Shown: positions 1-64,000 of the stretch, one piece after another
How positions within the stretch are numbered: position 1 is the first letter of the stretch
Layout: the number at the start of each line of letters is the position of its first letter
Assembly: GCA_037043015.1 (NCBI GenBank)
Contig: CM073322.1
Location: 21,356,364 to 21,420,363 of the forward strand
From: Bryum argenteum
Taxonomy: Eukaryota; Streptophyta; Bryopsida; Bryales; Bryaceae
Length of the DNA: 64,000 nt
Direction of reading: 5' to 3'
The notes under the pieces: model-generated
The model's database searches: none
What the model saw: the letters and a program-made list of their open reading frames with translations, nothing else
Told to the model about the DNA's origin: nothing
Made by a program: the position numbers and the translations under genes

Positions 1-388
1 GATACAACACCCGCTGCTGCTGCTGCTGATGCTCCCCCTGCTGTTTCCCCTCATCGACCGGACGCGGCAACGGCTGCGGCCTGCCTCCGAAACTCGACGC
101 TCTCCGAAGCATCCTCATCCCACCGGAATGCTTCTTTCCATCGTCGCTGGAGAAGTAATTCGTAGCCCGCGATGAGTCCGCCATGGCCACATTGTTGTAT
201 ACCAAAGGACCCGAAAATGCCGTCCTCCTTCTCTGATCGGCCGGCTCAGCCAGCAGAGTTCGCGGATCGGGAAGCTCCACGGGCTTGTTCGACAGCAGGC
301 TCAAATTCGAATCGCGCGCACCCACTGGGCGCGTGGAGTATCTCGGGACTGTGCGCTCCTCGCGCTTGGGCGCCGAGAAACAACCCAT
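1..388 (-). CDS. N-terminal exon of an MGC-type, probably N-myristoylated protein (runs off left edge)
   Basis: A minus-strand frame opens with ATG at 388 and stays open for 129 codons to the window edge. An in-frame TGA lies about eight codons upstream, which supports this start. The protein begins MGCFSAPKREE: Gly2 fits N-myristoylation and Cys3 fits S-acylation, so membrane anchoring is inferred. The following residues are basic and Ser/Pro-rich, include a stretch reading SGPLVYNN, and later a polyglutamine run encoded by CAG/CAA at about 16-30. The GC content is far above that of the surrounding DNA, as expected for a first coding exon. I do not recognise the family. The rest of the gene lies to the left, so size and catalytic domains are unknown. 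The opposite-strand reading frames here are less plausible because they lack this start context. Confidence 0.6.
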   Translation of the reverse strand, partial: MGCFSAPKREERTVPRYSTRPVGARDSNLSLLSNKPVELPDPRTLLAEPADQRRRTAFSGPLVYNNVAMADSSRATNYFSSDDGKKHSGGMRMLRRASSFGGRPQPLPRPVDEGKQQGEHQQQQQRVLY

Positions 389-1060
389 CACTGATCCCGC
401 CCGCTCTCACACACGAACCCAATTCCTACACTGCCATGAACAAATCGTCGCAATGCGCCATCATCCCCTCGCCGCGCAGAGCCAGCGTCAGTCCCTGCAA
501 CCCCAATGAGTCCTCACTCGAGAGCAGTGCCCGGCACCGATCGTTCAGCATCGATCATTCAACGGACACAGTACAGGGAAGACTCGGATAATCTAGCCAA
601 GACCGAGCAATGACCACGAAGGGGGAAATTAGCGTGGGGGAGGAATTGGGGTGGACGCCGAGATCTATGAAACGGCAAGATGCAGCGCCTGCCCGAACCG
701 CTTGGCCGGTGAGCGGGCAGTGGAGGAATGTAGGGGCAGTCAGAGAGTCAGAGTGAGCATGGAGACTTTCGGAGTGGGGGCAGAATGCCGCGCGGCAGCG
801 GGCGGTGGCGGTAGCGTGCGAGGGGCAGAGGGGCAGGGTAAGTTAAATAACAGAAGGGTGAAGGTAAGGGGAGTTTATTGGCTGGGGGGCAAAAGCGGAG
901 GTTTAATGGACGTTGCTGTTGCAGACACGAGCGAGCGGGAGGAGTGGCGTGAATGGGTGCCGCCGTCTTCGCCAAGTCAACCGGGGCAGTCTGGTCGTCT
1001 GCTGGCGGGCCCATACTTGCTTAAAAGTACTTAGCAAGTTAATCTACGTGGACAATAATC
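389..1060 (-). promoter_or_regulatory. GC-rich 5' UTR and promoter region of the left-edge gene
   Basis: This GC-rich stretch is immediately upstream of the MGC-type start codon and drops sharply into AT-rich DNA after about 1030. On the minus strand it is C/T-rich, as plant 5' leaders often are. Open frames on both strands here are short and show no recognisable protein. I read it as leader plus proximal promoter; no TATA box was pinned down. Confidence 0.35.
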
Positions 1061-1273
1061 ACTTTCCGCAGTTGCATGAAAAGCATGAATCGTAAGTAAT
1101 ACTTTAATACTCACCGTGTTAACAATTTTACTTAGAACTAATGTTTGCAAGGATTTCCACATCTAACACTCTACACCATTTACTGTTCTTGTAACACGTT
1201 ACCTCAAATGCAATCACATACACCTCATGGAATGTGAACCACTGCGCAACAAATTTAAGACTAGAAGCTCTTT

Positions 1274-1279
1274 TTTATT
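1274..1279 (-). terminator. Polyadenylation signal of the SH3-like gene
   Basis: The plus strand reads TTTATT, which is AATAAA on the minus strand, about 85 bp beyond the stop codon of the secreted-protein gene. Position and sequence fit a plant near-upstream poly(A) signal. Confidence 0.4.
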
Positions 1280-1363
1280 CAATGTTTGACTTTGTTCATC
1301 TCTTAAGTTGGCAACTGATTGAGGAACATAAGCCCCCACATGTCAAATACAATAACAACCGTT

Positions 1364-1684
1364 CTAACAGTGAGGAATAATTCCGCAATCTGCTGGTCCA
1401 GGACACAATACATCATAGGCAGGAACCCATCCGTTTTGTCTAAGAGCAGATGCGTTCAACCACCAAGAATCTCCTGCAATAGCCGAACTTTGCACTCGAC
1501 AATAAACAGCCAAGAGTGTATTCTTTGGTAGTTTTGTATACATAAATTGTCCTGTTCCAGGCTCCTCTTGTAACTTTGTATCCCTTACTGTGTAGGCGGC
1601 AACCGCATTTACCACCTGAAAAACGCACATACTTGCCATTAACAGGGCAAGCAAAAAAATCAAAGGTCTCCTGCAATCATTCAA
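1364..1684 (-). CDS. Small secreted protein with a bacterial-type SH3-like domain
   Basis: The 106-residue frame is intact. Residues 1-30 form a classic signal peptide: a short basic start (NDCRR), a hydrophobic core (LIFLLALLMASMC) and a probable cleavage after VNA or VAA. Residues 31-95 look like one SH3b-type beta barrel: an opening YTVRDT strand, an EEPGTG turn, LPKNTLLAVYC, then GDSWW, and finally GWVPAYDVLC. The order (VR...PGT...LP.GT...V.C...G.SWW......GWVP.Y.V.C) is typical of extracellular SH3b domains of bacteria and fungi. Three cysteines in the last 15 residues, plus one mid-domain, allow disulfides. A minus-strand AATAAA signal lies about 85 bp past the stop. Ligand and function are unknown; binding to wall glycans or peptides is only inference. 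The gene stands alone. Confidence 0.6.
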   Translation of the reverse strand: MNDCRRPLIFLLALLMASMCVFQVVNAVAAYTVRDTKLQEEPGTGQFMYTKLPKNTLLAVYCRVQSSAIAGDSWWLNASALRQNGWVPAYDVLCPGPADCGIIPHC

Positions 1685-2567
1685 ACAAAGAAGTTGCTCT
1701 TAGTTGCTTGAAATAGTGTTAGAGAAATATAATCATATGTTGATGTGGTTGATATCAAAGGTCTTAAGGTTTTAGCACAACAGATATGATTATAGCGAAG
1801 TATAGTTACTCTACTTATAAAGGTTTGGAACATGTGAAATGTTTCATAAACTTACTGTTCACATACAACAATATACAAAAATAATATCAAAGACCTTCTT
1901 ATACATATGAAAACAAATATTATAACTCAAAGCATGTACAGTGTGATATCACACCATTGATGAACAAGTTGGTGGAAGGAAAATTAATTAAAATATGCAA
2001 ATCAAAATTAAAAAATTAAAAAATTAAAAAAAAGAAAAAAAAGAAAAGAAGGATCTACCTTATAGGAGTCATATTGGGGCGATTACCCCAAAGGCCACGG
2101 ATGATCAATTTGTTTTGTGCTAGAGACAAAACACAAATCAACATAAATTAGTAACCAAATTACTGGTGGAAAACATTCATGAGCACAAATTATTCATATA
2201 CATAAATAAATTATCCAAAAGATCTATTCAAAAGGTCAAGAAATAAATATGCAAGAAACCATTTGAATAAGTGTGAACTATGTCATATGGCAAAAGGCAA
2301 AAAACTTGCAGAAAGAAAAATATATTGACAATCTAAACAAGTCAACTACCAACAAGGCTGTGAAAAATGGAGGTCAATGGAAGCTAAGAAGAAAAGACAT
2401 TAACAATCTGCACAAATTAGTACATTTCTAACAAAGCAACGAAAGTATACAAATAAAAAAACCTACCAAAATAGGAAGCCATTACAGACCCCCACAGATG
2501 AGCTACTAGCAATGACAGGAAGGATATATTCAACAAAAGAATTGCACATAATAAAAGTCAATGCAGA
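1685..2567. other. AT-rich upstream region of the SH3-like gene, no gene seen
   Basis: Low-complexity A-rich DNA with an oligo(A) stretch at about 2010-2045. It should include the promoter of the secreted-protein gene, but no clear element stands out and no coding frame is convincing. Confidence 0.4.
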
Positions 2568-3095
2568 AGTGACATTTGAGCAAGTGAAGAGGCGGGGAAT
2601 GAAAGACTAACACAAGAGGTACAAGATCCGGCACAAACGAGCTACAAACAAGCCAAGACATACGCAAAACAACACGCTCATTAATGTATAAGTGACTTTT
2701 GAGCAAGTAAAGATTGCAAGTGAAGAGGCGGGGAATCGACAACTAAAATAAGATGTAGAAGCTGTGCACAAACGAGCAACAACAGAGAATGCATACAGGC
2801 TCCGCTCGTTTGTGCACAAGTGACTCTTCAGCAAGTGAAGATTGCAAGTGAAGAAGCGCGTAATGGACAACTAAAATAAGATTTAGAAGCTCTGGTAGAC
2901 CGATACAAACGAGCAAGAGACAATGTAAGGCACACACAAAATAACACTCTCGTTTGTGCACAAGTGACTTTTCTGCGAGTAAAGATAGCAATTGAAGAGG
3001 CAAGGAAGGACAACTAACATAAGATGTAGAGGATCGGGCACAACCGAGCTGGAGACAATGGAGAGAGGAACACGCAAAACAACACGCACAAGTGA
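2568..3095. repeat. Four-copy tandem repeat, unit about 123-144 bp
   Basis: Units begin with AGTGACTTTT-like sequence at 2568, 2691, 2819 and 2963, and a fifth start AGTGAG occurs at 3091. Each unit contains GAGCAAGTGAAGATTGCAAG or a variant, a GAAGAGGCGGGGAAT-like segment, AACTAAAATAAGATGTAGA and CACAAACGAGC. Spacing is 123, 128, 144 and 128 bp. Many short open frames on the minus strand arise from this periodicity and are not genes. Confidence 0.75.
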
Positions 3096-4252
3096 GATAG
3101 TGAGAATCTGCAGACTTTGAAGAAACGATAAAAGATTGACGGAAGAAGTGAGAAACTTTGAGGCTCCTCCTTGTTTATATAGCAAGCATTGATAAATGAA
3201 ATATGCTTCTTGTCGTACATCCATTTCCATAGTTAATGAAAGTTTTGATGATTGACAGTAAACCTTCTAGAAGCAACTGTATTTCGATCGAAAACACATA
3301 CATCTTGCCAAGTGACTTGTTTGTGAAGTGAAAGACCATGCCTTGTTACAATTTTTTAAGTAATGAATAAATGTATCCCATCTCGTAAAGAACCGTTCAC
3401 TCTTTTTTTTTTTTTTTTTGTAAGTTAGATATTTCTTCATAATATAACATACTGTAAATGTCCTTATTATGAATTGAGAGCTTACTATGCAAAAAAACAA
3501 AAAAATAAGTAAAAATATTAATGTTCTGAATGAGTAGATACAAAATTGTATTTGGTATTGATTTTGGAAGTGCCTTAACCCAAGCATATAAAAGTTGTTC
3601 TTTTGAGACCCCTTTGTAAAATATTTTCAACACAAAATCAATTGTGACTTTATGTATTATTTGAATTTAGATGAGGTCAATAGAATAATATTGTTGCGCA
3701 CTTCAATCTATGCTTGAATGTCAAATTCGACACCTAGACTATTGCAAATGACTTCTTTCTTAGGGTAGATTCATTATGGTTCTTTGTCGTTGCAAAGGGG
3801 CGAATGTCTTAAGTGGAGTGTTCGAGTATAGATGAATATCAAAGAGTAATGTAGAATTTCTACAATGTCGAAGTTTGACTATGATCAATGCTTCAACAAC
3901 TTGTGGCATTAGGACGTCTTATAGCAATTTGATGTTGTACTACTTGCACCTCTTATGGCATAATAATGATATTAAGTAAACAAATGTGTTCATCCATACA
4001 TCTAGGAATTGTTTGGAGGACATTAAATCAACTATTTTTTATATTTTAGTATAATTTTGCACTCTATTGTTTTTAATTTCTCATATAGTTGTTACTTTTG
4101 GGATCTGACCATTTAATTGAGTAGAATTCTGTTTTGGATGAGTTTGGGTTAATAGCTTTCACCTATGTGTACATGCTATGAAATGTAGAAATACCTAGAG
4201 CTAAGGTTGTGCACACATCTCAAACAATGTTTCCACAATCCTCCACCTCTTT

Positions 4253-4254
<2 letters not shown>
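3096..4254. other. AT-rich intergenic DNA, no gene seen
   Basis: Apart from a poly(T) run near 3401-3419, I see no structured repeat, RNA gene or plausible exon. Confidence 0.4.
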
Positions 4255-4296
<42 letters not shown>

Positions 4297-4397
4297 CCAT
4301 TGTTTTTATTATCCTCTCACGTTCAAGGCTAAAGTTTACTTAATATTTTCTTGCCATATCAGCAAAACAAGGCATAATTTGTTTCTTAGATCATTTT

Positions 4398-4444
<47 letters not shown>
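4255..4444. repeat. Opposed homopolymers: T42 (4255-4296) and A46 (4399-4444)
   Basis: An uninterrupted run of 42 T is followed 102 bp later by an uninterrupted run of 46 A. On one strand they could pair into a long A:T stem. They may be the tails of two retroposon ends in opposite orientation or the ends of one foldback; the 102-bp spacer is not recognised. Confidence 0.7.
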
Positions 4445-4447
<3 letters not shown>

Positions 4448-5342
4448 ATACAAAATCTACTAGCATACACTAAGTTTTAAGATCATGAGATAATCATAGA
4501 TATGCACCTACAATTTTGACAAATCTGGGCACTTTTATATCAAAAATTACTAGACAATATGGACGGAACTCCAAAGATTTTCAAATAATTACTAACAATT
4601 CTCAACCTGCTTCACTTCATTCAATGATATACACATGTGAGTTTCACATAGCCGGTAGAACAAGCCTCTATAGGAGAGGTAAAAACACATAAAGTACTTT
4701 GCAACCAACAAATTTATTGCATTTCCAACAAATTTATTGCATTTCTAATAAGGTACAAGTGAGTTAGAGTTATAATTAGAGTTAGAGTTTAAAGAATGCG
4801 TTAAATGTCTTTTTCCCATCAAATACATGAATCTCCCAATCTGGGCATTTTGAGCTTTTTGATAGAAACTTCTTTACTACTACTCTACAAAGATCCAATG
4901 TCTAACTTTCACATCATCCCCCAAAACCTCAAAGATGCATATGTCAGCAAGATACTAACAAGGACAAGATACTAAGCTTATGAAGCACTACAGAATCAAA
5001 AAAAGGTATACGAACTCTCAAGAATAAGTCAAGAGATGCCATTCACCACAATGATGCTCTTAAAAGAAATGTGGTCATACAAAACAGTTTGACTGGAAGG
5101 ACTTCCAAACAGAATATGACCATTACAACAAAAGTGTACCCACGTACCCATCCAATAAAATCTTGACTATCAGTCAATGCAGAACGATTATAGCCGGAAA
5201 GTCTGTCGTCAGAGCAACGAACGATCTAAGTTATAGCTATGTACAAGCATTTTCTATGCAAAAAAGTCATAAAGGCCTCTTGGAGCGCTTTCAGAGCCAA
5301 AGACACTACCAGAGCATTACCAGAACATGCTCAGAGCGGAAA
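4445..5342. other. Intergenic DNA and 3' flank of the B3 gene
   Basis: AT-rich to about 5150, then rising GC as the last exon of the B3 gene approaches. A direct repeat of CAACAAATTTATTGCATTTC occurs at about 4707-4745. The last 180 bp are presumably 3' UTR of the B3 gene. No separate gene is supported. Confidence 0.4.
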
Positions 5343-7632
5343 TCAGGTGAGTGTGAGCGGCGTGGTGGCAGAGCCGGAGGTGGAGCAGGGCTGTGGCGCG
5401 TCCAGAGCGTGCACGACATGGTAATGCTGAGTCCAGTCGATGGGGAGCAGGACGCGCTTCAAGCTGGCGGCACGGAAGATATGGATGCCGATGCGGATGG
5501 GGGCGCGGTTGAAAAGCTCGAACACGCACACATCGCCTTCCTCCAGGAAATGGGAGCGGGAGAAGTCCATCCAGGCGCGCGCGTCCAGCTTTGGGTTCGC
5601 GGGGTTGGTTCCCATCCAGATGGCCCTGGTCATGGTGGGCACCTCGTCGCACACCAGCAGCACCCTCGCCTCCGCGGCCGGCAACCGCGCCCGCCTCGCG
5701 AACCCCACAGGGACGTCCATGCTGAAGCCGCTGTAGACGTTGCACTTCTTCATCACGGCCACGAAGTTGGGAGTGCGCATCTTCATCGTCATTGCCCGCG
5801 CCGCTTGCAGCGTCTTCGCCCGGTATAGCATTGACACGGGCATGCGCTTCGACTTCAACACACACGCCGTGGTGGAGCTTTGGCCTCCCAAATTGAGCTT
5901 CGCAGTACTCACCAGTGGCACGCTCCTCTGATGACTCACCAGTGGCACGCTCCTCTGATGAACTGGCCCAATTTTGGTCTCTGATATCACAGGCATGTCG
6001 ACGATATTCTGCAGTGATTCGAACAAACCATCTGCTGGAGTTTCGGTACCATTTGCGAGAGGCTGGACATCTTCATCTGCTATCTGCTGGACCTCTTCAC
6101 GAGGGATGGTTTGAATTTGCACTGTTCCATGATTCGACTGAAGAACATGCCATGCTTCTCTCTCTGACATCATCGTCTCTTCGTCAGCGTGCTTAGTCTC
6201 AAGAGTGATTTGAGATTGTTCATGGTTCGACTCCAGAACATGCCATGCTTCTCTCTCTGATATCACCGTCTCTTCGTTAGCGTGCTTACTCTCAAGAGTG
6301 ATTTGAGATTGTTCATGGTTCGACTGCAGAAGATGCCAAGCTTCTCTCTCTGACATCATCGTCTCTTCGTTAGCGTGCTTCCTCTCAAGTTTGATTTGAG
6401 ATTGTCCATGGTTCGACTGCGGGAGTGATTCCGACATCACCATGTCTTGATCCTGATCTGGAATCAGCTCGTTCAAATCTACGATATGGCAAGTCTGCGT
6501 GTGCGTCGCAACCGCCGTGACGAGCCCAGGAGGTGGAAAGAGCTCCTTCTGCGTCTTCGCGTACCCCAGCATTCTCTGAGCTTTGCTCGTCCGGTAGCTC
6601 TGGAATTGGGCGCTTCCAAACGTGAGCTCAAACTTGTCGTCTTCACTGTCGAAGATGGTCACGACCTCTCGTCCGCTTCTGTCGTCGCGACAGTTCCAGA
6701 GTTTACGTTCCTCGGAGAATCTCAGCATGTAGCCTCCTCTCTCCCTGACGGTAGTCTTACAACGGCTGGCAATCGTAGCTTCAATGTTCTCCTCGTGGAA
6801 CGTTCGCTTTCTGGGGCCACTTCTGCCAGGGCGGGTGGCCGAATACTTGCCAGTGTTCACTGCAGTGAGGGCCTTCACGGCTCCTCGCCGATTGCAAATG
6901 GCCACGACGAAGTAGAACGGAGGCTGTGTGAGCGTGAACTGGAGCTCGTCACCCTCTCGAAGCCCGTTGTCGTGTGCAAAAGCGCGCCAGCCGGACTGCA
7001 GAATGGGCTTGCCTGTAGTTCGCACCCTCCATGTGTTCTTACTTGGCCCCTCGAGCGTGATCACGTTTCCTGCCTGAAACGTCTCCAGATGCGCTTGCAC
7101 AAAATATGTAGGGACACACTGCCACAAACAACCTCGATCATCAGAATCAAGCAAAACCCCGATCATTAGAATCAAGCAGAAATTACGATAGTTGTAATCA
7201 AGCAGAAACCTGGATCATTGACATCAAGCAAAATCCTCCAGAATCAGAAACAGAATCGAGCAAAAACCTCCATCATTCGAATTAAGCAAGAACCTCCAGA
7301 ATCAGAATCAAGCAAAAACTTCGATCATCAGAATCAAGCAAAAACCTCGATCAAAAGAACGGAGCAAAAACCTCGATCATTAGAATCTAGCACACAATCA
7401 ATTGAAGAATCAAAAGAAATCTTATGTTGATCGCACTCACAATGGCAGATTGCGGCAACAGATGCAAGGAGCCTCTGAGGACTCTCTTCGTGAAGGTGTC
7501 TGGACGTCCACTACTCTGCTGCTGCTGGAGCTCCCAACCTTGGTGAACACATTGCGGAACCTCGCTCTTACACACTTCAGCCATGGTGCTCGATGGCTCG
7601 GACATAACTGCAAAGAATGAGTGAGCAGCCAT
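5343..7632 (-). CDS. REM-like protein with two B3 DNA-binding domains and a 31-residue repeat
   Basis: Proposed model: exon 1 7632-7441, intron 7440-7119, exon 2 7118-5343; 655 residues. The donor is GTGAGT after an ATT codon and the acceptor is TTTGTGGCAG; both are phase 0. Splicing joins the start of a B3 domain (exon 1, DTFTKRVLRGSLHLL) to its rest (CVPTYFVQAHLETF, then GNVITLEGPSKNTW, SGWRAFAHDNGLREGD). The second B3 domain lies at the C terminus (TPNFVAVMKKCNVYSG, then LEEGDVCVFELFN). Between them are a basic GPRKR nuclear-signal candidate, a DLNEL stretch, and 3.3 copies of a 31-residue repeat containing SNHEQSQITLE and SEREAWHVL. B3 proteins are nuclear DNA-binding regulators in plants; target genes are unknown. 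An in-frame TAA sits five codons upstream of the chosen ATG; ATGs at 7605 and 7584 are alternatives. Exon 2 is certain, exon 1 likely. Confidence 0.82.
6114..6416 (-). repeat. 93-bp coding minisatellite inside the B3 gene
   Basis: Three full copies and one partial copy of a 93-bp unit preserve the reading frame and encode a 31-residue repeat beginning SNH(G/E)QSQI. Copies differ mainly at single residues (ERKHAN, ESKHAN, ETKHAD), so expansion is fairly recent. A second small duplication, HQRSVPLVS twice, follows at 5925-5975. Confidence 0.85.
7131..7395. repeat. Degenerate tandem repeat within the B3 intron
   Basis: About ten imperfect copies of a 25-30 bp unit resembling ATCATTAGAATCAAGCAAAA occupy nearly the whole proposed intron. 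Units vary in length and contain runs of CAAAAACCTCGATCAT. Because the repeat fills the intron and stops near both splice sites, it supports the intron model. Confidence 0.7.
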
Positions 7633-7976
7633 GGGTGGGCGGCCTTAATATTCCTCACTCTGGACATTGAATGCATGATGTGCACACTTAGACCTCAGAA
7701 ATCATCGGAATTGTCTTAGATGTGCCGCACAAGGGCTCTCGTATGCACTTAAGGAAGTCAGAACTTGAGCGGTCACACTTCAAGGGTTACATCAATTCAC
7801 TGCGACATCGAAATGTTGATCATCAGGTCCGTCTTAAACACTAGCTTTCGATTTCAATGTTAGCTTGACTAACTGAGGAATAATGATGGGCGATGAATTC
7901 CTGCCGATCAAGCAAGTTGTCCACGGGAAGAAGATGCAGATAGTATACCCATATACGCTACTAATTAACCAATATG
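7633..7976 (-). promoter_or_regulatory. Upstream region of the B3 gene
   Basis: About 340 bp between the B3 start codon and the next tandem-repeat block. It presumably contains the leader and core promoter. I could not identify a convincing TATA box. Confidence 0.3.
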
Positions 7977-8568
7977 CAATCGATTGTAAGATGAATTGAA
8001 TAACGAAACTTTCCGAGTATGGGGTAATAGACGTCTATGAACAATCGAGCAATCGAGTGAACAAACGAGCAATCGAGTGAACAAACGAGCAATCGAGTGT
8101 AAGATGAATTGAATAAAAAAAAGTGCCGAATATGGGAATTGTAAACCCCAATGAACAATCGATTGTAAAACAAATTGAATAACAAAAGTTTCCAAGTATG
8201 GGGTTATAGACGTCTTAAAACAATCGAGCAATGGAGTAAACAATCGAGAAATGGAATGATCAATCGAGCAATGGAGTGAACAATCAAGCAATCAAGTGAA
8301 CAATCGAGCAATCGAGTGTAAGATGAATTGAATAAAAGAAAGTGCCGAATATGGAAATTGTAAACTCCAATGAACAATCCATTGTGAGATGAATCGAATA
8401 ACGAAACTTTCCGAGTATGGGGTTGTAGATGTCAATGAACAAGCCAGTGTAAGATGAATTCAATAACAAAAAGTGCTGATTATAGGAATTGTAAACCCCA
8501 TTGAACAATCGATTGTAAAATAAATCAATCAATAAAACGTACCGAAGTATGGGGTTGTCGACGGTCTG
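7977..8568. repeat. Higher-order tandem repeat upstream of the B3 gene
   Basis: Three module types alternate. Module A (about 65 bp) contains ACTTTCCGAGTATGGGG. Module B is a short array of CAATCGAGCAATCGAGTGAA-like units of about 20 bp. Module C (about 56 bp) contains AGTGCCGAATATGGGAATTG. The order is A-B-C-A-B-C-A-C-A. All open frames here are products of the repeat. Confidence 0.75.
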
Positions 8569-9959
8569 CGAGTAGGTTGATTGACTAACAGGTTGTAGAT
8601 GATTGGTGAACGGCTTGTACATGATCGCTATGCAGGTTGGGCCGCGCACATGAGGCCGAAGGAGGGCTCTTGGGGTGCTCATCAGCCTCACGCTGGCAAC
8701 GGAGGAGAACTTTGCCAGCCCAAGGCCTCGTCAGCCAAGTCGGGCAGCATGCTACCCTAACCTACCCAAACGTCTCTAATGTGACTCACCATTTGTCACC
8801 ACCCTTTGACTAAAACTTACCCCACCTCCATGACCCCACCTTCTTTTACCATTTCCCCTTCATCCTTTTACTTTCCTTCTCTTCTGCCACATCCACCATT
8901 ATATATCCCCTTTTCACTAAAATAACAACTAGTTTTTTAATGTTATTTTTGCTTTGAGTTTGATCATGTGTCAATCAAGTAACGATTTTGCCATTCTTCC
9001 TAGTCATTGTCTTATTTCAAAATCCCATGAAGCATAATTCAATAATCATTTAGTTTTTTTAATTGATATCATAATTATTAATTTTATCCTTTCAACAAAT
9101 GAATTTTGGAATGAATTTTCACATCAAAAATAAAATTTAAAACATGTAATTAGTCATATTGAACACTTTTAGTCATACGTCCACTATTTTCTTAGATCGG
9201 CTTGGTGTAAGAAAACTTACTATTTTGAAAAATTGAAAGTGTTTTTCTTATGTAATTAGTGGTTTTTTAATACTTTATCATATAACATTGAATTTAGCTA
9301 ATCATATCTAATCTCAAGGACTATTAATAAGATTGAAATATTTTTATTTAAAAAGTCTCAGACTTATTAGTTCATTTCAAAACAAATTCTTACTATTTGA
9401 TGGAATTCAACCTTGTTCATCTAATGTAAGCTATAACGTTTTAAAATTATTTTGGAAAATAGCTTCATAAGAGTTAGGGAACTTACACCTTATAATACAT
9501 CCAAGTTTTATTCATAAAAGTTGTACAAATATAAATCCGACAAATACAAAATTGAAGGTTCCTACGTATCATTTGCTTTTATGCCTTTAATTTACTATAA
9601 TCAACTTCAATTCCAATTTTGTTAATTTTGTAATTGTATTATCGAATTCGAATTAACTCCAAGTCAATATTAGGGTACCTTCAAAACTAATGTGTAGAAA
9701 AAGTGATAATGAAATAAAATAAGGAAGATTATTTTTATCATCTTTGAATTGATGTACGAATATATATTAGTTATTAAAAATCTAGTATAGTTTATTATGC
9801 CATTTTTATAAAGTATCTCAATTTTTACTCAAATTTTAGAAAATTACTCCTATAAGTTTATTTCATTTCTATTTCTATTCTACCTTGTAGTGAGCAATAA
9901 GAATTATAAGTAAAAATTTAAAAGTTTATTAGGGTGTGATTACAATTCAAAGGTTGGAA
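8569..9959. other. Intergenic segment separating two parts of the A/B/C repeat
   Basis: The first 200 bp are moderately GC-rich; the remainder is strongly AT-rich. No terminal repeats or coding frames were recognised. Repeat-related sequence resumes at about 9960, so this may be an insertion or diverged sequence. Confidence 0.35.
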
Positions 9960-10225
9960 TTGTAGACTATGCGTTGAACAAAGAAACTTGCAGAATATGG
10001 AGCTTGTAGACACCAATGAATAATCAATTGTAGGATAAATCAAGTAACAAAACCTATCAAATAGGGGGTTGTAGAGAATCTAGGAGCAAAGCAATGGAAA
10101 GAGATCTCGAAGCAAAGTTGTGGAAAGACATTCGCAAGTAAAGTGCTGGAAAGAATATGGGATTCTAGACAATCCACGACGTCGCAATGCCGTGGAAGAC
10201 GGTGGAAGATTGATAGAAGTGAGAT
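9960..10225. repeat. Diverged continuation of the A/C modules
   Basis: The motifs AAACTTGCAGAATATGGAGC and CAATGAATAATCAATTGTAG match the A and C modules of the upstream block at lower identity, followed by three GAGCAAAGCAATGGAAAG-like units of about 32 bp. Confidence 0.5.
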
Positions 10226-11363
10226 TTCGCGAGTTTCGTGCTTGTTTGTATAGCATGGTCAACATCAACTAAGGAAATTGGTTTTATATTGCATTCATTA
10301 TAACATGTACTAATATTCATACTCATTGGCACCAAACTTTCTAGAGGTCTTTCTATATGCAATCATACTTAAAATGGAGAAGGTGAATATTATGGACGGG
10401 TTCATTTCACTTAAATGAATAGCTCAAAAGATATGAAAAGTATTTGACATGTTCGTTCTCCTTAGAAATTGAAAGGATGTACTGTACAATGAACAATTGT
10501 ATTTATGCAATTTTAAAAAATCAATCTATTTATATATATAAGTAGAATGTATCATTAATTAAAACTAGCTCTTGATTTGACAAGTAGGTAAGGAGGTGGG
10601 TTATGAAGTAAGTAACAAAAATCAATGTCGACAAGACTAATAAATTTTGGGCATTTATGTATTGATGTAAAGGTAATTGTTTAGGTCAGTACTTATTCTT
10701 ACTAATCACGAGTTCATTACTTGCAAGGAAAAAGGGATTTTACATTGACACTATAATGCTATGTACTGAAACTATCAAAGTATATGTCTAAGTGTTTTTT
10801 GATAGACTTTATTAAATATAACAAGAACTTTAACTTCTTAACCAAGAAGGTTCGTAATAAATTCTAGTTTTATGCGTTTATGTGACTTTGTATTATTGAG
10901 AAAAGGGTGGAGTTTCACAAGCTTTTTTACCAAACTTTATCAATCTTTGTTTATACTAAAAATTTTGAGCTAAAACACTTGTTTGCAATTAACTAATAAT
11001 TGCATGGCTAATGATTTCTTCAATATCTTGCTCAAACAATCATAAATATTGAATGTATAAATTCTGCATCAAACCCCAAATCTGTTACACTGATATTATT
11101 CCATGTGCCATTTTGGCAAAATGTTGATGTGTCCAAATATATACCACAAATGTCTAATTTAGAAGTAGCCTTCACAAGTTGTGTGTTTTTTTTTTTTTTT
11201 TTTTTTTTTTTGAAACTTTGTAGTTTCCTTCTTGAGAGTAAATACGAGGTGCTAATATTCTAATGTATAAGAAATATTAGGTTGATTGAGTAATAAGAAC
11301 ACAAAATGTAAATTGCTCAAAGAATGAATCATGGAGTCTTCTAGGGTTAGGAATTAATGCACA
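10226..11363. other. AT-rich intergenic DNA with a T26 run, no gene seen
   Basis: A poly(T) run at 11186-11211 followed by GAAACTTTG is compatible with an old retroposon tail on the minus strand. Nothing else is identifiable. Confidence 0.35.
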
Positions 11364-11573
11364 TTAACCCCTAAGTGCCCAAGAAAGTTGAAATAGGTTC
11401 TTTGTTGTTTCATGCAGCTTACATGAAGGATCTAACTTTGGTATTCTAGGCTATAATTTGGTGTGGATGGGTTCATGCATACATACTACATGTTTAAAAA
11501 TTTGCAAACCCATATTTCAAATTTAGTATATTATTACATAAATTTTAGTTTTCAAGCCGAAACTTTTTTTTAC

Positions 11574-11607
<34 letters not shown>

Positions 11608-12243
11608 CAAAATTTTTTAATCAGGTTCATTAAAAATACTACTACTAAAATTCTCAAAAATTCAATTTGGGACTTTTACCAATTTTATAAGGACACCCTT
11701 CAAGAATCATATCAAATTTCAAGAGAATTTGTAATATTTCAAATTTTTCTTCCAAAAAGCTTCAAAATCTTCAAAATCTCATTGTTCACTTTTTCTCTTA
11801 ATTAAATGCATTTTACGTTATTCACGTTTTTTTCGTATTGTTTTTTAGAAAGTAATTTGCATGAAGGCCATAAATTCACAATGAGTCTAAAATTTTGTGT
11901 GGGTGTTTTCAACTTAAGAATCTACAAGGAAAGAAGTATAGGCAAAATGTTTGGAGTAATAATCATCAAGCTCTCTTCTGCATAAAGTAAACTATGTCTT
12001 TCAACAAATGCCCTATAGAAATTTGACATTAACTTTGAGTTTTATGATCTTGCAAATGGTGCAAATCCAAACAATGAAAATGGCAGCTAGTCGTGAGTGT
12101 AGGTAGGATGAAGATATTACGGTTCACATTTCCAAAAAAGAGTAAAAGTTTCAACCTTACCTTAATTTCTACAAGGTGGTCAAAAATTGTACAATTTGGT
12201 ATTTGAGATCCAAAAATGCTTGGGCATATACTGTAAAGGTTAA
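11364..12243. mobile_element. TTAA-flanked non-autonomous element (piggyBac-like), 880 bp
   Basis: The left end reads TTAA-CCCCTAAGTGCCCAAG. The right end, reverse-complemented, reads TTAA-CCTTTACAGTATATGCCC. The terminal repeats are diverged. The right TTAA (12240-12243) is shared with the next element. It contains a T-run at 11579-11607 and no coding sequence. Confidence 0.55.
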
Positions 12244-13151
12244 CCTCTAAAGGTATGAGGTCTCCAATTTACTTCTTATGTTTCTAGGAGCCTAGATGAA
12301 GGGGATAGAATCGATGCAATGTTGCTTAATTTTTACGGGATGTTTTCTATACTACAAGGTGTATGTGGGAAAATTTACAAAGTCAAACTTCACTTTTGGA
12401 GTTCTTGAATTGATTTTGATTTTCAGCTATGGGACGGGTTGAAAAAAACTATTTTTTCTAAGATAAATTGGGTTTTTTTTGTGTTTTTTTTTTTTTTTTG
12501 AAAATCTTTTCTTGACTGATTTTGTACTCACGTTTTCACGTGAGCCAAGCTAATCCGTCAAAATTACAAGAGCTTGATTTAAAGTTTTTCGTAATATTAC
12601 CAAAAATAATAATTAAAAATCAATATTTCCTAAAATTTGAGATTTAAGAATTTTTAGAATTTATTTTTCCTCTAAATTCACAATCTCATGAAGGTTCCTA
12701 CTTATTGTTCATTTTTCTCCTAAACCAAATACGATAAACGTAGTGCATGTGTTTACGGGATCCTTGATTCCAGTAAATAAATTGCATGAAGGTTCAAAAA
12801 ATCATATGAGTTCAAAAATCTTTGCATGGGCAAGCTCAACTTAGTTATCTACATGAAAAAAATGAGCAACATGTTTAAGGTAATATGCATCACGTTTTCC
12901 TTTGCACAAAGTAGACTACGTTCGCTCAAAAAAGATTTGCATAAAATTTGAATGTTACGATCTTAAAAATGACAAAGATCCAAGTTGAAATTTTAACCAC
13001 TACCTTCAATGGTAGTTTTCTTCAAGATCCTATGGACGAAAGTTTCAAAAAGTGTAAGAAATATTCTCATACTTCAAGGTTTAGAAGGTGGTCTAAAATT
13101 GCGGATCTGGAGTTTAGAGCTCTTAAACACCATGGTTGTTTTAGGGGTTAA
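12240..13151. mobile_element. TTAA-flanked piggyBac-like element, 912 bp
   Basis: The left end is TTAA-CCTCTAAAGG and the right end is TTTTAGGGG-TTAA. The right 250 bp match, in reverse, the left end of the 935-bp element at 60742 (shared CCCCTAAA and ACCATGGTG-like ends, then TCTTGAAGAAAACTA-like sequence). No transposase is encoded. It abuts the preceding element over one TTAA. Confidence 0.65.
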
Positions 13152-13582
13152 ACGTGGATATTACTATACATGCGTATAAAACTATTGAGTAAGTAAACAT
13201 TGATTTTTGAGATTACTTTTCAATCAACTAGTATGAATTACACTTGAATGTTATGAATGTAAGTATAGTAAGTCATTATCTTTTTTATGCACTAATTTCA
13301 GGTACAGATTGTAAACTATACCATATCTCATTCATAAATTAACCCCTAGTTGTGCCAAATGTCAAAAAGACAACATTTTGGATGACAAGATCAAAGTCTA
13401 AAAAGCCTTAGCTTCTTCATCCAAAGTCTGTTTTTGACATATAATTACTTGAGTTGTGTTCCAAATCAAGTCTAGTTTGTGTGGTGGAATTTGAATGCTC
13501 ATCCAATTTAGCTTCATATGCCTGTGCAAGAGCATGCCAAATGAAACAAATATCCTCGATCATTTAGATCATTCAGCGTTGT
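13152..13582. repeat. Intergenic DNA with a partial TTAA-element end at 13339
   Basis: TTAA-CCCCTAGTTGTGCC at 13339 resembles an element end. The next 130 bp share motifs such as CTTCTTCATCCAAAGTCTG with long TTAA elements at 16.2, 31.2, 33.0 and 38.1 kb. No matching right end was found, so the copy is probably truncated. Confidence 0.4.
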
Positions 13583-13680
13583 CACTAGTAGAAAAGTGGT
13601 ATGAGTAAAGTTACAAGTAGAGCCAAAGAGACACTATGCCTCTACTCATGGCTTTCGTGAGACCACCTTTTCTAGTATTG
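13583..13680. mobile_element. CACTA-like MITE, 98 bp
   Basis: The left end CACTAGTAGAAAAGTGGTAT is mirrored by the reverse complement of the right end, CAATACTAGAAAAGGTGG. The same ends occur in a 140-bp element at 44763. Starting with CACTA fits the CACTA superfamily; I could not define a clean 3-bp target duplication. Confidence 0.6.
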
Positions 13681-14040
13681 CATCAAGCAGACCTATAATC
13701 CATTTAAAGAACCTAAACTTTGTCTACGTACTGTACATAAGGATAATAATTGGACTTCGAACCCCTTGTATATATTTGAATATGCATGTATATTACCTTT
13801 ATTTATTTTTTATTTATTTTCTTGAACTTTCTCAGACACCATTTTCAAGTGCTAAAGCAAACATGTCATTGATATTGGTGATAATAATAGTATGTAATAG
13901 GCACTTAAGGTGTATAGTATGGGTACATGTCATCAAACACCACTCAGTTTGATATCTCGACACTCAACAAACTCGCAACAGACCATGGCAAAGTGGCAAT
14001 GAAGGTATAAACATGCACTTGAACATTGCATCCTACCGGA
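13681..14040. other. AT-rich intergenic DNA, no gene seen
   Basis: No repeat boundary or coding frame recognised. Confidence 0.35.
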
Positions 14041-14120
14041 TTTACCCTTAAATGTCAGAGCATGCCCCTCGGGCTTGGTTTCCAGTGTATTTTCAGAGGG
14101 GCTTGACGTTTAAGGGTTAA
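14041..14120. mobile_element. Minimal TTAA-type element, 80 bp
   Basis: The ends are TTTA-CCCTTAAATGTC and GACGTTTAAGGG-TTAA. Only about 48 bp separate the inverted termini. The internal GCCCCTCGGGCTTGG also appears, in related form, near the ends of the 242-bp copy at 42039. Confidence 0.65.
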
Positions 14121-14889
14121 AACGTTGAAGTGTCACGAGCCGGAAAGTATGGCCTTGGATGAACAGGCTCGATCTTCATGAATTCCGTACATTCCAAGTA
14201 TACATGAACGTTAAAAATCGATCACTGTGTAACATATGTAAGCATTTGGGTGGGAGCATGTGAACTGTCCAGTCTTTGAAAAAAATTAAAAGTTGAGAGG
14301 AAGATCTGAGTGACGGTTGTTTGTTTCCATCAGTCCATGTAACTACGGTTGGACTACCTAAAAGGGCCAGGGACCCAAAAGCGCTCTGTACCTCATTTGT
14401 AGATTGTGAAAATACAGATGTACTTCATTTGTATATAACGCAATTGGGTCAAATCTTACTTAGCACTTTGGAATTTTGTATAAAATTCACATATGCAAAT
14501 TACATGTTGCAAATTTTTACAATCCTCCTGAAAACCTATTTCGAATGTGGTCATAATTTTATTTTGAGTTTACTAGTGCTAAAAATAGGTCAGATCTCTT
14601 AAGTTGGTGCTTTTAGGACACTCAACCTTGTGCATGCAACATTTGATTGAGAGGGAGTGCAGAAGCTCACAGGTTCATGAGCGTTATAAATTTCTTGCCT
14701 TGGAGTTGAGTCAGCTCACCTTGCTTGTAAAATGGCACTTGGACTAGGCGATTCCATGTTGTTTGCTGAGTCAGAGTGTTTAGTAGGCATGAATCGGCAA
14801 TTGTGTACTCTTTTATTCAATAACCCAGATATGGGCTTTCACTGTTTAGATCTTGACAACAAGGTGTGATGGGAGACGCGCATGTGATT
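14121..14889. other. Intergenic DNA, no gene seen
   Basis: Moderate GC between 14121 and 14420, then AT-rich. A 93-codon frame at 14321-14602 has no recognisable product and is not supported. Confidence 0.35.
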
Positions 14890-16098
14890 CCACGTAAAAT
14901 GCAAAAAAGAGCCCAAAACGGGACGTTTGAGGTCTGGTGAGCCTCGCGTGAAATTGGGAACTTTTGCAGGATGTAGATTGTTCCCACATCTTTCCAAAAA
15001 GTCATTTCATGCTTCAAAATTTTCCCCTACTTAACCCTTAGACGCCTGAGGTGCCCCCAGGGGTCATATTCGAACAGAATCTCCTCTGTAGCTCTCAATG
15101 ATTGTACTCAACTTTTCACTTAAATTTTGATGTCAAACTGGTCACCTTCTTGTGATGCATTCAAAAAGTGAAATTTTAGAATTCAAATCACAATTTGTAT
15201 AAGTGATTTTGTGCTTTGAAAGGATTGTGGTAGGTAGGTTGGGGTTGTGCATAACCTTGTAGGAGGTTGCAAGCTCATCATTGATTGGATCATTCATGAT
15301 GCCTAGGTTCAAAAAAGTGCACTATTCATGATGCCCAAGTCCAAAAGATGTTGTGATCCAATACTGGACTGCCCAAATTCGTATAGCCTGACGTTTAAGG
15401 GTTAAGGACATATTCATGGTCAAAGTTTGAAAACACTATTTATAATCTTCCCAAAACTGCCCAAACTGCAATATACATGCTAATTTATCCTCAAAATCTC
15501 CCCACAATAAGTCAAACCGCAGAAACTTTAAAAATTCGCCAGAAATTGAGATTTTACTTTTTTCAAGTTTTGTTTTTTGCACATGTACAATATATGTGGT
15601 TTTAAGCATGATCTCACCGTTTGGATCTTCAATCCATTTAATTTTCACATGCCATTTGTATCGTCAAAGACCGATCTTTGTATTTAAATTTGAGCATACG
15701 GTCTCCATGTGAAAATTCAAGCATTTCTTTAGGTTTCACTGGTCGCATGAAGGTAAAAATTGCGTAGACATGTTTCTAACTTACTTAGAAACAAAAATGT
15801 GAAAAGCCTCAATTCAAATTTACTCTTAAAATTGGATTTTTGGGTTCACAAAGAACTTCAAACCCATTTTGCAACAAGGAAAGAAAACTATTTTCTCAAC
15901 TTTGAATGTTATGATCTCACAATTGGTGAGAAAGATCAAGTCAAGATTAAGTACACACGTACTTGGACAAGTTACGTACAAGATCTTACGATTACATACT
16001 CGAGATATTGTCAAAATTTGAATATTTCCATCTTGCATTGAGAGATAGTGGTTTTGAGGTCTTTTGGCAGTTTGGGGGCCTTTCGACTGTAGGGGTTA
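14890..16098. mobile_element. Long TTAA-type element, degenerate, interrupted by a 375-bp copy
   Basis: The interior matches the elements at 37603-39703, 46617-47115 and 51383-52206 in order: GTCATTTCATGCTTCAA, GGTCAAAGTTTGAAAAC, TACCTCCATGTGAA-type sequence, CAACTTTGAATGTTATGATC. It ends in TGTAGGGG-TTAC at 16098. The left end is not clear. It is non-coding. Confidence 0.55.
15031..15405. mobile_element. TTAA-flanked MITE, 375 bp, nested
   Basis: The ends are TTAA-CCCTTAGACGCC and GACGTTTAAGGG-TTAA. The interior is nearly identical to the copies at 17913, 38576 and 56169, including CTTTTCACTTAAATTTTGAT or its variant, GGTAGGTAGGTTGGGGTTG and ATGATGCCCAAGTCCAAAAG. It sits inside a longer TTAA element whose relatives lack it. 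Confidence 0.85.
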
Positions 16099-16793
16099 CC
16101 TCACATTGACCTAGCACTTGTGCAACTTGTGAGCCAAAGACTTAGATCAATTTATCCCATCAATTTTGGATCTTTTGTTTTTGCTCCACCCAGACTGAAA
16201 GTCTAAAATGACATTTCGGATGACAAGCAACAACTTTGAAGAGCCGTAACTTCTTCATCTTCAGTCTGTTTTAGACGAAATAGCTTAGGTTGAGTCCCAA
16301 ATTGTGTCCACAAATTTATCAAATTTCACGTGTGAATCTTGAAATATATTGACAAAGTCAAAGTTTGAGTGTTTTGTAAAAGAACATTCTTATTCTAGAA
16401 AATCGATCCGATTCGGGCTTCTCTCTTCTTCAGGGTTGAATTCAACGCGATTGACGCAACATGGCTAATAGAGTGGGCATGGAGCAGGAAGTATGGAATC
16501 AACAGGGCCAATTCAAAGCAACCGGGTCGGTCGGGTCAAACAAGCGGGACGAAGTCAAGGAAGCAAAACAACCGAAAACAGACAGAAACACGGGAACTAC
16601 AGAAACAGTATGCTCAAGTGCACACGAGGAGCAAGTTGCAATGATTCAGCAAGTCCCAGAATCATATTAACTTCAAGCTAGGCTCGTACGAACAATTCCT
16701 CAGGCCCCGGGCCACATGAATAATGATGTGCATGACCGGCCACCACGAAAATGGGCCGGCGATGATATTTCCCGGCAAATCGAGTAACTTCCG
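16099..16793. other. Repeat remnant then short GC-rich stretch
   Basis: 16190-16320 resembles the ACTTCTTCATC...GTTTTAGACGAAAT segment of other long TTAA elements. From about 16400 GC rises. A 69-codon frame starting ATGGCTAATAGAGTGGGC at 16461 has a good start context but no recognisable product. The region is bounded on the right by a LINE insertion. Confidence 0.35.
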
Positions 16794-17300
16794 TTTTTTT
16801 CTTTTCTTTTTTGAAACAAATTGAATTAATCAATTGCAAGTGAAAATAAACGACATTGGTGACCCCAGCCGGAGTCGGCCAGGGCAATACCGGACGCAGG
16901 ACCAAGCAAGACTAGAGACTGTTAGAGACTCTAAGTTAGCTATCTATGAGGTTGTATTGGTATAACACCCGGAAAAGAGGACGGTACGAGTCTATGGGTC
17001 CTGCGAGTACCCATGGGACTTTGTCCTCTAAAGGGAGGTAAGTAGCAAGAACGTTGTTGCGACACCATGATTGCTGAAAGTTGGTATGAAGTTGGGTAGT
17101 CAAGTCTGGATGCTGCTTGATGCGTTTCAGAGTCTTCTGCCATGATACCCTCCCGTAGTCAACCAGGCCCAACCAAATCTTCTGGTACATTTTGTTGTCC
17201 GGCCATACAATTCCGTTGAAGACGAGATCGTTCCGGCTGAGCCAGAGAGTCCATAGGACTACGCCGCGAACAGAGGACCATATGGATCCGAGGCTGCGGA
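16794..17300 (-). mobile_element. 5'-truncated LINE, flanked by a 10-bp target duplication
   Basis: AGTAACTTCC occurs at 16784-16793 and again at 17301-17310. Between them lies a minus-strand element whose poly(A) tail appears as the T-rich tract at 16795-16812. Its interior encodes the end of a LINE reverse-transcriptase protein. Target duplication, tail and 5' truncation are the standard signs of LINE retrotransposition. Confidence 0.8.
16936..17300 (-). pseudogene. C-terminal fragment of LINE ORF2 (reverse-transcriptase protein)
   Basis: The translated fragment contains VLWTLWLSRNDLVFNG, NKMYQKIWLGLVDYGR and WCRNNVLATYLP before a natural stop. The W..W..RND..FNG pattern is characteristic of the region downstream of the reverse-transcriptase domain in plant LINEs. 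No start codon, endonuclease or polymerase motifs are present, so it cannot act on its own. An ATG-initiated frame extending upstream to 17673 crosses into other insertions and is not a gene. Confidence 0.75.
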
Positions 17301-17310
17301 AGTAACTTCC

Positions 17311-17589
17311 TTTTTTTGAAACCAATGAATCAAAACCGATTGATTCACGGCAGCAGCAGCAGGCAAAGGCAGGCGCTGCGCTGCATGCGCTGCTAGCTTG
17401 GGCCGGGCCGGGCCTGACATTTTTCACATTATCAAGCTCCATAAATTGCTCATATACCGCCATCTCCGATGCAGATCTAGGCAGCTTGCAGGCTTTGCAC
17501 TCATGCTCCGTGACGTAACCTGCTGCTGTCACTGCTCTCCACAATAGCCGCGGCCAACGCCCCCCGCCCAATATCATCATTCTGCACTG
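17311..17589. repeat. Second retroposon tail and GC-rich host fragment
   Basis: A T7 run followed by GAAACCAATGAATCAAAACC begins directly after the right LINE target duplication and resembles another LINE 3' end. The rest is GC-rich with a CAG-repeat stretch near 17350 and is unassigned. Confidence 0.4.
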
Positions 17590-17766
17590 TTTTTTTTTTT
17601 TTTTGACACAAATGAAAGAACTTTCATTGCATGAGATAATATACATCCCCAGCCACAAGTGGCCTGGGCACAAGACTACAAGAAATCTAGAAAAAAGAAA
17701 AAGGACTCAAGGACGCTAGGACAGGCTAAAGCTCAGTGTGGGAAAGCGCGAGCGGAGCGAGTGCCT
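17590..17766 (-). mobile_element. LINE 3'-end insertion, 177 bp, with 11-bp target duplication
   Basis: ATTCTGCACTG is present at 17579-17589 and 17767-17777. The insert begins with T15 followed by GACACAAATGAAAG, the reverse complement of a LINE 3' UTR and tail. The rest is non-coding. Confidence 0.75.
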
Positions 17767-17912
17767 ATTCTGCACTGTTGCAAATGCATCCATGGTTCTG
17801 CCGAGCGCTCATGTAAGTAAGTATTGTCAGTTGATTGATACATGATTCATTCGTTTCAGCAAAATAAACTTAAACATGCATTACTTTGGTAGCATTAGGC
17901 TTTTTGCTTCTC

Positions 17913-18282
17913 TTAACCCTTAAACGTCTAAGGTGACCAGAGGGGTCCTTTTCCAGCATAATCTTCTCTGTAGCTCTCAATGTACCCACCTTTTCACTTA
18001 TATTTTGATGTCAAACTCGTCACCTTCTTGTGATGTATTCAAAAAGTGAAATTTTAGGAATCAAATCACAATTTGTATGAGTGATTTTGTGCTTTGAAAG
18101 GGTTGTGGTAGGTAGGTTGGGGTTGTACATAACCTTGTAGGAGGTTGCAAGCTCATCATTGATTGAATCATTCATGATGCCCAAGTTCAAAAAGTGCACT
18201 ATTCATGATGCCCAAGTCCAAAAGATGTTGTGATCCAATAATGGGCTGCCCAAATTCGTATAGCCTGATGTTTAAGGGTTAA
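17913..18282. mobile_element. TTAA-flanked MITE, 370 bp
   Basis: The left end is TTAA-CCCTTAAACGTC and the right end is GATGTTTAAGGG-TTAA, a 12-bp near-perfect terminal inverted repeat. The interior matches the 375-bp copy at 15031 along its whole length. Flanking sequences beyond TTAA share no longer direct repeat. Confidence 0.88.
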
Positions 18283-18740
18283 CAACTTCAACCAGGGACA
18301 CTCATTTGCACCCGATGATGAAGGTATTCATGTTATCGTTAATTGGAAGGTAGTGGACATATACACGAAAAACCATAAGACGAAATTGCTTGTGTGTGTG
18401 TGAAGAGAGAGTCACAAGTAGTTGTGTTTGAGGTTAGCAACATATTAAAGCAAGTAAGTTTGAACTTGAAGTGCGACTGAGCTCGCAAGCTATGGAGTTC
18501 CCTAAAACTCCCCAAGCTCAAATTTGTATGCTTCCCAGGGATTAGTCCTTGTTGACAGTTGACACAAGCCATAACCTAGCCATTTTGGGACTCCATACAT
18601 CTTGCAAAATCCCTATGACTTTATGGATTACTCAATTGTCAAGTGTGATAACACTAAAAGAAAAAGTGTCCTTTATAGTTTCACAACAATTGTGTTGTAC
18701 TCGTAAAACAACACATTTTTCCTGCGACATATTTGTTGAG
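18283..18740. other. Intergenic DNA, no gene supported
   Basis: Contains short open frames on both strands (60-77 codons) without recognisable features. Confidence 0.3.
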
Positions 18741-19160
18741 GTGTTTGTGGACAAGCCATGAAGGAAAATTTTTCTTCTAGGGTGACATATTTGTTGAGAA
18801 CCCCAATTCCGTTAAAATGGCATTATTCCGGTAAAATGGCACACCTCATCTTTCTGAGCTGTAGCTCAAAACCATGTGATATAACAGAATTTTAAGGTGA
18901 TATTAGGGGAAATGAGTGACAACGTATATAAAGAAGTGATATTACCAAAAAAATTGTGATATTACAGAATATATCATTTTATATGAGCACAAATATAAGA
19001 TCTAGTGTGACAAAATGGAACATGGCATAGTGCCATTCTAACGGAATTGTGGTTTGAGGTGTTTGTGGACAAGCCATGAAGGAAACTTTTTCTTCTAGGG
19101 TGACATATTTGTTGAGGTGTTTGTGGACAAGCCATGGAGGAAAGTTTTTCTTCTAGGGTG
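18741..19160. repeat. 58-bp tandem repeat, three copies, split by a MITE
   Basis: Copies begin GTGTTTGTGGACAAGCCATG at 18741, 19059 and 19117. The first two are full 58-bp units; the third is 44 bp. A 256-bp element separates copies one and two. Confidence 0.85.
18799..19054. mobile_element. MITE, 256 bp, 13-bp-plus inverted ends, TGAG target duplication
   Basis: The left end AACCCCAATTCCGTTAAAAT is mirrored at the right by the reverse complement of AACCACAATTCCGTTAGAAT. TGAG (or TTGAG) flanks both sides, and the uninterrupted junction between tandem copies at 19110-19120 shows only one TGAG. Superfamily not assigned. Confidence 0.8.
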
Positions 19161-19739
19161 ACGGAAGTAGGAGGAAGAGCACATTAGATGATATTCCATG
19201 ACAGAAGCACATGTTGTTATGTTGGGAGTTTAAACTCCATTGCGTGGACCACCATTGTACAATTTCAGTTTTAGGTTTCCTTGTGAGGTGAAGAAAATCA
19301 AGGAAATATACCCACACAAACTTTTCTTTCTCTTGCCCCATTGATGGCATAGCAACATTGTTGTAATGGGTGTCTTTTGGTTCTCTCGTTAAAACATATA
19401 TGGTCGCAATCACCAATCGACGTGTATGGCTTTCAGCTTCTAATACTTCAGCATCTAAAACAAGGAGGGCAGTAACAGATGTTAGCCATACTTTGTCCAT
19501 CTTAATGTTACATTGTCAAGCATACTAAAGTGGATGTCACAATATTCTCCATGTAACTCTGAAATAACTCTAGGTAGTACTTCCTATGTGGCATTATAAT
19601 TGTCCACTAGATTCTCTCAAATGTACCTTGAGAAGCAGGTTTTTTCAAACCTGTTGGGATAATTATAATGGGACAGAGGGAGTACGACATTGAAGCTTTA
19701 ATCATCTTCTACTCCACATTGTAAGGAGCAGTAAGTTCC
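19161..19739. other. Intergenic DNA with a 115-codon minus frame of unknown merit
   Basis: The minus frame 19500-19153 overlaps the end of the tandem repeat and has no domain I can identify. It is not called a gene. Confidence 0.3.
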
Positions 19740-20800
19740 TTGAAGAAAATTTTAGGGCATCGAAGGCCCCGCCATGCCAAGTGACGACGGCATAGTAAGC
19801 GCCTGTCTACTGTCCCTTCCTGCAGGACGTACCTTCACAGCTCACAATTGATCGATATCATAACTGAAACAGACAGGAATCAGATTGCACTAATAATCGT
19901 TCATCAGCAAAAACAAGTGGCAGCAACTTAAAGCTGAAAGAAGCCAGCCATCATCATCATTCAACCGCAGCTTAAGAGCTGGCCCGGTTGTAGCTCTTGT
20001 CGGTATTCGCAACTTGTACGAAGCCGAAAAGATTCGTCACCGACGATCCAGCTCCACGTATCAATCGAGACTGTGTACAACCATAAAGGAAAATTGCAAC
20101 TTGCCAAGATCAGAATCAGATCGATTATTGCTGCCTATGTTTAGCGTATACACTCAACATCGATCAGATCAGCATGTCGGGCAATGTAATGAAGGTACGA
20201 TCGAAGGTAGTCACATGCAGTCAGTGAGAATGCAGAACCATAATTCGATTATATGGTCGGGTCTGATGGTATATGTATGCTTCGTCCACGAAGAAGATTT
20301 TGAACGTCACCGACCTGCACAAGAATCTGATCGCCTGCAGGGCGAACCGGACACTCTACTGTAGCAATCAACTACATCCGGTTGAACTTCATCCGCGATG
20401 CGACTAAATTTGAACTCCCTGTCAGAGTTCATTCAACAAAAAGAACTCCGAAACCCTCATCCATTTCTTTCGCATCCAAAAAGCGACTCTTCCTCGTGGC
20501 CCCCAAGTTCGTGATTCGCTACAGACCCGAGGTTCAAATTGCTCATGAGTGCTGTAACAGAACTGTCTCTCCATCGACGAAGAGGCAGCATCTGCTAGTA
20601 AAGTGGCAATTAGCTCATCGTACTAGCTCGACAGCATATCCATGTCTCTGATGCGACATAATACAAAGGCACCTTCATGATGATCTTTCCATCCGCAACA
20701 AAAAAGCGAACGAGTACAGTAGAGTGTTCGATTGGCACCCCGGCTTTGGACACCGTCAAGCCTGTTCCCATCGCGGCATGATCAGGCTATAATTGTCCAT
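19740..20800. other. GC-richer island, possible decayed or spliced gene
   Basis: GC and CpG content are higher than in the flanks, and both strands have protein-like stretches. On the minus strand these include HSTVLVRFFVADGKIIMKVP (about 20735-20676) and VTFKIFFVDEAYIYHQTRP (about 20310-20250). They are separated by stops, and splice signals are ambiguous. Plus-strand frames of 116 and 89 codons also occur. I cannot name a product. Confidence 0.3.
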
Positions 20801-21129
20801 GCTTAAAATAATCCAGGCTCAAGCTCGAGACAATAATATATGAAAAAGTAGCATTCAAATATCTAAAGGGAAAGTCGACCACCCGAGCAGAGGTTCTAGA
20901 GACAGCGATTCAACGTACCGACGGAGTTACGGTGGAGGTTTCTGACTCAGAAAAAAAAGGGGCCAGTGGGTGTGGCCACCGCGCAGTGCAGCTCGTACAG
21001 TACAGTTTTGTCTGTTTTTTTTTTTCCCCTTTTTTCCTTATAATGTATTCATCTTTTATCAATCATTTATTGTAGTTTGCAGGTACGCTACGTGTGGTCC
21101 AGCATGGTAAAATGAATATTTGGATACGA
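20801..21129. other. Intergenic DNA, no gene seen
   Basis: GC falls from left to right, with a T-rich tract near 21009-21035. No convincing exon or repeat boundary. Confidence 0.3.
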
Positions 21130-21288
21130 TCTAGGTGTTGGAGTGTGGTGGGTCTTGTCACCGACTTGAAATAGCCTTGTGCAGGCCGCGTGGCCAGGAA
21201 TCCGGTGCCAGAAGCGCCAAATCATGATGAGCATGAGGGTCGATGAGGCTCTGTAACTCATTAACTTTCATTCGTGTTGAAAAAAAAA
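21130..21288 (+). mobile_element. LINE 3'-end fragment
   Basis: The plus strand ends CTCATTAACTTTCATTCGTG followed shortly by A9, the usual termination of plant LINEs. The upstream 120 bp are GC-rich and unassigned. No target duplication was identified. Confidence 0.45.
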
Positions 21289-22260
21289 CTAAACAAAACA
21301 AATGATGAGCATCCCCACACGGCAACGTCGGTAGCATCATGCACCCAATCACAAATCTGAAACAAAAAAAAACACCTTGGTTTTTTCACTCTCATGTCGC
21401 CTTGGAAAATGGACTTCTTCTAGAGAGTTGGACCACTCCAACTCTTTTCTTGAACACAATTTAGCCTACATGACAAATGACTTCTCAATTACATTCCTTC
21501 ATGCTATGGTCATATTTATTGTATTGGACATTATAACGTCTTTTTGGGAAATAGTGTTGGAGTCTTTCGTTTGTCAAAAAGTCTCAACTTGTTGCAATTA
21601 TCTTTAACTTGACCCTACTCTTATTCACATTTCTGAAAGTTTTAAGGATTTTAAACATTACTCTACAAGAAATGGGTGTTTTAGAGATAATTATCCTATG
21701 GGTACAATATCTTCTTGTATGTACATCTAAGAAGGGTAGCACTTCTAGAACATTTTTGCAAATATAGCACCTTTGCGTAGTATTGAAGTAGAATGTGATT
21801 TTTGTAGATGTAAAAGATTACCATAGCCTCAACTAAATTTTTCTTTTGGATAAATGAGTTGATTAAATTTTCCCGATGATTGCAGTTCTATATCCTTCAT
21901 TCTCTAGAATTTTGATATTCTTTGTTTTTCATGTGTTTTGTTTTTTTAGAATTTTTTTAAGGATCAAAACATTATAATTTCTCGGAAATTAATGGCAAAT
22001 TTGGTGGAGGTAGACAAGGGGTAATTCAACTCAATAAGGTGTAATTAAACCCTTGACCTCCGAACACACACACATTAAAAAAATGGGTTAAATGAACACT
22101 TTACTCACAATGGACCTCTTGAAATAGGTTTGGATTTCTTCTTCTTACATGTCACCCTCCTTGCAGAATAAAGGGAGATTGTTTGTGTTTGAACACCCCA
22201 AAGCTGAATTTAGGTGTTGAGATATTTGAATATTCCTTGAAACTATAATAGTGTGGCCAT
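21289..22260. other. AT-rich intergenic DNA, no gene seen
   Basis: A 76-codon frame at 21377-21607 has no recognisable features. Confidence 0.35.
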
Positions 22261-22272
22261 ATTTGAAAGGCC

Positions 22273-22719
22273 ATGGCCATGATAGAAAACCTCTCAATGA
22301 ATGAGAAAAAAAAGGCATTCATACCCCAATGTGACCCATTTAGCTTTCAAGTTGAATTTTCTTCACTTACAGCCAAGACAAATCAGAGGCTTTTTCTCGA
22401 TCGGAGCCAATCACAAGTTGCACCTCCTCATCTAAAACTGCGACCGGTACAATTTTGCAAACCGTCGTGGATCGAGGCGACACAACCAAGGTACGATAAC
22501 GCAGTAAAGATTCGATCGAGAGCCGGTGCAGATCTCCAGAAGGAAAGGGAAGGGGACTGTAGCAAGCCATTATTTACTAGCATTATTTATGATGCGGAGC
22601 AGGGCAGGCCAGGCGAGGGGCAGGTCGACGATTCAAACAAAACGAGTTTCTGCTGGTGCTGCAGAAGTTGCAGTATTGATACCGAAAGTCAGAAGAACGC
22701 AATTAACTTACTGGAATGA
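22273..22719 (+). CDS. Unrecognised 148-codon open frame in a GC-rich island
   Basis: The frame begins ATGGCCATG, a good plant start context, and is the longest in this part of the window. The protein starts MAMIENLSMNEKKK, has a mixed polar composition, and carries a Cys-rich stretch FCWCCRSCS near residues 126-134. No signal peptide, membrane segment or known domain is visible. GC increases downstream to about 22960 (CACCGGCACCCGTCCC), which could be the leader of another transcript. A competing 67-codon minus frame covers 22570-22367. The call is weak: it may be non-coding RNA or part of a spliced gene. Confidence 0.25.
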   Translation: MAMIENLSMNEKKKAFIPQCDPFSFQVEFSSLTAKTNQRLFLDRSQSQVAPPHLKLRPVQFCKPSWIEATQPRYDNAVKIRSRAGADLQKEREGDCSKPLFTSIIYDAEQGRPGEGQVDDSNKTSFCWCCRSCSIDTESQKNAINLLE

Positions 22720-24634
22720 GAATAATGATGCATTCTTGGTGAGAGGGGCGGTGTATGATACCTGATTGGATAGGCCCGGGACTTATACAGTCACTGGGTT
22801 CAATAGTTACAGTACCGGACGACTGCAGTCGCCGCCCGCGGAATATACGGATCCTGACATCAGCGCCTGGCATCACCTCAACCGACTCCTCCTCCGCACC
22901 GGCATCGGCACCGGCACCCGTCCCTCCCTCCCTCGTCCGCTCTTTCTTTCTTTAGCATGAATGTTTGTTCCACGATTACTTGTTCCCGTCGCTAACCCAA
23001 CTGAGCAAGCGAACGAACAGCATTTCTTGCGTACATTCCGTTCTTCTCTGCCATGGGTACTTTTGTCTCTTCCCACTTTGACTTGGCTGGATTCGAGTTT
23101 GTGTGAATAGTCATTGTTACAACGAGGCAAAGGGTTCTGCTTTTACTATGTTATTGTATTGAGAGTGCACAAGTGTGTGAAACAACAATTTAATTCATTT
23201 AATCGTTTTATACTTTATGAGTGACAGCATTGCACATTGTTATGCAATTTGAATTGTCTCGAATAAATACCTGTTGTTGTGTGTGCAAGGGTGAACTTTA
23301 GCAAAGGCTTGCTCTAACACCTTGCAAGAGTTATTGAAGTTTATTTTACAACATTGCATCACAATGTATGGGTAGAGAGCCTATACAACTATTGGCAAAT
23401 TGCTTTGTGTTTATCGATTGGTCGCCTCTTACATTTTATTTTTTTTCTGTATGTTACGTTTTGGGGCCTCACCCAACACATTGAAGTGGTTATACCGCAA
23501 AGTCTTAAACTACTTTTCATACCTTTCAGTAAATGCAATCAATGAATGGTAGTAAGTCTGCATAGTGGATTTACAATCAAGCAAATGACGTGTTATAAGA
23601 AGATTGCTAACTGGCCCCTTGCGTCAGTTGTTGACCTTCTACTCTAACTCTTATATTATTTTCAATGTTCCTTGAAGCCCTCCAACAATTATAGAGGTCG
23701 TTAGTCAACAGATTCTTCATTTATTTTAAGATGCAAATGGCAAATAGGATTTACAGTCAAGCATATGCCCCGCCATGGGCACACTACTAGTAGGTCCCTT
23801 GCATTCATCAAAGAGTCAGCCTTGTATTCATTGAAAGTACCCTCAATGTGCCTTTACCTGGAAATTCTCACCCAACAGAGATTGTCACGTGCAAAGTCTT
23901 CATTTATTGCATTAAGGGTGAAAACGGGATCTAGGGCATATATGCAAGTTGCTAGTGGTTCCCCTGCAACTGCAACTCACGTGAAGCCACTAGCCATGTA
24001 TTCTTTCATATCGATTTGAAGATGCTTTTACCTTTTTGATTTCAAGTAACAAGAAGCTACCACCTTCTTGCAGAACTTCTAATCTCTTTCAACAACTTTA
24101 AGTCAAAACATCATTGCAGTAAACATAAAGTATCTCAATCACCAATTCCTTACACAATGATGATGACACCTGAGTTGTAGCATTGCTTGATGATTCAATA
24201 CAAAGGACCAAGGATAAACTGAAGTGTTCATGACATTTTTTGGTTCATTCATTGAGATTAATGTCAACAACACACAAACACATTAAGCTCATGAACAAAG
24301 CTCTTCGATTATTTTGTACTTTTTGATAGAAAAAACCAACTCCAAAGTTAATACAGACACACAATGATATCTTTAATGAAACGTCCAAGAAGGAATTAGA
24401 ATAATTAGTATAGAATTTTTAGTATTGAACTTGAAACCTCGATAATCTAGTTCAAAGTCTCCAAGCACAAACAGTCTCCACCTATTTTTCTTGGCATGAG
24501 AAGCCCTATCTAGCAAGGATAGGTGGTCTTTATGAGACTCACACCATCCATTGAGTTATTTTGTGGGCCATACAGATCTTCATACATGAGCTACACAGTC
24601 TGAACAAAGAAGTGTTCGTGTAATTTGGCACTTT
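22720..24634. other. GC-rich tail of the island, then AT-rich intergenic DNA
   Basis: 22755-22960 is unusually GC-rich and pyrimidine-rich. 23130-24634 is AT-rich without recognisable genes or element ends. Confidence 0.3.
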
Positions 24635-24830
24635 GTTTTTTTAACCAATCAATGCATTAATAAGTGATGTGGCACTTTAGGTCTCAACAGGAATGAAAAG
24701 TTAGTTTCATTAAAGTGCCCCGCTCCACACCAAAGTGGACCTGCCAGAATGGGTTACTGTTGCGCACTGTTAGCTGGTGAATAGTGTACGCTTTCTTTCT
24801 ATTTTTTCCTCCCTTTCTTGAAACAATCGA
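24635..24830 (-). mobile_element. LINE 3'-end fragment
   Basis: A T8 run followed by AACCAATCAATGCATTAATA is the reverse complement of a plant LINE tail. A second similar tail (CTTGAAACAATCGATGTACG) appears at about 24815, so two insertions may be stacked. Confidence 0.45.
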
Positions 24831-25872
24831 TGTACGAAAGGTTGCTCCCGACATCACCATGATCTTGTTCACATGATTTCGAGGGATATGAAGACCTCAT
24901 TCATATCCACTTTTGAAGGCAGAAGGGATGAAATAGCAACGAGCAAATTCAGTTCAACTGGCCCGTAGTGCATGACCAGGCTAAAAGTAGACCTACAAGA
25001 CGGAAGGTAGGTTAGACGATTCAATATTCAAAAGCACCCCGCTGCTGCTGTTTGTTGCTGACCATTTTGTCCTACGCCTGTAGCTCTGAAGGCACCTCAG
25101 TCGTACTGCACAATGGCACAAATGGCAAGCGTTTAGCTTTCAGAGAGTTTGGCGATGGCGTGTGTGAACTGGTCCTGCACAGTTGACGTGTACTGGAGCA
25201 GCAGCCACCAACAGGCACATCAATAAATGTCTGTCGGTGCGCTACTGCGCTTTAGCAGCTAGGCCATGACATGATGAAGGGGCTCAGCGGTGCGTTTTTT
25301 CTCTGACAGCAGCGACTCGCAATGACGCCATCGCACTTGTTCTCATTCATTTGTCTCACAATGGATCATTCATGAGAGTGAGTGAGAGTGAGAGAGAATC
25401 AGGCCTTTACAAAAAACCACACGGAAGGAACCCATCGTAATTTACAAGTTCCTCGCTGGAGGACTCATCGGCATCTACAACACAAACCACCGTAGCGGGG
25501 CTCTCTCAAAGAATGCGACAAAACAAAATGCAAAACATGGCTGATTTGCATTTCAAGCCATGGAGGAGAAGATATAGGGGATATCATCAGAGTTCATTAT
25601 TGCTGGACAAAACCATCTACGAGTGAGTGACCTAATAGTAACGGGATTTGCTTAACTCCATTGCGATGTGTGGGCTTCGTCTCATGCTCTCATGGTTGGA
25701 AACCATAATCTTCAAGCAACTCATCTGAGCATGAACATCACGGCCCACTGTAGCGATGATGCTGTAGTGATTCTCAGCCGACCAGTAGCGTACTGGTTGT
25801 TGGTGTAGTAGTTGGTAGGGAAGGGGGGGGGGGGAGAGAGGTGATTGCTTGAGTGAAGCTTCACTGCCGCTT
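24831..25872. other. 3' flank of the AP2/ERF gene
   Basis: Moderate GC with GAGAGTGAGTGAGAGTGAG near 25375 and a G-run at 25826-25835. Part of it is likely the 3' UTR of the AP2/ERF gene. No separate coding frame. Confidence 0.35.
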
Positions 25873-26523
25873 CTAGCTGGACGAGGGCACCCTCGCTCGC
25901 TTGGCGGCGGAGGTGGCTCTCTGCTTCACTAGCGCAGCAAAGCTCTCCCAGGGGAGCTCGGCCGGGATGGGGTGCAGCTGCAGCTGCTGCGGCGAGTCCT
26001 CAAAATTGTACGGGATCTTCTTCTTGGTGTAAAAGATGCCCACATCGTAGGCCCGCGCGGCCTCCTCGGGGGTCTCATACGTGCCCAGCCATATCTTGCG
26101 CTTCTGCGACGTGGGCCGGATCTCCGTCACCCACTTGTTCAATTCCGGCCGGTGGCGCACGCCGCGAAACGCCGTGGTGTCGCCGCCGACGCCCACCACG
26201 CTGCTCACAGCGTCGTCGGCGTCCCATGCAGACGGCACCTTATTCAAATCAAAATTCCGCAGCTTAAACGCAGCATTATTACTACTACTACTATTATGGC
26301 GACCCCCCGCGTCCTTGGTCGTTGTTAACCGCATTCCCGACTTCCTCTCTTCTTCACTCGACTCCGACGACTTACTGTCGCTGTCTTCCTTCTTTACCCG
26401 TGAGGCTTCTATTTTGCTCTGTAGATGCAACCCCTGCTCCCGAACCTTGCCACCCCCACTTGGATCCCACCTGTTCTTCGCTTTCTTCCCGTGTTCTATA
26501 ATGCTGGATATTGTCAAATTCAT
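25873..26523 (-). CDS. AP2/ERF transcription factor with an EAR-type DLNxxP motif
   Basis: The protein has 216 residues in one coding exon; an in-frame TAG two codons before the ATG fixes the start. The AP2 domain spans about residues 118-175: [39 protein letters not shown], then IPYNFED. WLG and AARAYD are the invariant core, and a single AP2 domain places it in the ERF/DREB family. Val in WVTEI is the DREB-type residue, but the Glu expected in the next turn is replaced (IRPTS). Residues 46-60 are Ser/Glu-rich and acidic. Residues 92-97 read DLNKVP, matching the EAR repression motif DLNxxP, so transcriptional repression is inferred. A basic KRAR near the C terminus may aid nuclear import. 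Plant AP2/ERF factors bind GCC-box or DRE-type promoter sites. Confidence 0.9.
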
Positions 26524-27270
26524 GAACTACGGCCACAATATCACCGTCCCAAAGGGAAATATATAAATATTCCGTCACGGTCTCAATTGCACACACAACC
26601 TACACAACACAACAAACCCACCATCAATACAACACAATCCCAGACCTAAACAGAAACTCCAAATTCCACATACCCTACAACAAACCCAAATCGAAGAAAA
26701 GAAACATACCGTAACGTAAAACGGTCCTCCTCGAGTGACGATGTCAACACACCATTTATTATCTGCACAAGAGAGGCGACAGATCACCGACACGAAACAC
26801 TCGCCACAACCCAGAAACGTAACGGAATGAGAGATCGTACGGCAAAGAAGAAATGGCACGAGAAAGAAAGGGACGATGCGATTCGTACCTGAGAGGAGCG
26901 GCAAGAGAGAGAGAGAGGCGGTGCTCGCGTGCGTGCGTCGGTGAGAGTGAGTGAAGCGAGCGAGAGGAGCGAGGAGGAAGAAAGGAGGGAGGGAGCGGAG
27001 GTTCTTGCGAGTATGGGAGTGAGACGCGGAGAGAAGGGAGGTATGTATGGTATGTTAAGAAGCAGAGGAGGAAGCGAGTGCGAGAAGATGCAGCCGAAGC
27101 ATCTGCGATGGAGAGGAGGCGAGTGAGAAACGGCGAAAGAGCGCGGGGCTTGCTGGCTGGCTGGCTGGTGCTGTTTGTATGTGGAGGTGCCGCAGCCTGC
27201 CGCGGGGGCCACCACCATGCCCGAAGGGTGGTGGGTCGTAGGGTAGGTGGCTCGGTGGTAGTGTAGACTG
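26524..27270 (-). promoter_or_regulatory. Spliced 5' UTR and promoter of the AP2/ERF gene
   Basis: On the minus strand I see a C/T-rich leader ending at 26889 with donor CTCAG/GTACGA, acceptor CTTGTGCAG before 26762, a short exon 26762-26710 with donor ACG/GTATGT, and an acceptor GTTGTGTAG near 26596 leading to the ATG at 26523. The arrangement (two leader introns of about 115-125 bp) is inferred from splice signals. The strong GAGAG purine tracts on the plus strand at 26900-27130 correspond to the CT-rich leader or core promoter. Confidence 0.45.
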
Positions 27271-28009
27271 TAGAGTAGGTGCTAGGTTAGGGTAGCCCGG
27301 TACTGTACACTGTACTGTAACTGTACAGTCGCGAGGGAGGGGTGACAGTAGTGTACCGCCCCACCGCCATCCCCACCTCCACCTGCTTTATCATTATTAT
27401 TATTATTGATTTTGCTTTCTTTTTCCTCCTCTTTAACTTCTTTTCTTTGGCCCTTTCTTATTATCAAATCCCGGGACTGTGTCCGGAGTGTCTCTTCACC
27501 ATCTTGCATGGCTTCCCCCTTTTCATGGCGTCTCTTGTTTCTCTACCATCACCCATTTTCACCCCTTCACCTCAAGTGCCACATGCCACTTGTCCCAAAG
27601 TTTGAGCAAGCCACCAATTTTCATACCAAATTTTATGCGTAGTAACGAAGAGAGTATGGTTACTCGTTCATTACTTAGGGTCACTTTAAGGGCCACTTTA
27701 TACAGAGGCTGGGGCTGGCCGAAGAGTAGGCCGGACTCAACACTCATAGTTTCGGCCCAAGTTGGGAAATTTGAGCCAAGGTAAGAGGTGTCCCAATAGC
27801 ACCACTAAGGCCCGAACATTTTGGCGCCAAAACTGTGCCACATAGGATGCCACATAGGATAAAGGGGGGCTACACATAGTGTTGGGCTGTAAAATATGAG
27901 GGGTTTGGGGTTGGAATTGAGTTTAGTTGGTGGTTGCACAAGAAGAGGAGTTTGAATCTATAGAATAATTGAGGGAAGTGTGATCTTGAAGTTTCTCTAA
28001 CGTGGTCCC
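27271..28009. other. Distal promoter and intergenic DNA
   Basis: 27300-27330 holds a short palindromic cluster around TACTGTACACTGTACTGTAA. Beyond 27340 several short frames occur on both strands without support. Confidence 0.3.
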
Positions 28010-29370
28010 CACATTTTGTTGATATTCTGACACTAGTTTGCTCAAATAATGTCGTCATTGAGCTAGTTTGGGCAACATGGGTTGAAATCTCAATCCCAAT
28101 TGGGTTTGAATGTCAATCTAAACTTTTACAATCTAACCACAAGCACTTGGGAGAGGGGAAGCATCACATGTTGGGTTGAACAAACTTAAACTAGATGGAA
28201 AGTCAATCCAAAGTTAATGCACTTTCATGTGTGTCATCTACCCACCGCCCCCTCTCAAAGGTGTCATTTTTACAAAACAAAATTGGGGTATTGTATAATG
28301 AGAATAGTGGAGGTAGAATTGTGTGTGAACATTACACTTGTTTAATAGTAACAATTGACTATTTTTCACTTCTTTTTTCACATTGGAATCAATCCAAGTT
28401 GTTTCATTGAAATAAACTCTTGGATTGAGAGCAATAAAGTCACATAAATTGCTCACTTACAAATATATTCATCTTGGAATCTTTCTGCCTTCGTAGTAGC
28501 TTAAAGAATTACATGGTTCATATTGTATGAACTTCAATGGAGTGCTCTCTTTATGAGTAATTTAGAAGGATTGCACTGAATTAAGTCATGAGAAATAGAT
28601 ATGAAGTATTTTTTTTAGTATGACGAATAAATAAATTGTAACAGTCCAAGGTTGTTGTATGGGTCTATATGAGTTGATAATAAGATCAAAATAAGGCTCA
28701 AAAAAATAAATTATGAGTATATAGAGCTTGTACCAATAATTGTTCGTTGGTACCTTGTGTTTTGTAGTCATTCGCTCCTTCCCTTAACATAACTTTTAAC
28801 ATGTTGGCCCTTTTGTGCGCAACATGGGTGAAGTGGTTTTGAAGAAGCTTCTTTTCTCAGTACCTTGGGTCAAATTGCGTAAAGGCTGGAAACAAGATTC
28901 GAGAGGATATGTGGCGCAGTTTGTAAATTCCTAGTGGGTTCATTGCATTTGGCAGATACTCATCAAACACGCATGCCTTGTAGCGTTATTTTCACATTGT
29001 CTACCCTTTGTCTTGCAATACAACATTATTTTCAAGATGTCTACTCTTTACTCTATGGCACAGAGTTGTTTCTAAAATGCCTATCCTTGAGTGTTACTTT
29101 CAAGGTATCTATCTTTTGTCCTTTGGTGTTGATCTCAAGGTTTTAATATGTTGGCCTTTGGCGTTATTCTGAAGATTCCCACACGTTTGCCTTAGCTTTT
29201 GGAGTTATTTTCAAGATCTCCCCCATTGCCCTGGTTACTTTCGAGGCTACTACTTTTAATTACGTAGCATTGTTTTCAAGGTGTTATGATTTTTCCTCTA
29301 CAAACTTTATGAGGTGTCTACCATTTTGTTCTTAATGGCTACAATCTTTGTAGAAAGTCCTTTGTTATTT
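28010..29370. repeat. 1.3-kb dispersed repeat, copy 1
   Basis: This stretch aligns collinearly with 47110-48370: AACATGGGTTGAAAT, AATGAGAATAGTGGAGGTAG, TGTGAACATT(A/G)CACTTG, CTCGCTCCTTCCCTTAACAT and CTTGGGTCA recur in the same order and orientation. No terminal repeats or protein were found, so the class is unknown. Confidence 0.7.
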
Positions 29371-29889
29371 TTAGTACCTTCTAAATCACAAGAATCATTG
29401 TAATGAAATTATGCAAAGTAGAGATAGAAACATATGCAATATTAAATGCAAATTGCTAGTGGGTCCATATGGCATGCTTGTTACAATGCACAAGATGTTA
29501 TTATATTTAAAACAATTTGCTTGTTGGCCTAAAAATAACATGATATTGTGGTTTAGCAAATCATTTTTTCTATTTTGTTTATCAATCCAAATGTAGACTT
29601 AGGCGCTCTTTACACTAGGGTTGAGAAGCCAAAAGTGAAAGGATTTCAACCAATAAGAGGCCTAAGATTGAAAAGCCAATGAAGAGAGGCTTTATACAAG
29701 CAAATTTTAGTCCAATGGAGAACGGGAGCCAAGAAGGACATGGCAAGCACATTATGTCATGTTGGCACAAAGATTGATTTTCAATGAGGTAGGCCTAACA
29801 AAATCACCAGGGGACCATTGGACAAAAACACCACAATCATTTTAAGTATACATTAAGTTCAGTTTAGAAAAAGCTCCACATGGGAGTCT
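29371..29889. other. AT-rich intergenic DNA
   Basis: 29598-29720 contains TAGGCGCTCTTTACACTAGG and AACCAATAAGAGGCC, sequences resembling the ends of the small MITE at 31815. No gene. Confidence 0.3.
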
Positions 29890-30403
29890 TTAGCCTTCTC
29901 TTGGAATCAATTCAAATTATTTTCTGGTTTTAGTGGTAAAAGCCTTAATTGGATGAAAGATGTATTGAAGATAAGGTATAGATATGAGTGCAAGGGGTCG
30001 AGTTTTGGACTATTTTTTTCTGTAAAGTGTTTGGCAGTTTTCGCCATTGCAAGACTACCTTGTGAGCCAAGATTTTTTTAAAATTTTTAAAATTATACTT
30101 TGGTACAATACAGTCTTTTGAGATGGAGAAAAAAAACTTCCTAGTTGGTGCTTTTTTGGTTGCAAATTTCATGTTGGTAGTATCTTCACTTTGAAGTGAA
30201 AATGATGGTTTCTTGTAGCTTTTGTTGTGCACTAAAACATTATGATTCCGCAATCAATTAGGCCCCATGAGTCAAGTTTTGGTCCACATGATCTACAACA
30301 AGTGTACTACAAGATTGTATGGTTGAGATATGAGAATCTTATTTTAATATATATATCTATGAGTTTTTGGCTAAAAATACCCCCAAGGACATTTAGGGAT
30401 TAA
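29890..30403. mobile_element. Truncated inverted copy of a long TTAA-type element
   Basis: It ends at the right with GGACATTTAGGGA-TTAA and is an inverted copy of the left half of the 937-bp element that follows. Shared segments include CACTTTGAAGTGAAAAT and CATGAAATTTGCAA in opposite orientation. The left terminus is missing. Confidence 0.65.
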
Positions 30404-31336
30404 CCCCTAAACGTCCTTGGGGTATTTTTAGCCAAAAACTCATTTTCAAAAAAAGTGATATAGATGAAAATGAAGATAAGCTATTCAGATCTCAACCGTA
30501 CAAACTTGTAATAAACTTAGATTGCGAGATCATAACATACTAGTGCGCAAAACAGGCTACATAATACAATCATTTCCACTTTGAAGTGAAAATACTACCA
30601 ACATGAAATTTGCAATCAAAAAATCAACAACTAGAAAGTTGTTCATCTTCATCTCAAAGACACTTTTGTACCAAAAAAATCATCAAAAAAAAATCTTGGA
30701 TCAAATAGTAGCCTTGTAGTCGTGAAAACTGCCAAAAATTTTACAAAGGAAAAATATTCCAAAACTAGACCCCTCGCACTCAAATCCATGCCTTTTCTTC
30801 AATATATCCTGGATGGGGTTAAGGTTTCTACCACTAATAATAGACTATAATTGGAATCCATCCCAAAAAATAAAGTCAAAATCTAACGGTGGATGAAGGA
30901 GATCTAGCTCTTCAAAAATCATCCATTTTTTCACTTTTTTCATCGTAGAAACATCATTGCAAAGCCAATACCAAAGTTATCTAGATCAAAAAACTTCCAA
31001 CTACAAAGTTGTTGAGATGCATCTAAATATCAAACCTACAAAAAAAAAGTTCATGAAAAACTATTTTAGATTTCACAGAATTGGCTTGCAATGGTAAAAC
31101 ATGCCAAATGTTTGAAAACCCAAAAACAAAAGCTGCCTTCACTAAAATCCATGCCATTTACACATACTTTATTTTATGAGTCTGCAATTTTTACCACATA
31201 AACTAGACTTGATTTGTGACCTAACCCAAGTGATTTCGTCAAAAACAGAGTTTGGATGAAGAAGTTATGGCTCTTCAAAGTTTCTGCCCTTCATCCAAAA
31301 TGTCGTTTTTCGACACTAGGGGCGTTTAGGGGTTAA
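30400..31336. mobile_element. TTAA-flanked piggyBac-like element, 937 bp
   Basis: The ends are TTAA-CCCCTAAACGTCC and GGGGCGTTTAGGGG-TTAA, giving an 11-bp perfect terminal repeat with further similarity. The interior is non-coding. It abuts an inverted relative across a single TTAA at 30400-30403. Confidence 0.8.
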
Positions 31337-31814
31337 ATCCAATGGTTGATAAAGGGATACAACTCCCCAAGGATCACGTGTCCTTTTTTCAAATTTGATT
31401 TGGTATTGGGTGATCACTACAAATCTAAAAGCAAAAAATTATCACAATAAAAATATTCCAACTAAAAAACTATTGAACCTCATCATAATATCACTATTAT
31501 GGAAAGAAAGTGTACAAAAATCTTTAGTAATCTAGCATAACATGTCTCATGTTTCAAAATCCTAAAACGAAAATCACTCGCACTAAAATGCATGCCACAA
31601 AATTACACTATCCTGAATTGCATCAACAATCACTGGAACTAATTGATTAGGGATCCAAATGAACAAGTTTTTTCAAATACGGACACTCGATTCAAATGTT
31701 ATATTTCAATGTTGGGAAAAGGTAAAAAACTAATCTGCAATAAAATCAATGGTATAGTACGCAAGGTCATCACCAAAATAGTATTCACATTTCAATGCCT
31801 TGCTATAAAATGTA
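31337..31814. other. AT-rich intergenic DNA, no gene seen
   Basis: No recognisable feature. Confidence 0.35.
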
Positions 31815-31829
31815 CTAAGGCCTCTTTTG

Positions 31830-31880
<51 letters not shown>

Positions 31881-31970
31881 TAACCAATAAGAGAGCTCAA
31901 ATCGAAGCTCTCTTATTGACTAAACTTATTGTCTTCATGGCTTCTTACCTCTAGTGTAAGAGGGCCTTAG
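31815..31970. mobile_element. Small MITE containing a (TA)n tract
   Basis: CTAAGGCCTCTTTTG at the left is matched by the reverse complement of the right end, CTAAGGCCCTCTTAC. A (TA)24 tract occupies 31831-31878 and an inner GAGAGCTC...GAAGCTCTC hairpin follows. Target duplication not defined. Confidence 0.55.
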
Positions 31971-32913
31971 CTTGGGCTTAAATTTTTGTTGGCCTCAAGT
32001 CCAACTTTGACAAATGTTGCTTTTGTATCAAATTGTAGGTTGATAGAGGTTCAACTATAATAAGCCAAACGGTTAATCAATTTAAGAACACACTTTGTCT
32101 CGTTTTTTACCATCCATACAATGCTTTTTTGAAGATTAAATTTGGTTCAATTCGGTTTCTATCTCCATAATTAATTACATCCGAGCTTGCTATCAACCTT
32201 TAGAAGGTATTTTGTGCAGTGAAGGTTTCCTCTTATTTGTGTTAAAATTCAAATAAATAAATAAAACAACATGCACTTAGTGGCTGGTTTACACTGCTGT
32301 AAAAAACAATCCACCACCCAAAAAACTAGAAATCACTCAAATGTAATCGACTGAAATTGAGACTCTTCTTGAGATGTGATTGGTTGAAAATGAAATTTTT
32401 GACCGACCAATGGCCATCTCCACCATATGAAGAAATATCTTCTTAGAACAATTTAAAGCATGTGAATAGTGGAGATTAATTTACACAAATGACAAGTACT
32501 ATTCCACATGGGAGCCAGACCGACAGAAGTCAAGAATAAACGCTTGGAAGCAGTGAGCCCTGGAATCAAGTAAAGCATATCAAGTAACTATTTTAACTTG
32601 TTTCTTATGTTTTTTAATATTTTAATAATTTTCTATGACACACTTTTACTGTAGTGAACAGCCATCCCAACTCACTAATAATGCACTAATAACTTCTACT
32701 TCCGCCTTAACTTATAGAATTGTTCAAACTTAATAACATAGATAAATGTTGTGATTTACCAAACTTGGTAGAATTTAGTTTTTCAATTCTTGACCCAATT
32801 AATGTATCAATCAATTGAGAAAATTACATACATGAAATGGAGTAGTGTTTTAATTGGCGAATGTGTTTTACTTGGCGAGCTCTATGCTCAATTCAATATT
32901 CATTCCTGCATAA
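31971..32913. other. AT-rich intergenic DNA
   Basis: 32280-32400 contains TTTACACTGCTGTAAAAAAC and ATGTAATCGACTG, possibly an old MITE, but no clear ends. No gene. Confidence 0.3.
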
Positions 32914-33415
32914 CCATTTACCCGGTTGAATGTCAAAAATCGAAATTTTAGAGGACTGCAACAACTTTGAAGAACCATAACTTTTTCATCCAAAGTTTGT
33001 TTTGGCTGAAATCACTTGGGTTGCGTCCCAAATCAAGTGTGGTAAAAACTGCAAACCGATATAATGAACTATGAATAAAGGACATGCATTTTAGTGGAGA
33101 CAACTCTTGTTTTTGAGTAGGGCACGTTCTGCTATTGGGAGGGCAATTATGAGAAATCAAAAAGATGTCTTCATGATTTCTTTTTTACGTAATCATGATC
33201 TTAAGATGAAGACTAACAACTTTCTTATAAGATATTTTTTTGATCCAAAAAACTCTGGTATTGGATTTGCGATCATGCTTGTACAATGAAAACAATGAAT
33301 AAACGGATGATTTTTGAGGAGCTATATCTCCTTTCTCCAGCGTTGGATTTTGACTTTATTTTTTTGGGATGAATTCCAATTAGAGTCTAGTTTTAGTGGT
33401 AGAAACCTTGGCAAA

Positions 33416-33498
<83 letters not shown>

Positions 33499-33905
33499 CA
33501 TAGATTTGAGTGCAAAGGGTTGAGTTTTGGACTATTTTTTCATTTGTAAATTTTTTGGCAGTTTTCACCATTGCAAAGTCATTATTTGGGCATTTTTATG
33601 TATTTTTCTCATGGATTTATTTATTTGGTTCAAGAGTGTTATTGAGATGAACGTAAACATCTTTGTAGTTGGTGGTTTTTCGATTGCAATACGTATTGGT
33701 AGCCTTTTCACTTGAAACTGCATATGTTGAGAATTTGTGATATTTGTTGAGTACTAATATGTTACAATCTTACAATCTATGAGGCCTCATGACTCAAAAT
33801 GATGTCCAATATGTTTACTACATGATTGTATGATTGAAATCTGAATAATTTACCTTCACAATGTAATATTCGCTCTACCAAACAGTCAAACCATTTCGGG
33901 GTTAA
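32914..33905. mobile_element. Degenerate long TTAA-type element with (TA)38
   Basis: The interior matches 29890-30345 and 37990-38300 (CATCCAAAGTTTGTTTTGGC, GTTTTTGAGTAGGGC, GAGTTTTGGACTATTTTTTC). The ends are decayed: TTTA-CCCGG at the left and TTTCGGGG-TTAA at the right. An uninterrupted AT dinucleotide tract spans 33419-33495. Non-coding. Confidence 0.5.
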
Positions 33906-35003
33906 AAGTGAACTCAAGCCACTTTTTTCTCTACCTCTACCGTGTACAAAAATGAACAAACCTGATCCAAAAGAGTAGTCTACCGAACCTCCCACCAACA
34001 AGAAAATTGTGGCACCAATTTCTCATTTTCTGACTAAAATAGAATTGCAGAGGTTATTACAGGAATGTAGTGATCGGAGTTAGTCAGTCTGTGCTTTCGA
34101 CGCAGCGGCAACAACAGTTTCGAACGTGCAAATGGTCAAAGTGGAGAAACTTGTGGTTTAAGCAGGCCAGGAGAACAATTGAGCTCTGCATGACGACGAC
34201 GATGATGATGATGAGGGGGCCAGTGATCAAGTTTCAACACAGATCTAGGTGAATGGCCATGCAGCTCAACACCTCAAGAAGCAAAAAGCGAGACTGTTGG
34301 TTGGGCTGGCCTGGCCGGGCTACCCCACCGGCAAACTGAGGCAGGCAGCCGCAGCTATTCGTGGGCGAGAGAATCGACTGAGATCGAGTCGCACTAATTC
34401 CGATCGGCCGCCGTAACAATGGCGATTGGTAAAAAGCGGCACCGTAGCGGGAGCCAGATATGGCAACGAGGCCGTTGACTCTGCCTTCATGTAGTCGGTG
34501 GGGTAGGCACGCAGGCAGGATCATCGGTTCGCGGAAAGCGCGGCCTAGATCAAGGGGCCCGGATATTTGATCCCTAGCTACCAGGGACCTGCCAGTAGGG
34601 ACGCCACATGGCTTGGAAGCGAGCGGATTCCTGCGGCACCCACCCCACGGGCAACAGGCCTCAGAGCGAGGGATCCCCAGCCCTGCCTGCCTTTTCTTGT
34701 AGGATGCTCCACCTGCAGTGCAGCGCGGGTGGGCAGGGTGCGACCGTGTGCGGCACATTCGGCAGCAAGCGCAAGCCAGCGGCTTCTAGAACCCGCGCCA
34801 CATACCAGACCCTACGGGGCGGGCAAACTGCATTGCTCCGGAGCATAAGGGGAGGAGTTGTTGGATGCTCCTATTGACGCCCCGCTAATCTCGCCGTCTG
34901 GCCCGGTCAATCAGACCAACTCATTCCTACCTTGCACCGCCACACCACTCCGGTGCCAAGGCTCGGGGAAATAATTTCATCCTTGACCGGCTTATACCCT
35001 CCA
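33906..35003. other. GC-rich island, no assignable gene
   Basis: 34070-34970 is markedly GC-rich. The longest frame is 174 codons on the minus strand (34758-34234), Pro/Gly/Arg/Cys-rich and without a recognisable domain; such frames are expected by chance at this GC. Splice-like signals exist but no consistent model emerged. It may be the first exon or promoter of a non-coding transcript. Confidence 0.3.
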
Positions 35004-35271
35004 TTTTCCATGAAACTATTCCGATGATTGCCTCATTCTATACTGAAATGGTATTTAAGAGCTTTTCTTGTAATTTTCATCGGTTTTTAGCCGGTCATTT
35101 TCCATGAAACCATTCCGATGATTGCCTCATTTTATACTAGTAGTAGAGTTTCATCGGTTTCTAGCCCGTGGTTTCAGATTTTCCGTGAAACCATTCCGAT
35201 GATTGCCTCACTTTATACTAATAGTAGAATTATTCTTGTAAGTTTCATCGGTTTCTAGCCGGTGGTTTCAG
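35004..35271. repeat. Three-copy tandem repeat, 81-94 bp unit
   Basis: Units start at 35004, 35098 and 35179 and share CATGAAACCATTCCGATGAT, TGCCTCATTTTATACTA and TTTCATCGGTTTCTAGCC. Unit length varies because of a variable TTCTTGTAA insert. Confidence 0.8.
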
Positions 35272-35656
35272 AAATCAACTAGCTAATGGGCTATTTCCAT
35301 CATCTTTTGGTAATCAGCTAGTTGTGGGTTTTTCCTAATCATTTCTATGGTGAGGTAGGATGGATGAGTACCGCATACCAAATAGTGTGTGCATTCTAGG
35401 AAGAGGAAGGTTCTTGCTTTCATCTATAAACTCCAATGTATCTAACAGTTTTAGCTTACTAAGAATCTAGGGTGTTCAATTTAAGCCCAACCTAATTGTG
35501 GTGTTGATTTTGGTTCAGCTCCTTGTTGCTAAAATTAACATATGAAGTTGTATGTTTTTCAAGTTTTGTTACCTTTCTAGTAAGAGCATTTGTATGCCAA
35601 ATTCCTCATAATTAGATCTTTGCTGAGCTAAAAGATCTTTGATCTTTTGTGTGTGT

Positions 35657-35694
<38 letters not shown>

Positions 35695-35853
35695 TTGTAG
35701 ATGTAATAAAAGGTCTAACACATGAAAATATTGGAATATCAATTCTATATTTCTTCATATGCCTTTTCTATTGTCAAATACCGGCCTGTGTATTTGAGTT
35801 TCAACACACCTCCACGTGGATATCAAGCATTGTTTTAGATCATATAGGTCCTC
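35272..35853. other. Intergenic DNA with a T36 run
   Basis: A poly(T) run spans 35658-35693. No gene seen. Confidence 0.35.
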
Positions 35854-36086
35854 GGTACGGTTCTGATATGGGTACCACTAAGACGCGTCTCATTATGTGT
35901 GACCTATGTTTAATTCATCAAATATGTGCCATAAATTCCTTTTTTAACTACATGTATACAACTATAGCCATGTCACCTATAATACCATCTAGTTAGAATA
36001 ATTTTTCAATATTGTTTGTCTATCAAAAAAGTAGTTTCAAAAAAATTACACTATTTAGGAGGGGGTACCCATATCAGAACCGCACC
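35854..36086. mobile_element. MITE, 233 bp, about 23-bp inverted ends
   Basis: GGTACGGTTCTGATATGGGT at the left is mirrored by ACCCATATCAGAACCGCACC at the right with one mismatch. The interior is AT-rich. Flanks (CCTC on both sides) may be the target duplication. Superfamily uncertain. Confidence 0.7.
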
Positions 36087-37602
36087 CTCCTATGTGGTAA
36101 AAATTGCATAAACATATTCCTAACCAACCTAGGAATCAAGAATTTTCAAAGCGCGACAAGTTGGTTTTACTCTTAAAAATTGGCTTTTTTGACCTACAAA
36201 ACACTTCAAACTGAAGTATAAAAAATTGCTTGTATTTTCAATAAGGAACTTGAACTTAATTTTTAAGGTACATATACATTTATAAATTAGGTACTAGATC
36301 CTACAACTACTTCCCTACTTCCCTTGCAAAATACGTCAAACGTTGAAAACGTGTAACTTGTAATGAAAAGGAAAATTTTGAGGGTTGTATGGTTTTTCAA
36401 CTATAGGGGTTGAAGAACATTTAAGGTACGATGTACAAATAATGCTCATGACCCAAAACCGCACACTTGGGTCCTTCGAGCAAAGATTGTATAATCTATA
36501 GCTTTTACTCTTGAAGAAAATATAGATTGAAGGCTTTGCCAAAAGAGAATTGTGGCAATAAGTGCAAAGTGGTAGAAATACCTTCAAAATCTAACGCCAA
36601 AGGATAAGAGACACTTAAAAACAACTAGACTTTAGCGGCCAAACACAATGACTGATATATCGATTTTATATGGTACTTTGAGATTTTTACTTGAAGGTAC
36701 TGAAATAGATTGACAACTTTGCATGAAATTAAGTCATGTTGATTGGAACAACAAGCAGAGGTTAAAACAATTGACTGTTGGATGCCAAGTACAAGGACTG
36801 ATTGATAAGTTTAATATAGAAATAAATATGCTCTTAGATTTTTTCACCATCCTTGTTAAGATGCTTGCTTTTGACACAAAGCCACTAAAAAGGAGAGATT
36901 GACAACTTTGCATGAAATTAATTTATGTTGGTTGGGTCAACAAGTAAAGGTGAAAAGAAGTGGGTGTTGTCTGCAAGGTACAAGGACTGATTCACCACCT
37001 TCATGTAGAAGAAAAATGCTTTAGATCTTCAACAAGCCTTGTTACAATGCTTGTTTTGTACTTAAAGCATTGAAAGAGATTGACGACTTTGAATGAAGAT
37101 AAAGTATGTCGGCTTGGCAAAGAAATAAAGGCACTTTGCAATGATGCTTGGGTGTACGTTAGAGAGAGCAACTGTTTGATTATTGAGATGTTCTTTATCC
37201 AAGTTTTGTGGCTCAGCATATGCTCAAGATGTTCTTTGTCCAATTTTACAAAAAGTTCTCTACATTATATACTTGTCAAAATTTGTTTGTGCTTAACTAC
37301 TCTATTTGATACTATACTACCTCTTCATATATATGAAGAGATAAGTAACAATGTATACATGACTTATAGGACTGGTATATTCTACCGACCTAGAAGTTGA
37401 TGTATCACACCAAGTGTAGATTGACCCTTATGATTTAACCTCATGTGTGAATACAAACCATTCATACATTTCATAAATCATTCATTTACAAAACATGCAT
37501 AAAATATTGATACAAGAGTATAAGAAAATTTAATCCTAAATCTTAATTTTCAAATAAAAATTGCTCATATTAACAACATTTAGAAGATAATCAAGCTATA
37601 GC
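36087..37602. other. AT-rich intergenic DNA with element remnants
   Basis: 36120-36420 shares CCTAGGAA, TGGCTTTTTTGACC and CTACTTCCCTAC-type segments with long TTAA elements and ends near ACTATAGGGG-TTGA at 36413. 36660-37100 repeats the phrase GATTGACAACTTTGCATGAA three times at roughly 190-bp spacing. No gene. Confidence 0.35.
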
Positions 37603-39703
37603 TTAGCCCCTAAGGGTCCATAAACCCAAAATGGGTTTTCCTTTGATCTCGAGCAACTATCATGAAGGGGTTAATTTTTTATTTTTTTTCCTAAGATTTT
37701 TATTAGAATGGTCCTTATTGTTCAGAGTGTATGTGGTGAAATTTGCACAATCAATTTCACTTTTAAAACCTTCATCCAAAAATCTAGTCCAAAATGATAG
37801 TTTAAGTTTTCTCATTTTTGTCTTTTTTTTGGAATATTGTCATGTTACTCAAGTTTCAAAGTGATCCAAATTTAAAAAATTACCAATCTTACAAGGGCAG
37901 CCTCCAAAATTTATAAAACCAAATTTAAAAGCTTCTGGTAATTTCTGAGTTGTTTCTTTTGAGATTTGCCAAAATTCGTGTTTTTGGAATTTTTTAGAAG
38001 AAATTCTGCTTTACCCTCAACCGGGCCGAAATGTGGAATATTGACATTTTGGATAATTGCAACAATTTTGAAGAGCCATATCTTCTTCATCCAAATCTTT
38101 TTTGGATGCAATCACTTGGGTTGCATTACAAATCAAGTTTATCTTGTGTGGTAAAAATTGCAGACCTATAAAATGAAATATGAATAAACGACATTCATTT
38201 TAGTGAAGAGAGCTCTTGTTTTTGAGATTTTCAAACCTGGGGCTTGTTTTACCATTGGGAGGCAATTATTGGAAATCAAAAAGATGTTTGCATGTATTGT
38301 GTTACATAATCATGAATTTAAGATGCAAGCTAAATACTTTTGGACTCTAGTCAGCCTCCCCGTTACTAAATTTTGACAACGTGAAGATGGAACTTTATGG
38401 GGATTGTAGAGCTTTCATACTTTTTGAAAAATTCATTTTGTGCTTCAAGATTCCTCGTACTTTACGAAATATTCTTAGTCGTAGTTTGAGAAAACTATTT
38501 GGAATCTGCCAAGAATTGCCCAAACTACGGTAAATGCTCATTTCCAATCAAAATCTACCCAACATCAATTGATTCTTAAACGCCCAAGCAAGCCCGAGGG
38601 GCTTGATTCCAACAGAATCTTCTCTGTAGCTCTCACTGTAGTCGACTTTTCACTTATATTTTGATGTCAAACTGGTCACCGTCTTGTGATGCATTCAAAA
38701 AGTGAAATTTTATAATTCAAATCACAATTTGTATGAGTGATTTTATGGTTTGAAACGATTGTAGTAGGTAGGTTGGGGTTGTACATAACCTTGTAGGAGG
38801 TTGCAAGCTCATCATTGATTGGTTCATTCATGGTGCCCAAGTTCAAAAAGTGCACTATTCATGATGCCCAAGTCCAAAAGATGTTGTGATCCAATTTTGG
38901 GCTGCCCGTTTTAGACCCCAAGGGCGTTTAAGGGTTAAAATGTATAAACTTCAAAAATTCACCAAAAATTCAGATTTTGTTTTCTTTTTTTCAGTCTTTG
39001 TTTTTTAACATGTGGAAGAGGTACCAATGCATTATCTCGCCATTTGGATTCCTAACCCAATAATTCTTCACATGCATTTTCTATTGTCAAAAACTGGCCT
39101 TTGACAGTAATTAAAATTTAGCATACCTCCATGTGAAAAATCAAGCTTTTTTCCTAAGTTTTATAAGTCCTCTCACGGTAAGAAATTACGTAGACATGTA
39201 CCTTACTCACTTAAGAACAAGAAGTTGAAGAGCCTCATTTCAAATTGGTTTTTTTGGCTCACAAAACACCTTGATCCCTATCGCAACAAGGGGAGAAAAA
39301 CTTATTTTTCAACTTTGAACGTTACAATGGTTAGAAATTTGAATGTAAGATTTTGTGTACATGTAAATGTACAAGTTAGCTACTAGATCCCACAGTTACA
39401 AACTTCAAAACTTGTCAAAACTAAAAAGTTGCATCTTGCATCAAAAGAGGGCAATTTGGCACGTTTGAGGTTAACCCACTCCCCTTTACAAATTAAGGGC
39501 TAGACCAACTCAAACAATATGTACAAATCTAATCAGATAGAGAGATTAGAAATCAAATCTCATTCATGAAAATTTTTAAAAAAAAACAATAAAAGTTTCC
39601 ACCTTCACTTTTACAACTTGTCCATTGAAGTATGTGTCTAAAAAAATTACGTATGGCCCCAAGTGTATGTATATCAAGTACCCTTGGGCCTTTATGGGGT
39701 TAA
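37603..39703. mobile_element. Long TTAA-type element, 2.1 kb including a nested copy
   Basis: The ends are TTAG-CCCCTAAGGGTCC and GGGCCTTTATGGGG-TTAA. The interior matches 14890-16098 and 51383-52206. Without the nested 363-bp insertion the length is about 1.74 kb. No transposase coding sequence is visible. Confidence 0.6.
38576..38938. mobile_element. TTAA-flanked MITE, 363 bp, nested, shortened left end
   Basis: The right end is GGGCGTTTAAGGG-TTAA. The left begins TTAA-ACGCCCAAG, so the outer seven bases of the normal terminus (TTAACCC) are missing. The copy at 56169 has the same short left end. The interior is the common 370-bp family. Confidence 0.8.
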
Positions 39704-40154
39704 ATGGTCAAATGGTTTGAGAATGTTCACATATTATCGAGTGGAATTATTGTGATCAAAGAGACTTAATGTCAAAGACTAATGGTTTTCCATCCCGACT
39801 TTCTTGGGGTGATGGAGCATGTCATAAAATTTCGTAATGACAAGGATTGGTCATCGTCCATGAATGGGGTAGGAGGGTATCGGAAGAACTTTCTTTTGGA
39901 ATGAGAAGGAGCGGTCAATATTGACTTTACAGTTGGGACCAAGATTCTCAAGCGGCTAGGTTGTACCGAAAGACCAATTAGGAAGAACTCCCTCCATGGT
40001 CCAACCATGCTCATCATGCATGGATTCCCATATGACAATGGTAGGCCCCCCTGTTTACATTCGTATTTCGGAGGAACCCATGATGCGGTTTTAGGGGGGA
40101 GGTTATCCACACCTCACGGCGTCGAACATTTCGTTGCAAAAAAAGTCATGCTCT
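39704..40154. other. Intergenic DNA with a 112-codon minus frame
   Basis: 40110-39772 is open on the minus strand (starts MDNLPPKTASW) with slightly elevated GC. No domain recognised; it might be a decayed transposon protein fragment. Confidence 0.25.
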
Positions 40155-40472
40155 CACTACACCAAATAGGTAGATTAGTGTAATTAGTGTAGATTAGTGT
40201 ATATTAGTGTAATTAGTGTAGATTAGTGTAATTAGTGTATATTAGTGTAATTATTGTAGATTAGTGTTAGATTTTTACAAGATTTGAGAATGCTGCAAGT
40301 ATTTACTTTTGATATTTAAAAAAATAAAAATAAAATCAAGAGTATTGATTCCAATACTATGAAAGGATCCCATGTTTATGGATGTAGAGGGTAAAAATAC
40401 TGACAGTAAAAACTTATAACATGTTTAAATAAATTAGTGTATCTAACACTAATCTACCTATTTAGTGTAGTC
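40155..40472. mobile_element. MITE, about 318 bp, with internal ATTAGTGTA repeats
   Basis: CACTACACCAAATAGGTAGA at the left is mirrored by the reverse complement of the right end, GACTACACTAAATAGGTAGA. Just inside the left end, a 9-11 bp unit ATTAGTGTA is repeated about ten times (40171-40268). The CACTAC start suggests a CACTA-type element; target duplication unclear. Confidence 0.65.
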
Positions 40473-41169
40473 ATTTGTTATGGAAGTGGAGACTCACAAT
40501 ATTGGTGGATGAAGTACTAGTTTGGTCCTTGATTGTGTGTGCTACTCCGTGAGCCATAGCTAGTAGTATAAAATTCACTACCATTATTATCTTCATTACA
40601 GATTGGGATGTTTGAGTTATTTTTTAGCACTCTCCCTTGATATTACACGTGTTCAACTCAGTTACCCAGAATCTAAAAACTAATACTCCATTATTGGTAC
40701 CGCTCCACTTTTGAACACTTTTCCTCATGGTTTCCACATTAAAAAATAATTAAAAATAATAAAAAATAAAGAAAATCAAGTGATCCAATTTATTGAAATC
40801 TTGAATCAACATATTTATGTTGATTCAAACTTTCAATTGAGTAAGACCACTTGACGAGGGCCTTCTTCTTCTAATGCCCATAGATTGAGAACTCAACTTG
40901 CCACTTTATGAATTGTTGTATATCATTTGCATAAAAATTGGCAATAGACTTCATGCAAAATGAAAATTCATGTTACAAAAAAGAAAGAGAGATGAATGCC
41001 TCACTCAATTCCAAGGAAATTGGTGTCACAATGAAGTTCTAACTTCTTAAAAGTCTAATTGCGCCCCATTTCTTCTCGTATAATCAATGGTGTCTTTTGT
41101 TATTTGTCGAAATAGGAATGATGCCTTGATATCATGTTTTAAGAGTGCATGTAATGTGCAACATCTTGA
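40473..41169. other. AT-rich intergenic DNA, no gene seen
   Basis: No recognisable feature. Confidence 0.35.
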
Positions 41170-41277
41170 GGCACCACAAAAGGTTACGGCTCACGACTCC
41201 CAATGAGGAGGTCGTGGATTTTACTTCCTATGCCGGCATGGTGCTCACCACCTTATTCCACCCAACTATGGTGAGGC
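41170..41277 (+). mobile_element. tRNA-derived SINE, 5' part
   Basis: GGCACCACAAAAGGTTACGG through ATGCCGGCATGGTGCTCACC matches the 5' half of the SINE at 58144 in the plus orientation. Boxes A and B are degenerate and the 3' half is absent. Confidence 0.6.
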
Positions 41278-41792
41278 ACTACTAGTATTTTTTGAGTATG
41301 TTATTGATATGTTACAGTCTTGCAATCTATGTGGCCTCATGACTCAAAATTTGAAACACATCATGTACAATATGTTCACGCCGAAGTTGAATAACTTACC
41401 TTTGTTTTCCATTTATAATCACTTTTTTTTTGAGGAATTTGTTTATTCTTGTACGAGTCATATCATTTAGGGGTTAACTCTTAACAAACTCTAAGAGTAT
41501 TTTATCAATTGTGGGCCTACAACTGCTAATTGTACATGATTTCTTGATGTTGGGTATATGATTTATGTACCTTGTCATCTGTACCGTGAATGAATGAACA
41601 AATTTGACAATTCAACAAACAACATGGTATGGCATGCAGAAGCCTTAGAACCAATAATTTTGCTTAATTTAGAGCGCTCTTAACTTAACGTCCAAAGTCA
41701 CAGGCTTCTTTAAGTTTGGGCAATCAAAACTGTAGTGTACCCATGTCCTCATGTAGGATGCATGGCTTTGACCTAGATGTGTGAAGGGTAAG
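41278..41792. repeat. Partial TTAA-element end and intergenic DNA
   Basis: 41300-41400 matches 33750-33850 (TTACAATCTTGCAATCTATG-type, GGCCTCATGACTCAAAAT), and CATTTAGGGG-TTAA ends at 41477. The left end is not defined. Confidence 0.4.
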
Positions 41793-41887
41793 GACCGAGT
41801 GGAGAGGCGTTACGCAAATGAGGGGCTCACCGAGGCCGGCAGGCCGAAGATGGGCCCCTCATTTGCGTGAGGCATCTCCACGAGGTC
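41793..41887. repeat. GC-rich perfect-type hairpin, arms about 33 bp
   Basis: The left arm GTGGAGAGGCGTTACGCAAA plus TGAGGGGC pairs with GCCCCTCATTTGCG plus TGAGGCATCTCCAC; outer GACC/GGTC extends it. The loop of about 28 bp contains GAGGCCGGCAGGCC. GC is far above the surroundings. Confidence 0.7.
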
Positions 41888-41973
41888 GTTGCCCCGCGTA
41901 AAGATGCAGCAAGAAAAAGAAATGAAATCTAAAAGAAAAAGAAAATAAATCTCAAAAAATAAAATATAATATT

Positions 41974-42037
41974 GGAGCGTAAGGCGCCCTCTCGTCGCAA
42001 AGCGGTCTCTTATGCCGAATAAGGCGCCATTCGCTCC
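41974..42037. repeat. Second hairpin, GGAGCGTAAGGCGCC arms
   Basis: GGAGCGTAAGGCGCC and GGCGCCATTCGCTCC are inverted with two mismatches around a 34-bp loop. It ends directly beside the TTAA of the next MITE. Confidence 0.65.
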
Positions 42038-42038
42038 T

Positions 42039-42280
42039 TTAACCCTTAAACGTCATATGCTTTCCTGATACCACACCCAAAATCTCTTTTAAACTCCATT
42101 TTTAGCATTGTTCTATTTTTAATTTGCTTGAGCTCTATTCTAAGAAAGTATAGATCTCTTTAAGGTGCTCAGTTTAGAATTCTAAGAATTCCATTTGGTA
42201 TAATGGAGTGTAAGTTCTGAGCAAGATTCTCTCAAAAAAAAACCCAACCCCTCGGGCTGGGTCTGACGTTTAAGGGTTAA
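42039..42280. mobile_element. TTAA-flanked MITE, 242 bp
   Basis: The ends are TTAA-CCCTTAAACGTCA and TGACGTTTAAGGG-TTAA, a perfect 13-bp terminal repeat. The interior differs from the 370-bp family, so it is a separate subfamily with the same ends. Confidence 0.85.
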
Positions 42281-43319
42281 CAATTTCGTTTCCGGGTCTT
42301 TACAATATGTTCCAACCTCTTCAAAGCATTCAAGTTCGTCATAAACCTAAGATGATTGCATAGACCTAGAAGCTCAGTACATTATTTCCTTTCCATTCCT
42401 TCTTTCTTTCTTTCTTTCTTTTTGATTTATTTTGTATTATTAATTAATTAATTAATTAATTATTTTAATAGAAAGTTTGAAAACAAGGATATGGTAAAAC
42501 ATACATCACGTTTAACATATTTGACTCCAAAAAATCAAAATGAATGGTCATTACGTGGCTTGATAAGTTTGTGAGTTTTAAGGAGATAAATTTTTGAAGG
42601 ATTTCTACATCTCAAATTTTGAAAATTTTAAAAATTACTGAAAACTGTGAAGGAAACAAAATCTCAAATTACTAAAAACTTTGAAGCTTGATTTTGCAAA
42701 TTTCGGAAGCAGGGCCCAAAAAGGCGGAAGAGTTTCAACTTGGGTCACTCTTGCTTAAAAATTCGGTTATGTAAATTTTACAAAAATTTATAATATATAC
42801 ATATATCAAACATAAAGAGTTATGAGTTGCTTGACTTAAAACTAAGATACCCATTATTTCCTAAAACCAAAACTCACCTTTCTACGAAAAGTAGTCCCTT
42901 ACCAAACTCTTTGAGTTTTCTAAACTCAAAAAAATTTGAAAAGTGGAAAGTGAAATTCGATACTCCATTTAGGATGACCGAAATTCTCGAATCCTATTTA
43001 AGGTTTCAAGGATCTAAGGGGTTATGAATTAAAGACTCATGTGTTTCTTTAATCCAAATACATCATGCAAATTTAACACCAAACCTAAATTGATATAAGA
43101 AAATTGCATTAGTATTTTAACTTCAAATACATAACATGCTAGTGTATATCAAAACGAAAAAAAAGGCCTTGCAACACTGAAAAAATTCCGCACTATATCC
43201 CTCGGTGATGTCTTGTGGGTATATTGAAATACTAAGCTAGCATGTTCGTGGATATTTATTTATCATAGGCACAAGTTTTTCAAATCATCTTCTCATGCAT
43301 ATCATCAAAATCCGCTCAA
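42281..43319. other. Intergenic DNA with short microsatellites
   Basis: (TTTC)n at 42403-42420 and (TAAT)5 at 42440-42461. 42500-43020 shares segments (AAGTTTCAACTTGGGTCACT) with the element at 60742. No gene. Confidence 0.35.
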
Positions 43320-43475
43320 ATCATGCATATTGCCAAATGACATATTGACATGCATTGAGCATTTGGCATCATTTGGCCAATGATGCATGACTTGGTAATA
43401 TTGACAATGCATGATTTTTGCTCAATATTACCAAATTTTGTCATTTGACATGCATTGACAAATTTGGGGGTCGGG
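43320..43475. repeat. Cluster of nested palindromes
   Basis: TTGGTAATATTGA (43392-43404) and TCAATATTACCAA (43422-43434) are a perfect 13-bp inverted repeat. GCATCATTTGGCCAATGATGC lies just upstream and TTGACATGCATTGACAAATT just downstream. CATATTGACATGCATTGA recurs. Confidence 0.6.
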
Positions 43476-44480
43476 GGAGCAACATTTGTCAAAAAAGTAT
43501 CTTTTTGGGGGAAATCATTTCCTCTTACGCCATTTGGAAGGAACTTGAGAAGAGCATGTCCAAACCTCAAAATTCAAAAAATCACCCGAACAATCGGAAT
43601 CATTCATGGAGGACGTCCCCGCAAATATTGAAGTTCTAGTTTCATATATGATATCTAAGTACTACGAGGTACATGGGCCGGAAATGAAATAAAAAGCCAT
43701 GATGATGACTTTGTTGATGAGTTGAAAAGTTGGTAGGGTTTGGTCGGTGGGAATTTGGGCGCTAGTGTTTGGTACGTTACTACTCTCACAGGAATCATGA
43801 TAATGGCTTAGTCCAAACCATTCAAAAGCATCCCCCTACCCAAGACGAAGACGAAGAAGAAAAAAAAGTTGTTGAATATGACTTGATAAAAATTGAGTAC
43901 CGATGATAAAAAAAAGGGGGGGGGGGTGATGATTTCTTGGTTGTTAAGACAAAGTATGAATGTGGGAGCGGATCCATTTTGTGGCCACGTTTCTTGCATT
44001 TACCATGTTCGTCGTCCAATGCGTGTGCTCGTACCTTAAAATTGTACATCCACGAATTTGGCATTGGACAACGGCATATGGTCGGTTATGACAAACCATC
44101 TACATACTTTCTTTCGACTTTCAATGCAATTTGTGTTTCTCTTACGCTTCTATCTTTCTATAACCCGTGTTGAAAACATCACTTTGATTCCGTATTGGTT
44201 TGCGTTTCTTTCCTTTTTGAATTTGATCAATTTTTCAGAAGGATTTGATCATTTGCTTTGCATTTCTCAAGTTTTTCTTGCATTGGTACATGATGGCTCT
44301 TCATTTTGCGGGTTCATTTTGGGCCTATGCAGGGTTGTTGATCAATAGAGCAATTTCAACCAATCATTTTACAAGAGCCTCAATTTCAACCAATTACATT
44401 CGAGATTTCTCCTTAGTTTCACCGTAGTGTAAATTGGCCCTTAGTATAAATTCTTGTCAGTTCTCATGATATAATACCAC
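43476..44480. other. Intergenic DNA, no gene supported
   Basis: An A-run followed by G11 at 43911-43927 is the only striking feature. Frames of 60-96 codons at 43937-44427 have no recognisable product. Confidence 0.3.
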
Positions 44481-44748
44481 TTAACCCCTAAAGGTCCAAG
44501 AAAGCAGAAATCGCTTTTTGGAATTTCCTCAGGGAGAAAATTCAGCCAACTTTGACCATTATAATCTCAAAATTGGAGAAAAATTAACGGTTCAAAGTTG
44601 ACATTTGTGAAAAGGGTCAAGTTAACTTCAAGATCCTACGGTTGGATCTTCTAATCAATGCTTAGATTGAGTTTCTTTGCACCTGAAGTAGAAGAAGGTT
44701 CTTTTTGATAATTTAAACAATTTTGTATCAAAGACCTTTAGGGGTTAA
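44481..44748. mobile_element. TTAA-flanked MITE, 268 bp
   Basis: The ends are TTAA-CCCCTAAAGGTCC and AGACCTTTAGGGG-TTAA, a 12-bp terminal repeat. The interior contains CAACTTTGACCATTATAATC and GATCCTACGGTTGGATCTTC, shared with copies at 49511, 50340 and 55904 to varying degrees. Confidence 0.88.
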
Positions 44749-44762
44749 TCAAAGTGGTTTAG

Positions 44763-44902
44763 CACTAGTAGAAAAGTGGTTGAGTTTACCATACGAGTAC
44801 GCCCCACAATGGCAATTTACACCCGAGGTGGGTGTAAATCGCCACTAATGATGTTCTTGTTGATGTAGTGGCTAGTATACTCATACCACTTTCCTACTAG
44901 TG
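44763..44902. mobile_element. CACTA-like MITE, 140 bp
   Basis: CACTAGTAGAAAAGTGGT at the left and ACCACTTTCCTACTAGTG at the right are inverted with one or two mismatches. An inner hairpin ATTTACACCC...GGGTGTAAAT follows. It lies 15 bp from the preceding TTAA element. Confidence 0.75.
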
Positions 44903-45368
44903 GAGGTGGACACTCACAACAGTTGAAGGGGTGATATTATAGAGATTGGTCAAACTATGGACATGTTTGGGGGTTCTAGTGCAAGAATTCGAGTGCATTA
45001 TGTGAGGTAATTAGAAACTTTCCCAAGGATTTGAAAGTTAGATACTCCCTTTCATGGTAAATCCCTATAAATTTATCATATTCCTTGACTCATTAGGATA
45101 CATGCTTCAAATCATTCATTGAAAAGCATCAAGTACTTCTTCTCTATTATATGGTAACATGCTAAGAAACCAAGGAAAATTCAACATAACAAGAGAGGGC
45201 TAGGGAATATTTACACAAGAATGTGCAAAATTTGCAAAGAATCATACATTTTGGACTTTTTACATGTTTTTGTTTATGGATTTTAGAGAATGTTTCTATG
45301 ATCAATTTAGGTGATTAATATACATTTGGTAATGAAATTGAAGGATACAAGCTTCCTCATGAGCAAAT
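44903..45368. other. Intergenic DNA, no gene seen
   Basis: No recognisable feature. Confidence 0.35.
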
Positions 45369-45870
45369 AGAAACTCCGGTCCCATTCTAAGGCGAATATC
45401 CCATTCCTCATGAAGTGTCCGTTCGTAATGCTAATATCCCGATGCAAGGGGAAATTGGAACAATACTACTTTCCCCCTTTCGAGGGTGGACACTATAATT
45501 ACGCTAGTTTCCATCTAGTTACTAGTGCCTTGAAAATACTTGACATAGTATTCCCCCAAAGGATTTTGAGGTACCCATACAACAAGGTTTAACCCCTAAA
45601 GGTCTGAGCGTGCCGTGGTGACCAATAGAATACGGTGTATTTTGGTTGTATTTAGAGTGAATGCACACCTTTAATGGGTTTGAGTTCAAAGAAGAAGTTG
45701 ACATTTGAATTAATGCGGTTCTAGTGAGCTATTACGATTCCAGTTTAGAGTTTATTGTTGGTAGCAAATCCTAATTATACAACAGCGTACATACTGTCCC
45801 CAAGGGACTTTTAAGGGTTAAGGACCCCACACAATAGTTGGGTGGAATATAGTGGTGAGCAGCCTACTTA
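45369..45870 (-). mobile_element. tRNA-derived SINE interrupted by a TTAA element
   Basis: 45369-45588 and 45822-45870 align continuously with the SINE at 58144 (AAACTCCGGTCCC, GAGGGTGGACACTATAA, GAGGTACCCATACAACAAGG, then GGACCCCACACAATAGTTGG). The tRNA-like 5' part beyond 45870 is lost. Confidence 0.8.
45589..45821. mobile_element. TTAA-flanked MITE, 233 bp, inside a SINE
   Basis: The ends are TTAA-CCCCTAAAGGTC and GGGACTTTTAAGGG-TTAA. The SINE continues on both sides (AACAAGGT / GGACCCC). In the uninterrupted SINE at 58144 the same point reads GGT-CCAA-GGACC, so a single four-base site became two TTAA copies. Confidence 0.85.
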
Positions 45871-46616
45871 ACCGCTGGTCGAATCAGCTTCTGCAATGTG
45901 GAGCATATCCTTCATGGACGTACATTTCCTGAAATGTACGTACAAGGTACATGACACAGTCAATCGTGTGGACCACCAACTCTTCAACTGCAGCTTCACC
46001 GACTGGACGGGGGGTTCGGGCGGTACCAGCACAGTACCTACTTACTTGCTACCAGTAGAATGTTGGACTCGGGAGTCGGCCGGTCGGTAGACTCGGTACG
46101 TAAGAGCCAGGGCGGGGACCACATGGAAGTTGAAGTGTCACCGACTGGGCGGGCGTGTTGCTGTCAAAGGAAAGGGAAACTGGTGCGAGCGGGCAGCAGC
46201 AGGGTGGTCCGGGCAGCATGCGGTAATGTAGCAAAAGCAGCCCTACCCCTGACCGGTTACTTAAATTAAAGCCCGGGTCAGCCAGCAAGCAGAGCTCCTA
46301 TTGCAGGCATGATGGGGTGGAGGCACACGTGGCACTACCTTGTGGGCAGGAATCGTGGGTGTTTGACTCTTTCCCCCGACCCCACCCACGATTTTCCATG
46401 TATCTGCCTCGTGCCTAACGCCCTTGGTAAACCTCAAACCTAAGGGCCCGTTCCCATGTGAGACCCGTCCCCGTAATTCCACTGTAGAAGCCCTTGAAAA
46501 ATCACGTACCACTATCAAGGAGTTATTAGGAGTCCCCATAATTTCACTTTAGAAGCCCTTGCAAAATCATGGACCACTATCAAAGGAAGATAAGGAAGGG
46601 CCATTCACATGTCTTC
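45871..46616. other. GC-rich island, no assignable gene
   Basis: 46000-46470 is GC-rich with short frames on both strands (69-92 codons). None has a recognisable domain or consistent splicing. Confidence 0.3.
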
Positions 46617-47115
46617 CCTTCACCCCTACTGTTGAAACGAGCCTGAAACGGGACATCTAAGGGCTGGTTAGCCTCTTATTTACTATATTTAGCTTTCATG
46701 AAGTTTGAACCTCTTGCATGTTGAAGATTTTTCACATACCTTTCTAGAAAGTCATTTCATGCTTCAAGATTCCTCATACTTTAGGAGATATTATGGTCAA
46801 AGTTTGAAAACATTTTTTCAAATCTGCCCAAATTGCGGTATATGCTCATTAATTCTTAACAAAAATGTGAAGTGCCTCAATTCAAAATTACTCTTGAAAT
46901 TGGTTTTTTTGGGTTCAGAATAAACCCCTTTTGCATTAAGGGAAATAAAAAAAAAATTCTTCTAACTTTAAATGTTGTGTTTTAAGATTTGTTACACATG
47001 TATTTGGACAGGTTTTGTACAAGATCTTACAAGTATATACTTGAGTTGACGCCAAAAGTTGAAAATTTTCATCTTGCATTCAGAGAGGGTAGTTTGAGGC
47101 CATCTATCAATTTAG
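46617..47115. mobile_element. Internally deleted long TTAA-type element
   Basis: It starts near TTCA-CCCCTACTGTTGAA, as does the element at 51383 (TTAA-CCCCTACTGTTGAA), and ends at CAATTTAGGGG-CCCA. The interior follows the same order as 51383-52206 with large deletions. Confidence 0.55.
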
Positions 47116-48370
47116 GGGCCCACATCTGGTTGATATTCTATCACTAGTTTGCTCAATAAGCTCAACAGTGTAATTGGCATCATTGAGCTCATTTAGGTAA
47201 CATGGGTTGAAATTTTAATCCCGATCGGGTTTTAAATCTTAATCCAAACTGAGCCTAATTCAATCACAAACACTTGTGCGCCATCCACCTTCTCCCCCAC
47301 AAAAGGTGTCATTTTCCAAAAAAATTGGGGTACCGTATAATGAGAATAGTGGAGGTAGGAGTGTGTGTGAACATTGCACTTGTTTAATTGTAACAATTGA
47401 TTATTTTGACTTCTTTTTTCCACAATGGAATCAATTCACGTTGGTTTATTGAAATGAACTCTTGGATTCATAGCAAGAGAGTTACATAAGATGCTCACTT
47501 ACAAATAAATTCATCCTGGAATCCTTGGGCCTTTGTACTAGCTTAAAGAATTACATAGTTTATATAGTATACACTTCAATGTTTGGAGTGCTCTATTTAT
47601 GAGTAATTTACTTATAAGGATTGCGTTGAATAAAGCCATGAGAAACAGATTTGAAGTTTTGTTTTAGTATGACAAACAAATAAATTAAAACAGTTCAAGA
47701 TTGTTGTATGGGTATATATGGATTGATAATAAGATTAAAGGCTTAAAAATAAAAATAAACAGTATATGGGGCTTGTACCTATGAGTGCTCATTGGTACCT
47801 TGTGTTCTGTAGTCACTCGCTCCTTCCCTTAACATAACGTTTAACATGTTGATTCTTTTGCGCGCAATTTGAGTGAAGTGGTTTTAAAGATGCTTCTTTT
47901 TTCAGTACCTTGGGTCATGATAGTTACTACACAAAGGTTGGAAAGAAGATTTGAGAGCATCTATACCACAGTTTGTAAATTCCTAATGGGTTCACTGCAT
48001 TTGGCAACGACTCATCAACTCACCTTGTAGGGTTATTTTCACGTTACTTACGATTTGTCTTATAGCACGACATTATTTTCAAGATGTCTACTCATTACTC
48101 TATGGCAAAAATTTATACATTTTCATGGTATAAAGTTACTTTCAAGGTATCTATCCTTTGTCCTTTGGAATTATCCTCAAAGTTTCCACCTGTTAGCCTT
48201 GCCATTTGGAGTAATTTTCAAGATCTCCACCTATTGCCTTGGGGTTACTTTTGAGGTTATTACATTTTGTCATGTAGCATTCTTGTCAAGGTGTTAATGA
48301 TTTTTATGGGGTGCCTACCATTTTGTTCTTAACGGCTACAGTGTTTGTAGGAAATTCTTTATTTAAAGAA
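47116..48370. repeat. 1.3-kb dispersed repeat, copy 2
   Basis: Collinear with 28010-29370 in the same orientation, with many point differences and small indels. Confidence 0.7.
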
Positions 48371-48749
48371 CACCACTTCAAGGTTTCTTCGTGTCCTGTA
48401 CCAAGGACATTTTTCTACTTGTGATAGGTGAAAACGAAGTTTGACATGACTTTTACCAGTTATAAATAAGATGATGTTGTAAGAATATTATAGATGTGTT
48501 TGAGCAATTGGTAGGTTTTAGAAGAATAACTGGAGAGAGTCGATTGTGAGCCAAAATTGAAGGTGACATTTGGTCCATGGATATATAGTGAGCCTCCTTA
48601 CAGAGATGAGAGGAAACAATACTTTTATATCCCGTAATTGGTGACGATGCTCTAAAATAAAGAAGATAGACCATGACCCTATTTTAGGCCAACTTGAACA
48701 TAGTGTTCTTTTGACCACTTCTCTAGTCGATGTATGCTAGAGGTCATTG
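48371..48749. other. Intergenic DNA, no gene seen
   Basis: Two overlapping minus-strand frames (66 and 73 codons) have no recognisable product. Confidence 0.3.
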
Positions 48750-48995
48750 AATAATAGTGAGATTACTAACCCTTTCTCGGGGTGAGCACTATATTAGTTT
48801 CTACCTAGCCACCTCTAGTGCCTCAGAGATACTTAATATGGTACTCTCCAAAGAAATCAGAGATACCTATACGAAGAGGTCCATAAACCATTACCATAGT
48901 TGGGTGGACTATTGTTTTGAGCACCATGCTACGGTAATGAACAGTGTATAAGGCCTCCTAATTAGGGGTCATAAGCCCTCATTACCAAGCCAAAG
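48750..48995 (-). mobile_element. Diverged SINE copy
   Basis: TTTCTACCTAGCCACCTCTAGTGCC-type sequence, GAGATACCTATACGAAGAGG and ATAGTTGGGTGGACTATTGT follow the order of the SINE at 58144. The tRNA-like end (AGCCCTCATTACCAAGCCAA) is retained but degenerate. Confidence 0.65.
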
Positions 48996-49510
48996 CTTAT
49001 AGTATTTGTTCATGCTTTAACATTCATTACCTTGGTGAGATCTAACCTTTGCCCAAACCTAACATCTATTAATCTTTATTTAGACCTTTGTTTGGCTTTC
49101 CCAACATGGCGAAGTAAAGCCTTTTTTGATTGCACATTTGTGGTAAAGAAACCTTCTATTGTGTTTGATCTTTATTGTTTATAAGTATCCTTATACACAC
49201 ACATCACTCTCCCTAACTTTCTCAAAAGGAGAAAAGTTGGCCAAAAAGTGAACTTAAGATTGACTTTATAATCTAAGCTTTTTTCATGACGAGATCGTCT
49301 TCTTCATGGCATCCAAACTTTAGCCGTAAAGTAGCTCTTAGGTCCATTTTACACATGAACATCTACAAGCAATGGATGAAAGGGTAAGGATTTCGATTAG
49401 ACCTTTTTACAGTTGCTCCCTTGGGTTTTTACATTTTGAGGAACAACCACTTAGAGAAAACGCCACGTCATCCTCCATTGCCGCCAAAAGTAGCACTCAA
49501 GACTCAACTT
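48996..49510. other. AT-rich intergenic DNA, no gene seen
   Basis: No recognisable feature. Confidence 0.35.
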
Positions 49511-49777
49511 TTAACCCCTAACTTTCCTTGTTGCAAAACGGTGTAAGTCACAAAATTTGACCTTCCTTTAGATTAAGCTCAAAAAATCTCAATCCAAGCA
49601 CTATTTAAAAGATTCAACCGTAAGATCTCAAAGTTCACTTGACATTCTTCTCACATACCAAATTTAAACCGTTCATTCTTCCTCATTTGTGAGATTATAA
49701 TGGTCAAAGTTGGCTGAGTTTTTCTCTTGCGGGAACCTCCAAACCCGTTTTGGGTTTTAAGGAGAGTTAGGGGTTAA
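49511..49777. mobile_element. TTAA-flanked MITE, 267 bp
   Basis: The ends are TTAA-CCCCTAACTTTCCTTG and AAGGAGAGTTAGGGG-TTAA. Roughly 90 percent identical to the copy at 50340. Confidence 0.88.
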
Positions 49778-50339
49778 GTAAACAAGTTTTGGAACTACCT
49801 CATGAGATGGTCCCAAAATTGTATAGTGGACAAAAATAGCCTCCCCACTTGCTATGTACCTAATCCTAAACCCTAGTTCATATATTTCAAAGGATATCTA
49901 ATCCATGTGTGAAACCATTGAGTGGGCGGATGAAACCGATGTCGACATAGCCACTTCCCTACACACCAAGGCGGAAAAAAATGATGAACAACACTTTGTT
50001 TCGGACACACAATCTACGGGATGTACATGTATGACGCAACCCTAAGTTATATCGTCTTTGACTATTCTATTTTCTTTGTTGAAACAATGATCGTCCTCTA
50101 TTTTCTCTATGAAAGTCCTGGCATGTCATGGGTTCCGTCACCTGTACGATTTGCGTACATGTAGCCAGGTCGGTCGGTTTCATCCAAGCTCATCTTTGGC
50201 TTTGCAACATGCTCATTAGCAAGCCTCAACTATCCCCGGAGTACTTTTGTTACTATGACATGCAAATTGACAGTATAAATGATACTTTGGTGTTTTTGGG
50301 AAAAGTAGAAACAATGCAGTGAGTGGCATGTATACATGT
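49778..50339. other. Intergenic DNA between two sister MITEs
   Basis: A 64-codon frame at 50128-50322 lacks recognisable features. No gene. Confidence 0.35.
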
Positions 50340-50606
50340 TTAACCCCTAAATTTCCTTGTTGCAAAATGGTCTTAGTCACAAAATTTGACCTTCCTTTAG
50401 ATTAAGCTCAAAAAATCTCAATCCAAGCATTATTTGAAAGATTCAACCGTAAGATCTCAAAGTTCACTTGACATACTTCTCACATACCAAATTTGAACCG
50501 TTCATTCTTCCTCATCTGTGAGATCATAATGGTCAAAGTTGGTTGAGTTTTCTCCTGCGGGAATGTCCACAACCTGTTTCGGGTTTTAAGGAAAGTTAGC
50601 AGTTAA
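50340..50606. mobile_element. TTAA-flanked MITE, 267 bp
   Basis: The left end is TTAA-CCCCTAAATTTCCTTG; the right end has decayed to AAGGAAAGTTAGCAG-TTAA. Sister of the element at 49511, same length and orientation. Confidence 0.85.
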
Positions 50607-51382
50607 TTGTTGGCATGTCTTGGGCATACTCTATTGTATCCAAGCAAACCTCAAAAAGGAATTCGAATCCTTCTTTGTGGGTATGTGGACCCAATACGAT
50701 CACATGTAGACATACATATTTTTTAACTTCAAATTTGAGATGTTCTTCTACGGAACGAACAAATTCAGCCAACTTTGACCATTGTGATCTCACAAATGAA
50801 AAAGAATCAATGATTCATGAGTAGAATGTTAAGTTGACCTCTAACTAACCTTGAAGACCAAAGCGGTCTTTTGTCGCCCAATTTTTGTGTTAAGATTAAT
50901 ATTTTTGACTGGGATTTTTACTCGTTGTTCCTTACTGGTACTCTGCCCCATAATGGCAATTTGTTAGGTTCCTTGAATATACCACTATAGGTAGATTTGA
51001 GAGAACGTATTGATGTGACATTATCGGACAAAGGGAGTATATGTGGTAAATTTTGCAAAATCCAAATTTCAACTTTTGAGTAATTATGAATCTTGGAATG
51101 CATGCCAATATGGGGCAATTTATTTAAACTTTTTTGTACTTTATTTTTTTGAAATTTTTTCGTAGCCAAATTACCTCTCAAATTCCAAAGTGACCCAAGT
51201 CAAGAAGTCTACCAATTCTACTAGGGCAGCCTCCAAAAACAATTTTAAAGAATCTTCATCATATTCAATAGTTTTTGAGTTTTTCTTTCAAAAAAATTCA
51301 AAATTTGAGATTTGAGGATTTAAAAAAAAGAAAAAAAGAAAAAGAAAAAACCTACTTGAAAATTACAAATTCATGTAGGCAC
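50607..51382. other. Intergenic DNA with element-like fragments
   Basis: 50740-50840 contains CAGCCAACTTTGACCATTGT and TTAAGTTGACCTCTAAC, fragments of the 268-bp TTAA family, without ends. Confidence 0.35.
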
Positions 51383-52206
51383 TTAACCCCTACTGTTGAA
51401 TGAGGACAAGATTGTCCATTTTGTCCGTTTGTCCGTTTTGGCTTTGGTCACCTTTTAGCTTCCTCATTTTAGCTCGTATGAAGTTGAGACCTTTCGTAAG
51501 TTGTAGAGTTTCTCCATAGCTTTTCGAATAGTCCTTATGTGCCTCAAAATTCCTCATACTTCAGTAGATATTCACGGTCAAAGTTTGAAAACACTATTTG
51601 AAAGTGCCCAAACTACAGTATATGCTCCTTTATTCTCAAAACCTGTCCAAAATCAATCACATTGTAGAATCTTAAGAAAATTACCAAAATTTGAGATTTT
51701 ACTCTTTTTTTCAAGTTTTGTTTCTTGTACATGAAAATTAGGTTTTTAAGGCATTATTTTCAATGATCGGCCTTTTTAATTGAATTTCAACATACCTCCA
51801 TGTGAATAATCAAGCATTTCTTTGGGTTTTATAGGTGACATGAGCGAGGGTAAAAATTGCAAAAGCATGTTTCTAACCTTCCTAGGAACAAAGAATCTAA
51901 AGAGCCTCATATCAAAAAAATTATCAAAAATGAATTTTATGACCCTCAAAAAACTAGTCACCCTTTCTACAACAAGGGGAAAAATTTCTTTCTCCAACTT
52001 TGAACATTATCATATCACAATTGGTAAGAAATTTGAATGTGAGATTTGATATACACATACACATACAAGTTGGGTACTAGATCCTATGGTTACATATATA
52101 GAAATGCGTCAAAGTTAAAAACTTCCACCATACATTAAATGCTAATAGCTTTTGGTAGTCTTAAGACCTTCTTGCAGTTTTGAGGCATGTCAACTTTAGG
52201 GGTCAA
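51383..52206. mobile_element. TTAA-type element, 824 bp
   Basis: The left end is TTAA-CCCCTACTGTTGAA and the right end is CAACTTTAGGGG-TCAA. Same interior family as 14890, 37603 and 46617. Non-coding; a 75-codon plus frame at 51822 is not conserved in the sister copies. Confidence 0.65.
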
Positions 52207-52967
52207 TCACCGTTTACCTTTTTCTAAAACTAAATATTTCTAAGGTGATGCACGTTTTGGTATATCATTGTTTTGAGACCTTCTTCTAAGAAAAAAATTG
52301 CATGAAGGACAGAAAAGAGGAACGAGTCACCAAAATTTTGCTTAGGTGTTCCCAACTTGATTATCCACATGGAAAAAACTATGACCAAAATGTATGGGGT
52401 AACAATCTTCAACCTTAATTTTGCACCATAGAGACATTGCCACTTGAGTAATGCTTAAAAAAAGGTTCAGCACAAACTTTAATTGTCACAATCTTGCAAA
52501 TGATACACATCCAATGGTCAATCATTGAAAAAGTAAGTTTTTATAGGCTTAAGTACAAGATCTTACATTTGAAGGTTTAAACAAAGCGAAAAAAGTACCC
52601 CCTTGGAAGTGCATGGAGGTAGAAAATGACACTCTTAAGGTCTTGAAATCACAAAAGACTATGCAGTTTAGATGTTAACTCTCACATCCTACACTTGGAT
52701 CTTTTAAATAGTGCTTACATTGAGCTATTCCAAACTTAAAGTAGAAAAAAAATAAAAATGAAATAAAATCATCTTCAAGATTCAGGCAATTTTGTAGGAA
52801 GGATCTTCAAGGATTAAGTGATGTGGGAATGAGAAACACATGCTAGAAAGGAATGTGATGCACGAACAAGGAAGAAGAAGAGATACTCCAACTTATATAA
52901 GTGGCCGGCGTGAATAGAGTATTTGTTTGACCTATCCTGGATGTATGCCCGGAGTTTATCACACCAA
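52207..52967. other. AT-rich intergenic DNA, element-like
   Basis: 52230-52440 shares CATGAAGGACAGAAAAG, AACTTGATTATCCACATGGA and AATGTATGGGGTAACAAT-type phrases with 11890-11960 and 12780-12890, so it is an end-less fragment of the 11364/12240 element family. Confidence 0.4.
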
Positions 52968-53207
52968 TGGCGGGACTACTAAAACCCTCTCGAGATGAAC
53001 ACTATGCTAGTTTCTACCTAGCCACTAGTGCCTTAGAGATACTCGACATGCTATCCCTGCGAAGGGCTTTGAGGTACCCATACAACGAGGTACGAGAACT
53101 CCCCACCATAGTTAGTGGTGAGCACCACGCGGGCACGGGAAATAGAACCCACGGCCTCCTCAATGGGGGCCATGAGCCCTAACCACCAAGCCAAGGCTTG
53201 TGGTGCC
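52968..53207 (-). mobile_element. tRNA-derived SINE, 3'-truncated copy
   Basis: From AAAGGCACCACAAGCCTTGG (minus, 5' end) to the GCTAGTTTCTACCTAGCCAC region it matches the SINE at 58144. Box A-like TGGCTTGGTGGTTAGGGC is well preserved. Confidence 0.75.
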
Positions 53208-53689
53208 TTTACACAAACAACATGAATACCACATTGCACAAATGTATACATTGAGCATATATCATTTTATTTATTTATTTTTTTCCCTAAACCAATCAAC
53301 TTATTAACCAATTGAGAAGGATACAACCATGAACCTACATAGCGTACCTCCTTCTTCTTGCACTTTGGTACTTTGACAGGCATTATATCATTTGGGTTTG
53401 GCAATTTGCTAAGGCGTGCACAGGACATCCCTCAAGCTAGGACTTACCCCAACGCATGCCCGCTCATACTCCCTACCTAGCCAAAAAACGGCAATTTAAT
53501 TCTTTTCATTTTTTGAGGCCTTCAACTACTTTTTACGAAATTTTGAGTTCCGAAGTGGGATCTGAGACCCATTTTACCCGGGGACCCTACCATGGTATTA
53601 TGGGTGACATCAACAATTAAAAAAATAGGGGGCAAATTTACTCCCAAATTTTTATATGGCCGGGCAGGGTTTGGGGGGCAGAGACGCCG
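53208..53689. other. Intergenic DNA with a LINE-tail-like sequence
   Basis: A T-rich tract at about 53265-53285 followed by AACCAATCAACTTATTAACC resembles a minus-strand LINE 3' end. No target duplication found. Confidence 0.35.
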
Positions 53690-53743
53690 ATGCTGGTAAG
53701 TCCTTGCTTGGGGGATGTGCTGCCAAATCGTTTGCTAATTACA

Positions 53744-53983
53744 GCGTTTACACTGCCGGCCAGTAGTTTCGGCAGGCAGCCACCAGCTCAATTCCGTTCC
53801 CACATCCTGCTGAACCTGCTGACCAATGAGATACAATCCATGCGGAAAAATGGTGTAAAAATAGTCTTCCTGCTGTGCCTGCTGGTTGAAGGTGGCTGTT
53901 CCAGCCTGCTGGGCGCGAAATCGGCTTCTTAACTTAAACCAAATTTGGGGCTGCCCAGCAGGCGCAGCAGGGAGTGTAAACGT
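53744..53983. repeat. Foldback about 240 bp with CGTTTACACT ends
   Basis: GCGTTTACACTGCC at the left is mirrored by GGGAGTGTAAACG at the right. Several CAGCAGG-type units recur inside in inverted orientation. It may be a MITE or a decayed inverted duplication. Confidence 0.45.
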
Positions 53984-54420
53984 AGCAAATGTTTGATGGA
54001 AACAATTGAATGTTAGAACAGAAAAAGGTTTTGTGTGAAGAAAGCAAAGCAATGGTTGACCTTTGCAACAACTTCTTCCTACAACTGCTACCTCCATCCA
54101 TCAATTGCCAATAACTGGGGCAGGGCAGGCCAAAAATAAAAAAATAAATCACTGCCAATGAGAATCCATTTAGATTCGGATTTGTAGGCTTGGCTTGGCT
54201 TTGTGTGATTGAAGAGGTCCACGTGTTTCTCAGCTTTGGATGCTTTTGGTTTGGAGCCGAGCTGAAATTTAGATTCTTCACGTGGGTCGATCCTCTTCGG
54301 GATTGGCTCTCCTGGCGGTGCCATTTTCCGAACCTACCCCCCAACTCGGTCCGGACCTACCCCCCCATCTCTTTATTCCATTTAGTGTTCCATTCAAACT
54401 GTTTACTGTAGCAGACTGTT
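53984..54420 (-). other. GC-moderate region with plausible first-exon-like frames
   Basis: On the minus strand a frame starting at 54324 reads MAPPGEPIPKRIDPREESKF and stays polar before a hydrophobic, stop-limited end at 54088. A 136-codon frame from 54344 overlaps it. The first has a good ATGGCACC context, but no domain is recognisable and no downstream exon was found. Confidence 0.25.
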
Positions 54421-55903
54421 TTCAGAAGATTCTCTTTAGACACTTGTGGGTCGGTACAACTGTAGAAATAAGTTTTTTTATACAAAGGCCTTTGAAATAG
54501 TGGAAAATAATTGACAAGATGTTGAAATACTATCTAGGAAGTGTGGTCTAGGATACATTAATAGGTGATAATGCATTAGTTTTATCATGTAATTTTTCTA
54601 GTAATAGCCAGATTTGTTATTGTGTAAAATCATTGCTATGACTTTGGGGGCGGGGAGAGAGGGTTTTTTGTCAAATATTGTTCAACTTTAGCAATGTTTT
54701 GGAACTAACTTTAGCAATGTTGTGAAGAAAATAAGCAAAGTTACAGAGTTACTAAGCAACATTATTTATAATTTCGTACATATGAGGTTGGAAATGTTGC
54801 TAGAGCATGTACCACGGTTGCTCAACTTGAGCAACGTTTACAAGAAAGTAACATGGAAAATATTGCAACCCCCTCCCCTTCTTTTCTAGTAGTGAATCGA
54901 GAATAGCAAATATGAATGTTGTTGTCAAAATTTTACATTTATGTAAGACTTTGTAGAATAAAGTGTGTTGGAACCTCTAAAGATTTGAATAGTGTTTCTT
55001 TTTTTCCTAATCAACGTATGCAATTTCAGTCATCATAGCAATCAAGTATTTTGAGCAAAGTTTTGTTCTAAGATAGAAAGTTGATATTGGTATTTTTGTT
55101 GACAAATGCGTAGCCCTATGTTAGTGGTTTTCGCTTGATTCCTAGACAAGAATTTTGAGGGTTCGCGCAGAAAGGACAAAATCAACCAACTTTGACAGTT
55201 ACAATCTCACAAATCAAGAAGAATCGATGATTCAAATTTCTACAATGAGTAGAAGGTTAAGTTACCTTTAAGATCCAATCGTTCGATTCCATAAAAAGAT
55301 TTAAATTTATTGGTCATGAAAAGGAAGCACGTTAATTTTTGATAATTTATACAGTCGAAGGAGTTTTAGAGGTTGATAAAAAGAAAGAGAGAAATCTGTT
55401 CAACATAGAATCTGTAAATGAATAAGTGGACAAAGTTTAAAACATACTAGAAGTACTTTGAGAAATCCTCCCTCAATACAAGCTACAACCTTGTAAAGAA
55501 AACTCAAGAACCCGACATCAAATCCAAGGAACAATAAGTTAAATCTCTATGATAATTTCACTTGGCTTGTTGGTTGAGTGTGTACAAATTCAACTTCACG
55601 TTTAGAGCAATGTTAGGATTGATTGTGACTCAACTTCTACTGTTGTAAGTGTTGAGACGCACTCCGTAACCATGGTTACCGGAGTACAAAGAATACACCA
55701 TACTTGTACCATGAATTTTCCACACACATACGAATTTTTCGCACTTGTAGATTATTTAGAATCTTCCAATTCTGATTATGGGTATCTACAAGTACGGAAA
55801 ATAGTTTATAAGTACGTTAGTCAACAAGAAAGTACGTAGCCGAAGTTTGAAAATACAGGACATTCCTGTACTCCGATAACCTTGTCCTTAAGTGCCTTAA
55901 CCC
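54421..55903. other. AT-rich intergenic DNA
   Basis: 55140-55380 matches the interior of the 268-bp TTAA family (CAACCAACTTTGACAGTTAC, TTAAGTTACCTTTAAGATCC) but lacks intact ends. No gene. Confidence 0.35.
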
Positions 55904-56172
55904 TTAACCCCTAAAGGCCCATGATGTTTTGGGAGCTTGAAATCCCAACACTGACCACTATGTACTAATGCGGGTACGTCCAATATTTTTGGAAATTTTT
56001 GATAACTTCAACCGTAGGATCTTGAAGTAGACTACCATAGGTAGTAGTGTGAAAATTTTCAACCGTTGGATCATCACTGGATGTGAGATCATAACATTTG
56101 AAGTTGACTGTAAATTTTTTTTGGCCTTGACCGTAAAAGCCGAATCGGCGGCCGTGGGCCTTTAGGGGTTAA
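55904..56172. mobile_element. TTAA-flanked MITE, 269 bp
   Basis: The ends are TTAA-CCCCTAAAGGCCCA and TGGGCCTTTAGGGG-TTAA, a perfect 14-bp terminal repeat. A further TTAACCC precedes it at 55897. The right TTAA is shared with the next element. Confidence 0.9.
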
Positions 56173-56499
56173 ACGCCCAAGTAAGCCCGAGGAGCTTCAT
56201 TCCAACCGAATCTTCTCTGTAGCTTTCACTCTACTCAACTTTTCACTTATATTTTGATGTCAAGCTTGTCACCTACTTATGATGCATTCAAAAAGTGAGA
56301 TTTTAGAATTCAAATCACAATTTGTATGAGTGATGTTGTGCTTTGAGAGGATTGCAGTAGGTAGGTTAGGGTTGTATATAATCTTGTAAGAGGTTGCAAG
56401 CTCATCATTGATTGGTTCATTCACGATGCCTAAGTCCGAAAGATGGTGTGATCCAATTTTGGGTTGCCCGTTTCAGACCCCATGGGTGTTCAAAGTTAA
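56169..56499. mobile_element. TTAA-flanked MITE, 331 bp, abutting the previous element
   Basis: The left end is TTAA-ACGCCCAAGTAAGCCCGAGG; the right end has decayed to GTGTTCAAAG-TTAA. It belongs to the 370-bp family and lacks the outer TTAACCC at the left, like the copy at 38576. Confidence 0.78.
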
Positions 56500-56768
56500 T
56501 GAAAATTAATAGTACTTAGCATTATTACAAAATTACATACAGAATGGAGACAGTGGTGAGTCACGGTAATGGGACGCGGAAAGATCTGGAGGAAATCAAT
56601 GCAAACGGTAACATCACAGTCGAGGAGACCTGTACTGGACAAGGAGCATGGCTGCGTTCTCACGATTGTCTATAATTGCCCTGCCCTGCCCTGCCCTGGA
56701 GGATTGAATTCTGTGCAATCATCCGCACAAATCGATCGCTCTGTCTACCAATTCATGCATGCAGCGCG

Positions 56769-57573
56769 ATGTTGAACCATCCATTCATCGATCAGATCAA
56801 TTCGCCGACCGATTGCAGGTGCTGCATTCCCGTAAGTAAAATTAATGCCAGTCAAACATGACCAGTAGTACCAGCTACCAAATCCGGAGTCGTACGATCG
56901 ATCAAATCCAACCCACCGTAGTAGCTAGCTTAACTTGCTTGTCGTTTGCCGCTTACCCTCATTATCTCGCCTTCTAGCGCTACTTGCCATCCACTGAATC
57001 TGTTTCCAAATCCCCAAAGCTGCTGCAACCTCATGCGTTTTCGAGCTTTGTAATTATCATAGACGTATACCCCTATAAGCTCATATGTCGGTGAGCATAA
57101 ATACCGCCCACACGTTTCATTTCCTTCTTTTCTGTAAAGTGCGAAAAGCTTAATACTTGAGTGTGATTTTTCAACATTGCTAATGATTATTGGGCACTGG
57201 GCTGGCATTGTGACTTTGTGGGAGGTATGTATGTATGTATGTATGTATGGCTTTTCCCAATGCAGGAAGGTGACTTCTTCGTCCTCAGGGACGGACTTCT
57301 CCGCCATCGATGAGGTGAGTATTTTATTTTTCTCACGACGACAACGACAATGGAAGATTCTAGAAGCGGAATGGAGCGATGACTAGTCTGGTACTACTCT
57401 TGTTAGCGTTTTTTTTATTGTTTTTCTTCTAGGAAAATGGAAGATCACGTCCAGATCTTGTGCGTGTGCGAAGCAATTTGGAGATGCGGAATCTCGACGC
57501 ATGCGGCTCATGTGGAAACAATAGCCATGTCGGTGGCTTCGCCGATCATGCGACCATAGACCGTCAAGTTTGA
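56769..57573 (+). CDS. Tentative four-exon gene of unknown function
   Basis: Proposed exons: 56769-56831, 56978-57090, 57140-57314, 57433-57573; 163 residues. The signals are GTAAGT, GTGAGC and GTGAGT donors and pyrimidine-rich acceptors, the last being an excellent TTTTTATTGTTTTTCTTCTAG. All three junctions keep one frame. The protein has a hydrophobic stretch FSSFVIIIDVYPYKLIC, a second LLMIIGHWAGIVTLW, a GTAT-microsatellite-encoded VCMYVCMY, then a polar tail ending DHATIDRQV. Membrane location is inferred. Weak points: intron 2 is only 49 bp, shorter than usual in plants; no domain is recognised; and a 125-codon minus frame with a good start context (57307-56930, MAEKSVPEDEE) competes for the same DNA. 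Upstream CCTGC repeats at 56677-56698 may be leader. Confidence 0.3.
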
Positions 57574-58133
57574 CTTGGTAATTCATTTTCAATGACCAGC
57601 TACTACCGACAAAGCCTAGCTACTATACAGTACAGTACAATACTGGCCGTGAAAATCACACAACCAACCGTCTCTAGCTTACTTTTCTTTATAAAATTGT
57701 AGAAAACGCTAAGTGGGTCCCAACCCTTCCGACGAAACTGCACTGACACCACGCCGAAGTCTCCCAAGTTCGTTCTGATATTTCGGGAGGTGGAGTGTAA
57801 CTGAGTGATTCATGGCCTTCATTGGAGGCCGACGAAGTTTTGGTTCCTGTCCATGATTATTCGGATAATAGAATACGACTATAAATAGCAACCAGAGAAG
57901 AATCTTGAGAGATCGGGTACAGCCTACACCTACGTTGATGCTTTCGGTAGAATAGCTTCATCTTCGCTTCTCTAGAGGCATGCAGAGACCATGTACAGAC
58001 TTCTCGAACATTGTCAAAGTGCTTCTGCAGTGATATAATATTGAACAATACTGAATTGTTTAGAGACGGGATTGGTTTGGATTGGAAGGCATGAGAGGCA
58101 CGAAGGTGGACAATTCGATCCAGCAGTGAGGGA
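57574..58133. other. Intergenic DNA, no gene supported
   Basis: Moderate GC. A 126-codon minus frame (58237-57857) runs into the SINE and is not credible. Confidence 0.3.
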
Positions 58134-58143
58134 TTCGCAATAA

Positions 58144-58516
58144 AGATAGATAGATAGAAACTCCGGTCCCTTTCTAAGGGGCCGGCGTGAATGAAGTGTC
58201 CGTTCGTAATGCTAATATCCCGATGGCCACCGGACAAGGGGAAATTGGAACAATACTACTTCCCCCTCTCGAGGGTGGACACTATAACTACGCTAGTTTC
58301 TAGCCTAGTTACTAGTGCCTTGAGGATACTTGACATAGTATCCCCCCAAAGGACTTTGAGGTACCCATACAACAAGGTCCAAGGACCCCCCACAATAGTT
58401 GGGTGGACTATAGTGGTGAGCACCACGCCGGCATGGGGAATGGAACCCACAACCTCCTCAATGGGGGCCATGAGCCCCAACCACCAAGCCAAGGCTTGTG
58501 GTGCCTTTATTTTTTT
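58144..58516 (-). mobile_element. Full-length tRNA-derived SINE, 373 bp, with 10-bp target duplication
   Basis: TTCGCAATAA flanks it at 58134-58143 and 58517-58526. On the minus strand the 5' end reads GGCACCACAAGCC, then box A-like TGGCTTGGTGG and, about 45 bp on, box B-like GGTTCCATTCC, as in a pol III tRNA promoter. The 3' end is a GTTTCTATCTATCTATC run. An extra A-rich stretch precedes the 5' end. SINEs are copied by LINE enzymes; LINE fragments are present in this window. Confidence 0.85.
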
Positions 58517-58526
58517 TTCGCAATAA

Positions 58527-58841
58527 CAGTAAACTGGGTAGGCGAGATCTCCATGCAATTCGCACGCCCTCTCCAAATTTGATGGCAGGAGTTATTGAAG
58601 TCTTCGCTTCACAAGCTGGCTCGTACCCTGGCCACCACTGGAGGAAGAAGAAACTGACCCGCGCCAGACCAGACGAGCTCCAGTTCAGTAAAAGTACCTG
58701 CTGAAATTAGTATTGGAGAGTAAATTGCATCGTACCATGTACCGCCAATCAACAACTCTTGTGTAGTAAAAAAGTTGTCTTAATAGACTCACACTTTGGC
58801 ATTGTAGAGCTCTAAACTGTAAGTTGATTATACCATCTTTT
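58527..58841. other. Intergenic DNA, no gene seen
   Basis: A short GC-rich stretch to about 58700, then AT-rich. No feature recognised. Confidence 0.35.
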
Positions 58842-59646
58842 CACTACACTAAAAATTATATTTACTGTTTGCGAACGACAACACTAATTGTCAACAAGGG
58901 TAAACTTATGGCAACTCTAAATGCCAACTACAGCACATGTCAACGATAGTAGCGAATATTAGTAATAAGTAGTTGACATTTAGTGTTTGATCTCAAGCTA
59001 AAAGTAACCTTGAGCTTGGAATCCTCAATTGGATGCTCCAAATCACTCAGTTTTTTGATCTTGGTGACAAATTGAATACGACATGTATCTTCATAGATAA
59101 CACTTTCAACATTAGACCCCATCTCCTTGGAAAGTACTTCCTCCACATCTTCACTCTTCCACTCGTGTATGTACAAAGCAAAGGATACACTCATTGCATA
59201 TCGCCTTTCTACTTGCTTCAAATGAAGCAAAAAGAGAATCTTACCGTAAACCCTAAAAAGAAAGAATAGCTCTAAGCTTTACATTTCAACCAATTTATTG
59301 AGAAGCTAACAAGCGACCACCACGAAACTCAGAACCATGAAGCTAAACGGAGAACCACTGGAGCATGTCGTTGCTATCGCTAGACTCGTCTCAGGTCTCA
59401 CGCCGACTCGAAGCCATCAAACCCCTATCAGCCAGTAAACCCCTCAATCTTGTGCTATCAAGATCTGCTCAGCGAGATCCCCTCTATTGTTCGGCATTTC
59501 AAAACTAGGGAAGAAGTGAAGCTTAAGAAATTCTAGAAAATGGGTCCATACACTAATTGTCCATTACATGATTAATAGTGTTGTGACATGATTGATATGA
59601 CTACACTATTTGTCATCCAACACTAAATATAATTTATAGTGTAGTA
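58842..59646. mobile_element. 805-bp terminal-inverted-repeat element carrying a coding-like fragment
   Basis: CACTACACTAAAAATTATAT at the left is mirrored by the reverse complement of the right end, TACTACACTATAAATTATAT. Subterminal ACACTAATTGTC recurs near both ends. The middle is GC-richer and contains a 96-codon minus frame. The CACTAC start resembles the 318-bp element at 40155. Confidence 0.65.
58940..59230 (-). CDS. 96-codon frame inside a TIR element, possible captured gene fragment
   Basis: The frame begins MLHLKQVERRYAMS and includes YIHEWKSEDVEEVLSKEMGS, then VIYEDTCRIQFVTKIKKL and IEDSKLKVTFSLRSN before a stop. The composition (mixed charged and hydrophobic, no low complexity) is more protein-like than other frames in AT-rich parts of the window. 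No domain is recognised. A TTCTTTCTTTTTAG acceptor-like site lies just upstream, so it may be the last exon of a captured host gene. Expression is unknown. Confidence 0.35.
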   Translation of the reverse strand: MLHLKQVERRYAMSVSFALYIHEWKSEDVEEVLSKEMGSNVESVIYEDTCRIQFVTKIKKLSDLEHPIEDSKLKVTFSLRSNTKCQLLITNIRYYR

Positions 59647-60741
59647 ATAGGTTTGGGTTTTAAAGATGTGGAACAAAGAAGTTCTATCCACAAAGAGCAT
59701 TTGTACTAAAGACCCTTCAAACAACCACTTCTATAAGATGATAAGGGGTTTTATCTTGAAAAAACCTCAATTTTGTTAAATGACATTGTTCCATGTGCTC
59801 TTTTGGTGGACCGAATGTGCCATTTCGGCTCGTGTTCTAGAACTTGCCATTTTAAAGGCATATCCACTTTTGCATCTAAAATGGAACACGTTTTTAATAT
59901 CAAATACGTCCTTCATAGTAGCAAATGATTTCTGTAATATCACCAAAAAGTTCTTGATATGAGACATTTTTACGATCTTTGACCTTTAAAAATGGGTTGA
60001 AGGGCTAATATATATGAATGGTTGTTGTTTTTGAAAACGGCCGTTAAGAAATATTATTTTGATAAAAGGGCATATATTTGTGAGCTGCCATCGAGAAACA
60101 TTTGGTAGAAGGCCCATATTTCTCCTGTTCGGAAACATTGTTGTTCTTAAATGGTTGTAGAGAAATATTTGCATTTTGACGGTGTGATAGGTCAAAAAGA
60201 CCTATGTGATTTGCGATATGTTGAAAACCTCAAAATGTGCAATGTTGGCAATATAGCGCTATTGAAATTAAAGTAAAATAGTAGAAAACTCGTGAACCTA
60301 TCCAATATGATTAGGGGACGCTTTACATGGGGAGTCAAGGACAACAATTCTCCAAGCCAATTTACTCATATTTTGAGCCCAATCGGCTCTTTGGGCCACT
60401 TAGAGAACACATTAAACAATTAATAAAGTAAGGGCCAATTCCCCCATGTGCAAAACCACACATGCTACGAACACACAAGTTAGCCTCAATTGTAGTCAAG
60501 GTGTCCAACCCACCTTATATTAAGCTTCTCCTCAGGTGAAGATCTAATCTCAATTGTCTCATTTGTCTCTTTTTGTTTTGTCTAGTTCTCTAGGTGGCCA
60601 TAATAGTGACAAGCATGTAATTTGTTGAGGTAGGAGATGCCTACACAATAGGGATACCAAGTAACATCGCATTGGCTCCTGGAAAGAAAAGGATAGGTTT
60701 GAGCTTATGATGTTAAGTGATATTGTTAAGTAAAATATCAC
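59647..60741. other. AT-rich intergenic DNA, no gene seen
   Basis: Short frames on both strands without features. Confidence 0.35.
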
Positions 60742-61676
60742 TTAACCCCTAAACTACCATAGTGTTTTGTGAGCTCCAAACTCCAAAATTACAATTCTAT
60801 ACCACCTTGTAAACTTTGGAGTGTGAGAATATTTTTTACACTTTTTTGAAACTTTCAACCGTATGATCTTGAAGAAAACTATTATTAGAGGTAGTGACTG
60901 AAATTTCAACCGTTGGATCGTAGCCATTTGTAAGATCATAACATTCAAAGTTGATGCAGTTTTTTTTCCAACAAACATTGTCGACTTTGTGCAAAGGAAA
61001 ACGTGATGCTTATTAGCTTAAACATCTAGCTCATATTTTTTTCCATGTATATAACTAAGTTGGGCATGCCCGTGCAAAACTTTAGACACTCATTTTGCTT
61101 TTTGAACCTTCATGCAATTTATTTACTATAAGAAGGTAGAAATCAAGGATTTGGTAAAACATGTACCACGTTTATTGTATATGGTTTATGGGAAAAATGA
61201 ACGGTGAGTATATACCTTCTTGAGTTTGTGAATTTCAAGAAGAAATAAATTCAAAAAATTCCAAAATCTCAAATTTTGGCAAATTTTGAAAGAAAAAATG
61301 GAAATATCAAAGAAAACTTTGAATCTAGCTCTTGTAATTTTTGAAGGGTGCCCTTGTAGGATTGGTAAAAGTTTCAACTTGGGTCACTTGAAAACCTTAG
61401 TACAAAATCAATCAAGAAAAGATTTTAAAAAAAAAATTTCAAAAAAAAGGTAAAAATAAAAAGTTTTTTTCTGCCCGCCCCAAGGCTGAAAACCAAAATT
61501 TGCGTTTGAGAACTCCATAGGTGGAGTTTGACTTTGCAAATTTTCCCACATACACCTTGTAGTATAGGGAACATCCAGTAAAAATTTCAGGCAAAAATAT
61601 TACTTTTAACATCTTAACTTAGGCTGCCCGAAATCGCAAATCTCCTAATCGGAGGCCTTGGTAGTTTAGGGGTTAA
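60742..61676. mobile_element. TTAA-flanked piggyBac-like element, 935 bp
   Basis: The ends are TTAA-CCCCTAAACTACCA and TTGGTAGTTTAGGGG-TTAA, a perfect 14-bp terminal repeat. The interior is the inverted relative of 12240-13151. Neither copy encodes a protein of notable length. Confidence 0.85.
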
Positions 61677-62084
61677 CTGATTGAATTACCGGACAACGAG
61701 TTGCGAGATTATTCCTATCGTCCGTAGGATTGTTATTGTATTCAACACGTTGGGGCATACAATCCTCAATCACTACATCAAAATATGACATAATGTAAAA
61801 GAAAAGTTGAAGAAAATAGACCTTTAAGTTAAGCTTCTAAAAAAGAGACTCATATTCAATAATGTGTATATATGATGGTGGCCAATGTGATATTATTTAA
61901 GGTTATACTAGTATATACCTATATCCTTCAGACACTCAAGAAAAAAGAATATTTGATTCATTTGTCAGTAAGGTCCCCGTTGACTAGACGGGTGAGCTCT
62001 TTATTTGGTGCTCTTCAAAAACTACCCCCTTCCCCGGTTCCCTCTTTGATGGTCTTCTTGCTTTTTAAGATTCATAGCATGTCT
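61677..62084. other. AT-rich intergenic DNA, no gene seen
   Basis: Leads into the GTTCCC-rich repeat; no recognisable gene. Confidence 0.35.
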
Positions 62085-62365
62085 CATGTTCCCATCCTTT
62101 GTTCATGTTTCTCCGTCCCCAACTCCCCAACTCCCCTTACTCATTTCAAAGTTTCATCCCCGGTTCCAATTACTCGTTCCTAATTCCGATTATTTGTTTC
62201 TGATTCTTATTATTTGTCCCTGGTACCCATCCTATGTTCCTAGTTCCTATCCTTTATTCCCGGTTCCTAGTCCCCCTCTGATGTTCCCTTGATCTCCCGT
62301 TCACTCTTTCTTTGCTCCCATTTTAATGTTCCATATTCCTTGTCCCTTTCACTCCATGTTATATT
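62085..62365. repeat. GTTCCC-rich degenerate minisatellite, block 1
   Basis: Short units of about 17-22 bp of the form GTTCC(C/T)NGTTCCNATCCTTT, followed by TTCTTTGCTCCCATTTTAAT and ATATTCCTTGTCCCTTTC. The same tail follows block 2. Confidence 0.65.
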
Positions 62366-62729
62366 ATTGGAGTCTAATACACTGTTAATAACAATCAAAT
62401 ACCACTTACGAAAGTCTTCAAAACTCTTGATGCCGTGTATACATGACCAAATGATGATGACCACAACCATGACTATGCATGTATGGATCGCCAAGGAAAG
62501 ATAGATGGATCATATTCTTTTATATATAGAGACTAGTTCTTACCCATGTCCTCCAGACACAAACATCAAAAAGGTCATATTGAAATTTGAAGTTGAATAA
62601 AAATTTAGACCTAGGTATAAAAAAATTCGAAGTTGGAGGTTTCTGGTGATGTTGAAATTATGGGATATGCATTCAATATGCACATTCCTTGCTTCTCAAT
62701 TCTCCATGTTGTTTAAGATTTCTATAGTG
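62366..62729. other. Intergenic DNA, no gene seen
   Basis: AT-rich spacer between the two minisatellite blocks; no feature recognised. Confidence 0.35.
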
Positions 62730-62866
62730 ACCACCCTCGAGAGGGGGAAGTAGTATTGTTCCAATTTCCCCTTGTCCGGTGGCCATTGGGAGATTAGCAT
62801 TAAGTACGAACACTTCATTCATGCTAGCCCCATAGAAAGGGACTGGAGTTTCTATCTATCTATCTT
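62730..62866 (+). mobile_element. SINE 3' fragment
   Basis: CCACCCTCGAGAGGGGGAAG through TTTCTATCTATCTATC matches the 3' third of the SINE at 58144 in plus orientation: a 5'-truncated copy between the two minisatellite blocks. Confidence 0.8.
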
Positions 62867-62884
62867 TAAGATTATAGCATGTCC

Positions 62885-63375
62885 TCCGTTTTTAGTCTTT
62901 TTGGTTCCCCGTGTTTTTAAGATTTGTAGCATATCCTTCATTCCCTCGTTCCATTATATCCAGTTCCCCGTTTTCTACTATGGTTCCCATTCTCCATTTT
63001 TTTCTTACTGGTTCTCTACCTCCAAACTCTCGTTCATGGTTCTCATCTTTTGTTCCCACTTCCCAATCCCCGAACTTCCCCCTTATTAGTTTCCATCATT
63101 TGTTCCCGGTTTCCATCATTTGTTCATGGTTTCCATCCTTTGTTCCCCATTCCCATGATTCGTTCCCCGTTTCCATCATTCATTCCTAATTCCTATCAGT
63201 CATTCCTAGTTCTCATTATTTCTTCCTAGTTCCCATCCTCCATTCTCAGTTCCTATCCTTTGTTCCCCGTTCCTAGAACCCTTCGGATGTTTCATTTATC
63301 CCCATCCACTTCTTCTTTGCTCCCATTTCCATGTTTCATATTCCTTGTCCCTTTGCCTCCTTGTTATATTCTGAA
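62885..63375. repeat. GTTCCC-rich degenerate minisatellite, block 2
   Basis: Longer version of block 1 with units such as GTTCCCGGTTTCCATCATTT. It ends with CTTCTTTGCTCCCATTTCC and ATATTCCTTGTCCCTTTGCC, matching the end of block 1, so the two derive from a duplication. Confidence 0.65.
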
Positions 63376-64000
63376 GATCTCATGTTTAGAGTTATAGTAG
63401 AATATAATTTTTGTAATAATTTTACAAAGAGACTAGTTGGTTAAATGTTCTAAGATAAATTCATCTGGTTGTTATCTTCTTTGAAATTACTATGAATTTG
63501 TTAGAAAGAAGCTTTAAAAAACCAAAATAGAAATTTTTACAATGGTTGTCAACGAAAGAAAATAATATAAACATATGTTTAGTTTAAAGTAAGGCATATT
63601 AAAATGATTACTTTTCTTTATAATTCCTTTCAAGCTTTGTGAATGTAATGAAAAGACCTACGACCATGAAATACCCCTCATACCCCTCACTTAATATGAG
63701 CATTTTTACAATTTTCAAGAAGTAATAAAAAAAACAATCTTAAGGCTATATTTTATTGGTTTTAGGGTTAATACAATTTCCCATCCTATACATGTCTTAG
63801 TCTTAAGATCCAAGACATTGATTAAAACGGATGCTCAGAAATATGGATGTTTGCTCTAGTAAGGGATTAAGGAAGGAACTTTGTGAACAACAATGTTTCA
63901 GGTCACACACTATCCACAACAAGGAAAATAGTGGTATCAATGATGGAGTTTCACAATTTGACAATACCATGTACTCATCCCAAACATTACAGGATGTCAA
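63376..64000. other. AT-rich intergenic DNA to the right edge
   Basis: A 65-codon minus frame (64000-63803) has no recognisable product. Nothing else seen. Confidence 0.35.

Follow-up and report, generated by a model that had tools for sequence, protein, structure and literature searches.

Short TTAA-flanked elements in a bryid moss are very probably non-autonomous members of native piggyBac families

What are the short inverted-repeat segments that crowd this part of a moss genome, and where is the transposase that serves them? The window (the whole stretch of DNA analysed, 64 kb) had been predicted from its letters to hold at least 14 TTAA-flanked segments of piggyBac type in a plant genome. 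The host is indeed a plant, its matK falling among bryid mosses and the window encoding B3 and AP2 domains. Twelve of the 14 listed elements start with TTAACCY and fit TTAACC[CT][CT]TAA[AG] when one mismatch is allowed; ten starts match this motif exactly and eight match the strict form TTAACCC[CT]TAAA. The segments stand as listed, with deviations at three (named here by their first position): 14041 has TTTA, not TTAA, at its left end, 38576 begins with TTAAACGCC, without the outer CCC, and 50340, its right end decayed, is the one element of the 14 for which no right end was located.

Exact 12-mer ends occur 10 times (left) and 12 times (right) in the whole 64 kb, against an expected mean of 0.1 per strand and a maximum of 1 in 60 Markov-1 simulations. 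Permitting two mismatches yields 22 and 27 ends versus 12.2 expected, an excess so small that looser, 'decayed' ends are by themselves no evidence. Genome-wide there are 7868 and 1146 exact ends, and 0 in reversed controls. The window elements are 80–937 bp long and sum to ~6.4 kb, 10% of the window (taking 50340 as 267 bp). Perfect terminal runs, including the TTAA, span 13–18 bp in seven of the 13 measured elements and 2–10 bp in the remaining six. The elements are as follows, L numbers denoting loci elsewhere in the assembly.

11364..12243: internally deleted piggyBac element, 880 bp; right terminus decayed, one TTAA common to the next element; both end regions resemble autonomous L028 (200 bp at 73%, 387 bp at 71%) and L059
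12240..13151: internally deleted piggyBac element, 912 bp; right 404 bp 70% identical to an L059 end; 76% to 60742 over 871 bp
14041..14120: miniature element, 80 bp; left TTTA; first 34 bp 82% identical to an L019 end
15031..15405: 17913-family element, 375 bp; 91% identical to 17913
17913..18282: miniature element, 370 bp, type copy of a young family; TTAA flanks each of 30 copies retrieved
30400..31336: 937-bp element with L062-type ends; first 25 bp 96% identical to an L063 end, 23 bp 96% to an L062 end
38576..38938: 17913-family element, 363 bp; left terminus short by TTAACCC; 90% identical to 17913; an L019 end matches its right 43 bp at 84%
42039..42280: 242-bp element with 17-bp perfect ends; no match to the compared autonomous copies at E 1e-3
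44481..44748: 268-bp element with L059/L028-type ends; 46 bp 80% identical to L059, 29 bp 93% to an L024 end
45589..45821: 233-bp element inside another repeat; no match to the compared autonomous copies at E 1e-3
49511..49777: 267-bp element; 92% identical to 50340; internal 103–119 bp at 73–76% to L059 and L028
50340..50606: relative of 49511, right terminus decayed
55904..56172: internally deleted piggyBac element, 269 bp, nested in a 17913-type element; 230 bp 88.5% identical to positions 1–244 of autonomous L024; 38 bp at the opposite end 84% identical to L059
55897..56493: 17913-type element, split by 55904 at a TTAA within its own terminus; 56169–56493 82% identical to 38576
60742..61676: internally deleted piggyBac element, 935 bp; its outer stretches match the two L059 ends (left, 415 bp at 74%; right, 157 bp at 68%)

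The target duplication is TTAA and no longer, as had been claimed. We aligned the window copy of the 17913 family with its 29 best relatives (40 candidates were scored of 2162 genome-wide, the other best 39 at 93–95%); all 30 copies have TTAA at either end, and the information content of columns beyond it does not exceed 0.43 bit, leaving no sign of a longer duplication. Queries of joined flanks, designed around empty sites, gave a junction-spanning match in 12 of 44 cases. Four junctions fit a TTAA-only insertion: L058 (against window 53793–53991), L043, 55904 and 45589. The joined flanks of 45589 match window 58235–58422 at 93%, gapless at the junction, where the TTAA reads CCAA; those of 15031 match L030 at 78% over 226 columns, a fit but for a 2-bp gap next to the single TTAA. 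For 38576 and L042 the junction contains gaps of several bases and is not clean, and for L038 the relative has TTGA. Matches at L032, L041, L049 and L056 were rejected as empty sites, the match being to element ends.

No transposase was found in the window by tblastn with 47 transposase rows at E 1e-3, a search in which the positive control L061 was matched by 47 of 47; the original prediction had placed the source element elsewhere, and transposases are indeed encoded there. Of 776 DDE_Tnp_1_7 candidates in the assembly, 116 matches were scored; they are present on every contig C1–C11. Of 15 loci examined at greater length, 10 have the transposase bounded by the same TTAACCCYTAAA-type termini, in elements of 4.95–6.4 kb; both ends were not found within the fetched stretch in five (L020, L021, L023, L026 and L063). 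Perfect terminal runs including the TTAA reach 17–20 bp in L019, L025, L059–L061 and L024, and 7–12 bp in L022, L027, L028 and L062. For L027 the limits given (1509–6920) are the outermost ends that match, and nested DNA may lie between them. Mid-element GGTTAA-type sites of L001, L002 and L005 were rejected as ends: the flank beyond them is identical in all three, making the sites internal, and wider loci gave the true ends. Three 5.7-kb copies on different chromosomes (C2, C4 and C9) are 99.8% identical, which points to recent movement. Several window elements are internally deleted forms of these autonomous elements, with up to 415 bp in common; 42039 and 45589 match none of the compared copies, so their link rests on the termini.

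The transposase is of piggyBac type. All six ORFs scanned contain PF13843 (DDE_Tnp_1_7; E 1e-78 to 1e-82), and no other Pfam family was found at E 0.001 in these six bounded or related ORFs. The best PDB match is Trichoplusia ni piggyBac (6x67, E 2e-29). Positions equivalent to the catalytic residues D268, D346 and D447 of T. ni, and to its D450, are aspartate in 13 of 13 aligned moss rows; L003, L007 and L021 were unrecognised by the search pattern and left out of this alignment. By eye, L021 lacks the fourth acidic residue, reading VDTAAQ, and the moss C-termini are cysteine-rich, with no separate Pfam domain called there. The longest frames, called from genomic DNA, run to 0.9–1.3 thousand residues, and a stop lies inside 23 of the 116 matches.

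A conserved 88-residue domain, ORF1, lies upstream and on the same strand in at least 98 of the 116 transposase matches. Among the matches listed, none is on the opposite strand, one in each of two counts is downstream, and 18 of the 116 transposase matches have no ORF1. Five helices are predicted; comparison with Pfam, PDB folds and the sequence database gave no clear match. Judged by substitution patterns, the domain is under purifying selection (pN 0.20–0.31 versus pS 0.68–0.86). ORF1 is usually read in a frame other than that of the transposase. In five of the seven lineages that we compared, the two frames overlap where the transposase frame begins; in another, the ORF1 frame stops just short of it. 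ORF1 would be part of the transposition machinery, its putative role most likely that of an N-terminal DNA-binding or assembly module of the transposase.

Some other two-gene DNA transposons have a separate accessory protein, and it is quite possible, if rather short of probable, that ORF1 is likewise made from its own frame and is no N-terminal transposase domain. Consistent with this, six of the seven lineages have, near where the ORF1 domain ends, an ATG that begins the +1 transposase frame (reached through an apparent intron in L022, L024 and L028), and in L022 ORF1 stops before that ATG. Against separate proteins stand L065 and L066, in which ORF1 and transposase are fused in one open frame (1059 and 1331 residues, respectively), and three further transposase matches whose long frame has the same length as that of an ORF1 match. 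We favour the N-terminal module.

Could the transposon DNA be foreign, either a contaminant or recently acquired by horizontal transfer from an animal or protist? A beetle study (PMC12732532) considers it likely that piggyBac passes horizontally between species, and five outside proteins (P0001–P0005) fall among the moss rows. In the tree, however, a branch supported at 100/100 separates these five and the 14 moss rows from the animal-named rows. Transposase matches occur on all of C1–C11, and elements sit inside one another on contigs that also carry plant genes. Chromosomal spread and nesting led us to reject an animal contaminant, and foreign origin as a whole appears improbable beside a plant lineage; an origin outside plants, preceding the radiation, is possible.

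Kolobok also duplicates TTAA, according to the original prediction normally without CCY ends, but a Kolobok-type or other TTAA-targeting superfamily that is piggyBac-like at its ends only is scarcely credible, and Kolobok identity was rejected on the transposase: same-ended elements, sharing up to 415 bp with those of the window, encode PF13843 as the sole Pfam family in six of six ORFs; for window elements with long matches this largely disposes of the rival. The piggyBac identity originally proposed is borne out by same-ended elements that encode DDE_Tnp_1_7 and by the TTAA-only duplication; neither a longer duplication nor a transposase of another superfamily appeared. We conclude from these sequences that the window elements belong, almost certainly, to native piggyBac families of a bryid moss, as non-autonomous (MITE-type) members.

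By analogy with established piggyBac biology, the transposase would act in trans on the ends of the short elements, nicking next to TTAA, excising through hairpins and inserting at TTAA; hairpin excision would restore the TTAA site without a footprint. Many termini read CCCTTAAA and thereby contain a TTAA of their own; insertion of one element into the end of another helps to account for nests such as 55904 and L043. In a fuller reading, about which we are evenly divided, mosses host a plant-specific piggyBac clade that is of sufficient age to have split into several lineages and is still moving, with an obligate upstream domain of new fold expressed across a frame change: a native, footprint-free plant transposon.

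A class known as an animal genetic tool thus seems to be represented in a land plant by a lineage of its own. A piggyBac that is native to plants and moved recently would provide a seamless tool suited to plant cells and a natural setting in which to test plant control of these transposons, and the part that the uncharacterised ORF1 domain plays in transposition could be examined by deletion. Our search of papers found no moss piggyBac; one moss paper (PMC10619864) matched, in its available part, on 'piggybacking' alone. That the lineage is undescribed is not contradicted by this literature. A plant review (PMC10794571) names PiggyBac among plant superfamilies, giving no detail in the part available.

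The moss elements share with T. ni piggyBac and its superfamily the TTAA duplication, short inverted ends starting with CCC, a DDE_Tnp_1_7 domain with the DDD residues and, as judged by eye, apparently a cysteine-rich C-terminal stretch. They are larger than the beetle piggyBac elements described in PMC12732532 (4.95–6.4 kb versus 2.1–3.5 kb), as are their longest transposase frames (0.9–1.3 thousand versus 500–725 residues). The same source gives a single transposase ORF as a trait of beetle elements, a trait that is no superfamily criterion and from which the moss elements depart through their upstream ORF1 (at least 98 of 116 matches). They differ further in their moss host and conserved upstream domain, and with ORF1 they are, on present sequences, a variant piggyBac. 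The window elements resemble plant MITEs in being short, numerous, internally deleted and nested. Plant MITEs are usually assigned to superfamilies other than piggyBac; those of this moss, by contrast, very probably derive from piggyBac itself.

A genome-wide search for the transposase domain PF13843 (DDE_Tnp_1_7) returned 116 scored matches among 776 candidates (best E 7e-82), with no stop within the domain in 93 of the 116 (hand count from the table); transposase frames reach 469–1,187 aa in ten wider loci. Ten of the 15 loci read (L019, L022, L024, L025, L027, L028 and L059–L062) possess both ends with a PF13843 frame between them, spanning 4.95–6.4 kb and bearing perfect terminal runs of 7–20 bases, TTAA counted. 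This locates the transposase source that the original prediction had placed elsewhere in the genome. The closest solved structure to the transposase is T. ni piggyBac (6x67, E 2e-29), and catalytic-site aspartates are present in 13/13 aligned moss rows, a count that excludes three further loci missed by the search pattern. The elements are piggyBac. In a midpoint-rooted tree of 47 transposase rows, one branch (support 100/100) separates 14 moss rows and five database proteins, P0001–P0005, from T. ni piggyBac and the animal-named rows. Since P0001–P0005 fall among the moss rows, fitting the latter by themselves to the tree takes six changes; given the midpoint root, a "clade" of moss rows plus P0001–P0005 is only a reading.

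All 14 segments predicted to carry TTAA and CCY ends were inspected in sequence. TTAACCY stands at 12 of the 14 starts (ten fitting TTAACC[CT][CT]TAA[AG] exactly), the exceptions being 14041, with TTTA at its left start, and 38576, which lacks the outer bases of its left end; a right-hand partner was found for 13. Exact ends in the window number 10 left and 12 right, versus 0.1 per strand expected by simulation, and the elements are 80–937 bp long. Neighbours 11364 and 12240 have a single TTAA in common. Around a single TTAA, the arms 29901–30403 and 30400–30867 point towards one another with the same type of piggyBac end, and the left arm may derive from an inverted copy of 30400 that has since decayed. 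The CCCTAAA ends of the window families are similar to the plant telomere repeat unit, a likeness with no functional implication. Pfam also detects two plant-type features:

5343–7214 and 25873–26526: B3 domain and AP2 domain, in open frames

The window lies on contig C2 (21,356,364–21,420,363) of a 258.8-Mb, 25-contig assembly. The 514-aa matK encoded on contig C12 shares 97% identity with a metagenome cluster, 82% with Bartramia pomiformis and 81% with Orthodontium lineare, which makes the host a bryid moss.

Target duplications were examined in the family of 17913, a 370-bp element, using the best 40 of 2,162 genome candidates scored; its 39 other best relatives share 93–95% identity. TTAA flanks both sides of 30/30 retrieved copies, the window copy included (mean pairwise identity 96%), and aligned columns beyond it carry ≤0.43 bit, bearing out the view that no duplication longer than TTAA exists. 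Searching for empty sites with joined flanks gave a junction-spanning match for 12 of 44 queries, four of them informative. Joined flanks of L058 match window 53793–53991 at 87% with one TTAA; L043 and 55904 each inserted in the TTAA within the terminus TTAACCCTTAAACG of another element; and the insertion point of 45589 reads CCAA in a relative, at an ungapped junction. The remaining matches (38576 and L042 among them) were uninformative, with junction gaps or matches to element ends. The target of 45589 is a separate dispersed repeat family (58144–58506, 53006–53208, 62723–62865 and 45367–45588), which also occurs within locus L063.

Element 55904 matches the first 244 bases of source element L024 at 88.5% identity, and 38 bp at its opposite end match L059 at 84%; matches extending for hundreds of bases tie 60742, 11364 and 12240 to the end regions of L059 and L028. 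These four are internally deleted derivatives of source elements, and 42039 and 45589 are linked to source elements by termini only. Exact TTAACCCYTAAACGYC occurs at 7,868 sites genome-wide and exact TTAACCCCTAAAGGYCCA at 1,146; both reversed patterns occur at 0.

L059, L060 and L061, on three chromosomes, are 99.8% identical over 5.7 kb, identity ending ≤2 bases from the TTAAs. At least 58 matches to ORF1, a frame upstream of the transposase, have identical score and frame length (hand count; 58 again in a second listing); among the matches listed, none of these lies on C1, at 44.1 Mb the largest contig seen (17% of the assembly). C1 does hold at least one L059-type copy (transposase match C1:24627430, ends C1:24625566 and 24631281). 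Only 19 of 1,146 TTAACCCCTAAAGGYCCA sites fall there, about tenfold poor, versus 10/46 for a neutral pattern; C1 can thus be read, yet holds few of these elements. A sex chromosome, or heterochromatin inaccessible to insertion, is a possible identity for it. At G000:C2:1907221-1918618, end-pattern and ORF1 match positions place two full-length L059-type elements apparently end to end, in opposite orientation, with one common TTAA.

ORF1 carries a common domain of ~88 aa in seven lineages, linked by single-sequence searches within one genome (E 1e-5 to 1e-12). A Pfam scan found no match in six of the seven and weak, sub-cut-off matches in L024. In 51/116 transposase matches ORF1 shares the strand and lies ≤6 kb upstream (shifted control mean 0.24), and, among the matches listed, ≤8 kb upstream in 47 of the remaining 65; one match in each count has it downstream, and none listed has it on the opposite strand. 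Across four close lineages the domain gives pN 0.20–0.31 and pS 0.68–0.86, and the catalytic core 0.14–0.21 and 0.63–0.82; two distant pairs give pN 0.51–0.56 with pS saturated. The domain is thus kept under constraint, a little more loosely than the core. Its predicted model (mean pLDDT 86) has five helices, with no good match in a PDB fold search. By eye, a +1-frame ATG lies close to the domain end in six of seven lineages, L027 having none there; in L022, L024 and L028 an apparent ~90-bp GT-AG intron (judged on genomic DNA) connects this ATG with the transposase, and in L025, L026 and L062 the ATG leads straight into it. Domain and transposase occupy one frame in L065 (1,059 aa) and L066 (1,331 aa).

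A plant review names PiggyBac among plant superfamilies, without detail (PMC10794571); for mosses, the open-access literature searched yielded no description of piggyBac. Annotation tables label 0 copies as piggyBac in Cyperus, 1 in Stipa, 60 in Stellaria and 1,230 in Ceratopteris. The moss elements are new within piggyBac by host and by their added domain.
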